Assembly: GCF_021729075.1 (NCBI RefSeq) | Contig: NZ_JAJSAQ010000002.1 | Location: 558,001 to 622,000, forward strand | Direction of reading: 5' to 3' | Length of the DNA: 64,000 nt | From: Microbulbifer guangxiensis | GTDB taxonomy: Bacteria; Pseudomonadota; Gammaproteobacteria; Pseudomonadales; Cellvibrionaceae | In this document: positions 1-64,000 of the stretch, piece by piece | How positions within the stretch are numbered: the stretch's first letter is position 1 | Layout: the number at the start of each line of letters is the position of its first letter | Program-made: the position numbers and the translations under genes | Notes under the pieces: generated by a model | Seen by the model: only the letters and a program-made list of their open reading frames with translations | Databases searched by the model: none | What the model was told of the DNA's origin: nothing

Positions 1-1
1 G

Positions 2-334
2 ATGGCCACCTCATTCCTGCCAAAATTCCGGACCCTGGCACCGGGTTGCTATCTACTCCGGCGCGTGATCGAGCGGCTGCAACTGGAAGGCGTGCGCTGG
101 ATTGACTATGGGGTAGGCGACTACCGCTACAAAAAACTGCACGGTACCTGGCGCCGGGATGTGGCGACCCTGAACCTCTATGCACCGTCGCCAATTGGCA
201 AAGCGGCGCAGTTTCTGGATACCATCGTCAAGAGACTCAACCGCGCCCTCTACCGAACCCTCGAGCATCGCGGCTGGCTGGAGCGTATCAGGCACCAGCG
301 CCGACAGCTTGGCCAACGCCGCAAAAGCTCTTGA
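2..334 (+). CDS. GNAT (BioF2-like) acyltransferase, C-terminal part, truncated by window edge
   Basis: This is the last 110 residues of a protein that starts before the window. It aligns without gaps to the C-terminus of the next gene (583-1836) at roughly 60% identity by eye, including the shared segments LRRVIERLQ, DYGVGDY and LHGTWRR. The Met at base 2 lines up with an internal Ile of the paralogue, so it is not the start. The segment covers the end of the Acetyltransf_6 (BioF2-like GNAT) fold, where family members carry a conserved D-[YF]-G-x-G-D motif near the acyl-CoA site. It ends in a basic tail. The substrate is unknown; relatives act in exopolysaccharide or cell-surface modification. 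Together with its neighbour it forms a tandem duplication. Confidence 0.8.
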   Translation: MATSFLPKFRTLAPGCYLLRRVIERLQLEGVRWIDYGVGDYRYKKLHGTWRRDVATLNLYAPSPIGKAAQFLDTIVKRLNRALYRTLEHRGWLERIRHQRRQLGQRRKSS

Positions 335-582
335 AGCACACCCTCCCTCCTCTCTGACCTCTGAGGTTCATGGCTCGACTGAGACCTCGTGTGAGCGCGC
401 ATACAACTACCCCGGGTGCGGTTAATCGTTCATATATTGCTGCCATGAGGTGTAAATGTTGGCAGACAGAGCTACACGAGCTGAAGCACATTTACCAAAA
501 TCTGTCCGGCACCAGTCCCAGCCTGATGCAAGGGACACGCAACTGACATCGTGCCAGCCTCACATCCTTTACCGGACCTCTG

Positions 583-1836
583 ATGGAAACAACTACGCCG
601 ACCCGATCGAGAACGACCACCGCAGTAAAACCTGCCGCCAAGAAAGCGGGACAGGGCCCACTTGTCGAGCTGACTATGAGCGGTGCACAGGCGCTTCTGG
701 ACGCCTGGGAACAGGTGGATCACGACGGTGCACCGCGATCTGCCGCAGCCGCTGCCAATTTCTACCTGGATTTTTTGCCGGAAATTCCCGGAGACAATAC
801 GCCGCATATTGCATTGTGGGAAAGGGACGGGACACCCGACGGTATCCTGGTGGGGCGTCTGGGAGTCAGGCGTCCCGTGGTACGCATCGGCAAGTGGCAA
901 TTTCCGATGCCGCGGCTGCGCACGCTGAATATCACCGAGGGAGGACTCGAGGCGCGGACCACTGCCACCGCTCAGCGCCAGGCTGAATATTTACGCCAGC
1001 TGCTCGAGGGCGGCACCATCGACTGTATTTCTGTTTTCCGCGTGCCACTTGACAGCGAACCGGGTCGCATTCTGGCGCAGGGCCTGAGGAAAGCCGGTGA
1101 TGGCAACCCCGAGCTCATCGGTCACTGGTACACCGAGCTCACTGATCGACAGGGATGCCCGGTGCAGCCCAACTCCGCCAAGACCCGCAGTGCTTTCCGC
1201 CGCAAGGATCGCAAACTGTTGCAAACATTCAACGGCAGGGTTGAGGTGCGGGAACTGCGTAGCCGCGACCAGCTTGCCGATTTCATCAGGATCTCCGCCC
1301 GGATCGGCGAGGCGAGCTATCAGCAGGGTATCGGCGTCGGTGTGCAGGATAACGCCTGGTGGGCAAGGATTCTGGGCATTCATGCCGACAATGGCAGTCT
1401 TCGAGGCTACCTTCTGGAGGCTGATGGAGAAAACATCGCCTACCTGGTTGGCACCCTGATCAGTGGCACTTTCACACTCATAGCCACCTCTTTCCTGCCG
1501 CAGTATCGCGCGGTGGGCCCGGGCGCCTTTATGCTTCGCAGGGTGATCGAACGATTACAACAGGACGGGGTGCGCTGGCTCGACTACGGCGTTGGTGATT
1601 ACAGCTACAAGGAGTTGCATGGCACCTGGAGACGGGAAAATGCCACATTGAACCTCTACGGGACATCACCCGCCGCCAGACTGGCCAGCATCCTGGATAC
1701 CACGGGCAAGAAAATCAACCGCGCCCTGTACCGCGTGCTGAAGGCTGGCGGCATGCTGGAGCGCCTGAAGCGCCTTCGCCGGCACCTGGCTGAGCGCTCC
1801 GGCTCGTCGCAACCGGATCAGCCGCCGCAGCAATAG
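583..1836 (+). CDS. GNAT family (BioF2/CelD-like) N-acyltransferase
   Basis: A 417-residue cytosolic protein, about the usual length for proteins carrying the BioF2-like Acetyltransf_6 domain. The domain lies in the C-terminal half (roughly residues 200-380), with FRRKDRKLL, then a strand LRGYLLEADGENIAYLVG, then DYGVGDYSYKELHGTWRR. The N-terminal 40 residues are Thr/Lys-rich and probably disordered. The start at 583 has only a weak ribosome-binding site; a later Met (residue 32) is possible. It follows the truncated paralogue by about 250 bases and runs convergently into the glutathione transferase gene with only 14 bases between stops. The acyl donor and acceptor cannot be read from sequence; cell-surface glycan or exopolysaccharide acylation is a family-based guess. 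Confidence 0.8.
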   Translation: METTTPTRSRTTTAVKPAAKKAGQGPLVELTMSGAQALLDAWEQVDHDGAPRSAAAAANFYLDFLPEIPGDNTPHIALWERDGTPDGILVGRLGVRRPVVRIGKWQFPMPRLRTLNITEGGLEARTTATAQRQAEYLRQLLEGGTIDCISVFRVPLDSEPGRILAQGLRKAGDGNPELIGHWYTELTDRQGCPVQPNSAKTRSAFRRKDRKLLQTFNGRVEVRELRSRDQLADFIRISARIGEASYQQGIGVGVQDNAWWARILGIHADNGSLRGYLLEADGENIAYLVGTLISGTFTLIATSFLPQYRAVGPGAFMLRRVIERLQQDGVRWLDYGVGDYSYKELHGTWRRENATLNLYGTSPAARLASILDTTGKKINRALYRVLKAGGMLERLKRLRRHLAERSGSSQPDQPPQQ

Positions 1837-1850
1837 CGCCATTCAACGCT

Positions 1851-2729
1851 TCAGCCCTCTTCAGACCCGCCCAGCTTGTCCTGTGTGCGAGTCTGAAAAT
1901 CACTCGCATTGTGGCGCTCGTGTAACTGCGAACTGGGCTCCCCCCAGGTTCGGTTGACCATGCGCCCACGCTGCACTGCCGGCCGCTCGGCAATCTCATC
2001 GGCCCAGCGGATCACATGTTTGTAGGTGTAGGCCTCAATGAACTCGGCGGCATCATAGACCTTGCCTTTCACCAGCGCCCCGTACCAGGGCCAGATAGCC
2101 ATATCGGCAATGGTGTACTCACTTCCGGCAACAAACTGGTGCTCCGCCAGCTGGCGATCCAGCACATCCAGTTGCCGTTTGATCTCCATGGTGTAACGGT
2201 TGATGGGGTACTCATACTTTTCCGGTGCGTAGGCATAGAAATGCCCGAAGCCTCCGCCCAGGAGTGGCGCGGCCCCCATCTGCCAGAACAGCCAGTTCAG
2301 AGTTTCGGTACGCTGCTCCGGGGTATGGGGCAGGAAGGCACCGAATTTTTCCGCCAGATAGAGCAGGATGGAACCGGATTCGAATACCCGGATAGGCGGG
2401 TGGGTGCTGCGATCCACCATCGCCGGGATCTTGGAATTGGGATTGACCTTGACGAAGCCGCTGCCAAACTGCTCGCCCTCGGTGATGTCGATCAGGTAGG
2501 CGTCGTACTCGGCGCCCTCGTGGCCGAGTGCCAGCAGCTCCTCGAGCATCACCGTGACCTTGACCCCATTGGGCGTGGCGAGGGAGTAGAGCTGCAGCGG
2601 ATGCTTGCCCACCGGCAGGTCCTTTTCATGAGTCGGACCGGCAACGGGCCGGTTGATATTGGCAAACTTGCCTCCGCTCTCTTTGTCCCACTTCCAGACT
2701 CTCGGCGGTGTGTAGGTGTCGTCTGACAT
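1851..2729 (-). CDS. yghU: Glutathione S-transferase, YghU/Nu-class type
   Basis: A 292-residue cytosolic thiol transferase. The N-terminal thioredoxin-like domain (about residues 40-130) shows LYSLATPNGVKVTVMLEEL and the glutathione-binding turn NPNSKIPAM followed by FESGSILLYLAEKFG. The C-terminal helical domain includes EYTIADMAIWPWYG, the conserved capping motif of the GST fold. The extended N-terminus with KWDKESGGKFANINRP is typical of YghU, which in E. coli binds two glutathione molecules and has disulfide reductase activity. The length matches YghU (about 288). The ATG is supported by a purine-rich stretch upstream. It is monocistronic and convergent with the GNAT gene. A general redox or detoxification role is likely. 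Confidence 0.9.
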   Translation of the reverse strand: MSDDTYTPPRVWKWDKESGGKFANINRPVAGPTHEKDLPVGKHPLQLYSLATPNGVKVTVMLEELLALGHEGAEYDAYLIDITEGEQFGSGFVKVNPNSKIPAMVDRSTHPPIRVFESGSILLYLAEKFGAFLPHTPEQRTETLNWLFWQMGAAPLLGGGFGHFYAYAPEKYEYPINRYTMEIKRQLDVLDRQLAEHQFVAGSEYTIADMAIWPWYGALVKGKVYDAAEFIEAYTYKHVIRWADEIAERPAVQRGRMVNRTWGEPSSQLHERHNASDFQTRTQDKLGGSEEG

Positions 2730-3349
2730 GAAATAACTCCAAAGTCGGCAACTGTTGGACGTGCTACGTCGGGCACCAGGGAATGGGTCAGTGTAATTTG
2801 AAAGGCTGAGCCATGCACAGTCGAGCAGATCGGAATCGCGCGAAGCAGCCGCAACCCCCGACGTCAGCTGCCTGCGAGCGGCATTACAGCCAGGCTGCTG
2901 TTCCAGCTAATCCGCAGCAGCAGCATTTTCCAGCCCGATCCCTGCCGCCACACCATCAACAGCCTATGCCCCCCGCTACGCAACATCCTGCGAACGCCGC
3001 CCCCACCATCCCACCAGATACTCCCTGACGACATCCAACCATTCCAGCATTACAGTCCCGGTTGGCACCGGCCTGGCATCCCCGTGGATCTTTTTCTTAT
3101 CCGCTTCCCTTAATCCCGACACCCACCCTCAATTGACATGCACAATCTGTTCGCGGACATCAGACCTCTCTTTTTTTCCTTCACTGCAGTCACCGGGCAT
3201 CCATGCCTGACAATGGCAACACTTAATTGTCTGCCAGGTCGTCCGTCCGCGCATTGAAACTGTTAATCAAACTCTTTCTATTATCGAGCCATATCCCCCA
3301 TGTGAAACTCAAAAATTCTGCCTGTAATGGCCTGTAATTTCGTGAAGTA
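2730..3349. other. Intergenic stretch between divergent yghU and lipase genes
   Basis: About 620 bases without a credible gene. The 71-codon frame at 2813-3028 encodes a Pro/His/Gln-rich low-complexity peptide with no ribosome-binding site and is judged spurious. The right part is more AT-rich than its surroundings and probably holds the lipase promoter; the left end should hold the yghU promoter on the minus strand. No repeat, tRNA or strong terminator was seen. Confidence 0.6.
3254..3284 (+). promoter_or_regulatory. Possible sigma70 promoter for the lipase gene
   Basis: TTGAAA at 3254-3259 is followed 19 bases later by TATTAT at 3279-3284 (or by TCTATT with a 17-base spacer). It lies in an AT-rich patch about 140 bases upstream of the preferred lipase start. 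It is motif evidence only. Confidence 0.35.
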
Positions 3350-3421
3350 TTGAGCACCGACCCGGTATCGATTAAAAAGCTCCCTCACTCGTGCCACGAC
3401 CAGAAAACTCAGGAATTATTC

Positions 3422-4561
3422 ATGCACTATTTCGAGGGACTGAATCGTGTTCCGGGGCTGCCCAATGGGCGCGCGGCCTACAGTGACCGTATGGCTTATT
3501 TAGGCGCCGAGCTGTCCCGACTGGTGTACGAGCCCTTCACTCCCGATGCCAGCCTCACGGCTCTGCTCCATCGGCTCGGCAGAGCGGGCAGCGACAGTGA
3601 GCGCAAACAGCTGCTGGGGGAATGGAGTGCGAGACTGCAGAGTAACCACTGCGGCCTGGAGAGCGGCATTCGCCGGACGCTGCTCGAACAGCGTTTTGAG
3701 CCCATCAGTTTTTACGATGTAAGCGAGACGCAGGCGTTACTGGCGCAGATGGACCTGGCCGGCCAACCGGTACTGTTATTGTGTTTTCGCGGTACCGAGA
3801 TGAACGCCTGGGATATCGTCACCGACCTGAAATTTTCCCTCGAGCCCTACAGCGCACAGGGCCGGGTGCACCGAGGTTTTCGCGAGGCTTTCGAGCGAGT
3901 GCGGGAGACCATTGAGGCCGACCTCCGCCAGCACAGTAATAAACCGCTGTTTATTTTCGGTCACAGTCTCGGTGGCGCGCTGGCCCTGATCGCGACCCGC
4001 GAATTCAATCATCGCGGCAACGGCGCCACCTATACCTACGGCGCCCCCCGCACCGGCGACCGGGACTATTTCAGTCCGGTGAAGACGCCGATCTACCGCC
4101 TGGAAATCGGCGGTGACCCGGTGCCACTGGTGCCGTTCGGGCACGGGCTGAGCCCCATCCTCACACTGCTGCGCTTGATCCCCCTCAATGGGACCCTGCA
4201 GCTGGCACGCTGGCTGCGTCGCCGCCTGCTGGGATACAGCCATACCGGCTTCCGGGTCTTCATCCGCCACGCGCCCAATGAGCCGGACGAACACGGCCTC
4301 GGCTTCCGGGCCATGCAGGTTTCCTTCTCAGGCAATATCTTCTGGCGTGTGCAGCATTGCTGGAGGGCCTGGCTGAGTACCTTCCCTACCCCGAGTGATA
4401 TTGCCGCCTTTCATTCGATCCGGCTCTACAGCGAAATGCTGCGCGCACATATGTTGCGGCGCAATCTCCGCGACCTGCTGCCGGAGCCCGGGACGCCGCC
4501 AACGCAGTATCCGGCCGCACGCAGGGCCGGCGCCGCGGCTCAGGAGTCCGAGCCCGCCTGA
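3422..4561 (+). CDS. Class 3 lipase-family protein
   Basis: An alpha/beta hydrolase of the fungal lipase-like class 3 family (379 residues from this start). The nucleophile elbow GHSLGGAL is clear, with Ser182 as nucleophile. The likely acid is the Asp of [12 protein letters not shown] and the likely base the His of GYSHTGFR. An upstream strand, [20 protein letters not shown], is the conserved FRGT oxyanion segment. No signal peptide is visible, so the protein is probably cytosolic or exported in an unusual way. The start at 3422 is preferred because AGGA lies 7 bases upstream; a TTG at 3350 would add 24 residues. The C-terminal 40 residues are Pro/Ala-rich. It is monocistronic, 200 bases before rnfA. 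The substrate is probably an acylglycerol or another ester. Confidence 0.82.
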
Positions 4562-4760
4562 AAGCTGTCGCGACCAGCCCATCACAAGGGCCCGTGTTGA
4601 ACCGCCCCGGTCAGTCGCCGATAATAGCGCCCCGCCCGGACAGGCCCTGTCGGGCCGGGGTGCTAGGCTGTTTCAGGCACCCGTTCCAGGCGCTATTTTT
4701 CAGGCAGTGGGGGCCCGCGCGGTGGCGCCGCCAAGCCGCAGGGCCCAAACCGGATCACCT

Positions 4761-5336
4761 ATGACCGAATTCGCCGTCATCCTGCTCAGCACCATCCTCG
4801 TCAACAACTATGTGTTGGTGCAGTTCCTCGGCCTGTGCCCGTTCATGGGAGTCTCCAACAAGCTGGAGACAGCGGTCGGCATGGCTGGCGCAACCACCTT
4901 CGTGCTGACCCTCGCCTCCATCTGCTCCTACCTGGTCAACACCTACCTGCTGGAGCCCAACGGCATCGAGTACCTGCGCACCATCTCCTTCATCATGGTG
5001 ATTGCCGTGGTGGTGCAGTTCGCGCGTATGTTCATCGAGAAGACCAGTCCGCTGATGCACCGGGTGCTGGGCGTCTTCCTGCCCCTGATCACCACCAACT
5101 GCGCGGTGCTCGGCGTGGCCCTGCAGAACACCATCAAAGCCCACAACTTTGTGCAGTCAACGCTCTATGGTTTCGGCGCCGCCGTGGGCTTTTCCCTCGT
5201 GTTGATCCTGTTTTCCGCCATCCGCGAGCGGCTGTTCGCGGCCGATGTGCCCACCCCGTTCCGCGGCGCTGCCATCGGCATGATCACCGCGGGCCTGATG
5301 TCCCTGGCCTTTATGGGCTTCAGCGGGCTGGTATAG
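4761..5336 (+). CDS. rnfA: Electron transport complex subunit RnfA (RsxA)
   Basis: A 191-residue inner-membrane protein with six predicted helices, the standard RnfA/RsxA length. The N-terminus [20 protein letters not shown] and the [10 protein letters not shown] segment are near-invariant in the family; the Cys here and in ITTNCAVLG belong to the intramembrane Fe-S site shared with RnfE/NqrD. It is the first gene of rnfABCDGE. The complex couples electron flow between ferredoxin and NAD to ion movement, or as Rsx keeps SoxR reduced. The frame stays open far upstream into 4395, but that part overlaps the lipase gene and lacks membrane character. The rnfB start follows after 10 bases. Confidence 0.97.
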
Positions 5337-5346
5337 GGAGGCCGCA

Positions 5347-5988
5347 ATGCTGGAATGGTTCTCTGCAATTTCGACCCCACTGCTGGTCCTCGGCGGCATG
5401 GCGCTGGCGTTTGGCGCGCTGCTGGGCTTTGCCGCGGTGCGTTTTCGCGTCGAGGGCGACCCGCTGGTGGAACAGGTGGACGCACTGCTGCCCCAGACCC
5501 AGTGCGGCCAGTGCGGCTACCCCGGCTGCCGCCCGTATGCCGAGGCCATCGTCAACGGTGACCAGATCAACAAATGCCCGCCGGGCGGGCAGGCCACCAT
5601 CAACGAACTGGCCAACCTGCTGGATATGGAGCCCATGCCACTGGATGCCGAGCACGGCGTCGAGGACGTGAAGAAAGTGGCGTTTATCCGCGAGGCGGAG
5701 TGCATCGGCTGCACCAAGTGCATCCAGGCCTGCCCGGTGGATGCCATCGTCGGTGCGGCCAAATATATGCACACCGTGATCGTGGACGAGTGCACCGGCT
5801 GTGACCTCTGCGTCGAGCCCTGTCCGGTGGACTGCATCGATATGGTGCCGCTGGAAACCTCCCTGCAGGACTGGCACCCGGAAATTCCCGAGGACGGTGT
5901 CAAGCTGATCGCCAGCGACCGGCCACAGCGCGGCACTCTGTCCAGTGACGGCTCCCGTGGCGACAAGAATAAGAGGGACGCAGCTTGA
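5347..5988 (+). CDS. rnfB: Electron transport complex iron-sulfur subunit RnfB (RsxB)
   Basis: A 213-residue membrane-anchored ferredoxin subunit. One N-terminal helix (about residues 9-32) is followed by the Fe-S domain with Cys53, Cys56, Cys61 and Cys77 ([10 protein letters not shown]...KCPPGG). Two [4Fe-4S] ferredoxin motifs come next, [12 protein letters not shown] and [12 protein letters not shown]. RnfB is the electron entry or relay subunit on the cytoplasmic face. The ribosome-binding site is in the GGGAGG run just upstream. The stop codon overlaps the TTG start of rnfC (TTGA), which implies translational coupling. Length and order are standard. Confidence 0.97.
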
Positions 5989-8177
5989 GCCCTGAACAGG
6001 AAACCAGAACACGGCAGGATCGGCGCCACAGCGCCGAAGAGCGCCGCGCCGCCCGCGAGGCGCAGCTGATCGCCAGCGAGCAACAGCGCGCACTCAAGCC
6101 GAACGACTTCCCCGGCGGCATTCACCCGCCGGAGAACAAACACCAGTCCACCGGCGAACCGATCGGCAGCATTCCGCTGGCCGACGATCTGTTCGTGCCA
6201 CTGGTACAGCATGTAGGCACCACCGCGCTGCCGCTGGTAAAGCTGGGCGAGCGGGTGCTCAAAGGCCAGAAGATCGGTGAGGCAGACGGTCTGATCAGCT
6301 GCGCCGTACACGCGCCCAGCTCGGGCACCGTGGTCGCCCTGGAACCCGTCCCCGTCCCCCACCCCTCCGGCATGCCGGTGGACGGGGTCGTCATCCGCAC
6401 CGATGGCAAGGAGGAGTGGTGCGATCTGCAGCCCTGTGAGGACTTCCGCAAGGTGGCTCCGGTGGACCTGCTCGAGAAGATCCGCGAATGCGGTATCGCC
6501 GGCCTCGGCGGCGCCGGCTTCCCCGCTGCAGTCAAGCTCGATCCCCACGGCGGCACCGAGATCGATACTCTGATCATCAACGGTACCGAGTGCGAGCCGT
6601 ACATCACCGCCGACGATATGACCATGCGCGAGCGCGCGTCGGAAATTATTGCCGGTGTGGAAATCCTCGCCTATATCCTCGACGAACCGGAGCGCGTATT
6701 GATCGGCATCGAGGACAACAAGCCGGAAGCCATCGAGGCCATGCGCAAGGCCGCCGAGGGCACCCGCTTCGATATCGTCGTCTACCCGACCAAATATCCG
6801 TCCGGTGGTGAAAAGCAGCTGATCCAGATCCTCACCGGCCGCGAAGTGCCCAACAAAGGCCTGCCCGCCAATGTCGGCATTATCTGCCACAACACCGGTA
6901 CTGCCCGCGCCGTCTACCGTGCAGTGCGCTATGGCGAGCCGCTGATCAGCCGTGTGACCACGGTGGTGGGGGAGGCCCTCGAGCGCCAACGCAATATCGA
7001 TGTACCCCTCGGCACCCCCATCCGTCATATCCTGAAACACCACGGCGCGCACCGCGGGCTGATGCAACGCATCATCCACGGCGGGCCGATGATGGGCTTC
7101 ACCCTCGAGGATGACAGCGCACCGGTGATCAAGACCACCACCTGCATCCTGGTGCCCACCAAAGAGGAACTGCCCCCGCCACCACCGGCACAGCCCTGCA
7201 TTCGCTGTGGTTTCTGCGCCGAGGTCTGCCCGGCCTCCCTGCTGCCGCAACAACTGTACTGGTATGCCCGCGCCGAGGACCGGGAGAAGCTGCAGGCCTA
7301 CAACCTGTTCGACTGTATCGAGTGTGGCGCCTGCTCCTATGTCTGCCCCAGCAGCATTCCGCTGGTGCAGTACTACCGGGCCGCCAAGGGCGATATCCGC
7401 ATCGCCGAAGAGGAAAAGGAAAAGTCGGATCGCGCCCGCGAGCGCTTCGAGTTCCGCAAGCTGCGTCTGGAAAAAGCCGAGAAAGAAAAGGAAGAAAAGC
7501 GCAAGGCCCGCCGCGAAGCCGCCGAGCAGGCCCGCAGGCAGCGGGAGCAGGAGTCAGACAGCCCGGAGGCCCAGGCCGCCAAGCAGGAAGCCGATGTGGT
7601 CGCCGCCGCGCTGGCACGGGTCAAGGCCAAGCAGGCGTCCCCGGAGCAGCAGCTGGCCCGCGCCCAGCGTTCCCTGACCAGCGCCGAACACCGCGTCGAG
7701 CGGATGGAGAAAAAGCTCGCGGACGCTCCAGCCGAGCAGCGCGACCAGTTGGCGGCTCAACTGAAGGCGGCGCAGCTCAAGGTAGAGGAAGCGCGGCAGA
7801 AACTGGCCAAAGCCGAGGCGGCCGCCAACACCAGCGGCTCACCACCATCGGCGGTGGAAGATGCCGCCGACGTGCAGAGCGGTACCGCAGCGCCGGTGCC
7901 GGGGCCGGTGTCAGAAGAGAGAAAGGACAAGGCAAAGCAGGCCATCGAACGGGCCAGGGCTGCTGCGGCCGCCCGCGCCAGTATGAGTGACGCCGACAAG
8001 CTCGCGGCGGAGATTGAAGCGATGAAGGCTCGGGTCGCCAAGTCCGAGGCGCGGTTGCAGAAAGCGCGCGACGAGAATGATCCGAATGTGGATGCGTTCG
8101 CCACCGCGCTGGAAAAGATGCGGAACAAGCTGGAAGAAAAGATGCGCGAGCAGAACAACGGCGGTGGGGCAGACTGA
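5985..8177 (+). CDS. rnfC: Electron transport complex subunit RnfC (RsxC) with long Lys/Glu/Ala C-terminal extension
   Basis: A 730-residue peripheral subunit. After a charged 40-residue leader come the sandwich-hybrid and NADH/FMN-binding core of the Nqo1 type ([34 protein letters not shown]). Two [4Fe-4S] motifs follow at about residues 405-455 ([24 protein letters not shown]). Residues about 470-730 are a low-complexity Ala/Lys/Glu/Arg coiled-coil tail, as in many gammaproteobacterial RsxC proteins; its role is unknown and its length varies between species. The start is TTG at 5985, overlapping the rnfB stop, with GAGGGA about 10 bases upstream; no other start exists before the conserved core. 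RnfC is the expected NAD(H)-reactive subunit. Confidence 0.96.
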
Positions 8178-9229
8178 TGAGCCTGATGCGCATGTCCTCC
8201 CCCCACGCCCGCGCCGGTGACCGCACCGCCCGGGTGATGCTGCAGGTGGCACTGGCCGCCATTCCCGGCGTGCTGGCGCTGGTGGTGTATTTCGGTATCG
8301 GCGTGCTGATCAATATCGCGCTCTGCACCGTCACCGCCCTGCTGTGTGAAGCCGGCGTCATGAAGCTGCGCGGGCGCCCCGTGGCCTTCTACCTGAAAGA
8401 CTACAGCGCCTTCATTACTGCCCTGCTGCTGGGCATCGCCCTGCCCCCATACTGTGCCTGGTGGCTGCCGGTGGTGGGCAGCGCCGCCGCGATCATCCTC
8501 TCCAAGCAGCTCTATGGCGGCATCGGCTACAACCCGTTCAATCCCGCCATGGTGGGCTACGTGGTGCTGCTGATCAGCTTCCCAGTGGAAATGACTCGCT
8601 GGGTAGGGCCCGGAGAACTGATCATGGGCTCGCCCAGCATCAGCGAGGCCTTTGCGCTGGTATTCGGCAATTACAGCATCGATGGTTTTACCCGTGCCAC
8701 GCCACTGGAAATCGTGCGCCTGAACCAGTCGGTGCTGCTTTCACAGCTCTACGAGACGGAGCCGATGCTCGCCCGCGGCAATCTCGCCGGTTTCGGCTGG
8801 GAGGCGGTCAACGCCGGCTTCCTGTTGGGCGGCCTCTACCTGCTGTACCGGGGCATCATCACCTGGCATGCGCCGGTGGGCATGCTGGCAACCATACTGC
8901 TCTTGTCACTGATGTTTTACGACAGCGGCAGCAGCCTGAGTGAGGGCTCACCCATTCTGCACCTGTTCTCCGGCGCTACGATGCTCGGGGCCTTCTTCAT
9001 CATTACCGACCCGGTCAGTGGTGCCACCAGCAACAGGGGGCGACTGATCTTCGGTATCGGCGTGGGCCTGATCACCTACGTCATCCGCGCCTGGGGCAGC
9101 TACCCCGATGCAGTGGCGTTTGCCGTGCTGCTGATGAACTTCGCTGCGCCGACGATCGACAATTACACCCTGCCGCGCACCTACGGCCACAAGGCACCGC
9201 GCAAGGCCACCGACGTGGAGGAGCAGTGA
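8177..9229 (+). CDS. rnfD: Electron transport complex subunit RnfD (RsxD)
   Basis: A 350-residue polytopic inner-membrane protein, homologous to NqrB and of standard length. The segment DGFTRATPLE places a Thr at residue 175 where RnfD carries covalently bound FMN; the enzyme that attaches it (ApbE) is not in this window. GYNPFNPAMVGY is a conserved flavin-site loop. The ATG overlaps the rnfC stop by one base (TGATG). It forms the membrane flavin relay with RnfG. Confidence 0.96.
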   Translation: MSLMRMSSPHARAGDRTARVMLQVALAAIPGVLALVVYFGIGVLINIALCTVTALLCEAGVMKLRGRPVAFYLKDYSAFITALLLGIALPPYCAWWLPVVGSAAAIILSKQLYGGIGYNPFNPAMVGYVVLLISFPVEMTRWVGPGELIMGSPSISEAFALVFGNYSIDGFTRATPLEIVRLNQSVLLSQLYETEPMLARGNLAGFGWEAVNAGFLLGGLYLLYRGIITWHAPVGMLATILLLSLMFYDSGSSLSEGSPILHLFSGATMLGAFFIITDPVSGATSNRGRLIFGIGVGLITYVIRAWGSYPDAVAFAVLLMNFAAPTIDNYTLPRTYGHKAPRKATDVEEQ

Positions 9230-9918
9230 TGCTGAAACGCTCCGTCGCCACCAACGCCGTGGTACTGGCCCTGTTTGCCCTGGTCACCGCCGGTACCCTG
9301 GCCGTAACGCAGATCACCACCAAGGAACCCATCGAGCGGGCCATCCGCAAAGCGCAGGCCCGCGCCCTGCTGGAAATCATTCCCCTGGATCGCCACAGCA
9401 ACGACCTGCTGGTGGACACCTACCCGATCCCGAAGAGCTACTGGAACCAGCTGGGGCTGAAGGTGGGCGGTGATATCAATCTGGCCCGCGAGGAAGACGG
9501 CACCATCGCCGCAGTCATCATCCCGAGCGTGACCTACGAAGGTTACGGCGGGCCCATCTCCCTGCTGGTCGGTGTCAACCGGGACGGCACCATCGCCGGT
9601 GTGCGGGTCACCGAGCACACGGAGACCCCCGGCCTGGGTGACAAGATCGAGATCAAGAAGAGTGACTGGATCACCACCTTCAACGGCAAATCCCTGCAGG
9701 ACCCGCAGCCGGCGCAGTGGAAAGTGCAGAAAGACGGTGGTGTCTTCGACCAGTTCTCCGGCGCCACCATCACGCCGCGGGCCATCGTCAACCAGGTAAA
9801 GACCGTACTCGAGTTTGTCGCCTCCCACAGAGAGCCGCTGTTCTCCGCCCCGGTATCGAAGCGTGCGGTGGAAGTGGAGCAACCTGAGACCGACAACCAG
9901 ACACAGGAGCAGCAGTAA
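9229..9918 (+). CDS. rnfG: Electron transport complex subunit RnfG (RsxG), flavoprotein
   Basis: A 229-residue protein with one N-terminal membrane helix (about residues 7-27) and a periplasmic FMN-binding domain. [10 protein letters not shown] contains the ApbE flavinylation motif; Thr180 is the expected FMN attachment residue. [11 protein letters not shown] is the other signature of the FMN_bind domain. The ATG at 9229 overlaps the rnfD stop; a GTG one codon earlier is possible but less likely. The C-terminus has a short Gln/Glu-rich tail. Confidence 0.96.
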
Positions 9919-10631
9919 TGGCCACCCCCAGTTACGGTGAGATCACCCGCAACGGACTGTGGGGCAACAACCCGGCCCTGGTGCAGCTGCTGGGCCTCTG
10001 CCCGCTGCTGGCGGTAACCGGGACGGTGGTCAACGCCATCGGACTGGGCCTCGCCACCATCGCCGTGCTCACCTGTTCCAATCTCGCGGTGTCACTGGTG
10101 CGGCACCAGATGCCGGATACGGTCCGGCTGCCGGCCTCGGTGATGATCATCGCCACTTTCGTCACCTGCACCGAGCTGCTGATGAAAGCGTTCACCTATG
10201 AGCTGTACCTGGTGCTGGGTATCTTTATCCCCCTGATCGTCACCAACTGCGCAATCCTGGGCCGCGCCGATGCCTTTGCCAGCAAAAACCCTGTGCTGCC
10301 GTCGCTGGTGGACGGCTTCACCATGGGGCTCGGCTTTACCGCGGTGCTGATTACCATCGGCGCGGTGCGGGAGATACTCGGCCAGGGCACCCTGTTTGCG
10401 GATATGGACCTGCTGCTGGGCCCGATGGCAGCCGACTGGGGCATCAACGTGCTGGGCGCTGACTACCCGGGCTTCCTGGTTGCAGTGCTGCCCCCGGGGG
10501 CATTCCTGGTGACGGGTATGCTGATAGCGGCCAAGAATGCCATCGACGCGAGCATCGAGCGCCGCCGCAGCCAGCAGGTCAAGGTGGTCGCAGGCGCCAA
10601 GCGGGTACGCACCACCGGCAAGATCACCTGA
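9918..10631 (+). CDS. rnfE: Electron transport complex subunit RnfE (RsxE)
   Basis: A 237-residue inner-membrane subunit with six helices, paralogous to RnfA in inverted topology. [20 protein letters not shown] and [10 protein letters not shown] are family signatures and hold the Cys pair of the intramembrane Fe-S site. The start overlaps the rnfG stop (TAATG). It is the last gene of the operon. The nth (endonuclease III) gene that often follows rnfE in gammaproteobacteria is absent; a TetR gene begins 220 bases later. No clear intrinsic terminator follows. Confidence 0.96.
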
Positions 10632-10854
10632 CCCAAAGCGGCCGCGCCACTGTCAGGGCTTTTGCGCTTGTAGCTGGGCATCGCTGTAATGGCGTGTAAT
10701 GGATTTGGCGCGTTTCTCTGCCGGGCTCACCTAGCCATACGGTCCCATTCCGCTAGAATAAATCCCCCCTCGTGCAAGGCACAGGAGTGCCATCTGCCGG
10801 TGCCGCAATGGCTCAACCAATCCTTACCAACAATAAAAAAACAGGGACCCCCTC

Positions 10855-11562
10855 ATGACTATCGAGACTGCAATGCCAGACCTCGTCTACCAGGGCCGCC
10901 CCGCCCAGCGCGCTGACAGCAGGCAGCGGCGCAAGGCCATCCTGGAGGCCACCCTGCGCCTGATCGTGCGGGAGGGCATTCGCGGTATCCGCCACCGGGC
11001 CGTGGCCCGCGAGGCCTCGGTGCCCCTGGCCGCGACCACCTACTATTTCAAGGACCTCAACGACCTCATCAGCGACGCCTTCACCTACTTCGTGGAACAG
11101 GGCCTGGAGCACACCCGGCGGCTGCGGGAAGACAGCTTTGCCGCCGCCCGGGGCCTGACCGAGGAGGAGCGCAACTCCGATGCCGGCCGCAAGCTGCTGA
11201 CCCAGCAGCTGACCCGGTTCATTCTCTCCCACGTGCGCTCCCAGGCCGGCAACCGGGACTTCCGCCTGATCGAGCTGGCCTTCCGCAATGAGGCACTGCG
11301 CAACGAGCAGCTGACCCGCGCGATCCGCATGGCTCAGCAGGCCGCCGAGAGCATGATCCGGGAGTTCTTCGAATTGCTCGGGCTCGCAGACTCCCAGGCC
11401 GCGGCACAGATCACCCACGGCACCATACTGCACCTCGAATACCAGATCCTGTGCGGCGCGGTGGCCATCGACTCGCCACTGCTGGAGCGCACCGTTACCA
11501 TGATGATCCGGGGCCTGATCCCCTCCACGACGGGCGCGCACCAGCCGCTCATCGAGGCCTGA
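10855..11562 (+). CDS. TetR family transcriptional regulator
   Basis: A 235-residue DNA-binding regulator. The N-terminal TetR_N helix-turn-helix lies at about residues 25-70: RRKAILEATLRLIVREGIRG, then AVAREASVPLAATTYYF, the classic recognition-helix segment. The all-alpha C-terminal ligand domain has no recognisable specificity. An upstream AGGGA supports the ATG. The leader contains a TAGAATAAAT box that may be a -10 element. The target is unknown. The closest same-strand genes are rnfE before it and the MltF-like tandem after it; neither link is proven. Confidence 0.9.
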   Translation: MTIETAMPDLVYQGRPAQRADSRQRRKAILEATLRLIVREGIRGIRHRAVAREASVPLAATTYYFKDLNDLISDAFTYFVEQGLEHTRRLREDSFAAARGLTEEERNSDAGRKLLTQQLTRFILSHVRSQAGNRDFRLIELAFRNEALRNEQLTRAIRMAQQAAESMIREFFELLGLADSQAAAQITHGTILHLEYQILCGAVAIDSPLLERTVTMMIRGLIPSTTGAHQPLIEA

Positions 11563-11704
11563 AGACCACAGTCCGGACCCGTCAGTGCTGGCGGGTTCAT
11601 CACTCCCCTCAGCTACTCGCCCGCTCCCTGTCAGCCAACGCTCCCGCCATCCGGCTGCGGGGCTAGGCTGAAAAGGTAATTTTGCGCGAAAGCCGCTTCA
11701 TGCC

Positions 11705-13408
11705 GTGAACGTCACAGACAAGTACCATTCTCAGCTATTGCCCCTCGTTCTGGTGTCGCTACTGGTGCTGGCGCTGGGCGCCTGTGAGCGGTCTGGTGCC
11801 CCTCCCGGGCCTGAGTCCGGAGCGCGGGCCAGTGAGGAAGCATCTGCAGGTAGGCCAACTGGGCCCGCGATCGGTACCGCCGGCGGACGGGAAGTCACGC
11901 CGCTGGAACTGTTTGATAATTACACCGAGACCGGCGACCTGCCGGCGATCAGGCAGCGTGGCAAGCTGCGCCTGCTGGTGGACCCGAGCCGCACCGCCGT
12001 CCTGCCACGCCAGACCACCCAGCAGGATGTGGAGATCGAACAGGTCCGGCGCATGGCCCGGGAGCTGGGGCTGGAACTGGTGATTCTGCAGGTCGACAGC
12101 TTCGACAAGCTGATCGAGCGGCTCGAGGCCGGCGCAGGCGACCTGATTGCAAACAACCTGCTGGTGACCGAGGAGTGGCAGCAACAGGTCGACTTCTCCG
12201 AGCCCACCGCGGAGACGAAAGTCGTGCTGGTTTCCGCCGCCGGCACTCCGGACGTCCGTGACGGACAGAAACTGGACGGCCGCACACTGGTGGTGACCCG
12301 GGGCACTGCCTTCGAGACGATGGCCGGCGAGTTTGCCCGGCAGCACCCGGGACTCGCGGTGGAAGTCCGCGACACCAACTACATCGACCTGTTAATAGAC
12401 GTGGCCGACGGCAAGGCCGACTTCACCATCGTCGACCAGCCGGCTCTGGAGCTGGTACAGCAGTTCCGCGACGACCTCAAAGCCAATGTCGCATTTCCGG
12501 GAGAGCACCAGCTGGCGTGGGCAATCCGCAAGGGCTCGCCGGAGCTGCTGCAGGCCATCAACGAACAGGTACGACTGCTGCGCCCAATCCGCCCCGGAGG
12601 CCGCTCCACGGGTGACCTGGACACCATCCGCAAGCGCGGGGTGCTGCGCGCTGTGACCCGCAACCACCCGGGCACCTACTTCATGTGGCGAGGCCAGATC
12701 CTCGGCTTTGAATTCAACCTGCTGGAAAACTTCGCCACTACCCTCGGCGTGCGCCTCGACATCATCGTGGCCGACAGCCGGGAGGATTTCGTGCGATTGT
12801 TACGGGACGGCGATGCCGATATTTCTGCCAGCCTGCTGGCGATCAGAATAGACCGCCAGGAGGACGACATGGCCTTCTCTATCCCCTATCTGGAGAGCCC
12901 GTCGGGCATCGTCGCCAGGCCCGAAGACAAGCTTTCCAACCTCCAGGAGCTAGCCGGACGCACCATCTGCGTGCGGCCCGGCAGCAGCCAGTTCGAGGCA
13001 GCCCAGGAACTCAGGCGGCAGGTGCCCAACCTGAAACTGCAGGAGATCCCCGGCACCCTGGACATCCAGCAGGTCATTGAACAGGTGGCGAACCGGAATT
13101 GTGATCTCACCATCGCTGACGAGATTTCCGTCAGGCTGGAACAGGCCTGGCAGGGAGACATCGAATTTGCCCTGCCACTACCCGGGGATACCAACCGTTA
13201 CGCCTGGATGCTACGCAAATCGAATCCGGAATTACTGGCCGCCATCAATGATTTCTTTGCCGAGCCCAGTACCGATGACAAGCTGCCGGAGCTCATTGAA
13301 CGCTACTTCAACTCTCCGCAGCAGACCCCACCGGACACAAGGGAGCTCAACCGAAATGGGGAGAGCATCCGTGATGACCCTACGGTGCGCCGCTACGTGG
13401 AGAAATAG
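11705..13408 (+). CDS. MltF-like lipoprotein with two solute-binding domains, lytic domain lost
   Basis: A 567-residue predicted lipoprotein (lipobox LGAC, Cys near residue 27) with two tandem periplasmic solute-binding type 3 domains (about residues 70-280 and 300-545). It is collinear with the next gene over its whole length (for example RAVTRNHPGTYFMW against RAVSRNHPGTYFMW). It ends with TAG exactly where the paralogue has the Tyr that leads into its SLT transglycosylase domain. It is therefore a truncated MltF-type protein that could still sense or bind a ligand but cannot cleave peptidoglycan. The start is GTG at 11705; the nearby ATG at 11700 is closed at once. See the stub at 13409-13471. 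Confidence 0.85.
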   Translation: MNVTDKYHSQLLPLVLVSLLVLALGACERSGAPPGPESGARASEEASAGRPTGPAIGTAGGREVTPLELFDNYTETGDLPAIRQRGKLRLLVDPSRTAVLPRQTTQQDVEIEQVRRMARELGLELVILQVDSFDKLIERLEAGAGDLIANNLLVTEEWQQQVDFSEPTAETKVVLVSAAGTPDVRDGQKLDGRTLVVTRGTAFETMAGEFARQHPGLAVEVRDTNYIDLLIDVADGKADFTIVDQPALELVQQFRDDLKANVAFPGEHQLAWAIRKGSPELLQAINEQVRLLRPIRPGGRSTGDLDTIRKRGVLRAVTRNHPGTYFMWRGQILGFEFNLLENFATTLGVRLDIIVADSREDFVRLLRDGDADISASLLAIRIDRQEDDMAFSIPYLESPSGIVARPEDKLSNLQELAGRTICVRPGSSQFEAAQELRRQVPNLKLQEIPGTLDIQQVIEQVANRNCDLTIADEISVRLEQAWQGDIEFALPLPGDTNRYAWMLRKSNPELLAAINDFFAEPSTDDKLPELIERYFNSPQQTPPDTRELNRNGESIRDDPTVRRYVEK

Positions 13409-13471
13409 GCACCCGACTGGTTACCGATCGTCGCGCAGAGGTGCCGGGAGAGTCACTTCCGCCCCGGGCCA
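13409..13471 (+). pseudogene. Decayed N-terminal stub of an SLT lytic transglycosylase domain
   Basis: Reading on in frame past the TAG at 13406-13408 gives APDWLPIVAQRCRESHFRPG before a second stop (TGA, 13472-13474). The intact paralogue has DFDWRLIVAQMFQESTFNPK at the same place. The shared residues are D, W, I, V, A, Q, E, S, F and P, including the catalytic Glu of the ES motif. The stop replaces a Tyr codon of the paralogue. No further SLT homology was visible before 13600, so the rest of the domain is deleted or eroded. Confidence 0.75.
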
Positions 13472-13600
13472 TGACTACGGTGCGCTGGAGCACGAACAGT
13501 CCGCCAGTCGCCAGCGCGCTTCTCAGGTGGCGGTCGCGAACTACCGGCCTGCGACTAGACTTGAATGTATTCGTCAGTCCTAGCAGTTCCGGGAGCCCCA

Positions 13601-16168
13601 ATGCCGCAATGCCTGCGAATCGTCACCAGCCTCCTCTTCCTCTGCCTGCTGACAGCCAGTGGCTGCGGGCGCGAGGGCAATGACGCACCCGCTGCCGACG
13701 AGCCCATCAAGCAGCATGCGGATGGAACGGACTCCGGCGCCGAGCGCCAGCGTACCGACCGCAAAGACACCCCCCGCAAGGAAGCCCCCGAAGATCCGAA
13801 ATCAAGCAAGGCCCCTGGCGAGAAGGAACAACCGGCCGTCGCAGAACCCGTCCCTGATGATGCCAATCGCGAAACCACAGCAGACAGCGAAGAGGCGGGC
13901 GTCAAAGAGGAAGATGCAGACACCGAAGAGGCTGAAGACGAGCAAACTGCGGAGGAAGACGAAGCCCGTGACAAGTTTGCCGGCCACGTTGCGGGCCTGG
14001 AGGACCCCCGCCCCGAAGCCGCCTGGGCTCCGGATACCACCGGCGAATACCCCATCGGCGCCTTCAACAATTACATCGAGAAAGGCGATCTCGACGCGAT
14101 CAAAAAACGCGGCAAGTTACGCATCCTGGTAGACATTGCCAATACGGACTCCCTTCACAGGGCCGCCACCCTGCAGGATATCCAGATCGAGCGCGCCAAG
14201 CGCAAGGCCAAGTATCTCGGTCTGGAGCCGGTAGTGCTGTATGTGGACAAGTATGAGCAGTTGATCCCGTTGCTCATCGAAGGCAAGGGAGACATCATCG
14301 CCAACCATATGGTAATCACGGAAAGTCGGCTGAAACAGATCGATTTCTCCATCCCAGTGGGCAAGACGCGCTACCTGCTTCTGTCCCGCAAGGAGACCCC
14401 GGATGTGAAGGAAGGGGAATCCATGAAGGGCAAGACCGTATATGTGACCAAAGGCACACATATGGAAGAGATTGCCAAGCAGAGGGCACCAGACTTCCCC
14501 GGTGTGAAGATCAAGGCCGTCGACACTAACTACATCACGCTCGCTGAAGAAGTCTCACGTGGCAAGATCGATTTCACCATAATCCCGGACACCGCCTTCG
14601 ACCTGATCTCCCAGTACCGGGACAACCTGAAAGACAACTTCACGGGGGATGTGGAGCGGCCGACGGCCTGGGGGATCCGCAGGAACTCACCCCAGCTCAA
14701 AGAGGAGCTGGACAGGGCCGTACGCCATTTCGAGCTCACCAAACTCGACGACAGATTCCTCGGCGATCTCGACGGCATCAAGGAGCGCGGCGTACTCCGC
14801 GCCGTCTCCCGCAACCATCCCGGCACCTACTTCATGTGGAAGGGACGCGTGATGGGGTACGAGTACGAGATGCTGCAGAAATTCGCCAAGAAACTGGATG
14901 TCCGCCTGGAGGTTATCGTCGCGCCTACCCACAAGGAGCTGTTTTCCATGGTGCGGGATGGCAAGGCGGATGTCGCCGCCAAGCTACTATCTGCCACAAG
15001 AGCCCGTGATGAGGCCGGCTTGGATTTCGGTCCCACCTATATGAAAGAGTCCGTCTCCATTGTCGGGCGTCCCGACGACAAAATCGAATCACTGAAAGAT
15101 CTGCGCGGCCGGACACTGCATTTGTTGCGCTCCAGCAGTCAGTTTGAATTGGTCATGGAGCTACTGAAAGAACACCCCGAATACGGGAACCTGGGTGTCG
15201 ATATCGAACTGGTGCCCGAGGAGCTCACCATTCCGCAGATACTGGACCGTGTCGCCGACGGCGAATACGATCTGACCATCGCCGACGATGCCACAGTGCG
15301 CCTGGAGCACCACTGGCGTGACGATATCGTCAATCTCTACGACCTCCAGATCGAGGACAACAATTACGCCTGGATGGTGCGGGAGCAAAGCCCCCAGTTA
15401 CTCGAAGCCATTACCGAATTTTTCAATGACCCGAAGATTGCCAAATTGCGGGATACGCTGTACCACAAATATTTCGACGAACCCAAGCGCACCCGGGATG
15501 AGATCAAGAGTCTGAGCGAAAAAGGGCAGATCTCCCCTTACGATCACCTGGTAAAAAAATATGCCGAACAGTACGACTTTGACTGGCGTCTGATCGTCGC
15601 GCAGATGTTTCAGGAGAGCACCTTCAACCCCAAGGCCAAGTCCTGGGTCGGCGCCCGCGGCCTGATGCAGGTGATGCCGGATACCGGCAAGCAGGTGGGC
15701 GAGCACAAAAACCTGTTTGACCCGGAAACCAGTGTTCGGGCAGGAATGAAATACCTGGAGTGGCTACACCGCAAGTTCGAGGACAAGGGCATCAGCCCGG
15801 AAAACATGATGTGGTTCACCCTCGCCTCTTACAACGCCGGCCTGGGCCACGTTTACGATGCCCAGGACTTGGCCGAGGAAAAGGGCTGGGACCGCAAAGT
15901 CTGGTTCGACAATGTGGAAAAGGCCATGCTGTTGCTGTCCGAGAAGAAATACTATTCCAAGGCCCGCTACGGCTATGCCCGTGGGCGCGAGCCCTATGAC
16001 TATGTGCGCAAGATCTCCCAGCGCTTCCGCACTTATGCCGCGCTGCTGGAAGCCTACCAGCGGCAGCAGGAGGTCGGGCGGATCACCTGCTCCAGCCTGC
16101 CGCCCTGGCTCGCCGCCAATCTGGCCGGCTGCCAGCAACTCTCCGCCCAGGCCCTGGCCCGGCACTAA
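13601..16168 (+). CDS. MltF-type membrane-bound lytic murein transglycosylase
   Basis: An 855-residue lipoprotein from this start, much longer than E. coli MltF (about 518) because it has two solute-binding domains and a long acidic linker. Order: signal peptide with lipobox ASGC; disordered Glu/Asp/Lys-rich segment (about residues 25-145); two SBP type 3 domains; SLT domain from about residue 655, with catalytic Glu672 in QMFQESTFNP, then GARGLMQVMP and ASYNAGLGHV. It should cleave murein glycan strands non-hydrolytically, with the SBP domains as muropeptide sensors. The start at 13601 is preferred over 13565 because GGGAG lies just upstream and the signal peptide begins there. It shares its strand and ancestry with the preceding gene. 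Confidence 0.92.
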   Translation: MPQCLRIVTSLLFLCLLTASGCGREGNDAPAADEPIKQHADGTDSGAERQRTDRKDTPRKEAPEDPKSSKAPGEKEQPAVAEPVPDDANRETTADSEEAGVKEEDADTEEAEDEQTAEEDEARDKFAGHVAGLEDPRPEAAWAPDTTGEYPIGAFNNYIEKGDLDAIKKRGKLRILVDIANTDSLHRAATLQDIQIERAKRKAKYLGLEPVVLYVDKYEQLIPLLIEGKGDIIANHMVITESRLKQIDFSIPVGKTRYLLLSRKETPDVKEGESMKGKTVYVTKGTHMEEIAKQRAPDFPGVKIKAVDTNYITLAEEVSRGKIDFTIIPDTAFDLISQYRDNLKDNFTGDVERPTAWGIRRNSPQLKEELDRAVRHFELTKLDDRFLGDLDGIKERGVLRAVSRNHPGTYFMWKGRVMGYEYEMLQKFAKKLDVRLEVIVAPTHKELFSMVRDGKADVAAKLLSATRARDEAGLDFGPTYMKESVSIVGRPDDKIESLKDLRGRTLHLLRSSSQFELVMELLKEHPEYGNLGVDIELVPEELTIPQILDRVADGEYDLTIADDATVRLEHHWRDDIVNLYDLQIEDNNYAWMVREQSPQLLEAITEFFNDPKIAKLRDTLYHKYFDEPKRTRDEIKSLSEKGQISPYDHLVKKYAEQYDFDWRLIVAQMFQESTFNPKAKSWVGARGLMQVMPDTGKQVGEHKNLFDPETSVRAGMKYLEWLHRKFEDKGISPENMMWFTLASYNAGLGHVYDAQDLAEEKGWDRKVWFDNVEKAMLLLSEKKYYSKARYGYARGREPYDYVRKISQRFRTYAALLEAYQRQQEVGRITCSSLPPWLAANLAGCQQLSAQALARH

Positions 16169-16172
16169 CCAC

Positions 16173-16206
16173 AAAAAAAGCCGGCGGGTTGCCCCGCCGG
16201 CTTTTT
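16173..16206. terminator. Bidirectional intrinsic terminator
   Basis: A perfect stem GCCGGCGGG/CCCGCCGGC is flanked by an A-run on the left and a T-run on the right, so it can stop transcription of the MltF gene (plus) and of the cytochrome gene (minus). It lies between their stop codons. Confidence 0.9.
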
Positions 16207-16238
16207 CATTCATCGGTCAACGCACCAAAGCACGTTGT

Positions 16239-17390
16239 TCAGCTGCAGCTGCCAGGCATGCTCGCCACCCACTCCCGCAGCAGCGCTGTCCCCTCTTCGT
16301 GCTCGAGACTGCGACCCAGCTCGGGCATCATCGCCCCCGGGTTGGTGGTCTCGACGCGGAAGTTGAGGATGGACTTCTCCGGCTCTCCGGGCACGATGGC
16401 AAATAGGCGGTTGCCACTGCCGGTACCCGCCGCCACCGGCGGCTTGCACAGACCCAGCTTGCGTCGATCCTGTTCCAGGTAATGCAGCATCAGACCGGAG
16501 GTATCCGCCGCGCCGGACGGGTTGTGGCAGTGGCCACAGTTGATGTCCAAGTAGCTGCGGGCGCGCTCCTCCAGGGACGCACTGGCATCCTTGAAGTGCA
16601 CATTTCTCGGGATCGCCTCGAACTCGGGCAGGCCACTCAGGTAACCGATCTGCTGCCAGTGCAACAACTGGTTCTCGCTGCCGCCGGCATAGGCGTAGTC
16701 CTTGTTCAGGTGTCGTGCACGGGGACCCAGCGGCTGGATCGCCTTCGCCGTGTGGTTATCCGCATGGCAGCCGGCACACTGGTTGGCATCGGGCACAACG
16801 TAGGTAAAGCTGGTGGGCTCACCACTTTCACTGGCCAGCTGCAGACGGGTCGCGTCACCGGCAATTTCCAGCACGGCCTCGGTCTGCTCGGCATTCCAGA
16901 CATACGGCAGGGCTTGCCAGCCGTCGGCACGTTTGACCAGCACGCGGGTTTCAATCAGGCGGACATTGTCCAGGTCCAGCGCCTCGCCGCGCTTGCCGGC
17001 AACGTAATCGCGGCTGTAGTCATCAGTGCGCAGCACCGCCGCCTGCATACCACCGTTTTCCTTCGGGTAGTAGAAAGTCTTGGTGATGACCGTACCCACG
17101 GGGTAGTCGAAGTTTTCATCTCCGTACTGGGCAGCAGTGCCCGCAGGCATCCAGACCGTGCGCAGTTTGTGCGCGTAGTCGGTAAACAGGGCCGTATTCA
17201 GGTCGTAGGGGATGACGCCGTCATTGAGTGACAGCTCCCCATCGATGGCCTCGACCACATGCCATTCGCTGAGTTTTTCCGGTACAGCATCACGCCCGAA
17301 GACAGTGACCTGCTCTCTCGGTGCATCGCAGCCGCCAAGGGCGGCCGCGAACAATGGGGCCAGCACCGCGCCCCATAGTTTCTTACGCAT
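16239..17390 (-). CDS. Di-haem c-type cytochrome-like lipoprotein (HNE_0200/SO_2930 family)
   Basis: A 383-residue exported protein with a lipobox (LGGC, Cys near residue 21). Two CXXCH haem sites are visible, CAGCH in the middle and CGHCH in the C-terminal third, followed by Met/His-containing segments that could supply axial ligands (MMPELGRS). The start ATG at 17390 overlaps the stop of the beta-helix gene by 8 bases, so the two are translationally coupled; an open frame extends further upstream only because of that overlap. This matches a known two-gene pair of unknown function, a beta-helix protein with an HNE_0200-like partner, here recalled from family knowledge. Periplasmic electron transfer is inferred. 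Confidence 0.82.
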   Translation of the reverse strand: MRKKLWGAVLAPLFAAALGGCDAPREQVTVFGRDAVPEKLSEWHVVEAIDGELSLNDGVIPYDLNTALFTDYAHKLRTVWMPAGTAAQYGDENFDYPVGTVITKTFYYPKENGGMQAAVLRTDDYSRDYVAGKRGEALDLDNVRLIETRVLVKRADGWQALPYVWNAEQTEAVLEIAGDATRLQLASESGEPTSFTYVVPDANQCAGCHADNHTAKAIQPLGPRARHLNKDYAYAGGSENQLLHWQQIGYLSGLPEFEAIPRNVHFKDASASLEERARSYLDINCGHCHNPSGAADTSGLMLHYLEQDRRKLGLCKPPVAAGTGSGNRLFAIVPGEPEKSILNFRVETTNPGAMMPELGRSLEHEEGTALLREWVASMPGSCS

Positions 17391-18681
17391 CTTCAGCCTC
17401 GAGCTTTGCCATCTTGCTGTCATCAGCGGCAGGCTTGTCAAAATCCAGCACGATCTGCGGCAGTTTTTCCAGCGTGCACTGGTGCGCGGCGATATCAGTG
17501 GAAATGTTCTTGAAATCGTTTGAGGCATCGATGTTGATGATGCCGGCATCGCCGTTGTCGATGCAGAGTTTCAGGGATTCCGGCAACTTGCCATCTACGA
17601 GCTTCTCCTCGTTGACGACACCATCCCACAGAATATCGGGCAGGCTGCCGCTGAGTCCGAACTTGGCCAGCTTGAGGGCCTTCAGCTCCAGGTGATCGGG
17701 AGATTCCCCGCCGCCGGAGAACTGGTTGCCGTAGATGTAGATACCTTCCGGATACGGGTCAAAGGCTTCCTGAGTGGACTTGTCCGAGTAATAGCCAGCG
17801 GTGTAGTAGCTGCTGACGATCACGTTGGCCGTGTCGTTATCGGAGATTTCGTTGTTGAAGATCTCTACATAGTCATTGGAGTTGATCACGATACCGGAGC
17901 CGGCGGGTACCGCTGCCACCGGCGTGCCTTCATGGCCGAAGTTCTCGGTATTGTTGGCAAACACCTTGTTGTCGTAGACACGGGTGCTGTGACCCGGCTG
18001 TGGCAGGTTCGGCATGTTGAAGACGAGAATACCGCCGGTGTTGTTGGTGGCCACGTTGTCGTAAACGTCCGCACCGATGGTGTTCTCGATCTCGATGCCG
18101 GCCACGTTGTACTCGGCGCGGTTGTTGCGCACGATCACATTGCGGGACTGTCCCACGTAGATGCCCGCATCGGAAGCGCCGATCGCTACCGTGCCCTCGA
18201 CCAGGGTGTTCTTGGTCTGTACCGGGTAGATACCGTAGGCACCATTCTCGGTGGCCGGGCCGTTGGTCCACTCCACACGAATATTGCGGATGATGATGTT
18301 TTCACCCTCGTTCACCTTCAGCGCATCACCGATGGTGTCCTCGATGGCCAGGTCCTCGATGGTGAAGTCGCTGGCGTTGACCAGCAGGCCTTCGGCGCCC
18401 TGGATCTGGTCCTTGAAGGAGAGGATGGTCTTGTCCATGCCCGCGCCGCGAATGGTCACACCGTCCACGTTCAGGGACAGGCTGCGGTTGATCGGGAAGG
18501 TGCCCTCGGGCAGCTCGATCACATCGCCGGGCTTGGCGGAAATCAGTTGTTTCAGCAGGTTCTTCTGGAAGTCGGCGGCCTCTGCCTGTTCAGCAACACC
18601 GGCCTGCTTGTCAGCTTCCTGAGAACAGCCCGTGGCCAACAGGGCTGCCAGTACCACACCCAGGTACGCAGAGTTTTTCAT
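17383..18681 (-). CDS. Parallel beta-helix repeat lipoprotein
   Basis: A 432-residue lipoprotein (lipobox ATGC, Cys19). The mature part is a right-handed parallel beta-helix with repeating N/D/G-rich turns: VTIRGAGMDKTILSF, then IEDLAIEDTIGDALKVNEG, IIIRNIRVEWTN, VIVRNNRAEYNVAGIEIEN and ADVYDNVATNNTGGILVF. Such folds usually bind or cleave polysaccharide, but no lyase active site could be assigned. An AAGGA ribosome-binding site precedes the ATG. The downstream gene is the di-haem protein, overlapping by 8 bases. The pair could act on the outer-membrane or periplasmic side. Confidence 0.85.
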   Translation of the reverse strand: MKNSAYLGVVLAALLATGCSQEADKQAGVAEQAEAADFQKNLLKQLISAKPGDVIELPEGTFPINRSLSLNVDGVTIRGAGMDKTILSFKDQIQGAEGLLVNASDFTIEDLAIEDTIGDALKVNEGENIIIRNIRVEWTNGPATENGAYGIYPVQTKNTLVEGTVAIGASDAGIYVGQSRNVIVRNNRAEYNVAGIEIENTIGADVYDNVATNNTGGILVFNMPNLPQPGHSTRVYDNKVFANNTENFGHEGTPVAAVPAGSGIVINSNDYVEIFNNEISDNDTANVIVSSYYTAGYYSDKSTQEAFDPYPEGIYIYGNQFSGGGESPDHLELKALKLAKFGLSGSLPDILWDGVVNEEKLVDGKLPESLKLCIDNGDAGIINIDASNDFKNISTDIAAHQCTLEKLPQIVLDFDKPAADDSKMAKLEAEDA

Positions 18682-18921
18682 GAGGTTGTCCTTTATTCGA
18701 GTTATCTATCGCGTATTCGAACTGTCTATTTATGTGACCCAGATCGGCGCGGGAGTTCTACCTGCCACCAAACCTGTACGCTTGTACCAGTTTGCAAGCC
18801 AAAAAAAATGAGCTGGCTGCCAGCGGGCCGATAGTATCCAATCGGCACACGGCCGGCAAGGCACATGTCTTGCCGCCAACGGCGCTGCGCGGTAGTGTCT
18901 TGAGCCAGAACAAGACAGAGA

Positions 18922-19521
18922 ATGAATCCCATGCACACCCGAGCAGCGACTATCGCCATAAGCGCCCTCCTCGGCACTTCCGCAGGCGTCGAGGCCAGGG
19001 AGACCCTGGAGGTTTTCATCACTACGCCGGAGGGGCAGCGTTTCCAGGCCCACCAGGAGCTGGGGGCAACCTTCGAGGTATATGACTCGGGTGCGATCTC
19101 TGGTCCCAGCACCGTGCAGGAATACAGCGCCATCCGTTGCGACAGCGCATGGGGTGCCATGAAGTACCGGATCCCCCTGGCGAGCGGGCCCGGCTACCGC
19201 CTGGAGGCGCACGGGGACAAACTGCGGCTGCGCGTGGTGGAGTACTCGGTGCATAGCGAGGACACCAATATTGCCGCGATGGAAGTGCACTGCATTGATT
19301 CCGCGCCGAGACCGATCACGAACGCGCTCGGAGAAGTGACTCTGGAGCGGGGCAGCGAACAGAGACAGAGCTTTCAGCTGGCCGGCGGCTACCTTGTGGA
19401 GTTTCGTTACCGACCCAGTGGCAGCGGCGGCACCCTGGCCAGCGAGGGCGAAAAAGTCGGGGCTTCCGGTGCCGCATCACAGCAGGCGGACGCCGGCCTG
19501 ACGACCAGTGATGAGGGCTGA
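18922..19521 (+). CDS. Hypothetical secreted protein
   Basis: A 199-residue protein with a probable signal peptide (cleavage near AGVEA-RE, about residue 25). The mature part looks beta-rich (LEVFITTPEG, YRLEAHGDKLRLRVVEYSVH, GGYLVEFRYRPSGSGG) with two Cys that could pair. The tail is Gly/Ser/Ala-rich and probably disordered. No family was recognised. It is divergent from the beta-helix gene, with a shared 240-base promoter region, and convergent with the Yip1 gene. The ATG at 18922 or at codon 4 could be the start. Confidence 0.6.
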   Translation: MNPMHTRAATIAISALLGTSAGVEARETLEVFITTPEGQRFQAHQELGATFEVYDSGAISGPSTVQEYSAIRCDSAWGAMKYRIPLASGPGYRLEAHGDKLRLRVVEYSVHSEDTNIAAMEVHCIDSAPRPITNALGEVTLERGSEQRQSFQLAGGYLVEFRYRPSGSGGTLASEGEKVGASGAASQQADAGLTTSDEG

Positions 19522-19556
19522 ATCCCGGAGGTGATCTCAGCCTGAAACATCTCTGC

Positions 19557-19590
19557 CGGTGTTCGCCCGGCAGGCCCGGGGCGAACACCG
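19557..19590. terminator. Hairpin between convergent genes
   Basis: A perfect 12-base stem, CGGTGTTCGCCC with GGGCGAACACCG, and a 10-base loop, between the stops of the secreted-protein gene and the Yip1 gene. It has no T-run on either side, so it may be a weak or Rho-assisted terminator or an mRNA-stabilising hairpin. Confidence 0.5.
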
Positions 19591-19597
19591 CGCAACA

Positions 19598-20194
19598 TCA
19601 GTGGAATACCGGCGCTTCCACGAAGCTCCAGAACAGTACCGTGCCCACCATGACCATCACGGCAACCACCAGTGATACCGTGACAATGGCACTGGCAAAC
19701 AGGAAACCGCGCTCCTCGGACACACCCATCACGATTGGGATCCCCAGGTACAGCAGGTATACCGCATAGGCCACCGCCAGCGTTGCCAGCAGGATATCCA
19801 GCCAGAGAATGGGATAGAAACCGGCGACACCGGCGAGGAAAATTGGCGTCGCAGTGAAGCCGGCGATCACCATCCCCTTCATGGGGTAGGTTTCGGCACC
19901 GTAAGTCTTGGCCATCCAGTGGATAAAGTACCCGATCGCCATCACGGCAATCACCATGGTGCAGTAGAACACTGCCACCAGGGAGAGGGCGCTGTCCCTT
20001 GTGATGCGGCGGGTTGCGCCATCACCGATGGACCAGCCAACTTCCGTGGTTCCGATAAACCAGGCCAACGCGGGCAACAATGCCAGCACGATGACATAAG
20101 GGATCTGCCGGCGCAGACTCTTTTCCGGCAGACTTCCAATTTGCTGCCACTGCCTGCGCGGCTGTACCAGCAGTCCGAACATATGGCTCAACAT
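19598..20194 (-). CDS. Yip1-domain inner-membrane protein
   Basis: A 198-residue protein with about five hydrophobic helices and the Yip1 (PF04893-like) pattern: an amphipathic N-terminus (FGLLVQPRRQWQQI), a TM, an AE-TYPMKGMVIAGFTATPI segment, then paired TMs ending in YLGIPIVMGVSEERGF. Bacterial Yip1 proteins have no defined function; trafficking-like or membrane-organising roles are only extrapolated from eukaryotes. It is monocistronic, 317 bases from the aminotransferase gene on the same strand. Confidence 0.75.
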   Translation of the reverse strand: MLSHMFGLLVQPRRQWQQIGSLPEKSLRRQIPYVIVLALLPALAWFIGTTEVGWSIGDGATRRITRDSALSLVAVFYCTMVIAVMAIGYFIHWMAKTYGAETYPMKGMVIAGFTATPIFLAGVAGFYPILWLDILLATLAVAYAVYLLYLGIPIVMGVSEERGFLFASAIVTVSLVVAVMVMVGTVLFWSFVEAPVFH

Positions 20195-20511
20195 CCTGTT
20201 TTCCTCACGCTGTGCGAGGAACCCCGGGCGAGACCTGTCAGCTCAAATTGATCTGGATACTGCTTGTCAAAGTGAGGAATACCACTGAGGTCATTCCCGA
20301 AGCTCCAGCTTTTTCTTATTTTGCGCTTTCAGCTTGTAACAGCGTGGTCGCGCAAGTCAACGGGATTTCAGGAATTGGCGTTTTTGTTGCCGTGCACGTT
20401 TCTGCAGGAAACAGCCGCTTGTGAACGGGTGCTACCAATCAACCCGGATTGCACCAGATAGGCAGCAAAAAGTGTCGGCGGAAAGGTGTAGCCCCTGCCC
20501 GCCAACAATAC
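20195..20511. other. Intergenic stretch upstream of the Yip1 gene
   Basis: About 317 bases, more AT-rich in the middle (20260-20340), presumably with the Yip1 promoter on the minus strand. No open frame with a ribosome-binding site, no repeat and no clear terminator for ilvE were seen. Confidence 0.5.
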
Positions 20512-21579
20512 TCAGCCCACTTCGGCGATATCGACGGGCACCATCCACCCGAAGGGATCCTCGGCCCGCCCCTCCTGGATATCGAGCAGCGCACTGCGCA
20601 GGCAGCCGGCGACCGGCCCCGGCGCAGTGGCAAGCTCGTAGCGCGCATCGCCGTCACCAAGGACGCTGATCGGACTGATGATTGCAGCAGTACCGCAGGC
20701 AAAGGCCTCACTACAGGTGCCGGAGCGCACCAGCGCCAGCAGGTCGTCGATATCGATCTCCCGCTCGTGCACCACATAACCCTGCTCGCGGGCCAGGGCC
20801 AGCAGCGTGTCACGGGTTACTCCCTCGAGAATAGAGCCGTTGAGGGCGGGGGTATGCAGCTCGCCGTCCATCACGGCAAAGAAGTTCATGCCCGACAATT
20901 CGTCCACGGTGTGACGATTGCCCGGGTTCAACCACAGCGACTGGTCGAAGCCGCGCTTCTTCAGGCGCGCAATGCTCTGCAGGGAGGCTGCATAGTTGCC
21001 GCCCACCTTGGCGTCGCCGGTACCACCCACTGCGGCCCTCGCATCATCGCGCTCCACCCATACCCGCATATTGCCGGGGTGATAAGCCTCCGAAGGGCTG
21101 GCAATCACATAGAACTCATAGGAAGTGCTGGCAGAAACGGAGAGGTCCGGCTGGGTGCCGATAAGGAACGGGCGCAGGTAAAGAGACTCCCCACTGTTCG
21201 CCGGCACCAGGTTGGCACAGTAAGCCGTCACGGTCTTTACCCCGTCCATGAACAGTGCCTCCGGTACCGCTGGCATGCACAGGCGCTCTGCCGAATAGGC
21301 CATACGGCGGGCATTGCGCTCGGGCCGGAACAGGCTCACCCCGCCACTGGTGCGATACGCCTTCATGCCCTCGAAACAGGACTGGGCGTAATGCAATACC
21401 TTGGCAGCGGGGTCCAGTGACAATGGCGCATAGGGAATCAGCCTGCCCCCACTCCAGACACCATCCTGACAGGTGGCGCGAAACATCACCGGGGCCATCA
21501 CATTGCCGAAACCCAACTTCTCCGGCAGTTCAAATCCGCGCAGACTTGCCGCCACCGCGGGATCAATGGATACGCTCAC
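20512..21579 (-). CDS. ilvE: Branched-chain amino acid aminotransferase (type II BCAT)
   Basis: A 355-residue PLP enzyme that interconverts Leu, Ile and Val with their 2-oxo acids; cytosolic. It is fold-type IV and of the longer type II (eukaryote-like) form. The PLP lysine is Lys191 in GDAKVGGNYAAS; other signatures are YAQSCFEGMKAYR, SLYLRPFLIGT and GILEGVTRDTLL-like SILEGVTRDTLLALA, with CGTAAIISP binding the cofactor phosphate. The start is GTG with AAGGAGGAGG about 9 bases upstream. It is not next to other ilv genes. No attenuator or leader peptide was identified. Confidence 0.93.
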   Translation of the reverse strand: MSVSIDPAVAASLRGFELPEKLGFGNVMAPVMFRATCQDGVWSGGRLIPYAPLSLDPAAKVLHYAQSCFEGMKAYRTSGGVSLFRPERNARRMAYSAERLCMPAVPEALFMDGVKTVTAYCANLVPANSGESLYLRPFLIGTQPDLSVSASTSYEFYVIASPSEAYHPGNMRVWVERDDARAAVGGTGDAKVGGNYAASLQSIARLKKRGFDQSLWLNPGNRHTVDELSGMNFFAVMDGELHTPALNGSILEGVTRDTLLALAREQGYVVHEREIDIDDLLALVRSGTCSEAFACGTAAIISPISVLGDGDARYELATAPGPVAGCLRSALLDIQEGRAEDPFGWMVPVDIAEVG

Positions 21580-22224
21580 CTCGGGCCTCCTCCTTATCTT
21601 GTGCGCTGATTATGGGGCCAAGCCGGGCCCACTCCAAATACTTCGACCGCCAGCCCCCTCTATTGCGCAAAATCAGACGGCACTAAACACGATCATTAGG
21701 ATAGTAATATCGCAATGAACAGAGCTAATCCGGCAGTCACGCAGACAGCCCGACCGCGGCACATGCAAGCCGCGCCCATGAACCCGCTTTTCTAACCACC
21801 GCACAAAAATATTGGCGCGTATTTCTTAATATCGATGACCAGTGGCGCACTGCCGGCATCCCCGCTGCTAAACCGATTGAGGGGCGACCACGTAATTGAG
21901 TGTGAGGAGAAAAAACGCCGGACAGGCAGCACCCCCATCGCCGACATGGCGCGGCAAAAACGTGCCGTTGGCTATACTGATCTGGCGAGGCGCTGAATAA
22001 CAGGCAACGGGCGTCTTGACGGGATTCGACGCATTATTCAACCTATCGTCGGACCCGGCTCGGGATCTAAATCACTCCGGGCACTGTCATGGACTGAGAG
22101 AACCACACTTCAGGGAGAGAAAATCCGCACGGCATCCGTGCCCAAGCGGAGTAAGTGCTCGACTCCTGGCCGCTGCGGCTGCGGGGACGGGTGAAGCAAA
22201 ACATGGAACAGAAGTGGTTCAATC
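21580..22224. other. Long intergenic region between divergent ilvE and the TPR/TonB-C gene
   Basis: About 645 bases without a credible gene. It is locally AT-rich around 21660-21720 (likely ilvE promoter, minus strand) and 21790-21840. A TATACT box sits at 21973-21978 and TTGACG at 22016-22021, but neither has a well-spaced partner. A short hairpin GCACGG/CCGTGC lies near 22127-22141. I see no tRNA, repeat family or riboswitch signature. Confidence 0.5.
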
Positions 22225-23526
22225 GTGACACAGACAGAAATCAGCAAAGACATTGCTATCGGCTTGATGTTTACAGCCACAGCTCTGCTGTGTGGCAACG
22301 CCTGCGCGGAAGTCGAAGACACATCCGCGACAGTGTCCAGCGCTCCACCTCCCGCCTACCTCGAAGCGGCATCAAAACCCCTGCACCTCGCCAAGCGGCA
22401 GCTGCGGCCCTCTGAGGTCGTCGACAGCTACCGCGAACGCATCGAGGAGATGGAAGCCCAGTACGGCGCCTATGGTGCCGGTATCGACGAGCAGCTTGTC
22501 GGCTTGGCCACGGCATTGCAACGCAACGGCGCCCACGAAGAGGCCATCAGCGAATTTCGCCGCGCCATGCTCATCAACCGTGTCAATGAGGGACTCTATT
22601 CACTCAACCAGGTCCCCATGATCGAGAACATGATCGAGAGCCAGATCGCACTCAACCAGTGGGAGGATGCCAACGACAACCAGCAGTACCTCTACTGGCT
22701 GCATGCGCGCAACTATGGTGAAAATGATCCCCGCATGCTGCCGGTGATCGACAGCCTCAGCCGCTGGCATTTGCAGGCCTACAAAGAGGAAAAGGGTGGC
22801 ACCCTGTTCGAGCACCTGATCAGTGCCACAGATCTCTACAGCCTGGCGGTCGACATCATCACCAATAATTTCGGTGCCAACGACCTCCGTCTGGTGGAGG
22901 CTCTACGCGGCCTCAAGGCCACCAATTATTACCTCGCCACCTACAAGGGCGAGCCCCAGGAACCGGTGGTGGTCAATGCCAACTTCGGCGGCGGTCCGGA
23001 TATGGACGCAGCCCGCCGCACGAAGCTCGATCACTACAAGCTCAACAGCTTCAGCTCCGGCAAGCAGGCGATCGCCAGGATCGTCGATGTTTACCAGAAA
23101 AACCCACAGTCGCCGCCGGCCGCTTCGGCCAAGGCCAAAGTTGAACTCGGCGACTGGTATATGATGTTCAACAAGTGGCACTCGGCCCGCGAAACCTATG
23201 GCGAGGCCTACCAGGCGCTGTGGGACAACGGTGCGACCAATCAGGAAATAGACGCGATTTTCGGCCGGCCCGCCGCCCTGCCCGCTCTGCCGATGCTCGA
23301 GGAGGACCGGCAGGGGCTCGCGGATGCCTACGTGACCGTGTCTTACGACGTCACCGCCTTTGGCAAAGTACGCAATATCGAGATACTGCATGCGGAGCCC
23401 GCGGATGATGTCGGCATGCGCTCCCGGGTTCGCAATGCGCTCAAGCGGGCAAAATTCCGCCCGCGGTTTGAAAACGGCGAACCGGTGGAGACCACCGGCA
23501 TCGTGCAGCGATTCGTGTTCGACTGA
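22225..23526 (+). CDS. Exported TPR protein with TonB-like C-terminal domain
   Basis: A 433-residue protein. The N-terminus (about residues 1-28, ending NACA-EV) is a probable signal peptide. Residues about 60-330 are helical TPR-like repeats (LVGLATALQRNGAHEEAISE, then AKVELGDWYMMFNKWHSARE). The last 75 residues resemble the TonB C-terminal fold: VTVSYDVTAFGKVRNIEIL, then RVRNALKRAKFRPRFENGEP and VQRFVFD. No transmembrane anchor or Pro-rich spacer is seen, so it is unlikely to be a classic energy transducer. The start is GTG with a poor ribosome-binding site; codon 15 (ATG) is an alternative. It leads the envelope cluster that runs to 37898. Confidence 0.75.
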   Translation: MTQTEISKDIAIGLMFTATALLCGNACAEVEDTSATVSSAPPPAYLEAASKPLHLAKRQLRPSEVVDSYRERIEEMEAQYGAYGAGIDEQLVGLATALQRNGAHEEAISEFRRAMLINRVNEGLYSLNQVPMIENMIESQIALNQWEDANDNQQYLYWLHARNYGENDPRMLPVIDSLSRWHLQAYKEEKGGTLFEHLISATDLYSLAVDIITNNFGANDLRLVEALRGLKATNYYLATYKGEPQEPVVVNANFGGGPDMDAARRTKLDHYKLNSFSSGKQAIARIVDVYQKNPQSPPAASAKAKVELGDWYMMFNKWHSARETYGEAYQALWDNGATNQEIDAIFGRPAALPALPMLEEDRQGLADAYVTVSYDVTAFGKVRNIEILHAEPADDVGMRSRVRNALKRAKFRPRFENGEPVETTGIVQRFVFD

Positions 23527-23627
23527 CGGGTAAACTTGGCGATTCCTGCGCCCCTCTGAACCGGCAGCCAAACCCAGCAGGGCAAGGCGCTGTCGAAGAA
23601 GACAGGACGCATGATCAGCGGGACGCA

Positions 23628-23646
23628 GGCCGGGCTATGCCCGGCC
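23628..23646. terminator. Short GC hairpin after the TPR/TonB-C gene
   Basis: GGCCGGGC-TAT-GCCCGGCC is an 8-base perfect stem in the 227-base gap before the next gene. There is no T-run; it is either a weak terminator or an mRNA-processing hairpin that separates the TPR gene from the rest of the cluster. Confidence 0.35.
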
Positions 23647-23753
23647 CTGTGCGCTGTGGAGATCGCCCAATTTTACCCTCGCGGGACTGCCGCCAAACGC
23701 TCACGCACGCACACGCATTAGCCCGGGCGGGAACCGGGCCTCAGGAGAGAACA

Positions 23754-25001
23754 ATGACTCTACGGATAGCGGTACCAGGCTCAACGCAGCACACACGCAG
23801 CTGGCGCACCCTCGCTTCGGTCATCGTGCTGAGCGCAGTGATCGCCGGCTGCAAAACCCAGCAGACCCAACAACAGCCGCCGGCCCAGCCCCAGCAGCCG
23901 TCGTCGAGCTCATCTTCACAATCCCAGTCCCAGTCGCAGCCAAGCCCCAGCAGCCCGTCCTCGAGCCGCAGCCAGAGCCAGCCGCAGACTGCCAGCAGCA
24001 CCTCCTCCAGCAGCTCCTCGCGCTCTTCGCCCAGCCAGAGCATGCCGAACAGCAGCGACAGCCGCACGAATACCAGCATGCCCACCATCGAGTCCGGCAG
24101 CGAAGCGAGCCGCGAAGCGACCACCGCTGCCAGTAGCGGCGAGGAACAGAGCCGGCGCCAGAGCTCTGCGTCCGATTCCATGCCGGATCCGACCGCACGG
24201 AATAACCAGCCGTCATCACCGGTATACAGTGAATCGGATCGCCGGCCGGAAGAGAGCAACATGCCCCCGGACCCCTCCACCAACAGTGAGGGGGAGCCAC
24301 CGGATGAAATCGATTTTTCCGAGGAAGAGCAGACAGCAGCGTCCTCAAGTAACAGTTCCTCCAGCAGCAGCGCCTCGAGCAGCAGTTCCGCGAGCAGCGC
24401 TTCCAGTAGTTCTGCCTCGGCGACCAGCTCCGCCAGCAGCGCATCCAGTGCTGCCAGCAGCAGCGCCTCGGGCTCTCCCGCCAGTGGTGGTGGACCCTCT
24501 GGCGGCAGCAGCGCCCCCAACGAAGCACCCGCCACTGCCGCAGAGCGTGTGGAACAACTGGAGGGAGAATTTGAGGCCACCATGGCCAGCTATGACGGCA
24601 TGATCCTGCGGGAGCGGGACTATGTGCGCAATCGGCCCGCCTCCGAAGAGGAGACCGAGGAGATGGACGAACCGCCACCCGGGGAATCCCTCGAGGACCT
24701 GATCGAGTCCGCAGAGGCTGAGATCCCGCCCCCGCCCGGCGGTGGTGAGGGGGGTGGCCCGGGCCCGGAGGAGAGCAACTCCAGTGGCCAGGCCACTGGC
24801 CCCGGTATGCAGACAGCTGGCCGCAAGGGAGAATTCGACCACAGCGGCAGCACGCCAGTGGTTCCCGCCGACATCCCCAAAGGAGATGACGATGATGTGG
24901 TGGCACGCCAGATTCGCGAAGCCGCCATGCGGGAGTCGGATCCGGAGCTCCGCGAGAAGCTCTGGGAGGAATATCGCAAATACAAGAAATCGCAGAAGTA
25001 G
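23754..25001 (+). CDS. Poly-serine-rich lipoprotein
   Basis: A 415-residue lipoprotein. The lipobox is IAGC (Cys near residue 31) after a hydrophobic segment, with AGGAGA 8 bases before the ATG. The mature part begins with Gln/Pro repeats and then long runs of Ser with Gln, Pro, Ala and Arg (about residues 40-120 and 190-260), a disordered linker type found in marine polysaccharide-degrading gammaproteobacteria. The C-terminal 130 residues are acidic and helical, with VEQLEGEFEATMASYDGMIL and a charged end (DVVARQIREAAMRESDPELR). No enzymatic domain is seen. It is probably a flexible spacer or scaffold anchored to a membrane. The next gene starts 17 bases later. Confidence 0.8.
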   Translation: MTLRIAVPGSTQHTRSWRTLASVIVLSAVIAGCKTQQTQQQPPAQPQQPSSSSSSQSQSQSQPSPSSPSSSRSQSQPQTASSTSSSSSSRSSPSQSMPNSSDSRTNTSMPTIESGSEASREATTAASSGEEQSRRQSSASDSMPDPTARNNQPSSPVYSESDRRPEESNMPPDPSTNSEGEPPDEIDFSEEEQTAASSSNSSSSSSASSSSSASSASSSSASATSSASSASSAASSSASGSPASGGGPSGGSSAPNEAPATAAERVEQLEGEFEATMASYDGMILRERDYVRNRPASEEETEEMDEPPPGESLEDLIESAEAEIPPPPGGGEGGGPGPEESNSSGQATGPGMQTAGRKGEFDHSGSTPVVPADIPKGDDDDVVARQIREAAMRESDPELREKLWEEYRKYKKSQK

Positions 25002-25018
25002 TCGCGGAGGGAACCCCA

Positions 25019-26242
25019 ATGCAGTCACTGAATGCCACTCTGTTTCACCCCGGCATCGCCCGCTTTCTCGGTCGCAGCCTGGCCCTCGTTGCCGGCCTGG
25101 TCCTTTTCGGTTGCACCTCGACCGAGGTACGGACCACGGCCTACACCCCGCTGACCGTGGAGGATTCCGCCATTCCGGAAGGCCGCTTGCTGGATGTGGG
25201 TATCGTGCAGTTTGACCCGGGCCTCGAAACCACCGAGGTCAGCGAGGAAGACCTGGTATTTCCCGAACTGCGCCAGGCGGAATCCCGCTATATCGCGGTC
25301 ACGCTGTCCGAATCCCTGCAGTCGAGCCAGGGCTGGGGGGCCGTGCGCGTTGTGCCCAGCGCGCGTTCCAACATCGATGTCACCGTGACCGGCCGCATCC
25401 TGCAGTCCGATGGCGAGACGCTCACCCTCGAGGTCACAGTGGTCGACTCCCGCGGTCAGCGCTGGTTCACCAGGGAATACAGTGAAAAGGCCTCCCACTA
25501 CGCCTACGACCGCAAACACCCCACCGAGGGCGATGCCTTCCAGGGACTGTACAACCGTATTGCCAACGACATGATGGTCTACCGGCAGCAGCTGTCGGAC
25601 CAGTATGTGGCCGAGCTTCGCACCATTTCGGAAATGAAGTTTGCCCGCAGTTTCTCGCCGGATGCTTTCTCCCGCTATCTCACCCAGAGCGAGGACGGCA
25701 TCTACCAGCTCAAGGCATTGCCCGCTGAAGATGACCCGATGCTGCAGCGGGTACGACGTATTCGCGAACGGGACTACCTGTTCGTGGATACCCTGCAGGG
25801 TTACTACGGCACCTTCGTCAAGTCCATGGAAGCGCCTTACCAGGAGTGGCGTGCCCTGAGCTTCGAGGAGGTGCAGCAGATGCGCGAGCTCAAGCGCAAG
25901 GCACGTAACCACACCATTATGGGCGCAGCGGCGATTGTCGGCGGTATCGCTGCGGCAGGCGCCGGTGGCGGCGCCGCCCGCCAGGCCGCCAATGTGGCGG
26001 TTGCCGGCGGCGGTTACCTGGTCAAGAGCGGTTTCGATCGCCGCAGCGAAGCCAAGATGCATATCGAGGCCCTGCAGGAACTGGGCGATTCCATGGAGGC
26101 GGAAGTGGAGCCCCAGATCGTCGAGCTGGAGGATCGCACGGTGACGCTGAGCGGCACAGTGGAAAACCAGTACCGCCAGTGGCGCGAACTCCTGAAGGAA
26201 ATCTACGAAGCGGAAACCGGCGGGCTCGACGGCAGTATCTGA
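25019..26242 (+). CDS. Lipoprotein of unknown function, cluster member
   Basis: A 407-residue lipoprotein (lipobox LFGC, Cys near residue 32). Residues about 50-160 look like a curli-assembly or GNA1162-type alpha/beta domain: LLDVGIVQFDPG, YIAVTLSESLQSS, VTVTGRILQSDGETLTLEVT. A helical region follows, then a Gly/Ala-rich hydrophobic stretch (about residues 297-330, IMGAAAIVGGIAAAGAGGG), which could be a membrane-inserting glycine-zipper. The C-terminus is acidic helical. No known family could be named with confidence. It sits 17 bases after the poly-Ser lipoprotein gene and 67 bases before the TM-TPR gene, so it is probably co-transcribed. Confidence 0.75.
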   Translation: MQSLNATLFHPGIARFLGRSLALVAGLVLFGCTSTEVRTTAYTPLTVEDSAIPEGRLLDVGIVQFDPGLETTEVSEEDLVFPELRQAESRYIAVTLSESLQSSQGWGAVRVVPSARSNIDVTVTGRILQSDGETLTLEVTVVDSRGQRWFTREYSEKASHYAYDRKHPTEGDAFQGLYNRIANDMMVYRQQLSDQYVAELRTISEMKFARSFSPDAFSRYLTQSEDGIYQLKALPAEDDPMLQRVRRIRERDYLFVDTLQGYYGTFVKSMEAPYQEWRALSFEEVQQMRELKRKARNHTIMGAAAIVGGIAAAGAGGGAARQAANVAVAGGGYLVKSGFDRRSEAKMHIEALQELGDSMEAEVEPQIVELEDRTVTLSGTVENQYRQWRELLKEIYEAETGGLDGSI

Positions 26243-26309
26243 TGATGTGCGGCGGTGGGAAACACCGCCGCGCTGCCCGGAACAATAACCACGACTTTGC
26301 GGAATCACT

Positions 26310-27878
26310 ATGCAACACCGCGACGAGAACCCGGATGACAAGGGCATCATCAGCCCCGCAGATTTCAGTTTTGGCGGCAGTGTCACACCGGAAGCCAAGC
26401 CCGGGCAGAAACAGGACTCGACCAGGGCCGCGCCCCCGGGCCGCGACTATCGGGCACTCACCATCGGCTCGCTGCTGGTCCTGGGCCTGGTCGGGGTTTT
26501 CTGGGTGCTGCCCCAGGCGGTCGACAAACCCAAACCCCAGGCCCCCGTGGCTGCGACACCTGTTACCCAGCAATCCCCTGCGGGCAACCGCGAAAAGCCT
26601 GTAAAGGCATCACCATTCAGCGATGCCGAGATTGCCCAGCAACGCCGCGAAGTGCAGAAGGTCCTGCAGGACATTCTCGCCCTGCAGGAAGAACTGCGTG
26701 AGCGGCACGTCGATACCTGGGCGGCCGAGGAATTCGGCAGCGCGCGAGGCCTGGCTGAGGAGGCCGACACCATCTACCGTCAGCGGAAATTTATGCAGGC
26801 ACTGGAAAAATACCGCGCCTCCCTGGCCGCCCTGCAGGAAATCCGTGACAGCATTCCCGCGCGTATTGAAAAACATCTGGCAGAGGGCAATGAGGCCCTG
26901 GACCGCGGTGATGCCGAGGGGGCCCACAGCGCCTTCGACCTGGTACTCACCATCTCTGATGACCACCCCCGCGGGGTGAAAGGCAAGGCCCGGGCGGAAA
27001 AACTGCCAGAAGCCTGGCAGCATTTTTCCCGTGGCAAGCAGGCATTCGCAGAACAGGACCTGGATACCGCCCGCGAGGCGCTGCAACAGTCACTGAAGGT
27101 GGACGGGGAAACCCGGCCAGCCAAGGCGCTGTTACCTGAGGTGCTCGCCGCCATCAAGGACCGGGATTACAGCGAAGCCATGTCGGCGGGCTACGCCGCA
27201 ATCAGTGCCGGGGATTTTTCCGCCGCCCTGGAGGCGTTTCGCAGCGCACAAAAGCTGAAGCCCGGTGAAGAGGATCCGGAAGTGGGCATCCAGCAGGCGA
27301 GGAGCGGGCTGACCCAAACCCGCATCGACAGCCTGTTCGCCCGGGCGCGTCAGCAGGAAGCCGCCGAGGAGTGGCACGGTGCGGTGAAGAGCTACGAAAA
27401 CCTGCTGGAAATCGACAAAAGCCTGGTTTCCGCCATCACCGGCAAAGCGCGCTCACAAGCACGGGCGGAGCTGGACGACCGCCTGAGCGAGTTGCTCAAA
27501 GACCCGCTGTCCCTCGGTGGCAGCAAGCAGAACCAGTATGCTCGTTCCGTGTTGAAGGATGCGCGGGCAATCAACGCCGATTCACCCAAACTGCAGGGCC
27601 AGATCGAATCACTGGAAACGGCGCTCACCCAGGCAGTGATTCCAGTGGCGGTCAGACTGCAGTCGGACGCCACCACCCATGTCACTATCTACCACGTGGG
27701 CAGGCTGGGTAATTTCAGCGAGCGGGAAATCCCCCTCAAGCCGGGACGTTACACCGCAGTGGGAACCCGTGCCGGCTATCGCGATGTGCGGCGTGAATTC
27801 ACCGTTGTTCCCGGGGAAGAACCACCGGTCGTCGTCATCCAGTGTGCAGAAAAAATAAACAGCGCCAATAACAGCTGA
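26310..27878 (+). CDS. Single-pass membrane protein with TPR-like repeats and PEGA-like end
   Basis: A 522-residue protein: short cytosolic N-terminus, one helix (about residues 50-68, LTIGSLLVLGLVGVFWVLP), a Pro/Ala spacer, then a long helical periplasmic region with TPR-like units (residues about 100-400; for example YRQRKFMQALEKYRASLAAL and AGDFSAALEAFRSAQKLKPG). The last 75 residues are beta-rich and resemble a PEGA-type domain (IPLKPGRYTAVGTRAGYRDV). The next gene encodes five PEGA repeats, so the two may interact. The ATG has GGAA upstream. The role is probably scaffolding in the envelope complex. Confidence 0.75.
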   Translation: MQHRDENPDDKGIISPADFSFGGSVTPEAKPGQKQDSTRAAPPGRDYRALTIGSLLVLGLVGVFWVLPQAVDKPKPQAPVAATPVTQQSPAGNREKPVKASPFSDAEIAQQRREVQKVLQDILALQEELRERHVDTWAAEEFGSARGLAEEADTIYRQRKFMQALEKYRASLAALQEIRDSIPARIEKHLAEGNEALDRGDAEGAHSAFDLVLTISDDHPRGVKGKARAEKLPEAWQHFSRGKQAFAEQDLDTAREALQQSLKVDGETRPAKALLPEVLAAIKDRDYSEAMSAGYAAISAGDFSAALEAFRSAQKLKPGEEDPEVGIQQARSGLTQTRIDSLFARARQQEAAEEWHGAVKSYENLLEIDKSLVSAITGKARSQARAELDDRLSELLKDPLSLGGSKQNQYARSVLKDARAINADSPKLQGQIESLETALTQAVIPVAVRLQSDATTHVTIYHVGRLGNFSEREIPLKPGRYTAVGTRAGYRDVRREFTVVPGEEPPVVVIQCAEKINSANNS

Positions 27879-28186
27879 ATCGAAGAACCGTCGCCCGGGA
27901 TTCAGATCAAATAATCCGGGCAACTGCCAATTACCCACTCCGCCGGAAACCGGCAACGGCAGGGGCCCGGAATTATCGCTTGATGAAACTGGACCGAAAG
28001 GCGACGCCGGTATCCGCAAAAAGATGTTTTTTGCGCCAAAGGGTCCGACGACCATCATGCCAGGCAGGGTTGCGGGCTAAGCTTGAGTGCACGGAGCGAG
28101 GGAGTGCCGGAGCCCTGACCCGGGCGCGGCAGTCGCTGCCGCCATTGCGATAATTCAGATAAGTGCGCAGTAACAGGAAAGCATAA
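27879..28186. other. Intergenic gap inside the envelope cluster
   Basis: About 308 bases, the largest gap in the cluster. No gene is supported. The last 60 bases (28130-28180) contain TTGCGATAAT and an AGGAAA ribosome-binding site for the next gene; an internal promoter here is plausible but not demonstrated. Confidence 0.45.
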
Positions 28187-30277
28187 ATGACAGCGAAGGA
28201 AGCGGTACCTGTCCGTGATGGCGATCGCGCGGACGATGAATTTTCGGTCATCCAGCCCACTGGTTTCTCGCCCGTTCAGGTTGAGGACCGTGCGCGACAG
28301 ATGCTGTTCTCAACCCGGGCTCTCGTAATTGCCGGTAGCATGCTCTTTGGCCTGCTGGTCCTGGTTTACCTCCTGGTCGCACGTTCACTCATCTTTGAAA
28401 CCCAGCCTGCCGATGCCGACGTCAAAGTCAGGGGCTTTGCCATTCCCCTGGGTGACGGTCACCTGGTGTTGCCCGGCGATTACGAATACACGGTGACAGC
28501 CACAGGCTACCTGCCCAAGAGCGGCAAGGTTTCCGTGTCCGAGGAAAAGAACAGCCGCCATGCGGTCAAGCTGGAACGCCTGCCCGGCCACCTGCAGGTG
28601 GTCAGTGATCCGCCGGTTCCGGTGCGCATCCTTGTGGACGGCGCCGAGGTGGCCAGTGAGCAGGGCCTGGCGCAAAACATCCCGGCTGGCCGCAAACGCA
28701 TTACCGTGCTGACCGATCGCTACCTGCCCTTCACCCGCGAGGTGGACATCGAGGGCCTCGACAATACCCAGCACCTGCAGGTCAAGCTGCGCCCCGCCTG
28801 GGCCAATGTACGCATCAGCAGCAATCCCCCGGGTGCCACCGTCACGGTGGGAGGCGAGGTGTTGGGCACCACCCCCATGACCGCCGAACTGATCCAGGGT
28901 GACCGGATCGTGGAAATTTCCAAGCCACAGCACAAAACCGCGGAAATACCAGTGGCGGTAACCGCCGGCGTCGACCAGACACTCACCCCGGTGGATCTCG
29001 CAGCAGCAGACGGCATCCTGCGCCTCGCCAGCACCCCCGAAGGCGCCAGTGTCACCGTAAACGGTGAATTCCGCGGCCGCACACCGCTGGATGTCGAGTT
29101 GGAGCCGGGCTCCACGCACCAGGTGCGGCTGTTCAAGGATGGCTACTCCGCCGTGGAGCGCACCATTGATATCGCCGCCGGCGTCGAGCGGGAAATGACC
29201 ATCGACCTGTCGGCAGTATTCGGCAAAGTGCGCATCACCAGCAGTCCGGCCAATGCAGAGGTCTACATCGATGGACGCCTCGCCGGCAGCGCCGGTGAAA
29301 CCTTTACCCTGCCCGCCCGCAGTCACCGTATCGTTGTTCGAAAGAGTGGCTTCGAGGACTACGAAACCACCGTGGTTCCCAGTGCCAAGCTGGAACAGAG
29401 TATCCGCGCAGTACTGCTGACCGCAGAGGAAGCCCGCTGGAGCCAGGTGCCGGCCGAATTCACCCATGGTGCCGGCGGTCGCATGGTTCTCATGCGCCCC
29501 AACGCGGAATTCACCATGGGCTCCTCCCGGCGCGAGCAGGGCCGGCGCGCCAATGAGGTACTGCGTCAGGTTGCCCTGACACGCCCCTTCTACCTGGGTA
29601 CCACCGAGGTCACCAACCGCGAGTATCGCCGCTACAAGCGCATGCACTCCTCAAGCCACGTGAACGGTGTCAGCCTCGACAACGACAACCTGCCGGTGGT
29701 GAACATCAGCTGGGCCGATGCCGCCATGTTCTGCAACTGGCTCAGCGCCCGCGATGGCCTGAAGCCGGTCTACCGCACTGAGGGAGAGCGCGTTGTCGGC
29801 TTTGATGCCAGCGCCAACGGTTACCGGATGCCTACCGAGGCAGAGTGGGCCTGGGCCGCGCGCTACGAAGGTGGCAGCATGAAGAAGTTTCCCTGGGGCG
29901 ATGAATTACCGGTGCGGAAAAACTCCGGCAACTATGCCGACAACAATGCTGCACAGCTGCTTCCCGCGGTGCTGCGCACTTACAGCGACCGCTATGCCGC
30001 CACAGCCCCGGTCGCCAGCTACCAGGCCAATTCCCTGGGCATCTACGACCTGGGCGGCAATGTCTCGGAGTGGGTGCACGACCTCTACACCATCGGTACC
30101 GGTCTCTCGCTGCGCAGGGAGGAAAACCCGGTCGGCCCGCAGGATGGGGATTACCATGTGATCCGCGGCTCCAGCTGGCGCCATGCAGGGCTGACGGAAC
30201 TGCGACTTTCCTACCGGGATTACGGTGCCGAACCGCGCAACGACGTGGGCTTTCGTGTCGCACGCTGGGTCAACTAG
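28187..30277 (+). CDS. Membrane-anchored PEGA-repeat protein with SUMF1/FGE-fold C-terminal domain
   Basis: A 696-residue protein: cytosolic N-terminus, one membrane helix (about residues 44-66, ALVIAGSMLFGLLVLVYLLV), five PEGA-type beta repeats (about residues 68-400; units such as VRISSNPPGATVTVGGEVLG and LRLASTPEGASVTVNGEFRG), then an FGE/SUMF1-type domain from about residue 430. The latter has FTMGSSRREQGRRANE, TEVTNREYRRY, NGYRMPTEAEWAWAAR, GIYDLGGNVSEWVHD, VIRGSSWRH and NDVGFRVARW. The paired active-site Cys of true formylglycine-generating enzymes are missing, so catalysis of that type is unlikely; ligand binding or assembly, as in GldK/GldJ or PvdO, is a better guess. It is spaced 9 bases from the next gene. 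Confidence 0.88.
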   Translation: MTAKEAVPVRDGDRADDEFSVIQPTGFSPVQVEDRARQMLFSTRALVIAGSMLFGLLVLVYLLVARSLIFETQPADADVKVRGFAIPLGDGHLVLPGDYEYTVTATGYLPKSGKVSVSEEKNSRHAVKLERLPGHLQVVSDPPVPVRILVDGAEVASEQGLAQNIPAGRKRITVLTDRYLPFTREVDIEGLDNTQHLQVKLRPAWANVRISSNPPGATVTVGGEVLGTTPMTAELIQGDRIVEISKPQHKTAEIPVAVTAGVDQTLTPVDLAAADGILRLASTPEGASVTVNGEFRGRTPLDVELEPGSTHQVRLFKDGYSAVERTIDIAAGVEREMTIDLSAVFGKVRITSSPANAEVYIDGRLAGSAGETFTLPARSHRIVVRKSGFEDYETTVVPSAKLEQSIRAVLLTAEEARWSQVPAEFTHGAGGRMVLMRPNAEFTMGSSRREQGRRANEVLRQVALTRPFYLGTTEVTNREYRRYKRMHSSSHVNGVSLDNDNLPVVNISWADAAMFCNWLSARDGLKPVYRTEGERVVGFDASANGYRMPTEAEWAWAARYEGGSMKKFPWGDELPVRKNSGNYADNNAAQLLPAVLRTYSDRYAATAPVASYQANSLGIYDLGGNVSEWVHDLYTIGTGLSLRREENPVGPQDGDYHVIRGSSWRHAGLTELRLSYRDYGAEPRNDVGFRVARWVN

Positions 30278-30286
30278 GAGACTGTC

Positions 30287-30580
30287 ATGAAGTGCCATTC
30301 AAAAGAGCAAAGACATGGCCGCCCCGCGGGCCTGCTGGGGGCGCTCCTGTTCGCGACTTCCATCGCTCTCTCCGGGCTGCCAATCGCCGCAGAGGAAACG
30401 ACTGAGGGCGAGAAGGATACGCAGGAACCGGTGCAGGTGGCCCAGGTCGGGGAGAAAGCCAGTGAAGGGGAAAGCTCCGGCACGGCTGGCGGCTCGGCGA
30501 GCAATAACAACGCGGATGATTACGAGGCCTCGGAGGAAATCTCAGAGGACCTGTCCGTCTCGTTCCCGGTGGATATCTGA
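30287..30580 (+). CDS. Small acidic exported protein
   Basis: 97 residues. The N-terminus (about residues 1-35, with LLGALLFATSIALSGLPIAA) is a probable signal peptide cleaved near IAA-EE. The mature part is about 60 residues, very rich in Glu, Gly and Ser, and likely disordered. It has GGAG upstream, and the tight spacing to the PEGA/FGE gene (9 bases) argues for co-expression. No family is known to me. It may be an accessory peptide of the complex. Confidence 0.65.
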   Translation: MKCHSKEQRHGRPAGLLGALLFATSIALSGLPIAAEETTEGEKDTQEPVQVAQVGEKASEGESSGTAGGSASNNNADDYEASEEISEDLSVSFPVDI

Positions 30581-30680
30581 GACAGGCGCACAAAGGAACC
30601 ATCACTACAAGTACAACGAAAAATGAGGTCTGCAGGGGCGAGGCTCATCCCGTCGCCCCGGTAACTGAGCGAGAAGCACT

Positions 30681-31475
30681 ATGAAATTCAAGTCGTCCGA
30701 TTTTGTCTTCCAGCTATTTGCCCTGCTGGCGGCGGTCATCCTCGTGCACGCCGTGTATGTGGCAGTCATCCGCCCCAACGCCGATGCCCTGATCGAGGAG
30801 CAACTGGCGCGGGAGGCCGCCGGTGAAACCTATGTCCAGCAGCGCTCGCTGTATATCGTCATGCGCGATTACGAGCAGGAAGCGTGCTTTGTGCTGATGC
30901 TCTGGGCCATGGCCATCATGGGCCTGAAGGCGCAGCGCAGCATGCGCGAGCGCCGCCTCCTGGACAAGGCGCTGCTCAACGTCAGCGAAGGCACCCCGAT
31001 CCTGCCGGAGGATGCGCGGGACCTGTCGCGGCCGATTCAGGCCCTGCCGGAGGAGGAGCGCAACTACCTGCTGCCCCGGGCCCTGCTCACGGCCCTGCAG
31101 CGCTTCGCCTCCACCAAAAACGTGGCCGCGGTCTCGAACTCGGTCAAGGAGGTGTGTGAAACCGAGGGCGACCGCCTGGACTCCGAACTGGCCATGGTGC
31201 GGTACATCACCTGGGCCATCCCGTCGATCGGCTTTATCGGCACGGTGCGCGGTATCGGTGAGGCACTCTCGCAGGCACACAAGGCCGTGGAAGGCGATAT
31301 CGCCGGTGTGACCGTCAGTCTCGGTGTGGCTTTCAACTCTACTTTCATCGCCCTGGTGATCAGCATCGTGATCATGTTCTTCACACACCAGCTGCAGCTG
31401 ATGCAGGAGCGGCTGGTACTGGATACACAGAATTATTGCGACAACCACCTGCTGCGGTTCCTCAAGGTCAGTTGA
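30681..31475 (+). CDS. MotA/TolQ/ExbB-type proton channel protein
   Basis: A 264-residue inner-membrane protein with four predicted helices at about residues 9-30, 67-84, 172-192 and 211-236, one more than ExbB/TolQ. The last two carry the PF01618 signature: WAIPSIGFIGTVRGIGEAL (compare AP-x-LGLLGTVxG) and VTVSLGVAFNSTFIALVIS. A cytosolic domain lies between TM2 and TM3. In ExbB, TolQ and MotA these helices form the pentameric ring around the ExbD/MotB helix pair that conducts protons. No separate exbD gene is adjacent; instead the two downstream vWA proteins carry an ExbD-like helix. AGCGAGAAGC precedes the ATG at weak spacing. Confidence 0.88.
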   Translation: MKFKSSDFVFQLFALLAAVILVHAVYVAVIRPNADALIEEQLAREAAGETYVQQRSLYIVMRDYEQEACFVLMLWAMAIMGLKAQRSMRERRLLDKALLNVSEGTPILPEDARDLSRPIQALPEEERNYLLPRALLTALQRFASTKNVAAVSNSVKEVCETEGDRLDSELAMVRYITWAIPSIGFIGTVRGIGEALSQAHKAVEGDIAGVTVSLGVAFNSTFIALVISIVIMFFTHQLQLMQERLVLDTQNYCDNHLLRFLKVS

Positions 31476-31566
31476 CAGGTTTCCGCCAGCAAAAAACAGA
31501 CGTTGCCAAAACAGCACCCCATCCCCGCTTGAAGCCGGGGCTGGAAAGTGAAAAGAGGAATGCCCT

Positions 31567-32871
31567 ATGGGACATGGTGTCCTTGAAATCAATGACTGCG
31601 GGCTGCGTGTCTTTACCGGCACCGACGAAATCCTGGAAAGCCCCGGCATCGCCGTCGTGGAGCCCCATAAAATCCTCGTGGGCACCGCCGCGCAGATGCG
31701 CGCCCGCTGCCACCCCACCCAGGTCAACAACCAGTTCTGGCGCCGCCTCAGCCTCGAGAGCCTGAAGTCGGAAAATGCCCGCTGCCGTCACCATGCCGAT
31801 CTGGCCTACTGCCACCTGCAGGAAGTGGCCGATCACTGCGACCTGCCCGAGCAGGTTACCCTCGCCGTGCCCGGCAACTTCAGCCGCGAACAACTCGCCC
31901 TGCTGCTGGGCATCATCAAGGAAAGCCCCATCAATGCGGTGGGACTGGTCGATGCGGCCACCGCCTGTATCAGCGCCACTGCACCACGCGGCGTCCATCT
32001 GCATGTGGAACTCCAGCGCCAGCAGACGCTGGTGAGTCGCGTTGCGGTCCATGAGCAGGCGTCATTGGATATCGCCGAAACCGTCAACGACGCCGGCCTG
32101 CAGAACTTCCAGGACGCCTGGGCCCGGGTATTCACCGATGCCTTCATCATGCAGTGTCGCTTCGATCCACTGCATTCCGCGGATGCGGAACAGCAGCTTT
32201 ACGACCTGATGCCCCAGTGGATCAACCGCGCCATGCGCGGCGGCGAAGTACTGGCGGAGATGGAAGACCGCACCGCCAAGGTGACCCTGCGCCAACTCCA
32301 GGACGCCAGCACTCCGATTCTCTCGCGTGTGCGGGCACTGATCGAAAACCTGTCAGAGTCGTCCAGCGTGGTTTTCGTATCCCATCGCTGGGCAGAAATA
32401 CCCGGCGGCGCACAGCTCGCCGAGCGCATTCACCTGTTGGCCCACAACTGCATCGCCCAGGCTGTCGCCGGTCGCTGGGAGCAGATTTACAGCCCCTCCG
32501 AGGCCCTGCCACTGATCAATGTCCTGGACGCCGCTCCCCCCAGCGAAGTGGTGGTCCAGGTCAACAGTGCCGCCGAGGCAGCGGCAACCCACCTGCTGTT
32601 CGGTCACCGGGCACTGGCGGCACAGCAGCCACTGTTCGTCAGCTGGCAGGAAGGCAAGCTCAATATCACCCCCACCCCGCCGGAACATCCTGCCGGGACC
32701 GTCACCAGCCATGCCGGTCGCCTCGCCCTGCGGGTGGATGCAGGTGCACGCCTGATGCTCAACGGCCAGGAGATTTCTGCACCGGTCAACCTGACCGCCG
32801 GGGACAGGATCGGCGTACCGGACCTGGAAGATGTGATTACAGCAATCAGCGTGGAGCGTTATGGCGCGTAA
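31567..32871 (+). CDS. Degenerate Hsp70/actin-like protein with beta-sandwich tail
   Basis: A 434-residue soluble protein. The N-terminal half follows an Hsp70/actin-fold layout: a first strand GVLEINDCGLRVF at the phosphate-1 position, SPGIAVV and ILVGTAAQMRAR, then LAVPGNFSREQLALLLGI and INAVGLVDAATACISA, which match the VPAYF and NEPTAAALA segments of Hsp70. The phosphate loops lack the usual DxGT and GGG residues, so ATP hydrolysis is doubtful. The last 60 residues (LALRVDAGARLMLNGQEI, then LTAGDRIGV) look FHA-like. It sits between the proton-channel gene and the first vWA gene, overlapping the latter by 11 bases, so a cytosolic platform for the membrane complex is inferred. GAGG precedes the ATG. 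Confidence 0.65.
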   Translation: MGHGVLEINDCGLRVFTGTDEILESPGIAVVEPHKILVGTAAQMRARCHPTQVNNQFWRRLSLESLKSENARCRHHADLAYCHLQEVADHCDLPEQVTLAVPGNFSREQLALLLGIIKESPINAVGLVDAATACISATAPRGVHLHVELQRQQTLVSRVAVHEQASLDIAETVNDAGLQNFQDAWARVFTDAFIMQCRFDPLHSADAEQQLYDLMPQWINRAMRGGEVLAEMEDRTAKVTLRQLQDASTPILSRVRALIENLSESSSVVFVSHRWAEIPGGAQLAERIHLLAHNCIAQAVAGRWEQIYSPSEALPLINVLDAAPPSEVVVQVNSAAEAAATHLLFGHRALAAQQPLFVSWQEGKLNITPTPPEHPAGTVTSHAGRLALRVDAGARLMLNGQEISAPVNLTAGDRIGVPDLEDVITAISVERYGA

Positions 32872-33943
32872 GAAAAGGCGCTTTTCCGCCTTCAGCCTGT
32901 CATTTCTGGACATCATGTCCTGTGGCTTCGGTGCCGTTGCGCTGATCTTCCTGATCATCAAACACGGTACCGACCGGGACATACAGGCGGAAAACCAGGA
33001 TCTCGCTGCCGAGGTCAACCTGCTTCAGGAAGAAGTGGAGTTCGGCCGCGAGCACCTGGTACTGGCCAGAAATACCCTCGATGTGACCAGTGACGAGCTG
33101 GCGGAAGCCCAGGGCCTGGCTCGCCGCATCATGGAACAGATCGAGGATGTGAAAGGCAACATCGCCGAGGTCGACAGCAACAATGATGAGCAGGACATCA
33201 AGCGCCTGCAGGAGAAGCTGAAGAAGCTCGAGGAAGCCAAGAAGGAACTGGAAGCCGAGAACAAAAAGCTCGGCAACAACGTGCGCAAATATGTCGGTGA
33301 TGGGGACCGGCAGTATCTCACCGGATTGCGCCTTGGTGGTGACCGCATCCTGATCCTGCTGGATTCCTCCGCCAGCATGCTGGGCGATGAACTGATCAAG
33401 GTGATCCGTGCCCGCAACATGTCCTCACGGGTCAAGCGTGACACCGAAAAATGGCGCCGTGCGGTCAACACGGTTTCCTGGCTCACCGCACAATTCCCGC
33501 AGGACAGCCAGTACCAGATCCTTACCTTCAATACCGGTTTCCGTACCGCACTGCCCGGTACCGAGGGGCGCTGGCTGAACGTGGACGACCGCGACCAGAT
33601 GGACCAGGCCATCAAGGAACTCAATGAGATAGTCCCGGAAGATGGCACCAGCCTTGAGCGGGTCTTCAATGCCATCAACGGCATGAGCCCTCTACCGGAC
33701 AATATCATCCTCATCACCGACGGCCTGCCCACACAGGGCATGAAGGCCCCGCGGGGCAATACGATTACCGGCAAGCAGCGCCTCGACCTGTTCAAGCGCG
33801 CCGTCAAGGCGCTGCCAAAAAATATTCCCGTGAATGTGATCCTTGCTCCCATGGAGGGCGACCCCTACGCCGCCAGTGAGTTCTGGAAACTCGCCATGGA
33901 GACCCAGGGTTCCTTCCTGGCACCTTCGAGAGACTGGCCATGA
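32861..33943 (+). CDS. ExbD/MotB-like membrane helix fused to a vWA domain (first of pair)
   Basis: A 360-residue protein: basic N-terminus, one helix (about residues 13-33) with FSLSFLDIMSCGFGAVALIF, in which Asp17 occupies the place of the proton-carrying Asp of ExbD (xxFIDVM) and MotB. A coiled coil follows (about residues 42-140), then a von Willebrand A domain from about residue 160. The MIDAS is complete: DSSAS at 168-172, a Thr in DGTSLE and an Asp in ITDGLPT. By analogy with ExbD/MotB the vWA domain would be periplasmic. It overlaps the gene before by 11 bases and the gene after by 4 bases. It is paired with a similar protein downstream. Confidence 0.85.
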   Translation: MARKKRRFSAFSLSFLDIMSCGFGAVALIFLIIKHGTDRDIQAENQDLAAEVNLLQEEVEFGREHLVLARNTLDVTSDELAEAQGLARRIMEQIEDVKGNIAEVDSNNDEQDIKRLQEKLKKLEEAKKELEAENKKLGNNVRKYVGDGDRQYLTGLRLGGDRILILLDSSASMLGDELIKVIRARNMSSRVKRDTEKWRRAVNTVSWLTAQFPQDSQYQILTFNTGFRTALPGTEGRWLNVDDRDQMDQAIKELNEIVPEDGTSLERVFNAINGMSPLPDNIILITDGLPTQGMKAPRGNTITGKQRLDLFKRAVKALPKNIPVNVILAPMEGDPYAASEFWKLAMETQGSFLAPSRDWP

Positions 33944-34944
33944 GACGCAACCGAAACAAGCGACAACAGGAAGAGTTCAACATTTCCTTTCTCGATGTCA
34001 TCTGCTGTGGCTTCGGCGCCATCGTCCTGCTGCTGATGATTGCCAAGACCGTCGAGCCCATCGTACTGGAGGAGGCCGAACTGGACCTGGACGGGCAGGT
34101 GGAAGAACTACAGGAGCAGCTGGCGGAAATCCGCGGTGAGACCACCGTGCTCAACCGTGACCTGAACGCCAAGCGCGAGCAACTGGATATCGAACGCGAG
34201 CGCATCGCCATCCTGAAGGGCGAGCTGGAGACCCTGCAAGTCCAGTATGCGCGCAAGACCGAGGGTGAGTCGGAAGAGGGCAAAATCCGCGGCGAACTCA
34301 CGGTCGCGTTGCAGAGCCTCACCGACGAAATGCGGCGCCTGCTGGGGGAAAACTATCAGCGCAAGAACAACGTCATTGGCGGCATCCCGGTCGACAGTGA
34401 ATACATCCTGTTCATCATCGACACCTCCGGCAGTATGTTCAATTACGGCTGGGATCGCATGATGCAGGAGATGGTGAACACCCTGAACCTGTATCCGAAC
34501 GTCAAGGGTATTCAGGTGATGAACGACATGGGGGACTACATGTTCTCCAATTACCGCAACAAGTGGATCCCCGACACTCCCGGCCGCCGGGACGCCATCC
34601 TGCAACGACTCCGTTCGTGGAACCCGTTCAGTAACTCCAGCCCGGTCGAGGGTATCCAGAAAGCGGTGCGCAGCTTTTACGACCCCAACAAGAAAATCAG
34701 TATCTATGTGCTCGGGGATGAATTTACCGGCAAGTCCATCCGCAATGTGATGCTGGCGGTGGATCGCGTCAATGCGCAGCACGGAGAGAGCAAGCGCAAT
34801 GTGCGTATTCATGCCATCGGCTTCCCGATCCAGTTCTCACGTCCCCCACATCTGCAGACCACAGGTCTACGCTTTGCAGCATTGATGCGGGAATTGACCT
34901 ACCGCAATGGCGGTACTTTCGTCGGTCTCAACGATTTCCGCTAG
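33940..34944 (+). CDS. ExbD/MotB-like membrane helix fused to a vWA domain (second of pair)
   Basis: A 334-residue protein of the same architecture as its neighbour: helix with NISFLDVICCGFGAIVLLLM (Asp19), a coiled coil (about residues 43-140), and a vWA domain from about residue 150 with DTSGS at 161-165. The other MIDAS residues are less clear (Ser in SNSSPVEG, Asp in YVLGDEFTG). The N-terminal motif FLDx(I/M)xCGFGA is shared with the first protein; the Cys and Gly residues are unusual for this helix class. The ATGA overlap with the preceding stop implies coupled translation, hence a hetero-dimer in fixed ratio is plausible. Confidence 0.85.
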   Translation: MRRNRNKRQQEEFNISFLDVICCGFGAIVLLLMIAKTVEPIVLEEAELDLDGQVEELQEQLAEIRGETTVLNRDLNAKREQLDIERERIAILKGELETLQVQYARKTEGESEEGKIRGELTVALQSLTDEMRRLLGENYQRKNNVIGGIPVDSEYILFIIDTSGSMFNYGWDRMMQEMVNTLNLYPNVKGIQVMNDMGDYMFSNYRNKWIPDTPGRRDAILQRLRSWNPFSNSSPVEGIQKAVRSFYDPNKKISIYVLGDEFTGKSIRNVMLAVDRVNAQHGESKRNVRIHAIGFPIQFSRPPHLQTTGLRFAALMRELTYRNGGTFVGLNDFR

Positions 34945-34969
34945 CAGAGGGCCCGTCCAGGAGCAGATT

Positions 34970-35659
34970 ATGGCGAACAGAAAGAAAGGATTTCCCTCGG
35001 CGATGCGGACAGGCCTCGTAGCGGCAGCACTGTTGCTTGGCGCCTGTTCACATACGGTGAGAGTGGACGGGGAATTCCCGCAACCGGTCGGCCCCCAGCA
35101 TCCGCTGACCGTGGGCGTCTATCTCAGCGAGGACTTCCGTGAATTCACCCATCACGAGGACAGCGAGGATCGTGAAGAGTGGAATATCAGCACCGGCAGG
35201 GCGCAGGAAAATCTCTTCCAGACCGTGCTGGGCTCCATGTTCGCGGAGACCATCCCCCTCGGGCAGTATCCCGCCAATGTGCCCGGTGACGTCGAACTGG
35301 TGATCGTACCGGAAATCCGTGAACTGCAGTTCACCATGCCGCGGGAGACACGGGTCAACATCTTCGAGGTGTGGATCAAATACGATATGAATGCCTACGC
35401 ACCCAATGGTGACTCGGTCGCCAGCTGGGTGATCACTGCCTACGGCAAGACACCAACGGCATTCCTCAAGTCCCGCGAAGCCGCGCTGGCCCAGGCGATC
35501 AATGTGGCGCTCAGGGATGCAGGAGCCACTCTCTATACGGGTTTTGCCCGCGTACCCGAGATGCAGGTACTGATCGAGGAAAAACGTCGCGCCCTGGCCC
35601 TGGAAAAGATTCCGTCGCCAACAGACAGCGCCAGTGCCACTGACGCGCCGGTGGAGTAA
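34970..35659 (+). CDS. Lipoprotein of unknown function, cluster member
   Basis: A 229-residue lipoprotein (lipobox LGAC, Cys near residue 26; AGGAG ribosome-binding site before the ATG at 34970). The mature part is alpha/beta (LTVGVYLSEDFREFTHHE, FQTVLGSMFAETIPLG, VELVIVPEIRELQFTMP, FEVWIKYDMNAYAPNG), reminiscent of YajG/LptE-like or curli-associated outer-membrane lipoproteins, but no firm family. The C-terminus is a Ser/Ala tail. It starts 25 bases after the second vWA gene, so it belongs to the same operon. Confidence 0.75.
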   Translation: MANRKKGFPSAMRTGLVAAALLLGACSHTVRVDGEFPQPVGPQHPLTVGVYLSEDFREFTHHEDSEDREEWNISTGRAQENLFQTVLGSMFAETIPLGQYPANVPGDVELVIVPEIRELQFTMPRETRVNIFEVWIKYDMNAYAPNGDSVASWVITAYGKTPTAFLKSREAALAQAINVALRDAGATLYTGFARVPEMQVLIEEKRRALALEKIPSPTDSASATDAPVE

Positions 35660-35762
35660 CGGGCAGTAAACCGACGGCCGGTGATTGTGCCATCACCCGC
35701 TGCCGGCCCCATCGACCCCGGCGCAGGGTTGCCCGGGGCCGACCAATCGACAGGAGGTTGTT

Positions 35763-36431
35763 GTGGTTAGAGCAATTTTTGGTTTTGCACTGGTGCTGCT
35801 GAGCGGCTGCACCACCGTGGTCATCGACGAGTACCGTCGCAGCGATGGGGAGCTGGCCAAGGGGGACAGTGTGGTCATTCTCGGTCGCAGGCACTCCAGC
35901 GACTACGAGACCGAACCGGACCTCATCGACTGTGTGGGACGGCAACTGCACGACCCCGACGCCGGTCTGAACATCATTCCCGAGCGCCAGTTTGTCGATG
36001 CCATGTACCCATGGTTCGAACCACGCACTGCCCCGATGCACCTGCGCTCCCTGGACCGCATGCTCGAAAACCAGGAGTTGCGTCAGCGTCTCGAGACATA
36101 TGGCGTGAAGTACATCATCTGGATTGATGGCTCCACGGAAACCACTGCCAGTGCGGGTTCCATCGGCTGCTCCATCGGTACCGGTGGCGCCGGCTGTTTT
36201 GGCTTTGGCACCTGGGACAAGGAGTCCGACTACGAGGCATCGGTCTGGGACTTCCGTGACCAGGAGCTGTCCGGCAAGCTGAGCGCGGATGCCAAGGGCA
36301 CCTCCTATATGCCGGCCATCGTGGTACCCATTCCACTGATTGCACGGGTGCAGACCAACGCCTGCAAGGGTATGGCACTTCAGCTACAGGAGTTTCTGCT
36401 GCCCTCGCAAAGCACCAAACAGAAATCCTAG
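35763..36431 (+). CDS. Lipoprotein of unknown function, cluster member
   Basis: A 222-residue lipoprotein. GTG at 35763 is chosen because a strong AGGAGG lies 5 bases upstream and the signal sequence VRAIFGFALVLLSGC starts there; the lipobox is LSGC. The mature domain is alpha/beta (DSVVILGRRHSSDYETEPDL, RLETYGVKYIIWIDGST, YEASVWDFRDQELSGKL) with Cys pairs at CVGR, GCSIG and AGCFGFG. It resembles a family of periplasmic proteins seen near M48 peptidases only loosely. The M48 gene follows 15 bases later. Confidence 0.75.
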   Translation: MVRAIFGFALVLLSGCTTVVIDEYRRSDGELAKGDSVVILGRRHSSDYETEPDLIDCVGRQLHDPDAGLNIIPERQFVDAMYPWFEPRTAPMHLRSLDRMLENQELRQRLETYGVKYIIWIDGSTETTASAGSIGCSIGTGGAGCFGFGTWDKESDYEASVWDFRDQELSGKLSADAKGTSYMPAIVVPIPLIARVQTNACKGMALQLQEFLLPSQSTKQKS

Positions 36432-36446
36432 GGAGGCAAAGGATCG

Positions 36447-37898
36447 ATGCATACTTTCAATAAAATACTCATCGCTGCCCTGCTCGCAACGACTACCGGT
36501 TGCGCATTCAATCCGGCTACCAACCGGCCGGACCTGGTGCTGATGTCGGAGGAAAAGGAGATCGACATCGGCAAGGAGATGCACGAAAAGCTGGTCGCCA
36601 GCACCCCCATTTACCGGGACCCGGTGCTGACCGCCTACGTGGATCATGTCGGGCAGAAGGTTGCCAAGGCCAGTGACAGACCCGACCTCGGCTACACCTT
36701 CACCATCATCGACAGCCAGGACATCAATGCCTTCGCCCTTCCCGGCGGTTACGTGTACATCAACCGCGGGCTACTCACCTACCTGCACTCAGAAGCGGAA
36801 ATGGCGGCCGTGCTGGCCCACGAAGTGGGACACATCACTGCACGCCATGCCGTGCGCCAGAAAACCGCTGCCACCGGCGCCGGTGTCGCATCGGTGCTCT
36901 CCGTGCTCGTCACCGGCAGTGGCGTGGTCGGGGATGTTGCCAGCCTTTGGGGGACCGCCGCAGTCAAGGGCTACGGTCGCGAGATGGAACTGGAAGCTGA
37001 CCGCTTTGGCGCCCAGTACATGTACAACGCGGGCTATGATCCGCAGGCAATGATCAATGTGATCGGCCTGCTCAAGGACCAGGAGACCTTTGCGCGGCGC
37101 AAAGCCCGACTCGAGGGCAAGAAGCCGCAAACCTACCATGGTGTTTTCTCCACCCACCCACGCAACGATATCCGCCTGCAGGAAGTGGTTGCGGCAGCCG
37201 GCAAGCTGCCCGAGGACAAGAAAATCACTAAGGTGGAATATTATCGCGAGAAGACCGAGGGCCTCGTCTACGGACAGAATGCGCAGCAGACGGAGAAGAA
37301 CCGCTACAACCACAAGCGACTCGGTTTCTCCCTGCTCTTTCCAGAGGGCTGGACCATAGAAAACCAGCGTTCGGCCATCGTCGGCACTGCGCCGGACAAG
37401 AGCGCCACCATTACCATCAAGGTGGATCAGCGCAATGGCAACCAGCCCGCCGATATGGCCCTGCGGGAAGCTTACGACGTGCGCAACCTGGAGCAGGACG
37501 AAGTACTCAACCAGTACAGACTCACCGGGCATACCGGCAAGCTCCCCTCCGCCACCACCGAAACCCCCGACCGGGTGGCCGTCATTTACTACGGCAGCCG
37601 CCAGTACCTGCTCGAGGGCAAGGTCCAGGGCGAAGCGTCGGATAAGGAAGTCAGGGAGCAATATGACAACCTTTTCCTGAGCAGCATCCGCAGCTTCCGG
37701 CCTCTGCGCAAGAGCGATGTCGTCGAGCCCGATATCAAGCGGGTCAAATATGTGCAGGCGAATGAAAAAACCACCTTTGCCTCGCTGGCGCGGCATATGG
37801 ATATCGGCGACTACGCCGAGGAGCAACTGCGGCTGTTGAACGGCTACTATCCCCGCGGAGAACCCAAGCCCGGCGAGTGGATCAAGATCGTCCAGTAA
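36447..37898 (+). CDS. M48 family metalloprotease, lipoprotein
   Basis: A 483-residue zinc peptidase of the BepA/LoiP type, anchored by a lipobox (TTGC, Cys near residue 19). The M48 domain shows HEVGH at residues 125-129 (H125 and H129 as ligands, Glu126 catalytic) and the third ligand in MELEADRFG. Family signatures INAFALPGGYVYINRGLL and STHPRNDIRLQ are present. The C-terminal 200 residues form a second domain ending in a LysM-like stretch (NEKTTFASLARHMDIGDYAE). E. coli BepA and LoiP act on misassembled outer-membrane proteins; a similar quality-control or processing role for the cluster proteins is inferred. It is the last gene of the cluster. Confidence 0.92.
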   Translation: MHTFNKILIAALLATTTGCAFNPATNRPDLVLMSEEKEIDIGKEMHEKLVASTPIYRDPVLTAYVDHVGQKVAKASDRPDLGYTFTIIDSQDINAFALPGGYVYINRGLLTYLHSEAEMAAVLAHEVGHITARHAVRQKTAATGAGVASVLSVLVTGSGVVGDVASLWGTAAVKGYGREMELEADRFGAQYMYNAGYDPQAMINVIGLLKDQETFARRKARLEGKKPQTYHGVFSTHPRNDIRLQEVVAAAGKLPEDKKITKVEYYREKTEGLVYGQNAQQTEKNRYNHKRLGFSLLFPEGWTIENQRSAIVGTAPDKSATITIKVDQRNGNQPADMALREAYDVRNLEQDEVLNQYRLTGHTGKLPSATTETPDRVAVIYYGSRQYLLEGKVQGEASDKEVREQYDNLFLSSIRSFRPLRKSDVVEPDIKRVKYVQANEKTTFASLARHMDIGDYAEEQLRLLNGYYPRGEPKPGEWIKIVQ

Positions 37899-37909
37899 AT
37901 CAAGACCCG

Positions 37910-37932
37910 GGCGACCCCTGTGCCGGGTCGCC
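37910..37932 (+). terminator. Possible terminator hairpin after the envelope cluster
   Basis: GGCGACCC and GGGTCGCC form a perfect 8-base stem with a 7-base loop directly after the M48 stop. A short T-run (GGGTTTTAC) follows only 9 bases later, so termination strength is uncertain. Confidence 0.45.
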
Positions 37933-38052
37933 TGCAGTCGGGTTTTACTGAGTTACATTTTGTACAGCGAGGTGAAAAACTCTGACGTTTGTCCCGTAGG
38001 CATCCAGAGGACAATAAAGCGATAACAATAAGGGAAACAAAAGGAGAGCCCC

Positions 38053-39684
38053 ATGAACGGCCTGATGATGGGAACACCACTCACCCTGACCGGAGTCATG
38101 CGCCATGCGCAACAGAACTTCCCGGACAGTGAAATCGTCTCTGTAACCGCAGACAACCCCCTGCACCGCTACCGCTATCGCGATGCCTTTGCGCGGACCG
38201 CACAACTGGCCAATGCCCTGAGGGAACTCGGCGCCCGGCCGGGAGACAGGATCGGCACCCTGGCCTGGAATGATTACCGCCACTTCGAGCTCTACTATGC
38301 CACCTCCTGCTCGGGTCTGGTCTGCCACACCATCAACCCGCGGCTGTTCGCAGAGCAGGTTGCCTACATCATCCGGCACGCGGAGGATCGGTGGTTGTTC
38401 ATCGATCCCATGTTCATTCCGCTACTGGAAGCCCTGTCCGATCAACTGGAGTGTGTGAAGGGCTACGTCGTGCTCACCAACAGCGCCAATATGCCCGAGA
38501 CGAGCCTGCCCAATGTGCTCTGCTACGAAACACTGCTCGAGAGCCAGCCAACCTCCTTCGACTGGCCCGAGCTGGATGAACAGGCAGCCGCTGCGCTCTG
38601 TTACACCTCGGGCACCACCGGCAACCCCAAAGGGGTGCTCTATTCCCACCGCGCCATGGTGCTGCACACCTACGGGGTGCTGCTGCCGAACGTGTTCAAC
38701 CTGCAGCAGCACGAGGCTGTGCTTCCCGTTGTCCCCATGTTCCACGTCAATGCCTGGTCGATCCCCTACGCGGTACCGGCTGTGGGCGCCAAGCTGGTGT
38801 TGCCCGGGCCGAAGATGGCGGATGGCGAGACTCTCAGCAGCCTGATGAACAACGAGGGCGTCACCATCGCCGCGGGGGTTCCCACAGTCTGGATGGCGCT
38901 GCTCAAGTACCTGCGGGAAAACGACGAGACCCTCACCAGCCTCAACCGGGTGGTGGTCGGCGGCTCCGCCTGCCCCTGGAGCATCATGGAGGAATTCGAG
39001 CAGCGACATGGCGTCTACACCCACCACGCCTGGGGCATGACGGAAATGAGCCCACTGGGTACTTACAACAGCCGCATCGCCGAGACCCTGCCAGCCGAGC
39101 AGGCGCGGGCCCTGCGCCTCAAGCAGGGGGTCGCCGCCTATGGGGTCGAGATGCGCATCGTCGATGACGAGGGCAGGGAATTGCCCCGGGATGGCGTGGC
39201 GTTTGGCGCTCTGCAGGTGCGTGGCCCCTGGGTCTGCGAGCGCTACTTCAAGGCCGAAGAGTCCGCGCTAACAGCCGATGGCTGGTTCGATACCGGCGAT
39301 GTGGCCACCATTGATCCGCAGGGTTATCTGGGAATTACCGACCGCACCAAGGACGTGATCAAATCCGGCGGAGAGTGGATTTCCTCGATCGAGCTGGAAA
39401 ACATCGCCGCCGCCCAGCCCGGCGTTGCCGAAGCAGCAGTGATCGGCGTGCCCCACGAAAAGTGGAGTGAGCGCCCACTACTTGTGGTGGTGCCCGCCAT
39501 TGGCGCGCAGCTCGATCGACAAACCCTGTTGAGTGCCTTCGAGGGCAAAGTGGCCAAGTGGTGGATTCCGGAGGATTGCGTGGTGATCGATGAAATCCCC
39601 CACACGGCCACCGGCAAGGTGAGCAAGAAAGACCTGCGCGAGCAGTTCGCCGGTCATCACTGGCCCGAGGAAGCTCCCGCATAA
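38053..39684 (+). CDS. Fatty-acyl-CoA synthetase (AMP-forming, AlkK-like)
   Basis: A 543-residue ANL-superfamily ligase that activates a carboxylic acid with ATP and CoA; cytosolic. Motifs: P-loop YTSGTTGNPKGVLYSHRA, the A5 core WGMTEMSPLGT, the TGD motif WFDTGDVATIDPQGYL, DVIKSGGEWISSIELE and the catalytic Lys of ATGKVSKKDLR. The overall pattern (LTLTGVMRHAQQNFPDSEIV at the start) matches medium-chain acyl-CoA ligases of the AlkK/DmdB group; the exact substrate is not fixed by sequence. AGGAGA precedes the ATG. It is monocistronic. The enoyl-CoA hydratase gene 3 kb away may take part in the same beta-oxidation. Confidence 0.9.
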   Translation: MNGLMMGTPLTLTGVMRHAQQNFPDSEIVSVTADNPLHRYRYRDAFARTAQLANALRELGARPGDRIGTLAWNDYRHFELYYATSCSGLVCHTINPRLFAEQVAYIIRHAEDRWLFIDPMFIPLLEALSDQLECVKGYVVLTNSANMPETSLPNVLCYETLLESQPTSFDWPELDEQAAAALCYTSGTTGNPKGVLYSHRAMVLHTYGVLLPNVFNLQQHEAVLPVVPMFHVNAWSIPYAVPAVGAKLVLPGPKMADGETLSSLMNNEGVTIAAGVPTVWMALLKYLRENDETLTSLNRVVVGGSACPWSIMEEFEQRHGVYTHHAWGMTEMSPLGTYNSRIAETLPAEQARALRLKQGVAAYGVEMRIVDDEGRELPRDGVAFGALQVRGPWVCERYFKAEESALTADGWFDTGDVATIDPQGYLGITDRTKDVIKSGGEWISSIELENIAAAQPGVAEAAVIGVPHEKWSERPLLVVVPAIGAQLDRQTLLSAFEGKVAKWWIPEDCVVIDEIPHTATGKVSKKDLREQFAGHHWPEEAPA

Positions 39685-39695
39685 CCGCCCGCCCC

Positions 39696-39728
39696 GATGC
39701 CGACCGGGCCCCTGCCCGGTCAGGCATC
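39696..39728 (+). terminator. Imperfect hairpin after the acyl-CoA synthetase gene
   Basis: GATGCC...ACCGGGC pairs with GCCCGGT...GGCATC (33 bases in all) a few bases after the stop. There is no T-run, so it is a candidate Rho-assisted terminator or a processing hairpin. Confidence 0.4.
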
Positions 39729-39791
39729 ACCCACCCCGTTCGGTCATCACATTCTGGTAGAAGGGAACCTCGCGTTCCCACCGGAAAACTT

Positions 39792-40871
39792 ATGCTGCCC
39801 ATCAGAAAAAGAACCCTACTCGCCCTGCTGTCAGTGTTCGCCACAGGTATGCCCGCACCGATTTGCGCAGGCCCGGCTGAGCCACTGGTCATCGCACATA
39901 GAGGTGCCTCCGGTTATCTGCCCGAGCACACCCTGGAGGCCAAGGCCCTCGCCTACGGCATGCGACCGGACTACATCGAGCAGGACCTGGTCTTGAGCAA
40001 GGACGACCGATTGATTGTGATGCACGACATTACCCTCGATGCGGTCACCGATGTGGCCAAACGATTCCCCGGCAGGGCCCGGGACGATGGACATTTCTAC
40101 ACCATCGACTTCACCCTCGAAGAGCTCAAACAACTGCGGGTGACCGAAGCTTTCGAGCGCAACGGGCAGAGCACCACGCAGAAATACCCCGGTCGTTTCC
40201 CCCTGTGGAAATCGAGCTTTCAGCTTTCGACTCTCGAGGAGGAAATAGAAATGATCCAGGGGCTCAATCAAACCCTTGGCTACGACATCGGGATCTACCC
40301 GGAAATCAAGAAGCCCTGGTTCCATCATCGCGAGGGCCGGGATATTGCCAGGCGCACGCTGGAAGTCCTGCACAACTATGGCTACAGGGACCGAACGCAG
40401 AAAGTCTTTTTGCAATGCTTCGACCCGGAAGAACTACAGCGTATCGACAGCGAACTGATGCCGCAAATGGGCATGGACCTGCCACTGGTGCAACTGGTCG
40501 CCGAAAACCGCTGGGGCGAAAAGCAGGTGGAGCAGGAGGGATATCTCATCAATTACAGCTACGACTGGATGCATGAGCCCGGCGGCCTGGACAAAGTGGC
40601 GGACTATGCCGATGTGATCGGCCCCTGGGCCGTGATGCTCGTACGCAAGGGTGACAGCGGCCTGCAGGCCAGCCAATTGCGGCTGTCGGCAAAGAGACTC
40701 GGGTTGCCCGTGCACCCCTACACGTTTCGCGCCGATACCCTGCCAGAGAACCTGGACGGCATAGGAAGCTTCGATGACCTCCTGTCCCTGTTCATTGGCC
40801 AGCTGGCGGTCGAGGGACTGTTCACCGATCATCCCGACCGGGTTCGCACCTACATCACGGATCGACAGTAA
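39792..40871 (+). CDS. glpQ: Periplasmic glycerophosphodiester phosphodiesterase
   Basis: A 359-residue secreted enzyme that hydrolyses glycerophosphodiesters to sn-glycerol 3-phosphate and an alcohol. A signal peptide (about residues 1-26, cleaved near ICA-GP) precedes the GDPD barrel. The catalytic IAHRGASGYLPEHTLEA carries the HRG and PEHT residues; EQDLVLSKDDRLIVMHD gives the metal-binding Glu/Asp and the second His. YPEIKKPWFH and LQCFDPEEL further match GlpQ rather than cytosolic UgpQ, as does the length. GGAAAA lies upstream of the ATG. No glpT neighbour is present. Confidence 0.93.
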   Translation: MLPIRKRTLLALLSVFATGMPAPICAGPAEPLVIAHRGASGYLPEHTLEAKALAYGMRPDYIEQDLVLSKDDRLIVMHDITLDAVTDVAKRFPGRARDDGHFYTIDFTLEELKQLRVTEAFERNGQSTTQKYPGRFPLWKSSFQLSTLEEEIEMIQGLNQTLGYDIGIYPEIKKPWFHHREGRDIARRTLEVLHNYGYRDRTQKVFLQCFDPEELQRIDSELMPQMGMDLPLVQLVAENRWGEKQVEQEGYLINYSYDWMHEPGGLDKVADYADVIGPWAVMLVRKGDSGLQASQLRLSAKRLGLPVHPYTFRADTLPENLDGIGSFDDLLSLFIGQLAVEGLFTDHPDRVRTYITDRQ

Positions 40872-41042
40872 AGGCTCACAGCCCCAGCGGCAGAGTCATC
40901 GTCTCTCTGATCCTCACTGCGTCAGGCACGCGAAAATCACTCTCATCCCGACCCCGCTTCCCACTCACCCTTCAGGACCGGCCCGGGAGGGTAACCGACC
41001 GCCGGCTATACTTGCCCCGCGCGCCGCTTGAGACGTCACCCC

Positions 41043-41426
41043 ATGGAAAACGAACTGCAGTCGCTCCTCCAGTCCACCAAAGCCGTGGTAGAAGTGATCG
41101 GCTATGCCATCGAGGTGTTCGGGGTGCTGGTCATGGTGATCGCCACGGTCCACTCTACCGCCCACTTCCTCCGCACCCGCGCCCAGGTGCCCGACGAAGA
41201 GGCGTACACCCGCTACCGACAAAGCCTCGGGCGCGGAATCATCCTCGGCCTGGAGTTCCTGATCGCCGGGGATATCGTCAGGACCGTCATCGTTGCCGAC
41301 AACCTGGAGAATGTCGGCACACTCGCACTGATCGTTTTCATCCGCACATTCCTCAGCATCACCCTGCACCTTGAGGTGGAAGGCCGCTGGCCCTGGCAGG
41401 TGCGCCACGGGCAGCGGACGGAGTAA
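41043..41426 (+). CDS. DUF1622 family membrane protein
   Basis: A 127-residue inner-membrane protein with three predicted helices. The pattern VIGYAIEVFGVLVMVIATVH, then YRQSLGRGIILGLEFLIAGD and VIVADNLENVGTLALIVFIR, is the DUF1622 signature. Function is unknown. ATG at 41043 is preferred; a TTG five codons earlier (41028) is possible. No SD sequence is strong at either. Monocistronic. Confidence 0.82.
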   Translation: MENELQSLLQSTKAVVEVIGYAIEVFGVLVMVIATVHSTAHFLRTRAQVPDEEAYTRYRQSLGRGIILGLEFLIAGDIVRTVIVADNLENVGTLALIVFIRTFLSITLHLEVEGRWPWQVRHGQRTE

Positions 41427-41629
41427 GTGTTCACATTCGGCCTGCGCAAGGAAATCCAACGATCATCGAGACCACTGGGCCGCCTTGCAGCCGGATTCCC
41501 GGGGCGGTAACAATAGTCGCACTCAATACACGGGCTCAAAGCCGCAGAACTGCATAGCGGGACCCGCAGCCATTGCCGGAGCAGTAATCACTGCACGCTG
41601 CCTTCAAGCCACAGCAGGGGAGAACAACA

Positions 41630-41950
41630 ATGCTGAAAACCACCACCAGCGTCGTCGAGGGGCATGAAGTGCGCGAATACCTGGGTGTCGTTGTCGGCGA
41701 GGCAATTCTCGGCGCCAATGTCTTCAAGGATATTTTCGGATCCATTCGCGATATTGTCGGCGGACGCTCAGGCTCTTATGAACAAGAGATGGCACGCGCC
41801 AGGGCGCTCGCGTTTGCGGATATGGAGGAAAGCGCCAAGGGTCTTGGCGCCAATGCCATCATCGGCATCGATATTGATTACGAGGTGGTGGGCGCCCAGG
41901 GGGCAATGATGATGGTCAGTGTCAGCGGCACCGCCGTGCAGCTGCGCTGA
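41630..41950 (+). CDS. YbjQ family (UPF0145) protein
   Basis: A 106-residue cytosolic protein of the YbjQ family, which forms a pentamer and is labelled heavy-metal-binding without a proven role. Motifs: [36 protein letters not shown] and [16 protein letters not shown]. The length equals the family norm (about 107). AGGGGAGAAC precedes the ATG. It stands alone among small genes of unknown role. Confidence 0.92.
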
Positions 41951-42063
41951 GCCCGTAAGTGCCAACTGGCGCGGCGCGGGGTTTGGTATAGGCTATTAGG
42001 ACGAGGGGCCGGCCATGGACGCCGGCACAGGGAAACAGGCCAATCTTTTCTGAGGAGATCCCC

Positions 42064-42297
42064 ATGCACTGCCCTGCCTGCAAGGATACCAGCCTGATCA
42101 CGTCAGAACGCGCCGGAATCGAGGTGGATTATTGCCCGAACTGCCGCGGCATCTGGCTCGATCGCGGCGAACTGGACAAGATCATCGAACGCTCCGCGAC
42201 CGAGGCACTGGGTCCCGGCGCTGCACATCGTGAGCAGCATGCCCAGCCGGCCCACAAGCAAAAGCGCAACCTGATCACCGAATTGTTCGACTTCTGA
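42064..42297 (+). CDS. Small TFIIB-type zinc-ribbon protein
   Basis: 77 residues with a zf-TFIIB zinc ribbon: CPAC at the N-terminus and CPNCRGIWLDRGELDKI, a pattern typical of bacterial zf-TFIIB proteins. The second half is a charged linker (His/Gln/Lys-rich) ending in a conserved-looking NLITELFDF tail. Function is unknown. GAGGAGATCC lies directly upstream of the ATG. Confidence 0.88.
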   Translation: MHCPACKDTSLITSERAGIEVDYCPNCRGIWLDRGELDKIIERSATEALGPGAAHREQHAQPAHKQKRNLITELFDF

Positions 42298-42377
42298 ATT
42301 CCCGGTCGGCCGGCGCTGGCCCCCTGCCCCGTCTTACCGATATATTGTCTCCTGCGAGATAAACACTGGGGGCCGTC

Positions 42378-42722
42378 ATGAACACGGATCGGACACATTT
42401 TCTCTCTGAAGTTGAAGCGCGGCTGCTACGGCTGTTCTCTTGCTCCAAGAGTGGTTACCGCATCTCTCCACAGGAGCGTCACCGGCTGGAAGGATTTATG
42501 CAGGCTGGGGTCTTTCTTGGCCTCACCGACAACTCCGCACTGGGAGTATTGATGGAGCGGTGTCACCAGACGGTATTCAACAAGAGTATCGCCGAGCGTC
42601 GGGCAGAAAACCCCATCAATGCCGGCTACGAACGCATCGATTACAGCCCCTACGAGCAGCCGGCTTACACCAGGCGCCGGAGCTGCCGCCGGCAAAGGGA
42701 GGACTCGCAGGAGACCGGTTGA
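42378..42722 (+). CDS. Hypothetical small protein
   Basis: 114 residues, cytosolic, no signal peptide. The helical centre HRLEGFMQAGVFLGLTDNSA and VLMERCHQTVFNKSIAERRA suggests a compact helical protein; the C-terminus is basic (YTRRRSCRRQREDS) and might bind nucleic acid. No family recognised. A GGGGG tract and an ATG at 42378 support the start. It is convergent with the enoyl-CoA hydratase gene, 24 bases between stops. Confidence 0.6.
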   Translation: MNTDRTHFLSEVEARLLRLFSCSKSGYRISPQERHRLEGFMQAGVFLGLTDNSALGVLMERCHQTVFNKSIAERRAENPINAGYERIDYSPYEQPAYTRRRSCRRQREDSQETG

Positions 42723-42746
42723 GTCCGGCCCCGCTGCAGCATGGCG

Positions 42747-43526
42747 TTATTCGAAGCTGGAAAAGTCTGCCGGTCGCTTTTCCATAAAAGCGGTCGCGGC
42801 CTCCCTGAACTCCTCAGAACCGAGCCTTTTCTGGAAGTGCAGCGCTTCTTCCTGAATGACCTGTGAACCCGCCTCACGGGTCCCGGCGCGCAACAGGCGC
42901 TTGGTCAATCGCACCGCTTCCGGTGCCTTGCTGGCCAGCTCCGCCGCGGTCAGGCGCGCTCGGGTCAGCACTTCATCCGCCGGCAGTGCCGCGTTACAGA
43001 GTCCCAGCGCCACCGCCTCCTGTGCATCAAACTTCTTGCTCAGCAACAACAACTCCGACGCACGCGCATGACCCATGATCCGGGGCATGAAAAAGCTGGA
43101 GCCGTATTCCGGGCACAGCCCCAGGTCGACGAACGGCATCTTGAACATGGCGTCGTCACCGGCGAAGGCCAGATCGCAGTGCAGCAGCATGGTGGTACCG
43201 ATGCCCACCGCAGGACCGTTGATGGCGGCCACCACCGGCTTCGGGAAGTTGTACAGGGCCAGCATGAACTGGAAGACCGGTGACTCTTCGTTGGAGGCCG
43301 ATCCACCGAGAAAGTCCATCAGGTCATTACCACTGGTGAAGATCCCTTCGGCACCGGTGATGATCACCACCCGAACCTTGCCATCGTCTGCAGCGCTGTT
43401 CAGCAGTTCGGCCATGGCTGAATACATGGACATAGTCAGCGCATTCTTACGCTCGGGACGATTGATGGTGATCTCCAGCACGCGATCGGTCAGCTGTGCC
43501 TGGATTTCCGCACATGAACTCTGCAT
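42747..43526 (-). CDS. Enoyl-CoA hydratase/isomerase family protein
   Basis: A 259-residue crotonase-fold enzyme. The oxyanion-hole segments are present: NRPERKNALTMSMYSAM, GIFTSGNDLMDF and PAVGIGTTMLLHCDLAFAGD. At the positions of the two catalytic Glu of true hydratases the second reads PFVDLGLCPEYGSS, with an Asp in place of one Glu, which is closer to delta3-delta2-enoyl-CoA isomerases. Isomerase rather than hydratase activity is therefore likely. The ATG is chosen for lack of an earlier in-frame start. Fatty-acid oxidation is the expected pathway. Confidence 0.85.
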   Translation of the reverse strand: MQSSCAEIQAQLTDRVLEITINRPERKNALTMSMYSAMAELLNSAADDGKVRVVIITGAEGIFTSGNDLMDFLGGSASNEESPVFQFMLALYNFPKPVVAAINGPAVGIGTTMLLHCDLAFAGDDAMFKMPFVDLGLCPEYGSSFFMPRIMGHARASELLLLSKKFDAQEAVALGLCNAALPADEVLTRARLTAAELASKAPEAVRLTKRLLRAGTREAGSQVIQEEALHFQKRLGSEEFREAATAFMEKRPADFSSFE

Positions 43527-43711
43527 GGGCCTCTCCGTTCAGGTCATTTGAGCCGCGGCAGCGCAGACAGGGCCGGCCGCCGCCATGAATAGCCCCATGG
43601 TAGCGGCTCTACCTGACAATGGCAGTTCCGAATCGCTCAGTTTGGGTGACACCCCTGAACTGCAGCTGAGACCGGGGCCAGCTACAGGGCGAGTCAGCCC
43701 GAATTGCAGGT

Positions 43712-43815
43712 AAAGCACTGGGGCGAATCGTTCGAAACCGTCGGTGCCAGGGACGGCACCGATGGAGCTACACGGACGTATTCATGCGTTTTCGAACGAT
43801 TCGCCCCAGTGCTTT
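43712..43815. repeat. Palindromic intergenic element, 26-base perfect inverted repeat
   Basis: Left arm 43712-43737 and right arm 43790-43815 are perfect 26-base reverse complements (containing GGGGCGAATCGTTCGAAA and its complement). The 52-base loop holds a second perfect hairpin, TCGGTGCC (43741-43748) with GGCACCGA (43755-43762), followed by GATGGAGCTACACGGACGTA. There is no open reading frame. The layout suggests a dispersed REP/MITE-like repeat, and I recall similar GCCAGGGACGGC-type sequences from marine gammaproteobacterial genomes. Only one copy is in this window. Confidence 0.8.
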
Positions 43816-43860
43816 GCCGCCCCCCTGCCAGCTACTGCTATGGAACTGTCCCACGAACAG

Positions 43861-43883
43861 AGAAAAGGCGCCCGAAGGCGCCT
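43861..43883 (-). terminator. Intrinsic terminator (minus strand)
   Basis: On the minus strand AGGCGCC-TTCG-GGCGCCT is followed by TTTCTC, a 7-base stem with a stable UUCG loop and U-rich tail. It would end transcription of the guanidino-hydrolase gene (stop at 44116), about 230 bases downstream of that stop. Confidence 0.7.
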
Positions 43884-44115
43884 CAGATCATGAATAAACT
43901 CACCTTCACCCTGTGACTGGGGCCGGTGGCGGCAACGTAAAAGAGCGGGCATCTAAGCGGGCATCTAGGGGCGCTGTGAATGCATCCCTGCGCGCTCCGC
44001 CGACGATATCCTGTCGCCAACGGTTCGAAATACCCGCCCTGCCGCATTGCCTTGGCTTTTGACTACGATGCCCTGTCAGCGCCCAGAGACGCCCGAAGAC
44101 ACCCCTGAATGAACG

Positions 44116-45033
44116 TTACTTGCCGACAAAATCCCGCCGCAATGGCTGGCACATGCAGTGCACTCCACCGCCCCCCGGAGTGATCATGGAGATATCCGGG
44201 TCGATCACTTCCAGGCCATGGGCGCGGCATTTTTCCGCCAGACCCTTGTTGGCTTTCGGCAACATTACCCGGTCGTTACCCAGGGCTACAACGTTCACGC
44301 CCAGCTCCAGTACCTGCGGGAATGGAATATCGATGATCTCGATCTTGCGGTCACGGAACCACTGCACCAGCTCAGGCTCCACTGCGTCGATGCAGATCGC
44401 TGCCAGCTTCTCCGCCAGCATGGCTACCATGACGTCAATGTGCAGGAAGAAAGGATCGAACTGGTAACCCTTGACCTCCCAGCCCTCTTTCTCGATCCAG
44501 CCCTTCATCTGCTCGAAGCCCTGCGGGCTGGTGCGCTCACCGGAGTAACCGCAGAGAATCACACCCGGTTCCAGCACCATGAAATCACCACCTTCGAGTG
44601 AGCCGGCGGTAATGATGTCGTACAGGGGAATATCCAGCTCCATGTACTTCTTCACGATCGGTGCCCATTCGCCCCGGCGCCAGGGGCTGTACATCTGTGT
44701 CACGATCGGGCCCCAGGGGGTCATCACCGAGGAATCGCGGCCGTAGATCTGGTACGGCAGCGTGCTGTCCGCCGGAATCAGGTGGGTATTTACACCGGCG
44801 TGACGATACGCATCCAGCATCTCTGCATGCTGGGCTGCGGCCACCTTGTGATCGAACTTCATCCCCAGGCGTACCGCCCGGCGGGCACTGGAATTACCGG
44901 TGCGCCAGCTGAAGTTGTCCACCGGGCCGATCAGCACGTCCCGCAGCGGGCCGTACTCGGAATCCATACCCCACTTTTCCAGGGGCTTGGTGCCGCCATT
45001 CTCTTCGCGGCGGCGCATGACGAATTCACTCAT
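44116..45033 (-). CDS. Amidinotransferase/dimethylargininase-fold hydrolase
   Basis: A 305-residue cytosolic enzyme of the guanidine-modifying (pentein) superfamily. The core layout is visible: YGRDSSVMTPWG (Asp region), SLEGGDFMVLEPG, FLHIDVMVAML (catalytic His) and, at the C-terminus, ITPGGGGVHCMCQPLRRD with the nucleophilic Cys in the HCMCQP segment. The family includes dimethylarginine dimethylaminohydrolase, arginine deiminase and glycine amidinotransferase. The exact substrate cannot be read. The M20 hydrolase gene is upstream on the same strand, 80 bases away, suggesting joint use of a guanidino or ureido compound. Confidence 0.82.
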   Translation of the reverse strand: MSEFVMRRREENGGTKPLEKWGMDSEYGPLRDVLIGPVDNFSWRTGNSSARRAVRLGMKFDHKVAAAQHAEMLDAYRHAGVNTHLIPADSTLPYQIYGRDSSVMTPWGPIVTQMYSPWRRGEWAPIVKKYMELDIPLYDIITAGSLEGGDFMVLEPGVILCGYSGERTSPQGFEQMKGWIEKEGWEVKGYQFDPFFLHIDVMVAMLAEKLAAICIDAVEPELVQWFRDRKIEIIDIPFPQVLELGVNVVALGNDRVMLPKANKGLAEKCRAHGLEVIDPDISMITPGGGGVHCMCQPLRRDFVGK

Positions 45034-45113
45034 GACTTCACTTCCAATGGTTGCTTGCCCGGCGAGGGTTCGAAGCGCCGGGGCTGTCTTTATGTTTGTC
45101 TGAAGCGCGTGGT

Positions 45114-46358
45114 TCAGGCGATGCCGGCACGATCCAGCATGGCCTGCAGCAGTACATTACAGCCGGCTTCCAGGTGCTCCGCTTCAGCCGACTCCGCCTC
45201 GTTGTGGGAGAGCCCACCGGCACAGGGCACGAAGATCATGGAAACAGGAGCCACTCTGGACACATACACCGAATCGTGGCCGGCACCGGACACCATCTTG
45301 CGATGGCTGTAGCCGAGGGACTTCACCGCCTTGTCCACCGCAGCAATGCAGTCCTCATTGAACGCCACGGGAGGGGAGTGCCACTCGTCGCGCACCTCGA
45401 CGGTGGTGCCGGTGGCCTCCTCGACCTCCTTCACCAGTCGGTGCAGACTCTGGTGCAGGTGCTCCAGCCCCTCCGGCTGCGGATGGCGCAGGTCCAGTGC
45501 CAGCACTACCTTCTCCGGCACGGTGTTGCGACTGCCGGGCTCTGCACGCAGGTCACCGCAGGTCATGCGCGCGTCCTCGCTGAACGCTTTGACCTCGCCG
45601 TAGAGCTTCTGGCATAGCAGCGACAGGGCCTGCACCGGATCGCGGCGATCCTCCATCGGGGTCGGACCCGCGTGACAGGGGGTACCGTGGAAGGTCACAT
45701 CGTACCAGCGGATGCCCTGCACCCCGGTGACCACCCCGATCACCTGCTCCTGTTTTTCCAGGATCGGGCCCTGTTCGATATGCGCCTCGAAGGCCGCGGT
45801 GATCGGCTTTGGCTCGGCGGGCTCGTCGCCCAGGTAACCGATGCGTGCAAGCTCACCGCCGATGGTCTTGCCTTCTTTGTCTGCACGACCGTGACCGTAA
45901 TCAAGGCTGAATTCGCCTGCCCATACCCCGGAGCCGATCATCGCCGGTGAGAAGCGCGCGCCCTCCTCGTTGGTCCAGACCACGACTTCAACCGGCGCTT
46001 TGGTCTGGATCTGGTGCTGGTCCAGCGTACGCAGCACTTCCAGCCCCGCAAGCACGCCGTAAACGCCATCAAACTTGCCCCCGGTGGGCTGGGTATCCAG
46101 GTGGGAACCGGTGATCACCGGCGGCAGGTCTTCGCTGCCGGCACGACGGGCAAAGACATTGCCCATGCGATCAACCCGGATCTCACAGCCGATTTCCTGA
46201 CACCAGCGGACGAACAGGTCACGCCCCTGCTTGTCCTCATCCGTCAGTGCCTGCCGATTGCAGCCACCCGCAGGGGTACCACCGATCTCGGCCATCTCCA
46301 TCAGGGTGTTCCACAGGCGGGTGCCGTCAATACGCAGTTTTTCTACAGTGTTTTCCAT
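45114..46358 (-). CDS. M20-family Zn-dependent amidohydrolase (allantoate / N-carbamoyl-amino acid hydrolase type)
   Basis: A 414-residue metallohydrolase of the AllC/HyuC/AmaB group. Signatures: GGTPAGGCNRQALTDEDKQG, TGSHLDTQPTGGKFDGVYGV (His and Asp metal ligands), TNEEGARFSPAMIGSG (Glu pair), FEAHIEQGPILE and PCHAGPTPMEDRRD. Members remove a carbamoyl or ureido group from allantoate, N-carbamoyl amino acids or ureidopropionate; which one is open here. A GGAGGCC ribosome-binding site lies just before the ATG. It is divergent from the tryptophan dioxygenase gene with a shared 129-base control region, and precedes the guanidino-hydrolase gene. Confidence 0.9.
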   Translation of the reverse strand: MENTVEKLRIDGTRLWNTLMEMAEIGGTPAGGCNRQALTDEDKQGRDLFVRWCQEIGCEIRVDRMGNVFARRAGSEDLPPVITGSHLDTQPTGGKFDGVYGVLAGLEVLRTLDQHQIQTKAPVEVVVWTNEEGARFSPAMIGSGVWAGEFSLDYGHGRADKEGKTIGGELARIGYLGDEPAEPKPITAAFEAHIEQGPILEKQEQVIGVVTGVQGIRWYDVTFHGTPCHAGPTPMEDRRDPVQALSLLCQKLYGEVKAFSEDARMTCGDLRAEPGSRNTVPEKVVLALDLRHPQPEGLEHLHQSLHRLVKEVEEATGTTVEVRDEWHSPPVAFNEDCIAAVDKAVKSLGYSHRKMVSGAGHDSVYVSRVAPVSMIFVPCAGGLSHNEAESAEAEHLEAGCNVLLQAMLDRAGIA

Positions 46359-46416
46359 TCGATGGCCTCCGGACCTTATAATGCCGCCAATATTAAGCTG
46401 ATTTCGGCAATTTTAT

Positions 46417-46465
46417 TTTTGATCCGCACCCCGCAAAGTGCGCATTATTTTGCCGCCGATCAAAA
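46417..46465. promoter_or_regulatory. Candidate operator between the M20 hydrolase and tryptophan dioxygenase genes
   Basis: TTTTGATC (46417-46424) and GATCAAAA (46458-46465) form an 8-base inverted repeat 33 bases apart in the divergent intergenic region, about 20 bases before the dioxygenase ATG. The region is AT-rich compared with its surroundings. The binding protein is unknown. Confidence 0.35.
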
Positions 46466-46487
46466 TCCAACCAGGTACCGTTTTTTC

Positions 46488-47270
46488 ATGACCGTTACAT
46501 ACAGTTCCTACCTCAAGGTCGATGACCTGCTCAAGTGCCAGCATCCCCTCTCAGAGGGACCGGAGCACGATGAACTGCTGTTCATCATCATTCACCAGAG
46601 CTACGAACTGTGGTTCAAGCAGCTCCTGCACGAGCTGGATTTCCTCACTGGCCTTTTCAACCGGGGCGAGCAGAACCGGGCGCTGCATACCCTGAAGCGC
46701 GTAGACGCTATTTACCGCACCCTGATCCAGCAGGTAGACATCCTCGAGACCCTGACACCCCTCGAGTTCATGTCGTTCCGCGATCGCCTGTCCACCGCCA
46801 GTGGCTTCCAGTCCTATCAGTTCCGCGAGCTGGAATTTCTCTACGGGGCCAAGGACGCGAAGAAACTGGACAACTACCCCGAGGGCTCCGAGCACCACCA
46901 GCGGCTGAAGAAACGCCTGGAGAGCCCCACCCTGTGGGACGCCTTCCTCAAGTTCCTCGCCGGAGAGGGGCACGATATCCCGGACAGCGTCCTCAACCGG
47001 GATTTCTCCCAGATGGCCGACCCCTCAAAGGCGGTCCAGCGGGTGCTGATTGATATCTACCGTAACGACCCCCTGGTAAGCGAAATCTGCGAGGCGCTGG
47101 TGGATATCGATACATCACTGCAGCAGTGGCGCTACCGGCACGTGAAGATGGTAGAAAGAACCATCGGCAGCAAGATGGGTACTGGCGGCTCGACCGGTGT
47201 AGGCTATCTGCAGAGCACCCTGTTCCGCCCGGTCTTCCCCGACCTGTGGGCGATTCGCTCAGAGTTCTGA
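46488..47270 (+). CDS. kynA: Tryptophan 2,3-dioxygenase
   Basis: A 260-residue haem enzyme that opens the indole ring of L-tryptophan to N-formylkynurenine, first step of the kynurenine pathway. Signatures: MTVTYSSYLKVDDLLKCQHP, DELLFIIIHQSYELWFKQLL, FRDRLSTASGFQSYQFRELE and the C-terminal RYRHVKMVERTIGSKMGTGG, with the haem-ligand His in YRH and the GTGGSTG loop near the substrate. The length matches bacterial TDO. The frame is open to 46014 but the conserved protein starts at 46488. No kynurenine formamidase or kynureninase is in this window. Confidence 0.96.
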   Translation: MTVTYSSYLKVDDLLKCQHPLSEGPEHDELLFIIIHQSYELWFKQLLHELDFLTGLFNRGEQNRALHTLKRVDAIYRTLIQQVDILETLTPLEFMSFRDRLSTASGFQSYQFRELEFLYGAKDAKKLDNYPEGSEHHQRLKKRLESPTLWDAFLKFLAGEGHDIPDSVLNRDFSQMADPSKAVQRVLIDIYRNDPLVSEICEALVDIDTSLQQWRYRHVKMVERTIGSKMGTGGSTGVGYLQSTLFRPVFPDLWAIRSEF

Positions 47271-47315
47271 GCCCGGCAAGGGCCGGCCACCTGCCGGTCC
47301 CCAACCTGCAGACAT

Positions 47316-47346
47316 AAAAAAAGCCAGCTGCTAGCTGGCTTTTTTG
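47316..47346. terminator. Bidirectional intrinsic terminator
   Basis: AAAAAAAGCCAGCTGCTAGC with TGGCTTTTTT: a GCCAGC/GCTGGC stem with an A-run on the left and a T-run on the right, between the stop of the dioxygenase gene (plus) and the stop of the ExbD gene (minus). Confidence 0.9.
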
Positions 47347-47368
47347 GTTCGCCGGAGCGAGGCGAGGA

Positions 47369-47791
47369 TTACTCCTCGAACGGTACCAGGGATACCTGGA
47401 TGCCCGGGTTTACCTCTTTGGCGGCGTCAGCGATCTGCACATAAGTGTCCGCGCTGGACTTGTTATGGGCACGCACGATGACGATCGCCTGCGGGTTTTC
47501 AGCGAACAGCTGGGCAATACGGGCACGTACCGCGCGGGTGTCGATACGGCTCGGACCCATGTAGATCTCGTCGTTGGCATTGACGGTCAGCAGGATGTTC
47601 TGCTTGTCGGGGTCCGGCGGCGTCTGTTCGGTCTGGTCCGGATCCGGCACGTTGACGTCAAGCGCCTTCTCTTTAACAAAGGACGCCGTCACGATAAAGA
47701 AGATCAGCATGATGAACACAACGTCCAGCATGGGCGTCAGGTCGATATCGGCTTTTTCCTCTTCTACGGCCTTACCGCGTCGTCTACTCAT
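47369..47791 (-). CDS. Lone ExbD/TolR-type biopolymer transport protein
   Basis: A 140-residue protein with one N-terminal helix, DLTPMLDVVFIMLIFFIVTA, holding the proton-path Asp of ExbD/TolR, and a periplasmic alpha/beta domain (ILLTVNANDEIYMG, AIVIVRAHNKSSADTYVQIA). It needs an ExbB/TolQ partner, yet no such gene is adjacent; the nearest is the four-helix channel at 30681, which has its own candidate partners. The start codon is followed by a basic SRRRGK segment. It is separated from mgsA by about 190 bases. Confidence 0.93.
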   Translation of the reverse strand: MSRRRGKAVEEEKADIDLTPMLDVVFIMLIFFIVTASFVKEKALDVNVPDPDQTEQTPPDPDKQNILLTVNANDEIYMGPSRIDTRAVRARIAQLFAENPQAIVIVRAHNKSSADTYVQIADAAKEVNPGIQVSLVPFEE

Positions 47792-47978
47792 AAAACACCG
47801 TACAGTTGTCTAATTCGAATGGCGCCGGATTGACCGGTCTAATCAGGTGGGCAAGATTGCCGCGAAATTGCCCAGTTTGCAAGCGAAACCTGCCAGACGG
47901 AACAATCTTCTTTGAAAATCAATGAGTTAGGAGCACGCCCACGCCAGCCGCTCACTAATTGAGCAGCCGGCGTATGGC

Positions 47979-48431
47979 CTAGCGCGCTGCCAGATAGCCC
48001 GCATAATCCGGCACCGGCCGCTCGAAGTCGGCCCCCATCAGGGTCGACTGGACCATCATATCGGCGCTGGCGGAATTGCAGGCCACCGGGATGTTCCACA
48101 CTGCGGCGATGCGCAGCAATGCCTTGACGTCCGGGTCATGAGGCATCGGCTCGAAGGGGTCCCAGAAGAATACCAGCAGGTCTATCTGGCCCTCGGCAAT
48201 CCGGGCGCCCAGCTGCTGGTCACCACCGAGCGGGCCGCTCAATAGCTTCTCCACTCGCAGACCTGTCGCTGCCTCAATACGGGTGCCGGTCGTCCCGGTC
48301 CCGAGCAGGCTGTGCTGTGTCAGAAGCGTACGGTGGCGACTGCACCACTCAATCAGGTCACCCTTGCGGTTGTCGTGCGCCACCAGCGCGACACGCTTAC
48401 TGGCAGGGATGGTTTTGGAGATGAATTGCAT
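47979..48431 (-). CDS. mgsA: Methylglyoxal synthase
   Basis: A 150-residue cytosolic enzyme that turns dihydroxyacetone phosphate into methylglyoxal and phosphate. Signatures: VALVAHDNRKGDLIEW, LLGTGTTGTRIE, SGPLGGDQQLGARIAEG and the catalytic-loop FFWDPFEPMPHDPDVKALLR, followed by IPVACNSASADM. Length equals MgsA (about 152). The frame is open upstream to 48590, but M at 48431 begins the conserved domain and has GGGGGA upstream. Monocistronic. Confidence 0.95.
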   Translation of the reverse strand: MQFISKTIPASKRVALVAHDNRKGDLIEWCSRHRTLLTQHSLLGTGTTGTRIEAATGLRVEKLLSGPLGGDQQLGARIAEGQIDLLVFFWDPFEPMPHDPDVKALLRIAAVWNIPVACNSASADMMVQSTLMGADFERPVPDYAGYLAAR

Positions 48432-48645
48432 GGGTCCCCCGTCTGGCCTCCGACCGGTTGTGATCGCGCCATTGAGACACGTTCCCTGGCCGATGACAAG
48501 CGCCCCCGGGGAGGCGGAGCGAGCCGCCCAACTGTAGGGGCGCAACGCACTCTCCGGCGAAAGCGAAGCCGCTGCGTCACGGCCAGGCACGCCCTATAAT
48601 GGGCCCCACCGGAAAACTCTATATAAAGAAGTAAGGAATCAGACC

Positions 48646-49041
48646 ATGAGTGTTGGAGCCTGGGAACCGGAGCAGCCAAACCCCACACAGCCCGAAATTG
48701 ATCGCGAGCGCCTGCAGCGTTTCATCGCCTCAGTGGCAACCGGGCAGATTCAGCTGGAAAAGTTGAGCGAAGAGGACCGTACAGCGTCTCAACTGATCCG
48801 CTTGCCCGCCCAGCACTGGCTGGAGGAGAGCGAGCACTGGGAGGCGGAGGAAATCTGGCAGTTGATCCGCTTCTTCACGCTGGCCGAGGCACAATTGCCG
48901 GGGTGGGATGCCGCTGCGGAGTCCGCGGTAATTCCACTGGCAAGGGCGCTGCGCCGCCGCCAACAGCCACTGTCGAAAGAGCAACTACTCTGGATCCGCC
49001 AACACTCGGACAACCGCTACCTCCCTTACGGCCCACTCTGA
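48646..49041 (+). CDS. Hypothetical small protein
   Basis: 131 residues, acidic, cytosolic and helical (LQRFIASVATGQIQLEKLSE, HWEAEEIWQLIRFFTLAEAQ, LPLSKEQLL-like QPLSKEQLLWIRQHSDNRYL). No signal peptide and no family recognised. AAGAAGTAAGGAATC upstream supports the ATG. It is divergent from mgsA, whose start is about 215 bases away, and convergent with the thioredoxin-fold membrane gene. Confidence 0.6.
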   Translation: MSVGAWEPEQPNPTQPEIDRERLQRFIASVATGQIQLEKLSEEDRTASQLIRLPAQHWLEESEHWEAEEIWQLIRFFTLAEAQLPGWDAAAESAVIPLARALRRRQQPLSKEQLLWIRQHSDNRYLPYGPL

Positions 49042-49143
49042 GGCTCTCCGCCCTTGGCCCGGAGCCCAGAGTCCGGAGCCCGGATAAAGTCTCCGTCGAT
49101 AGGGACCGGCAGCGCCACCGGAGCTGCCGGTTCTCTTCCGGAT

Positions 49144-50031
49144 TCAATCGCCCAGTCGCGAGACCTGACCAAGAAAAAAATCCCCACTGCCGGGCATGCG
49201 GTAATTGGCCGGCAGGTGGCGCCACACTATGTACCCCTCATCATCGAGCAACCAGGCACTGGGCCGGCAGGCCGCAGCACTGGCTGGCCCGCGCATTCCC
49301 AGTAAGCGCCCGGTCAACCGCAACCATAACGGTACGCCAGCAGGAGCAATAAAAGCCTCATTTTTCGCATTATGCGCATCCAGCTGCAGGACTTTCGGTT
49401 TGTCCTTACCCGGCCACCAATGATGCCAGTGTTCCGGCGCCTCGGTGCTCACCAGCACCAGCTGTACACCAAGCCTGTCCAGACGGGTCTGCAGGCTTGC
49501 CAACTGCAATAGCTGGGCGCGGCTGTCTGCACAGAAAGAACCTCTCATGGCCACCAGCAGATATCCGCCCTCCCCGGTCGCAGACTCCCCTTCCCTCTCC
49601 TCAACAGGCGCTGCCCCGGTAGTGTCGAGGGGCCAGGATCCACCGCCGGCCAGCAGGAGCGGCGGAAATTTCTGATTCACAGGTGGCATTACCGGATGGC
49701 GTAGTGCACTGGCATGGAACAGGTACAGGAGCACCACGAACAGATTGTATATGGCGAGATGAATCGGCAGGCTTTCTTCTCGCGCGCTCAAAATCACGAA
49801 GGCGAGCCCCAGCAGAACCAGGACAAATGCTTTTGGCTCCCGCTGCTCTCCGGAAAATTTTTGTGGCTGCCAAAAGCGCAGCAGCATCCATACAGGCAGC
49901 GCCCATGCATTGACAGCCACTCCCAGCCATGGAATTTCGCCACCGGAAAAATACGCCCAGAGCGCCCAAAAACCGCATCCCCACAGCCAGATAAATGCTG
50001 CGAAGGTAAAAAATCCCTTGATAGTGGTCAT
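49144..50031 (-). CDS. Membrane protein with C-terminal thioredoxin/peroxiredoxin-like domain
   Basis: A 295-residue protein with about four N-terminal helices (residues 5-30, 38-55, 68-82, 90-107; for example FVLVLLGLAFVILSA) and, from about residue 150, an AhpC/TSA-like fold: GYLLVAMRGSFCADSRAQLL, LDRLGVQLVLVSTEAPEHWH and PSAWLLDDEGYIVW. Only the first Cys of the usual CxxC motif remains (Cys in RGSFCADSR), as in 1-Cys peroxiredoxin-like proteins. Function is a guess: membrane-linked thiol or peroxide chemistry. The ATG is at 50031 in the AT-rich region upstream of the histone-like gene. Confidence 0.7.
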   Translation of the reverse strand: MTTIKGFFTFAAFIWLWGCGFWALWAYFSGGEIPWLGVAVNAWALPVWMLLRFWQPQKFSGEQREPKAFVLVLLGLAFVILSAREESLPIHLAIYNLFVVLLYLFHASALRHPVMPPVNQKFPPLLLAGGGSWPLDTTGAAPVEEREGESATGEGGYLLVAMRGSFCADSRAQLLQLASLQTRLDRLGVQLVLVSTEAPEHWHHWWPGKDKPKVLQLDAHNAKNEAFIAPAGVPLWLRLTGRLLGMRGPASAAACRPSAWLLDDEGYIVWRHLPANYRMPGSGDFFLGQVSRLGD

Positions 50032-50160
50032 ATGCTGGTAAAAATGCCCTGAAAAACTTGCAATTCAGTATATAAATAAGCTGCAATTAGCGCGATGTTT
50101 TCCAAGCTTCAAGCATTTTCTTTTCATCGCTACAACAATACTTAAATACAGGGATATTTT

Positions 50161-51012
50161 ATGGCTGCAAAAAAGAAGTCTACCGCCAAGAAGGCCGCGG
50201 CGAAGGTAAGCCCCATTGCCAAGCTGGAAGCCGAGCTCAGCAAGCTGAAGGATCAGCTGGATAAAACCCGCGAAAAGCAGGAGAAGGACGCTGCCAAGAC
50301 TGCCGACAAGCTGGCCAAAGATGCGGCCAAGGCTGCTGACAAGGCCAAGAAGGCTGCGGCAAAACTGAAAACTGTTAGGGCCAAAAAGAAAACTCCGGCC
50401 CAACAGAATCAGCTGAAGAGCGCCAAGTCGGCTGCTGACGCTGCCAAAAAGGCTGCAGACAATGCCAAGGCCACCGCCAAGGAAGCCAAGGAACAGCTCG
50501 CAAGCATCAAGTCTGAAAACCAACTGGCAGCCAAGGTTGCCAAGGCAGTTGCCAAGGAAGAGGCCGCCGTAGCCAAGAAACTGGCCGCGGAAGCCAAGAA
50601 GAAAGCCGCCGCAGAGGCCAAGAAGGCCGCCGCTGCAGCCAAGAAGAAAGCTGCTGCAGAGAAGAAAAAAGCCGCCGCAGCTGCCAAGAAAAAGGCTGCT
50701 GCAGAGAAGAAGAAAGCAGCCGCAGCCAAAAAGAAGGCGGCAGCTGCCGCCAAAAAGGCCAAGGTGAAAGCCGCAGCAGCGGCCAAAAAAGCCAAGGCGA
50801 AGGCAAAAGCCAAGGCCAAGAAGACCACCGCCAAGAAGAAGCCAGGCCGGCCGAAGAAGGCTGCCACCAAGGCGACAACCAAGAAGTCTCCGGGTCGGCC
50901 AAAGAAAGCCGCCACCAAGAAGGCAGCCAAGAAGTCTCCCGGCCGCCCGAAGAAAGCTGCAGCCAAAAAGAAGACTGCCGCCCGTCGCGGTCGTCCGCCA
51001 AAGGCCAAGTAA
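50161..51012 (+). CDS. Histone H1-like Lys/Ala-rich DNA-binding protein
   Basis: A 283-residue, extremely Lys/Ala-rich protein. The N-terminal part (about residues 15-140) is a probable coiled coil; residues about 140-220 are AKKKAAA repeats; the C-terminal part repeats SPGRPKKAATKK (KPGRPKK, SPGRPKK and SPGRPKK), AT-hook-like units. This resembles AlgP/AlgR3 of Pseudomonas and eukaryotic H1 tails, which bind DNA. The first half of the gene has AT-rich flanks upstream, so expression may be strong. Role: nucleoid compaction or regulation, by family analogy only. Confidence 0.85.
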   Translation: MAAKKKSTAKKAAAKVSPIAKLEAELSKLKDQLDKTREKQEKDAAKTADKLAKDAAKAADKAKKAAAKLKTVRAKKKTPAQQNQLKSAKSAADAAKKAADNAKATAKEAKEQLASIKSENQLAAKVAKAVAKEEAAVAKKLAAEAKKKAAAEAKKAAAAAKKKAAAEKKKAAAAAKKKAAAEKKKAAAAKKKAAAAAKKAKVKAAAAAKKAKAKAKAKAKKTTAKKKPGRPKKAATKATTKKSPGRPKKAATKKAAKKSPGRPKKAAAKKKTAARRGRPPKAK

Positions 51013-51070
51013 CGACTGCGCAAAAACAACCAGTGCCTGTCGTGGGCCCCGCCCCTGGCTCTGCCATCAG

Positions 51071-51096
51071 ACCCCGGCTCCCGCCGGGGTTTTTTC
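51071..51096 (+). terminator. Intrinsic terminator after the histone-like gene
   Basis: CCCCGG-CTCCCG-CCGGGG followed by TTTTTTC, 60 bases after the stop codon. Confidence 0.88.
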
Positions 51097-51173
51097 ATTT
51101 TGGCCTCAGGAGGAAGGTGGCCGGTCGGACTCTGGCAGCCATGTCATGCAAGATCTGCAAGGCAGGGAAGTCG

Positions 51174-52112
51174 TCAGTGCGAATTGAGGCGCAACCCTGC
51201 AATACCGTGATCGCGGCCCAACTCCAGTACACAGTCCGCACGCGCGGGCATTTCCCGCAGTAGGTTACGGGTGATGCGCTCGTAGTGCTGCACGAAACGC
51301 TCGATCTGATCATCCGACATTCCGCCACCACTGACGCTGCGCAGCTCGTGCTCCTGCTGAGTACGCCATGCCAGCACACACTGCATGTCGGGCACTTTGA
51401 GCATTACCAGAGTATCCATCCGGGCGAATAAGTCCCGGTACGACCCAGCCAGCGCACGATTGATGTAATTGCGCCAGATACCTTGCGGATCCTCGTTCCG
51501 CTCAAGCGCATTGATGGGTTCATCATTGCCCTGCCAGGGCTGCGCCCCCACGCACCAACCCTCGAATACGAGGATGTCCACAGGGCCATGCTGGCGAACC
51601 CATGACTGCCGTGGTGCGCGGTCGTCGATGGACTTGTCGAACCAGGGGATCGGTACGCTTTCCGTGTCACTGCTGGTGCACAGTCGATCAATAGTCTCTA
51701 TGCCGAGCGGCACATCGTGGGTGCCGGGCACACCCCGGGTTGCGAATAGCGGATGCACAGTGCGGGCAAGCTGCAGGCGTTCGGCGCGGGTGAGGTAGAT
51801 ATCATCGAGGGAAAAACCGGTGCTGCGCAGTCCCATTGCGGACCAGACGAGGTTGAGAAATGCCGTCAACGTCGACTTGCCGGAGCCCTGGCCGCCACAT
51901 AACCCCACGACAAGGCAGCACTCATCCTTGCGCTGCTCGGCAAGCCAGACGGCAAGGGGTAGCAGATAGGCATCGATAGACAGGTTGAACTCAGGCGGTA
52001 ACCGCCGCTCGGTGACAAAACCGGCGATTGGCATCGCCAGACTTTGCCGCAGCGCCTCCGCCCGCTCCAGAACGAATCGCGGCCAGGTGGACGTCATTGC
52101 ACTGTTAGCCAT
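51174..52112 (-). CDS. P-loop kinase, D-glycerate 3-kinase (GLYK)-like
   Basis: A 312-residue cytosolic kinase of the GLYK family. The Walker A is GLCGGQGSGKST; FSLDDIYLTRAERLQLA and HPLFATRGVPGTHDVPLG are the family signature that contacts the sugar acid. The segment VDILVFEGWCVGAQPW follows. The ATG at 52112 has no strong SD sequence; an ATG at 52097 is an alternative and the frame stays open to 52274, but that part overlaps the RND gene terminus. Glycerate phosphorylation is the expected reaction, although family members may have other acceptors. Confidence 0.82.
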   Translation of the reverse strand: MANSAMTSTWPRFVLERAEALRQSLAMPIAGFVTERRLPPEFNLSIDAYLLPLAVWLAEQRKDECCLVVGLCGGQGSGKSTLTAFLNLVWSAMGLRSTGFSLDDIYLTRAERLQLARTVHPLFATRGVPGTHDVPLGIETIDRLCTSSDTESVPIPWFDKSIDDRAPRQSWVRQHGPVDILVFEGWCVGAQPWQGNDEPINALERNEDPQGIWRNYINRALAGSYRDLFARMDTLVMLKVPDMQCVLAWRTQQEHELRSVSGGGMSDDQIERFVQHYERITRNLLREMPARADCVLELGRDHGIAGLRLNSH

Positions 52113-52219
52113 AAGCCGGGGACCGCAAACATTCCGCTGTTCCTGTTCATCCGCTCTCTCCCTGCTGCAATACCCCGGAAGGAATGCACTTTCCGTTCCA
52201 GCCCTGAAGGGGCGGGCGG

Positions 52220-55200
52220 TCAGCCCTCCCCCCACTGGGCGCCGCGAATCCGTGGCGGCAACAGCCCGGTGCACAAATCGCGCAGACGGCTCGGCAATAC
52301 CAGCATTACCGGCGTCACCACCAGTGTCAGCACGGTGGAGAATGTCAGGCCATAGACGATGGCACTTGCCAGCTTCACCCAGAAGGAAGCAATCACGCCG
52401 CCCACCACGACTTCACGCCCGACCATGTCTACACTGACGCCCAGCGCCAGCGGGAACAGGCCAAGAATGGTCGTGGCAGTGGTGAGGAACACCGGCCGCA
52501 ACCGCTGCGCCGACGCTTTCACTGCGGCGGCTGCCGGCGACAGTGCCGGCTCACTGTTGCGCACGTAATTGTAGGTATCGATGAGGACAATGTTGTTGTT
52601 CACCACGATACCCGCCAGCGCCACGATACCTACACCGGTCATGATCACACTGAATGTGCTCTGGGTGATCAACAACCCCAGCATTACCCCCAGGGTCGAC
52701 ATCACTACCGACGACAGGATCAGCAGCGACTGATAGAAGCTGTTGAACTGGGTCACCAGCAGGATGAACATCAGAAACAGCGACAGCAGGAAGGCCACCG
52801 CCAGGAAGCTCAGCGACTCATTCTGCTCCTCATCGGCACCGCGGAAAAGCAACTCTACCCCGCTGTCAACAGGGTTGTCCGCCACCCAGGCACGGATCTC
52901 CCGTACCTTGTCGTCCGGCAACACGCCTTCCTGGGCATCTGCTTTTACCTGCATACGGGTGATGCCATCGATGCGCTCGATCTTGTCGACCTTCGGATGG
53001 GCCTCGGTGCGCACAAAGCTGCTGACAGGCACAGCACCGCCTGGGGTATTCACTTTCAACTGATCCAGTGCGGTGATACCGCGGGCAGTCTCTGGGTAGC
53101 GGATGCGGATATCCACTTCCTCGTCACTGTCATCAGGACGATATTCTGCGACCCGCACACCGTTGGTCACCAGCTGCACCGCGCGCCCGACTTCCGTCAG
53201 GTCCGCGCCGTAAAGGGCGGCCTTGGCCCGATCCACCTTCACCTCCCACTGGATCCCCGGCAACGGCGCGGTGGTGGTGATGTCCCGCAGGCCCTCGAAC
53301 TGGTGAGAAAGCGCATGATGCAGCCGGCGAGTCTCCGCCAGCAATGCGTCATAGTCCTGTGAGCGCAGCTCCAGCACGATGTCCTTGCCGATGGGCGGTC
53401 CACCCTCGAATTCATCGGCGGTTACCTTGATGCCGGGGAAGTCCGCCGTGCGTGCGCGCAGATCGGCAAAGATCGCGCCGCTGCGACGCTGGCGCTCCTT
53501 GGCCGGAATCAGCTCGACCAGAATATTGGCGATCTGGTCCGGTGCCCGGTCGCGATTGCCGGAGAGGCCACTGGAGCCGATCGCGGTGTAGGCAACGCGC
53601 ACTTCCGGCACCCCCAGCACCGCACGCTCCACCTGGGCCACCAGCTCCCGCTTTTCGGCCACGGAAAGGTTGCCCTGGGCCCGCACCTCGACGTTGCCGT
53701 ACTGCTCTTCGGTATCGGTAAAGAATTCGACCCCGGCACCAAAGCGGCCGAAGCCGACAAAAATACCGAATAGAAGAACCAGCGTGGAGACAAACGCAAG
53801 GATCGGGCGCTGTACGATGGCCTTCAGCAGCCGCGCGTACCAGCCGGTGATTCCGGACAGCGCCGTGGGTTGGCCGCTCTCCAGTTGCTTGAGGTAGTCC
53901 TGCGCGGCCACATCCAGGCTGCCCTTGCCGAACAGGGATCCCAGTACCGGCGCAAAGAACAGTGCATACAGCAGAGAGCCCGACAGCACGGCGAACACCG
54001 TCACCGGCAGGTAACGCATGAACTCGCCGACCACCCCCGGCCAGAACATGATCGGCAGGAAGGCCGCCAGGGTCGTGCCGGTGGAGGCCAGTACCGGCCA
54101 GAACATGCGACGCACCGACAGCGTGTAGGCAACCCGCGCAGACATGCCTTCGGCCATCTTCCGGTCAGCGTACTCGGTGATCACGATGGAACCGTCGATC
54201 AGCATGCCGAGGGCCAGCAGCATGCCGAACATCACCATGAAGTTGAACGAGTAGCCCAGGTACCAGGTGATGATGGATCCGAACAGCAGCGAGAATGGGA
54301 TGCCGAGCCCCACCAGCATACCGGAACGGAAGCCCAGGGCGGCGACGACGATGATCATCACCAGCAGCATGGCGGTGAGAATATTGCCCTGCATCTCGCT
54401 GACCATATCGCGGGCGAAATTCGACTGATCGAAGACAAAGTTCAGCTCTACGCCGCGGGGGAGATTATCCCGCTCGGCCAGCACCACTTCGCGCACCGCG
54501 TCCGCCAGTTGCACGGAACTGGCGTCATTGCGTTTTTCTACATTGATCGCCAAGCCCTGCCGGCCGTTGACGCTGGTGTAACTGGAGGCATCCTTGAAAG
54601 TGCGGCGGATATCCGTCACATCCGAGAGTGTCACCACCCCGTCGCCAGAGGACTTGATGGGGATATCGTAGACATCCCTCGCGGTCTCGATCAGGCCGGG
54701 CACTTTCACCGAGAAACGCCCGCTCTCCATTTCCAGCTCGCCTGCAGGAATCAGCAGGTTGTTGCCGGTGATGGCACTGATCAGCTGGTTACTGGTGATC
54801 TGGTAGTGCTCGAGGCGCACCGGATCAATGGTAGCCTCCACCACTTCTTCGCGGTTGCCCTGGATATCGGCACTCAGCACCTCGGCAATATTTTCGATCT
54901 TCCGCTGCAGGTGCTGCGCACTCTGCAACAGTACCCGCTCACCCAGCTGCTCGCCGGCCAGGGTGACCACGATCGCCGGGAATGGCTGCGCCGCCGCTTC
55001 TTCCACGATCGGCTCATCCGCATCCCGTGGCAGTTCCGCCTTGGCCCGGTCGACGGCATTGCGCACTTCATCCACGGCCTCGTCGACATCGATGGCAGCG
55101 TCGAACTCCACCACCACATAGGCCAGGGACTCCCGCGCAGTAGCAATGGTCTCCATCACGCCCTCGATGGAGCGGATTTCCTGCTCCAGAGGACGCACCA

Positions 55201-55387
55201 GCAGGCGCACCCCATCCTCGGGGGAAATGCCCTCGTGCCGGACCTGTACGATCACAAACGGCGGGTTGACCTCCGGATTGGTCTCAATGGTCATCAGGCT
55301 GCGGGCAACGATACCCACCAGGACGACCAGCAGCATAAAGCTGATGGTGCTTCGGGCCCGGTCTACGGCTCGCTCGAGGATTCTCAT
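52220..55387 (-). CDS. RND efflux pump inner-membrane transporter (AcrB/HAE family)
   Basis: A 1055-residue, 12-helix proton-driven transporter of standard length, probably a trimer. N-terminal RARSTISFMLLVVLVGIVAR and the porter domain (LVRPLEQEIRSIEGVMETIA) match the family. TM4 reads MLLALGMLIDGSIVITEYAD: the proton-relay Asp pair of AcrB (DD) is D-G here, as in several RND subgroups. SLLFGSIITWYLGYSFNFMV and LAGIVVNNNIVLIDTYNYVR are further signatures. It follows the membrane fusion protein by a one-base overlap (TAATG). No outer-membrane TolC partner is encoded nearby. The substrate is unknown. Confidence 0.92.
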   Translation of the reverse strand: MRILERAVDRARSTISFMLLVVLVGIVARSLMTIETNPEVNPPFVIVQVRHEGISPEDGVRLLVRPLEQEIRSIEGVMETIATARESLAYVVVEFDAAIDVDEAVDEVRNAVDRAKAELPRDADEPIVEEAAAQPFPAIVVTLAGEQLGERVLLQSAQHLQRKIENIAEVLSADIQGNREEVVEATIDPVRLEHYQITSNQLISAITGNNLLIPAGELEMESGRFSVKVPGLIETARDVYDIPIKSSGDGVVTLSDVTDIRRTFKDASSYTSVNGRQGLAINVEKRNDASSVQLADAVREVVLAERDNLPRGVELNFVFDQSNFARDMVSEMQGNILTAMLLVMIIVVAALGFRSGMLVGLGIPFSLLFGSIITWYLGYSFNFMVMFGMLLALGMLIDGSIVITEYADRKMAEGMSARVAYTLSVRRMFWPVLASTGTTLAAFLPIMFWPGVVGEFMRYLPVTVFAVLSGSLLYALFFAPVLGSLFGKGSLDVAAQDYLKQLESGQPTALSGITGWYARLLKAIVQRPILAFVSTLVLLFGIFVGFGRFGAGVEFFTDTEEQYGNVEVRAQGNLSVAEKRELVAQVERAVLGVPEVRVAYTAIGSSGLSGNRDRAPDQIANILVELIPAKERQRRSGAIFADLRARTADFPGIKVTADEFEGGPPIGKDIVLELRSQDYDALLAETRRLHHALSHQFEGLRDITTTAPLPGIQWEVKVDRAKAALYGADLTEVGRAVQLVTNGVRVAEYRPDDSDEEVDIRIRYPETARGITALDQLKVNTPGGAVPVSSFVRTEAHPKVDKIERIDGITRMQVKADAQEGVLPDDKVREIRAWVADNPVDSGVELLFRGADEEQNESLSFLAVAFLLSLFLMFILLVTQFNSFYQSLLILSSVVMSTLGVMLGLLITQSTFSVIMTGVGIVALAGIVVNNNIVLIDTYNYVRNSEPALSPAAAAVKASAQRLRPVFLTTATTILGLFPLALGVSVDMVGREVVVGGVIASFWVKLASAIVYGLTFSTVLTLVVTPVMLVLPSRLRDLCTGLLPPRIRGAQWGEG

Positions 55388-56583
55388 TACAGCTCGTCCC
55401 CTTCCGTCGCGGCGGCAGACTCAGCAACGGCAGCACCGGTTTCTCGACCCAGGGACTGGCTCGGGGGAGGCAGATCACCGGCGGCCTCTTCCATCTCCAC
55501 CTCGACCATCTCGCCCACGGTGACATACTCCTGGCCCACGGTAATCAGTGTTACCGGATCTGGCAGTCCCGTCACCCAGATGCCCGCATCACCATCGCTC
55601 ACCAGGGTGACGTTGCGGAACTGCACACGGTTTTCCTCATCGAGGATACGCACGCCCAGATCACCGCGGTCATCGAGAGTCAGCAGGGAGGCATTGATCC
55701 GGTGGGCACTGACTTCACCGGTGGGGAGCGCGAGCTGGCCACTGAGGCCCCCGCGCAGCGAGCCGCTGTCATTGGCCACTGCCACCTCAACCCGGTAGGC
55801 GCGGGTGACCGGGTGAGCCTCCTGGCTCACATAGCGCAACTCCCCCTGCACCCGCTCGCCCCCGCGCAGCTGCGCACTGGCGGGCGCCCCGGGTACCAGC
55901 CTGCCGACCTGGGATTCGGGTACTTCACCGACCATCAGTATCGGGTTCAGGTCCAGCAGGGTGGCACATTCCTCGCCCCGACGGATGAAGTCACCCAGCT
56001 CCACGGCGCGATGGTTGAGCACGGCATCAAAGGGTGCGCGGATTTCCAGGTTCTCCATCGCCACCTGGGCGCGCTTGAACTCGGCCCGGGCATCCGCCAG
56101 GGCAACGGCGCGCTGGGCAATATCCGTCTCGGACTGGAGACCTTTGTCGCGCAGGCGCTGGGCTCCGGCAAAATCCAATTCCGCCTTGCGCAGGGCAGCT
56201 TTTGCCTGCTCGAGCCGCTCCGGCCGGTCCTCGGCCTCGATCCGGCAGATGACTTCACCCTGGCGAACAGTGCGGCCCTCTGCCACCGGCAGTGCGGTGA
56301 TGACCCCATCGAGCTCCGCTTTCAGTTTCACCGTCCGATTGGCCTCCGTATGTCCGTTGACCAGCACCCGGGTGGTATAGGGCTGGGCCTGCAGCCGCCG
56401 GGCCTGGACTGCCAGCGACTCCCCGGAGCTGGCCGGAGCACCAGCCTGCCGGTTAGCTGCGCCGTCACCCGAGCCTTTCTCGGGGGCGAGCAAACCGCTG
56501 GCCAGCCACAGCAGCGCGATCAGCGCCACGATCGTGGCAATACGGTAGTTTCTCTGTTGCCAAAAGCTCGCAAACACATTCAT
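55387..56583 (-). CDS. RND efflux membrane fusion protein
   Basis: A 398-residue periplasmic adaptor: N-terminal membrane anchor (about residues 14-31, IATIVALIALLWLASG), lipoyl-like halves around VKLKAELDGVITALPVAEG and AMENLEIRAPFDAVLNHRAV, a helical hairpin with LEQAKAALRKAELDFAG, then a beta-barrel and a C-terminal part ending in an acidic Ala tail. It links the pump to an outer-membrane channel. The frame is open to 56694 (a TTG) and an ATG exists at 56673; 56583 is preferred because the extra residues look random, but no candidate has a good SD sequence. Confidence 0.88.
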   Translation of the reverse strand: MNVFASFWQQRNYRIATIVALIALLWLASGLLAPEKGSGDGAANRQAGAPASSGESLAVQARRLQAQPYTTRVLVNGHTEANRTVKLKAELDGVITALPVAEGRTVRQGEVICRIEAEDRPERLEQAKAALRKAELDFAGAQRLRDKGLQSETDIAQRAVALADARAEFKRAQVAMENLEIRAPFDAVLNHRAVELGDFIRRGEECATLLDLNPILMVGEVPESQVGRLVPGAPASAQLRGGERVQGELRYVSQEAHPVTRAYRVEVAVANDSGSLRGGLSGQLALPTGEVSAHRINASLLTLDDRGDLGVRILDEENRVQFRNVTLVSDGDAGIWVTGLPDPVTLITVGQEYVTVGEMVEVEMEEAAGDLPPPSQSLGRETGAAVAESAAATEGDEL

Positions 56584-56795
56584 AGCGGGGAAAAACCTGT
56601 CATCGTTCAGTGGGGCATCGCCGTCATCACGCTTTTTACGTGCGGGGACGGACAGCAGATTGTACGGCCGCATTGTGAGCGGCTCTAATGACAATTGCTA
56701 ACTGAAACCGAAATCAGGAATGGATCAGCCTGTATGACGGGTTGGTCAACCCGCCATGGGAGTGGCTTGTGGGGCGGCCGGGAGGGCAAAGGTGC

Positions 56796-57497
56796 TCAGG
56801 ACAGCATGGACTCGAGGAAGTCCGACATGTCTGACTTCTCGTCCACCAGCTGCCCGCTGCCGAATTCCGCGTTCCAGTCCAGCAGGATGCGGGCCAGGGC
56901 CCGGGCCTGATCCGCCAGCGCCAGCAACTCTTCACGGCTGTTCTTGGGTCCGGTGTAGAGCTTCAGCTTGCGGTGGCTGTTGGCCAGCTCGTGTGAGGGA
57001 TACTTGGAGCGGTAGACCTCCAGCTTCCAGCGCAACGAGTGCACCATGTTGCGATAGAAAACCAGCTTGGTCGGCAGGTGCAACAGGGAGAAATCCTCGA
57101 GATCTGTAAAGAGGGTGCAGTCCACCCCCAGCACCAGCGTCTCACGACTGGTCGGGGAAGCGACCACATCGGCGCTGCGGGGCTCCGCCAGCAACATGGC
57201 CAGGTCCCCGAACAACTCACCCGGCCGGATCATGGCCAGTGGCCGCTCGGTGGGCCCGCCTCCCTGGGGCTCGACTTGCACGTGCAGCTCGCCGCGCAGA
57301 AGAAAATACACCCATTGATCCATGTCCCCTGCGGCAAAGAGCTTTTCCCCCGGGGCGAGACTGGTGAGCCGCGACCGCTTCAGCAGTACGTCGTACTGCC
57401 ACTCGCTGCTGGCACGAATATCACGAAATAAATGAATGACATTTAGAAGTCGATCCACGGCATCCCGCGGATAATTGCTGAGCGGTGTAATTTCCAT
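56796..57497 (-). CDS. Cyclic nucleotide-binding domain protein without DNA-binding domain
   Basis: A 233-residue soluble protein. The cNMP-binding barrel spans about residues 25-140: SRLTSLAPGEKLFAAGDMDQ, WVYFLLRGELHVQV and the phosphate cassette IRPGELFGDLAMLLAEPRSA. The C-terminal 90 residues are helical and lack a Crp-like helix-turn-helix, so it is not a classical transcription factor. It could regulate a partner protein or be a simple sensor. It precedes the RND pair on the same strand but is separated from it by about 210 bases. Confidence 0.85.
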   Translation of the reverse strand: MEITPLSNYPRDAVDRLLNVIHLFRDIRASSEWQYDVLLKRSRLTSLAPGEKLFAAGDMDQWVYFLLRGELHVQVEPQGGGPTERPLAMIRPGELFGDLAMLLAEPRSADVVASPTSRETLVLGVDCTLFTDLEDFSLLHLPTKLVFYRNMVHSLRWKLEVYRSKYPSHELANSHRKLKLYTGPKNSREELLALADQARALARILLDWNAEFGSGQLVDEKSDMSDFLESMLS

Positions 57498-57837
57498 CCG
57501 GTACTTCTATATCTTTATCGTTTGAAACAGCAGCCAAGCAGACATTGACTCCATGTCGGCCAACTGCAAAAGAAGATCCTTGGTCAGGATATTCTAGGTT
57601 CAGGATGACGGCTGTGTTCCCCACGCGCCACCATTTTCAGAAAAACGAGACATTCTACCCATTCCAGGGTTGAACTACATTCCAGTTACAGTAGAGTTAA
57701 GCAGTATCCAGATTATTCAACCCCAAAATGCGGGGTTTAAAGGACTAAAATCTGGAGGCATACCTCGGGGGAGGGGGCGTGCCAGAATTCTTATCCGCCG
57801 GAATATCCCGCCCGGAATAAAAGAAACCCTGAAAACC
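57498..57837. other. Divergent intergenic region between the cNMP-domain and chalcone-isomerase/TonB genes
   Basis: About 340 bases. On the plus strand TTGAAC (57670-57675) with TAGAGT (57692-57697), spacer 16, is a candidate promoter for the TonB-type gene. AACCCC/GGGGTT (57719-57737) is a short leader hairpin. The minus-strand promoter of the cNMP gene should lie at 57510-57560. The open frame from 57670 into the next gene is considered leader. Confidence 0.45.
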
Positions 57838-58992
57838 ATGAAACCGATAAAAATTCTCATCGCCCTCATGGTGTTTGCGACGGCTATGACTGCCCAAGCC
57901 GCACCTCTACTGAACGGACTCGCACTCGAACAGCAATTCAACAAAGACCGCTACATCGCTGCGGTCTATTCCGACACCCTGGCAGACAGCGCCAGCGTAC
58001 TCCTGGATAACAACACCACACGCAAGCTGGAAGTCCGCATCATTGCCGACGGCCTGTCCGCCCGTCGCTTCCGCAACCAGTGGATGGAAGGCATCGCCAT
58101 CAATAACTCCGGCGATATACTCAGCGGCCAGGCAGAGAACATGGTGACTTTCGCCAACCTGTTCAAGGGACGCTTCTACAAAGGTGACCAGCTCAGCGTT
58201 GCTTTCGACGGGAACAGTGGCAAAACCACCGTGTCCCTGAACGGCGTAAAACTGGGTCAGATTGCCGACCGCGACTTCTTCAACACCCTGCTGCGCGCCT
58301 GGGTTGGCCCGGTCCCGCCGTCCACGGATTTCCGCGACCACCTGCTGGCCAATGGCAACGTGGATTCCGGCCTGCTGGGCACCTACGAGTTGCTTGAGCC
58401 CTCGGCTGACCGTGTTGCCCAGGTAACCGCCAGCGCGCAGCCCGAGCCAGAAACACCGGCACAGCCCGAGCCCAGCAAGCCAGCTGTCGCCGCCACTCCT
58501 GCAGTTGAGAAGCCCAGACTGGCCGCCGATATCCCACCGCCTTCCCTGGCATCTGTGAGCAATGCGGCCCCGGAGTCCACAGCCAAGCCGGCACCGAGCA
58601 AGCCCGCTCCGGCCCAGAAGCGCCCACAACCCAAGGCTGCCCCGGCAGAGCTGGAAGCGGACGAGGAAGACGAGGCGCCGCTGACCGCCGATATGATTTT
58701 GGCCAGGCAGATTTACCACTCCATGCTGCTGCGTCACACCTACAAGTTCATCCGCTACCCGAAACGCGCCCAGGAGCGCGGCCAGGAAGGCAGCGTTCGG
58801 CTGAATGTCTCGATCGGTGCCAATGGCGAGATCCGCGATATCCAGTCCGTCCAGGAATCCCGCTTCGCCACCCTCAACCGCGAAGCCCGCGAGGCCGTCG
58901 AGCGCGCCGGCCCCTACCCGGCCGCACCGCCGCAGCTGGTCAAAGACACCTATCAGTTCACGGTGCCGATCACCTTCCGCCTGCCGGACTGA
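57838..58992 (+). CDS. Exported chalcone isomerase-fold protein with TonB C-terminal domain
   Basis: A 384-residue secreted protein. A signal peptide (residues 1-21, cleaved after AQA) is followed by a chalcone isomerase-like domain (about residues 22-185: LNGLALEQQFNKDRYIAAVY, then KLEVRIIADGLSARRF and GNSGKTTVSLNGVKLGQI), a Pro/Ala/Lys-rich linker, and a TonB C-terminal domain (VRLNVSIGANGEIRDIQSVQ, then PAAPPQLVKDTYQFTVPITF). Unlike real TonB it has no N-terminal membrane helix with the conserved His, and the TonB-C domain would sit in the periplasm. How it is energised, if at all, is unclear. Confidence 0.85.
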   Translation: MKPIKILIALMVFATAMTAQAAPLLNGLALEQQFNKDRYIAAVYSDTLADSASVLLDNNTTRKLEVRIIADGLSARRFRNQWMEGIAINNSGDILSGQAENMVTFANLFKGRFYKGDQLSVAFDGNSGKTTVSLNGVKLGQIADRDFFNTLLRAWVGPVPPSTDFRDHLLANGNVDSGLLGTYELLEPSADRVAQVTASAQPEPETPAQPEPSKPAVAATPAVEKPRLAADIPPPSLASVSNAAPESTAKPAPSKPAPAQKRPQPKAAPAELEADEEDEAPLTADMILARQIYHSMLLRHTYKFIRYPKRAQERGQEGSVRLNVSIGANGEIRDIQSVQESRFATLNREAREAVERAGPYPAAPPQLVKDTYQFTVPITFRLPD

Positions 58993-59015
58993 TCAAATTC
59001 CAACCAGCCCCCTGT

Positions 59016-59041
59016 AAAACCCCGCCCCGGCGGGGTTTTTC
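59016..59041 (+). terminator. Intrinsic terminator after the TonB-C gene
   Basis: AAAACCCCGCC-CCGG-CGGGGTTTTT: a GC-rich stem followed by a T-run, 25 bases after the stop. Confidence 0.88.
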
Positions 59042-59180
59042 GTTTCTGCACCGCCAGGCTATCCTGGCCGGTCCGCTCAACGCTCCTGCTGCACCACTTA
59101 CCGCCCCGCTGTTGCCGATCCGTGTCCGCACGGCGTACTATCCGGGCGGACAATAATTCATCTAACAACGAAGTACCCTT

Positions 59181-61256
59181 ATGAAAAGACTACTGCTACC
59201 CCTCGCCATTGCCGGTGCAATCGCCGGTTGCTCCAAGTCTGAAGCGCCGAAAATGGCGGAAGATGCTGGCAAGCCCGCTGTCGAAATGACTGAAACTGCT
59301 GCCAAAGTCGAGCTCGGCTCCGGCATCGACCTGTCTGCCATGGACACCTCCGTGCGTCCGCAGGATGATTTCTTCTCGTACGTGAACGGCAGTTGGATGA
59401 AGAACACCAAAATTCCCGCAGACAAATCCCGCTGGGGAGTGTTCGACCAACTTCGGGACACCAGTACCGAGCGCGTAAAAGTGCTGATCGAGGAAGCCGG
59501 TCAACATGCCGAAACCACCGATGCCAAGAAAATCGGTGCGCTGTACAACAGCTTCATGAATGAGGACAAGATCGAGCAACTCGGCATGCAGGCCCTGGCC
59601 GAAGAGCTCGCCAAAGTGGATGCGATCACCGACCTGAAGCAGCTGAGCGCCTATTTTGCTTACGCCGACAGTGTCGGTTACGACGCGCCCTTTGGTGTTT
59701 ACATCAACCAGGATGTAAAGGACGTTGAGTCCTACACCGCCTACTTCAGCCAGGCTGGCCTCGGGCTTCCGGATCGTGACTACTACTTCGACGACAGTGA
59801 GCGCGGCCAGAAGCTACAGCAGGCGTACATGACCTTCCTCGTCAAGATGCAGCAGATCGCTGGCCTCGCCGACGCTGAGGCCATGGCCGAAAGTGTCTAT
59901 GATCTGGAGAAGCGTCTCGCCGAGCACCAGTGGACCCGCGTCGACAACCGCGATCCGGACAAGACCTACAACAAGAGGACCATGGCTGAGCTGGCCGAGC
60001 TGATGCCTTCCATCGACTGGGACACTTACCTGGAAAAAGGCCAGCTGAAGACACTGGACAACGTGATCATCCGCCAGCCGGACTATCTTGCCGCGGCCGA
60101 CGAGATTATCGCCGAGACCGAGCTGGCCACCTGGAAGCGCTATCTCAAGATCAAGCTGCTGTCCTCCATGGCACCCTACATGCACGACGAGCTCGCCCAG
60201 GCAAACTTCGATTTCTACGGCACGGCAGTGCGTGGCATCCAGGAAATGGAACCTCGCTGGAAACGAGCGGTGCAATTCGTCAGCGGTACCGCTGGTGAGC
60301 TGGTTGGCAAGCGCTATGTTGAAAAACACTTCCCGCCGGAAGCCAAGGAGCGCATGCTGGAGCTGGTCAATAATCTCAAGGCCGCCTATCGCGACTCCAT
60401 CGAGTCCCTGACCTGGATGAGCGAGGAGACCCGCAAGCAGGCGCTGCATAAGCTTGACAACTTCACCACCAAGATCGGGTACCCGGACGAGTGGCGCGAT
60501 TATTCTGCCCTGCAAGTCTCTGCCGACGACCTGGTGGGCAACGTGCTTGCTGGCCGCACTTTTGCCAATGACTACGAGCGCAACAAACTTGGTAAGCCCC
60601 TGGACCGCAGTGAATGGTTCATGCCACCCCAGATCGTCAATGCCTACTACAACCCGCCGATGAACGAGATCGTATTCCCGGCCGCGATCCTGCAGCCGCC
60701 GTTCTTTGACTTGGAGGCTGATGACGCAGTCAACTACGGCGCCATCGGCGGCGTCATCGGTCACGAAATTGGCCACGGCTTTGATGACAAAGGCTCCAAG
60801 TATGATGGCAAGGGCTACCTGAACAACTGGTGGACCGATAGTGACCGCAGCAACTTCGAGCAGCTGACCGGCAAGCTTGTGGCACAGTACGATGCCTTCG
60901 AGCCGATTGAAGGCGAGCACATCAATGGCAAGCTGACCCTCGGTGAGAACATCGGCGATCTCTCAGGTCTCGGCATTGCCTACAAGGCCTACAAGATGTC
61001 CCTGGAGGGCGATGAAGCCCCGGTGATCGACGGCTTTACCGGCGATCAGCGCCTGTTCATGGGCTGGGCGCAGGTGTGGCGCGGCAAGTTCCGGGAGGAT
61101 GCACTGAGCACACAGCTGAAGACCGGCCCCCACTCCCCTGGCAAGTACCGGGTGCAGGGTGTAGTGCCGAATATCGACGCTTTCTACTCTGCCTTTGACG
61201 TCAAGGAAGGCGACGATATGTACCTGCCGGAAGAAGAGCGCGTAGTGATCTGGTAA
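59181..61256 (+). CDS. M13 family metallopeptidase (PepO-like), lipoprotein
   Basis: A 691-residue exported zinc endopeptidase with lipobox IAGC (Cys near residue 17). The M13 N-terminal part has SAMDTSVRPQDDFFSYVNGSW and YLAAADEIIAETELATWKRY; the catalytic part has VIGHEIGHGFDDKGSKYDGK with His528, Glu529 and His532, the third ligand Glu in GENIGDLSGL, and the family NAYYNPPMNEIVFPAAILQP. Family members degrade short peptides. Length is the family norm. It is flanked by terminators on both sides, so it is monocistronic. Confidence 0.95.
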   Translation: MKRLLLPLAIAGAIAGCSKSEAPKMAEDAGKPAVEMTETAAKVELGSGIDLSAMDTSVRPQDDFFSYVNGSWMKNTKIPADKSRWGVFDQLRDTSTERVKVLIEEAGQHAETTDAKKIGALYNSFMNEDKIEQLGMQALAEELAKVDAITDLKQLSAYFAYADSVGYDAPFGVYINQDVKDVESYTAYFSQAGLGLPDRDYYFDDSERGQKLQQAYMTFLVKMQQIAGLADAEAMAESVYDLEKRLAEHQWTRVDNRDPDKTYNKRTMAELAELMPSIDWDTYLEKGQLKTLDNVIIRQPDYLAAADEIIAETELATWKRYLKIKLLSSMAPYMHDELAQANFDFYGTAVRGIQEMEPRWKRAVQFVSGTAGELVGKRYVEKHFPPEAKERMLELVNNLKAAYRDSIESLTWMSEETRKQALHKLDNFTTKIGYPDEWRDYSALQVSADDLVGNVLAGRTFANDYERNKLGKPLDRSEWFMPPQIVNAYYNPPMNEIVFPAAILQPPFFDLEADDAVNYGAIGGVIGHEIGHGFDDKGSKYDGKGYLNNWWTDSDRSNFEQLTGKLVAQYDAFEPIEGEHINGKLTLGENIGDLSGLGIAYKAYKMSLEGDEAPVIDGFTGDQRLFMGWAQVWRGKFREDALSTQLKTGPHSPGKYRVQGVVPNIDAFYSAFDVKEGDDMYLPEEERVVIW

Positions 61257-61293
61257 TTCAAGCCACAATCGTCGCTCAAGGCTGAAAAGCCAC

Positions 61294-61321
61294 AAAAAAG
61301 CCCCGCTCGCGGGGCTTTTTT
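61294..61321. terminator. Bidirectional intrinsic terminator
   Basis: AAAAAAGCCCCG-CTCG-CGGGGCTTTTTT between the M13 gene (plus) and the 666-residue gene (minus): A-run on the left, T-run on the right. Confidence 0.92.
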
Positions 61322-61423
61322 GCTTTCTCAGGCTCAATCAACGTCGACTGATCCAGTCCACGACGATGCGGGCCAGGACCGATCGCCCCACGGCCGCCGC
61401 GGACACATCAACGCGCCTGGTTT

Positions 61424-63424
61424 TTAGTTTTCTTTTTCCTCATTTTCCGCAGGAACCCCCTGGACTCTCGACGAGGCCCAGCTGCCCACTGCCATCTGCA
61501 TCACCTCAGTCACTTCCCCTCTCTCGGGCTCGGAGCCCGCCTGGCTGTTTTCGGCCTCGGCGTGGAAAAGATAGAGGCGTGACACCAGCTCGGCAAAGGG
61601 CAGTGAGGACTCACCATGGCGCTCTCCATGGCCATCCGTGGAAACCTGTACTCCGCCGCCCCAATTCTGGCCGCTGTCGTTATTCGGGTTGAAGAAATAG
61701 ACCCGCATCGCCCCCTCCTGGTCCAGGGCTACGCGGATGAGGGTAATCGCATGCCACCCCACAAAGGCGCCGTTGCTGTCTGTGATTGCCAATCCGGCGG
61801 GCTGCGGGTGGATGATTGGCTGGTTACCGTTGTAGTAGGGGTGATAGCTGCGGTAGAAGCGCGAAATAAAATCCCGGTATGCCGTCAACTGCCCGCTCTC
61901 GAGATCCACTGCCAGGTTGAAAGAACGTCCAACCCACCAGCCGTGAAACTCCGGATTGACCCAGCGATGGGGGTCGTCCCCCCGGTCCGCGCAGAGTTGC
62001 CCCATGTGGTGATAGATCTTGTCCAGGTGTGGTACCAGCAGCACCGAAACCGGGTCCGTATCCAGCGGCAGCTGCCGCAGGTCGGTGGCCGCGACACCTG
62101 CAGAGGAGATCGGCGTGCCCTCGAAATGCATCACCACTTCATCGAAGCGGGCCGCTTGCTGAATCAGGTAAAGCAGGTAATCCGGGTCATTGTAAGCCCA
62201 CATTGAGATGGCCCGCGCCGACTGGCAGGTGGGATTATTACCCTGGCCAATGCCAAGGGGCTGACCAAGGATTGCCAGCGCTCCCGCCAGCAGGCGGTCA
62301 GTGGCCGGGACGGCATTGCCGAAGGCAAAGGTGAGTAACGTTTCACAGTGGGGCGACAGCGGCAGGTCGATCTGGCGCCACAACGCCGGCGCTATGGGCG
62401 GTGCATACAGCACACCGCTTTCCAGCATCATCGCCAGACTATAGACACACTGTGCCGTCTGCGGATGAACCGCCCTCCCCACCAGCCGGTGCACCAGCTG
62501 CTGATAGCAGCGCAGAACATCGATCCCGGTACTGCTCAGACCCAGCGCATCTGCCAGCAGTTCCTCGCGCCCACTCGCAAGCGCCCAGCGCAGGAACTGC
62601 GCATGATAATCAGAGACCAGCCCGACGCCGTGCATATGTTCGGCAAACTGCCGCGCCTCGGCCAGCAAACCGTCGGGCTCCAGTGCAGCCAGGCGCTGCT
62701 CAAAAACGTCCAGTCCCGGATCATCGGCACAGGACGAACTGGGTCCGAACAATGCCCGAACCAGCAAGTCCGCCTCCGCTCCGGCGCTCTCACTGGCGTC
62801 GTCACCACGGGCGCGCGCCACCGCGATCTGGGTGATCATGGATTTGATACTGTCTACCTGGATGGGACGCTGGGCCAGCATCCGCTGAATTTCCGTCACC
62901 AGGCTACCGAGGATATCGGCAAAATCGATCCCGGCAAGCAGCAAACGGAATACCCGATCCACGGCAGGGGCTGAATTGCCGAGCCGCACACGGGACGATT
63001 CCGCAGGGCCTGCCAGCAGGTAATCAAGGTTCAGCGCCAGCACCTGGGTGAGAAAGTGGCGCGCCTGCTCACCGGGCACGCCGGCGTGGCAGTGAAGCCC
63101 CCGGGCGAGTGCCAGCAGGCGCAACTCGCTGAGCAGTTCAATGGTCACCGTGACCCGGTCACCGCTCTCCAGCGAAGTACGCACAAGGCCCGGCAACAGG
63201 GTCTCGGGGTTGTCCCAGGCCGTATCGACGAACAATCCTGCGCGATCATATCGAGCCGCATGCTCGAAGAGCAGCTCGACACCACCCTCCAGTGGAAGCA
63301 GACGTGCGGCCGCCTCCAGCGTGGCCGCCTGGTAGCGCTGTTTATTGAAGCGGCGCGCCTGCTCCAGCTGGCTCAGCACATGCTCAAACTTTTCTGCCAG
63401 CTTCCCAAGATCCCATTCACTCAC
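61424..63424 (-). CDS. Large protein of unknown function, possible Cys/His catalytic centre
   Basis: A 666-residue soluble protein without signal peptide. The first half (about residues 1-330) is helical with no recognised family. The second half contains GNNPTCQSARAISMWAYNDP (Cys400), an acidic region, then FVGWHAITLIRV (His558) and YFFNPNNDSGQNWGGGV. A Cys-His-Asn order and a WA/WH context resemble papain-like or transglutaminase-type peptidases, but this is inference. The start is GTG with no good ribosome-binding site. It lies 29 bases after the ATP-grasp gene on the same strand, so the two probably form an operon. Confidence 0.6.
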   Translation of the reverse strand: MSEWDLGKLAEKFEHVLSQLEQARRFNKQRYQAATLEAAARLLPLEGGVELLFEHAARYDRAGLFVDTAWDNPETLLPGLVRTSLESGDRVTVTIELLSELRLLALARGLHCHAGVPGEQARHFLTQVLALNLDYLLAGPAESSRVRLGNSAPAVDRVFRLLLAGIDFADILGSLVTEIQRMLAQRPIQVDSIKSMITQIAVARARGDDASESAGAEADLLVRALFGPSSSCADDPGLDVFEQRLAALEPDGLLAEARQFAEHMHGVGLVSDYHAQFLRWALASGREELLADALGLSSTGIDVLRCYQQLVHRLVGRAVHPQTAQCVYSLAMMLESGVLYAPPIAPALWRQIDLPLSPHCETLLTFAFGNAVPATDRLLAGALAILGQPLGIGQGNNPTCQSARAISMWAYNDPDYLLYLIQQAARFDEVVMHFEGTPISSAGVAATDLRQLPLDTDPVSVLLVPHLDKIYHHMGQLCADRGDDPHRWVNPEFHGWWVGRSFNLAVDLESGQLTAYRDFISRFYRSYHPYYNGNQPIIHPQPAGLAITDSNGAFVGWHAITLIRVALDQEGAMRVYFFNPNNDSGQNWGGGVQVSTDGHGERHGESSLPFAELVSRLYLFHAEAENSQAGSEPERGEVTEVMQMAVGSWASSRVQGVPAENEEKEN

Positions 63425-63453
63425 GGCTTTTGCCCAGCTTACTGCTCAGTTCA

Positions 63454-64000
63454 TCAGATATAGTAATCCAGTTCTTCCTGAGCTTTCAGCAGGTCTCGCA
63501 ACCGGTAGGGATCATCGCCGAAGAAATAGACCAGCCCCCAGTGTGTGCCAAAGGCGCTACGCTTGGGCACCTTGTTTTGCATCGGCGACTGCAGCTCGTG
63601 AAATTCGAAGTAGGCATCCTGCGCAGTGTCGTCGGGAATCTTGAGTTCGTTGATCACCCGACGCCGGGGATATACGCCGAAGCAGCCCGCGTGCCCCTTG
63701 GCATCCACCACTTCCCGGGGGAAAAACTCGGCGATTTCTTCATCGGTGGTCTTGGGATCAAACATCATGACCATGGCCTGGTAGGCATTGAAACCATAGG
63801 CGCGTTCGATCAGCTCGAAAGCATTGAAGCCCGGTGGCCGATATGCCACTTCGCCGAAATACATCTTGCCATCACTGGTCACGAAGTACTCCGGGTGAAT
63901 AAAGCCGAAGTCGATATCAAACGCCTCTATCAGCTTTTCAATTTCCTCTTTCACCCGCGGTCGCCATTTCTCCAGATCCGGGGTCGCAGGTACGAATACC
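63454..64000 (-). CDS. ATP-grasp domain protein, C-terminal part, truncated by window edge
   Basis: The last 182 codons of a protein that continues to the right of the window. Reading through the edge is open: bases 63955-63999 add FVPATPDLEKWRPR-like residues before the GTG at 63954, so that GTG is not the start. DFGFIHPEYFVTSDGKMYFG, then EVAYRPPGFNAFELIERAYG, is the metal-binding end of the ATP-grasp fold (Glu and the RPPG loop). Such enzymes form amide or peptide bonds via acyl-phosphate. The C-terminus ends in an Asp-Tyr-Tyr-Ile tail. The 666-residue gene follows 29 bases downstream. Confidence 0.85.
   Translation of the reverse strand, partial: VFVPATPDLEKWRPRVKEEIEKLIEAFDIDFGFIHPEYFVTSDGKMYFGEVAYRPPGFNAFELIERAYGFNAYQAMVMMFDPKTTDEEIAEFFPREVVDAKGHAGCFGVYPRRRVINELKIPDDTAQDAYFEFHELQSPMQNKVPKRSAFGTHWGLVYFFGDDPYRLRDLLKAQEELDYYI

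Follow-up and report, generated by a model that had tools for sequence, protein, structure and literature searches.

To our knowledge, roles have been assigned to few ion-driven 5:2 motors, namely those of flagella and of the Ton, Tol, T9SS, Agl and Zorya systems; the GldLM motor of T9SS and gliding belongs to this class. A further set, of unknown function, consists of TolQ accompanied by paired 'transpore helix-vWA' (TPH-vWA) genes in the absence of TolR/ExbD (Mol Biol Evol 2025 msaf138, PMC12204202). In the portions of that paper by Williams-Jones et al. drawn on here, such pairs are placed mainly in Proteobacteria and Verrucomicrobia, are modelled with an axle helix in the pore, and their TolQ-like and paired vWA core is already given a proton-driven reading. 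From its description we infer that the gene block analysed here, from Microbulbifer guangxiensis, is a member of this family, and a preliminary description that had called the machine undescribed does not hold for this published core. Apparently new, judging by open-licence PMC searches, are the full parts list of the block, including the C-terminal tail of mini-protein F, and three of its proteins: H, which joins an Hsp70 nucleotide-domain fold to FHA; C, a lipoprotein with a domain like those of FlgT, PelC, CsgG and the TolB N-terminus; and E, whose FGE domain has no cysteine in the catalytic segment. The main text of PMC12204202 contains no PEGA, sulfatase, Hsp70 or M48, and section 8 gives neither lipoproteins nor an F tail for the TPH-vWA family; the term 'vWA' does not occur in the passages considered of PMC12505986 and PMC12905483.

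The block comprises thirteen plus-strand genes, A to M, at 22225–37898 of the window, the 64,000-nt stretch of NZ_JAJSAQ010000002.1 whose positions serve as coordinates throughout. B, C, D, E, F, G, I and J form its core, and A, H, K, L and M are accessory. On balance, the block is likely to encode one trans-envelope, ion-powered 5:2 machine in which the vWA heads would work on lipoproteins of the outer membrane, and its products would form a single, proton-driven physical complex. Much of the preliminary description was upheld: the thirteen same-strand genes that it reported are all on the plus strand, its 'small acidic peptide' is F, its domain calls for A, D, E, G, I, J and M agree with Pfam (the A and J matches being below cut-off), and its largest gaps, of 308 and 227 bases, were recovered. 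The first of these spans 27879–28186, between D and E, and the second lies upstream of B if the ATG within the frame, at 23754, is taken as the start of this gene, a choice that also provides a lipobox and was preferred by judgement to 23637. The start of K was likewise moved by judgement, from 34907 to the internal ATG at 34970. A scan for promoters and terminators gave no clear operon ends (2 promoter-like sites versus 4.1 expected, and 19 terminator-like sites versus 14.6).

Clustering of these genes is far beyond chance: 118 of 123 loci preserve the order and strand of whichever genes were found, in a sample that includes repeated genomes and reduces to 109 of 114 when counted by distinct vWA2 ends. 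Order and strand are kept in all 80 near loci (genome contigs), in 14 of 14 loci of relatives, in 15 of 20 class-draw loci and in 9 of 9 phylum-draw loci; within the genus, gene order is the same in 12 loci.

At the heart of the predicted motor is G (30681–31475), a channel of the MotA/TolQ/ExbB type (Pfam PF01618, MotA_ExbB; 2e-14, 53.8 bits against a cut-off of 22.9) that had no match at 0.01 among PDB sequences. Its residues T188 and T221 are invariant in 23 of 23 aligned members, and in 117 of 117 by motif. Paired with it are I (vWA1, 32861–33943) and J (vWA2, 33940–34944), which are homologous over the length of J (hhalign 6.7e-27) and share one plan: an ExbD-like helix with an aspartate, Asp17 in I and Asp19 in J, each invariant in 24 of 24 aligned members; a coiled coil, predicted over about 110 residues in I; and a vWA head. 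Anchored helix patterns miss 3 of 122 vWA1 and 4 of 123 vWA2 sequences, which the alignments show to be conserved. Pfam recognizes the vWA domain in I (2.9e-7) and, weakly and below cut-off, in J (0.009); the MIDAS-type DxSxS motif is present in 121 of 122 I and 123 of 123 J sequences, and a stricter MIDAS pattern in 88 of 122 and 119 of 123, respectively. Against the PDB, vWA1 gave one coiled-coil match at 0.001. Neither I nor J matches PF02472 (ExbD), so a full ExbD domain was not encountered in them; elsewhere in the genome, PF02472 was found in six places. The pairing of an ExbB/TolQ-type channel with two vWA proteins bearing an ExbD-like helix, as the preliminary description had it, is supported by Pfam and by these four invariant residues. 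It also places the block beside the TPH-vWA/TolQ motor as presented in the sections of PMC12204202 drawn on here: a TolQ-like gene near a heterologous vWA pair (G from 30681, I and J at 32861–34944, with H between them), no tolR, exbD or motB nearby (here, a scan of the loci for ExbD gave matches within the block in 0 of 123), and an Asp in the vWA helix with a Thr ring, for which the block has D17, D19, T188 and T221.

Pairing of G with the lone ExbD encoded elsewhere in the genome, named in the preliminary description as a finding that would count against its reading, was rejected, since this ExbD occurs independently of the cluster. All 25 genus genomes carry its ortholog (at least 83% identity), among them one in which vWA1 was not found (G007), and relatives at 48–55% occur in six other-family genomes without a vWA1 match. 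An ExbD match lies outside the block in 10 of the 123 loci, in a scan whose sensitivity is limited because its profile was built from two sequences.

In the mechanism we propose, five G subunits would enclose a single I helix and a single J helix, which would replace the ExbD/TolR/MotB dimer, and proton flow past Asp17/Asp19 would turn or shift the I/J axle. The coiled coil would carry this motion far into the periplasm, where the vWA heads could grip and release partners, likely F, the inner-membrane-anchored E and the outer-membrane lipoproteins, above all C.

C (25019–26242; lipobox FGC-T, read by eye) has a predicted structure with a pLDDT of 82. Its N-terminal domain (approximately residues 42–198) resembles FlgT, PelC, TolB and CsgG (VIA Z of 11.3, 10.6, 9.5 and 9.4, respectively), with TolB the best Foldseek match (4.6e-4, with low TM-scores), and is followed by a long helical hairpin and a weak BON-like end (BON in 3 of 30 members, best 0.004). 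FlgT, PelC and CsgG are ring-forming proteins. Flanking C are B (23754–25001), a poly-Ser lipoprotein (lipobox IAGC-K) with a conserved C-terminal stretch, and D (26310–27878), composed of an N-terminal membrane helix (by eye) and TPR (TPR_2 in 19 of 23 members); the end of D looks PEGA-like by eye, and a Pfam scan of the 23 members lists no PEGA.

The accessory genes K (34970–35659; GAC-S) and L (35685–36431; SGC-T, start uncertain) also encode lipoproteins. An alignment of K with C (hhalign 7.9e-5, probability 61%), which includes the signal peptide, is only suggestive of a distant relationship; a similar assignment of L was rejected, only the signal peptide being aligned, and L matched neither PDB sequences nor Pfam. 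No Pfam family was matched by the window's B, C, H, K or L. Last in the block is M (36447–37898), an M48 metalloprotease (Peptidase_M48, 1.3e-38) with a lipobox-like TTGC-A (by eye), and first is A (22225–23526), an exported protein with TPR and a TonB_C-like C-terminus (TPR_12 7.6e-6 and TonB_C 5.5e-5, both just below cut-off). Across loci, a loose lipobox pattern is present in B (76 of 104), C (98 of 105), K (98 of 101), L (80 of 97) and M (76 of 95), and in 3 of 66 A sequences; a lipobox pattern was negative for the window's own C and M, whose lipoboxes were the ones read by eye.

Between E and G is F (30287–30580, distinct from the overlapping frame at 30315–30626), an exported mini-protein whose C-terminal tail, SEDLSVSFPVDI-COOH, hardly varies. 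Among 105 members found by profile, the tail has P at –4 in 105, D at –2 in 105 and I at –1 in 104, and FPxDI or a close variant ends F in every locus that could accommodate the gene (117 of 117), 116 by pattern and one as MPSDI (locus L145). The census profiles were negative in 12 of these roomy class- and phylum-draw loci, of which 11 were recovered by the tail pattern and L145 by reading the gap. In all 102 loci where profiles detected both, no other cluster gene separates F from the preceding E, and the two also stay together in two loci (L148 and L150) in which G is located behind J; signal cleavage may leave no more than about 16 residues of F in the other class (by eye). We tentatively suggest, as the less likely part of our reading, that the free FPxDI-COOH docks in the vWA metal site or in the dead FGE pocket of E, and that F is the hallmark of the machine, a clutch or tether linking the outer-membrane lipoproteins to the vWA axle that protons would drive. 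The tail Asp would suit a MIDAS ligand, and docking at the MIDAS and at the pseudo-FGE domain are alternatives. We know of no peptide-clutched motor of this kind.

The same proteins could instead build an export apparatus, in which C (perhaps with K and L) would form an outer-membrane channel or ring in the manner of CsgG or PelC, E, F and D a periplasmic conduit with F bearing a C-terminal recognition tail, and the motor would power the making or release of a surface product, by assembly or export. That C approaches PelC and CsgG nearly as closely as FlgT is in keeping with this, as are the fixed C-terminus of exported F and the encoded M48 protease. However, Pfam names no secretin or polysaccharide synthase in the block, the F tail pattern occurs once in its own genome and nowhere off-site in the 123 loci, and no flanking family recurs in more than 4 of 34 chosen loci, with no recurrent substrate gene among them; we regard dedicated export as unlikely. 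The single occurrence of the tail likewise gives no support to a general sorting role for F.

E (28187–30277) has a membrane helix as N-terminal anchor (by eye), three PEGA stretches and an FGE-sulfatase domain, and Pfam finds both domain types in 23 of 23 members. Formylglycine-generating enzymes have their catalytic cysteines in the C-terminal segment; none of the 109 corresponding segments found for E contains a cysteine. The best NCBIfam match of E is GldK (1.3e-34), GldJ matching the FGE domain less strongly, and this likeness, together with the vWA heads and the lack of a MotB_plug match in the genome, could point to a gliding or surface-motility motor like GldLM/GldK or Agl-Glt. The GldK score is nevertheless far below cut-off (120 versus 350 bits), and against the PDB true FGE enzymes (103 bits) score as well as PorK (94 bits), so only a shared FGE-type domain can be claimed. 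GldK-specific homology is downgraded accordingly, and of the analogy to Gld motors drawn in the preliminary description it is this domain that survives. Beyond the GldJ match, Pfam and NCBIfam name no T9SS or Agl-Glt part, and absence of MotB is no proof of gliding, which we consider improbable.

The single-machine reading also has to accommodate the uneven reach of the genes, including genomes in which C or vWA2 was matched singly. Of the 80 near loci, 75 contain G (5 edges) and 67 contain B (13 edges); farther out, G is present in all 14 loci of relatives, in 19 of 20 class-draw and in 9 of 9 phylum-draw loci, and B in 8 of 9 phylum-draw loci (1 edge). L, M and A are found in 78 (2 edges), 76 (4 edges) and 48 near loci, respectively, the other 32 loci ending too early for A. 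K, L, M and A are confined to nearer lineages, and no H was found in 4 of 20 class-draw loci or in any of the 8 loci from another proteobacterial class. The core is therefore smaller than the thirteen genes. Downstream AMP-binding and GDPD genes are present in only 9 of 80 near loci (locus ends not discounted). The loss of K, L, M, A and H in distant lineages, and one 20-kb locus (L149) in which the vWA pair was present and G and C were not found, would fit several units, a module of ExbB and vWA genes plus lipoprotein genes that are independent of it and share its operon for expression reasons. Such an assortment has little probability, given that B, C, D, E, F, G, I and J are kept together as a reduced set in that other class, and that C and vWA2 share their distribution over 369 class genomes (of the 32 with at least one of the two, 25 have both, 5 only the vWA2 profile match and 2 only C; Fisher 1.2e-31, without kinship correction). 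The preliminary description had treated the genes as one unit, and their association does hold in different genera and families and in one further class. A Zorya-like defence against phage, suggested by an ExbB-type channel with a non-canonical partner and a PADLOC ZorA2 match at 0.0043, is rejected as very improbable: Pfam finds no nuclease or helicase domain in the block, as had been stated beforehand, ten scanned proteins gave no credible PADLOC match, the window's vWA2 matched none of 72,556 plasmid and 50,697 phage records, and vWA1 is present in 23 of 24 other genomes of the genus, unlike patchy defence islands.

On the cytoplasmic side of the proposed machine is H (31567–32871), which has an Hsp70-like nucleotide-domain fold and a (degenerate) FHA C-terminus. 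The earlier Hsp70/actin-like reading is confirmed by profile search (DnaK 5e-5, with EssC FHA at 2e-4) and by the predicted structure (pLDDT 93), which resembles mortalin/DnaK with a Z of 28 over approximately residues 1–310; Pfam finds FHA in 3 of 28 members, the window's H not among them. Hsp70 proteins carry ATP-binding phosphate motifs of the DLG(T/G) type; none was seen by eye in an alignment of the 28 members. H may be a scaffold or regulator, probably not an ATPase, docking through its FHA end.

The block would add one more 5:2 motor, spread over many genera, with a defined parts list, Asp17/Asp19 as testable residues and a diagnostic peptide tail, which together make its role open to direct experiment; if the proposal is true, Hsp70-FHA and pseudo-FGE proteins are built into an envelope motor. 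If Tol-Pal and the T9SS motor are taken as guides, it would most likely serve to apply force at the outer membrane for upkeep or export. With Zorya ZorAB the block shares the motor class, without an effector seen or a credible ZorA match. The likeness to T9SS and gliding GldLM with GldK/PorK is the FGE-type protein, which here is anchored by a membrane helix and carries PEGA; beyond the FGE matches to GldK and GldJ, Pfam and NCBIfam name no T9SS protein. TolQR-TolA-TolB-Pal and ExbBD-TonB share with it the channel family, the axle-helix Asp and, in C, a domain like the TolB N-domain; the block has vWA heads rather than the TolR/ExbD periplasmic domain, and Pfam names no OmpA/Pal-like domain in it. 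With the flagellar protein FlgT of Vibrio, PelC and CsgG, C shares the fold of its N-terminal domain (Z of 9–11), to which it adds the long helical hairpin, and by analogy of fold it may form a ring.

The block comprises 13 genes (A–M), all on the forward strand (22225–37898). Domain searches confirmed the domain content assigned to it in the preliminary description, with refinements at the start of the poly-Ser lipoprotein gene B, likely at 23754, and in the ORF of the small acidic peptide F (30287–30580, + strand). Lipidation signals are found in five genes of the window, by pattern in B, K and L and by eye in C (25019–26242) and the M48 metalloprotease M. In none of these does Asp follow the lipobox Cys, which, under the lipoprotein sorting rule (no Asp after Cys, outer membrane), indicates an outer-membrane location for B, C, K, L and M. 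The gap between the TPR gene D and gene E (27879–28186) is long in the loci of relatives (median 283, n = 14, 12 from the genus) and about zero in all other locus sets; an internal promoter in it is possible. Outside the block, a Lys/Ala-rich ORF with KKPGRPKKA-type repeats (50161–51012, + strand) appears histone-H1-like by eye.

The gene neighbourhood recurs in other genomes, as the preliminary description had proposed to check. The neighbourhoods examined number 123, of which 80 are named loci (the best 80 of at least 571 confirmed, biased to close relatives), 14 come from relatives, 20 from a class draw and 9 from a phylum draw (8 from another class, 1 from the same class). Those genes that were found keep their order and strand in 80/80, 14/14, 15/20 and 9/9 of these, respectively, and in 109 of 114 loci once repeated genomes are removed. 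In the five exceptions, the channel gene G lies behind J (L148 and L150) or A is on the opposite strand (L156, L157 and L158). Genes absent among the best 80 of at least 571 loci all fall beyond the locus end, except for H in one locus. The 20-kb class-draw locus L149 has the vWA pair together with B, D, E, F and H; G and C were not found near the pair in it.

The vWA1 protein is matched in 23 of 24 other genus genomes, all but G007 (80% complete). Of 13 genomes from other families within the order, two match it. In even draws that include the own genome, matches to the vWA2 profile come from 30 of 369 class genomes (G124 and G327 only weakly) and 16 of 398 phylum genomes, 13 of the 16 being from one family of another class, in which the block is reduced to B, C, D, E, F, G, I and J. 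C and vWA2 co-occur across the 369 class genomes: 25 have both, 5 have vWA2 only and 2 have C only, with a P value inflated by kinship. In one genome with no vWA2 match, a homolog of C is interrupted by five in-frame stops (G135:C7:1557–2720), perhaps a decaying copy or a result of assembly errors. Among the flanks of 34 loci chosen for inspection, four have a sensor-kinase-like ORF and three an NtrC-type regulator-like ORF, both identified by eye (L085, L187, L192 and L195; two classes); these are possible regulators of the machine.

G (30681–31475) is a MotA/TolQ/ExbB protein with Thr188 and Thr221 invariant in the alignment. I (vWA1, 32861–33943) and J (vWA2, 33940–34944) are homologous to each other; each starts with a helix carrying an invariant Asp, after which come a stretch of coiled coil and a DxSxS-bearing vWA head. 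An ExbD match lies inside the block in 0 of 123 loci and outside it in 10. The own genome has seven MotA_ExbB places, six ExbD places and no MotB_plug. Pairing of the channel with the lone ExbD of the window (47369–47791, − strand, with no adjacent ExbB) had been raised earlier as an alternative. All 25 genus genomes searched, G007 included, carry an ortholog of this ExbD (83% or more), and relatives at 48–55% occur in six genomes of other families with no vWA1 match; by this distribution the lone ExbD is not tied to the block. Beyond the window, at about 657,000 of G000:C2, locus L007 encodes (520–1827, − strand) a MotA/ExbB-like protein of 435 residues whose long tail looks like a coiled coil, ZorA-like by eye, beside a methyltransferase-like ORF.

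The most striking part of the block is the tail of F. Among 105 profile-found members, of 53 to 146 residues with the starts chosen here, Pro(−4) and Asp(−2) are invariant and Ile(−1) differs once. Another 12 loci have room for F but gave no profile match to it; 11 of these hold a shorter ORF ending FPVDI directly before G (8 of them in the other class), and the twelfth, L145, ends MPSDI. The tail is thus present in every locus with room (117/117, or 108/108 without repeats), the remaining six loci ending too early. Elsewhere in 2.24 Mb of loci (three frames, cluster strand, repeats included) the pattern does not occur, and in the own genome a matching DNA pattern occurs once, at F itself. In all 102 loci where the profiles found both genes, E is followed in the cluster by F, about 2.4 kb away in L147, and the two also stay together in L148 and L150. 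Their adjacency, which holds even with G behind J, makes E a candidate partner of F. The invariant tail Asp would also suit a vWA metal site, a candidate docking position. F and the Hsp70-like H need not occur together: L159, L160 and L161 have F and no H, and L145 has H.

Both PEGA and FGE-type domains are present in 23 of 23 members of E (28187–30277), and Cys is absent from all 109 catalytic segments found. An extra N-terminal stretch of E in L157 and L158, FHA-like by eye, echoes the FHA domain of H. H (31567–32871) has an Hsp70 nucleotide-domain fold (structure comparison Z 28) and matches DnaK by profile; its C-terminal FHA domain, degenerate in the window, has a Pfam match in 3 of 28 homologs and a profile match to EssC. 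The N-domain of C, in a predicted model, resembles FlgT, PelC, CsgG and TolB-N, a moderate likeness (Z 9–11 over 100–138 residues) obtained mainly with that domain.

In MotA/TolQ/ExbB-type motors, as discussed in PMC12204202, ion flow moves a dimer that is surrounded by a pentamer. I and J would be that dimer, and may carry force on their vWA heads toward the outer-membrane lipoproteins. Our guess at the output is outer-membrane upkeep first and export second.

In PMC12204202, TolQ is described with paired TPH-vWA genes, a helix Asp and a Thr ring, and with no TolR/ExbD; the first of two vWA families has no reported deletion phenotype, and none is given for the second. Compared by description, the block fits this motor, so the core, proposed earlier as undescribed, is not new and is already in print. 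PEGA, sulfatase, Hsp70 and M48 do not occur in the main text of that paper, and no other account of the block was recognised in searches of the open-licence PMC literature. With the core in print and no other account recognised, the block is placed as an extension of the published motor, and its apparent novelty is the expanded, conserved parts list around that core.
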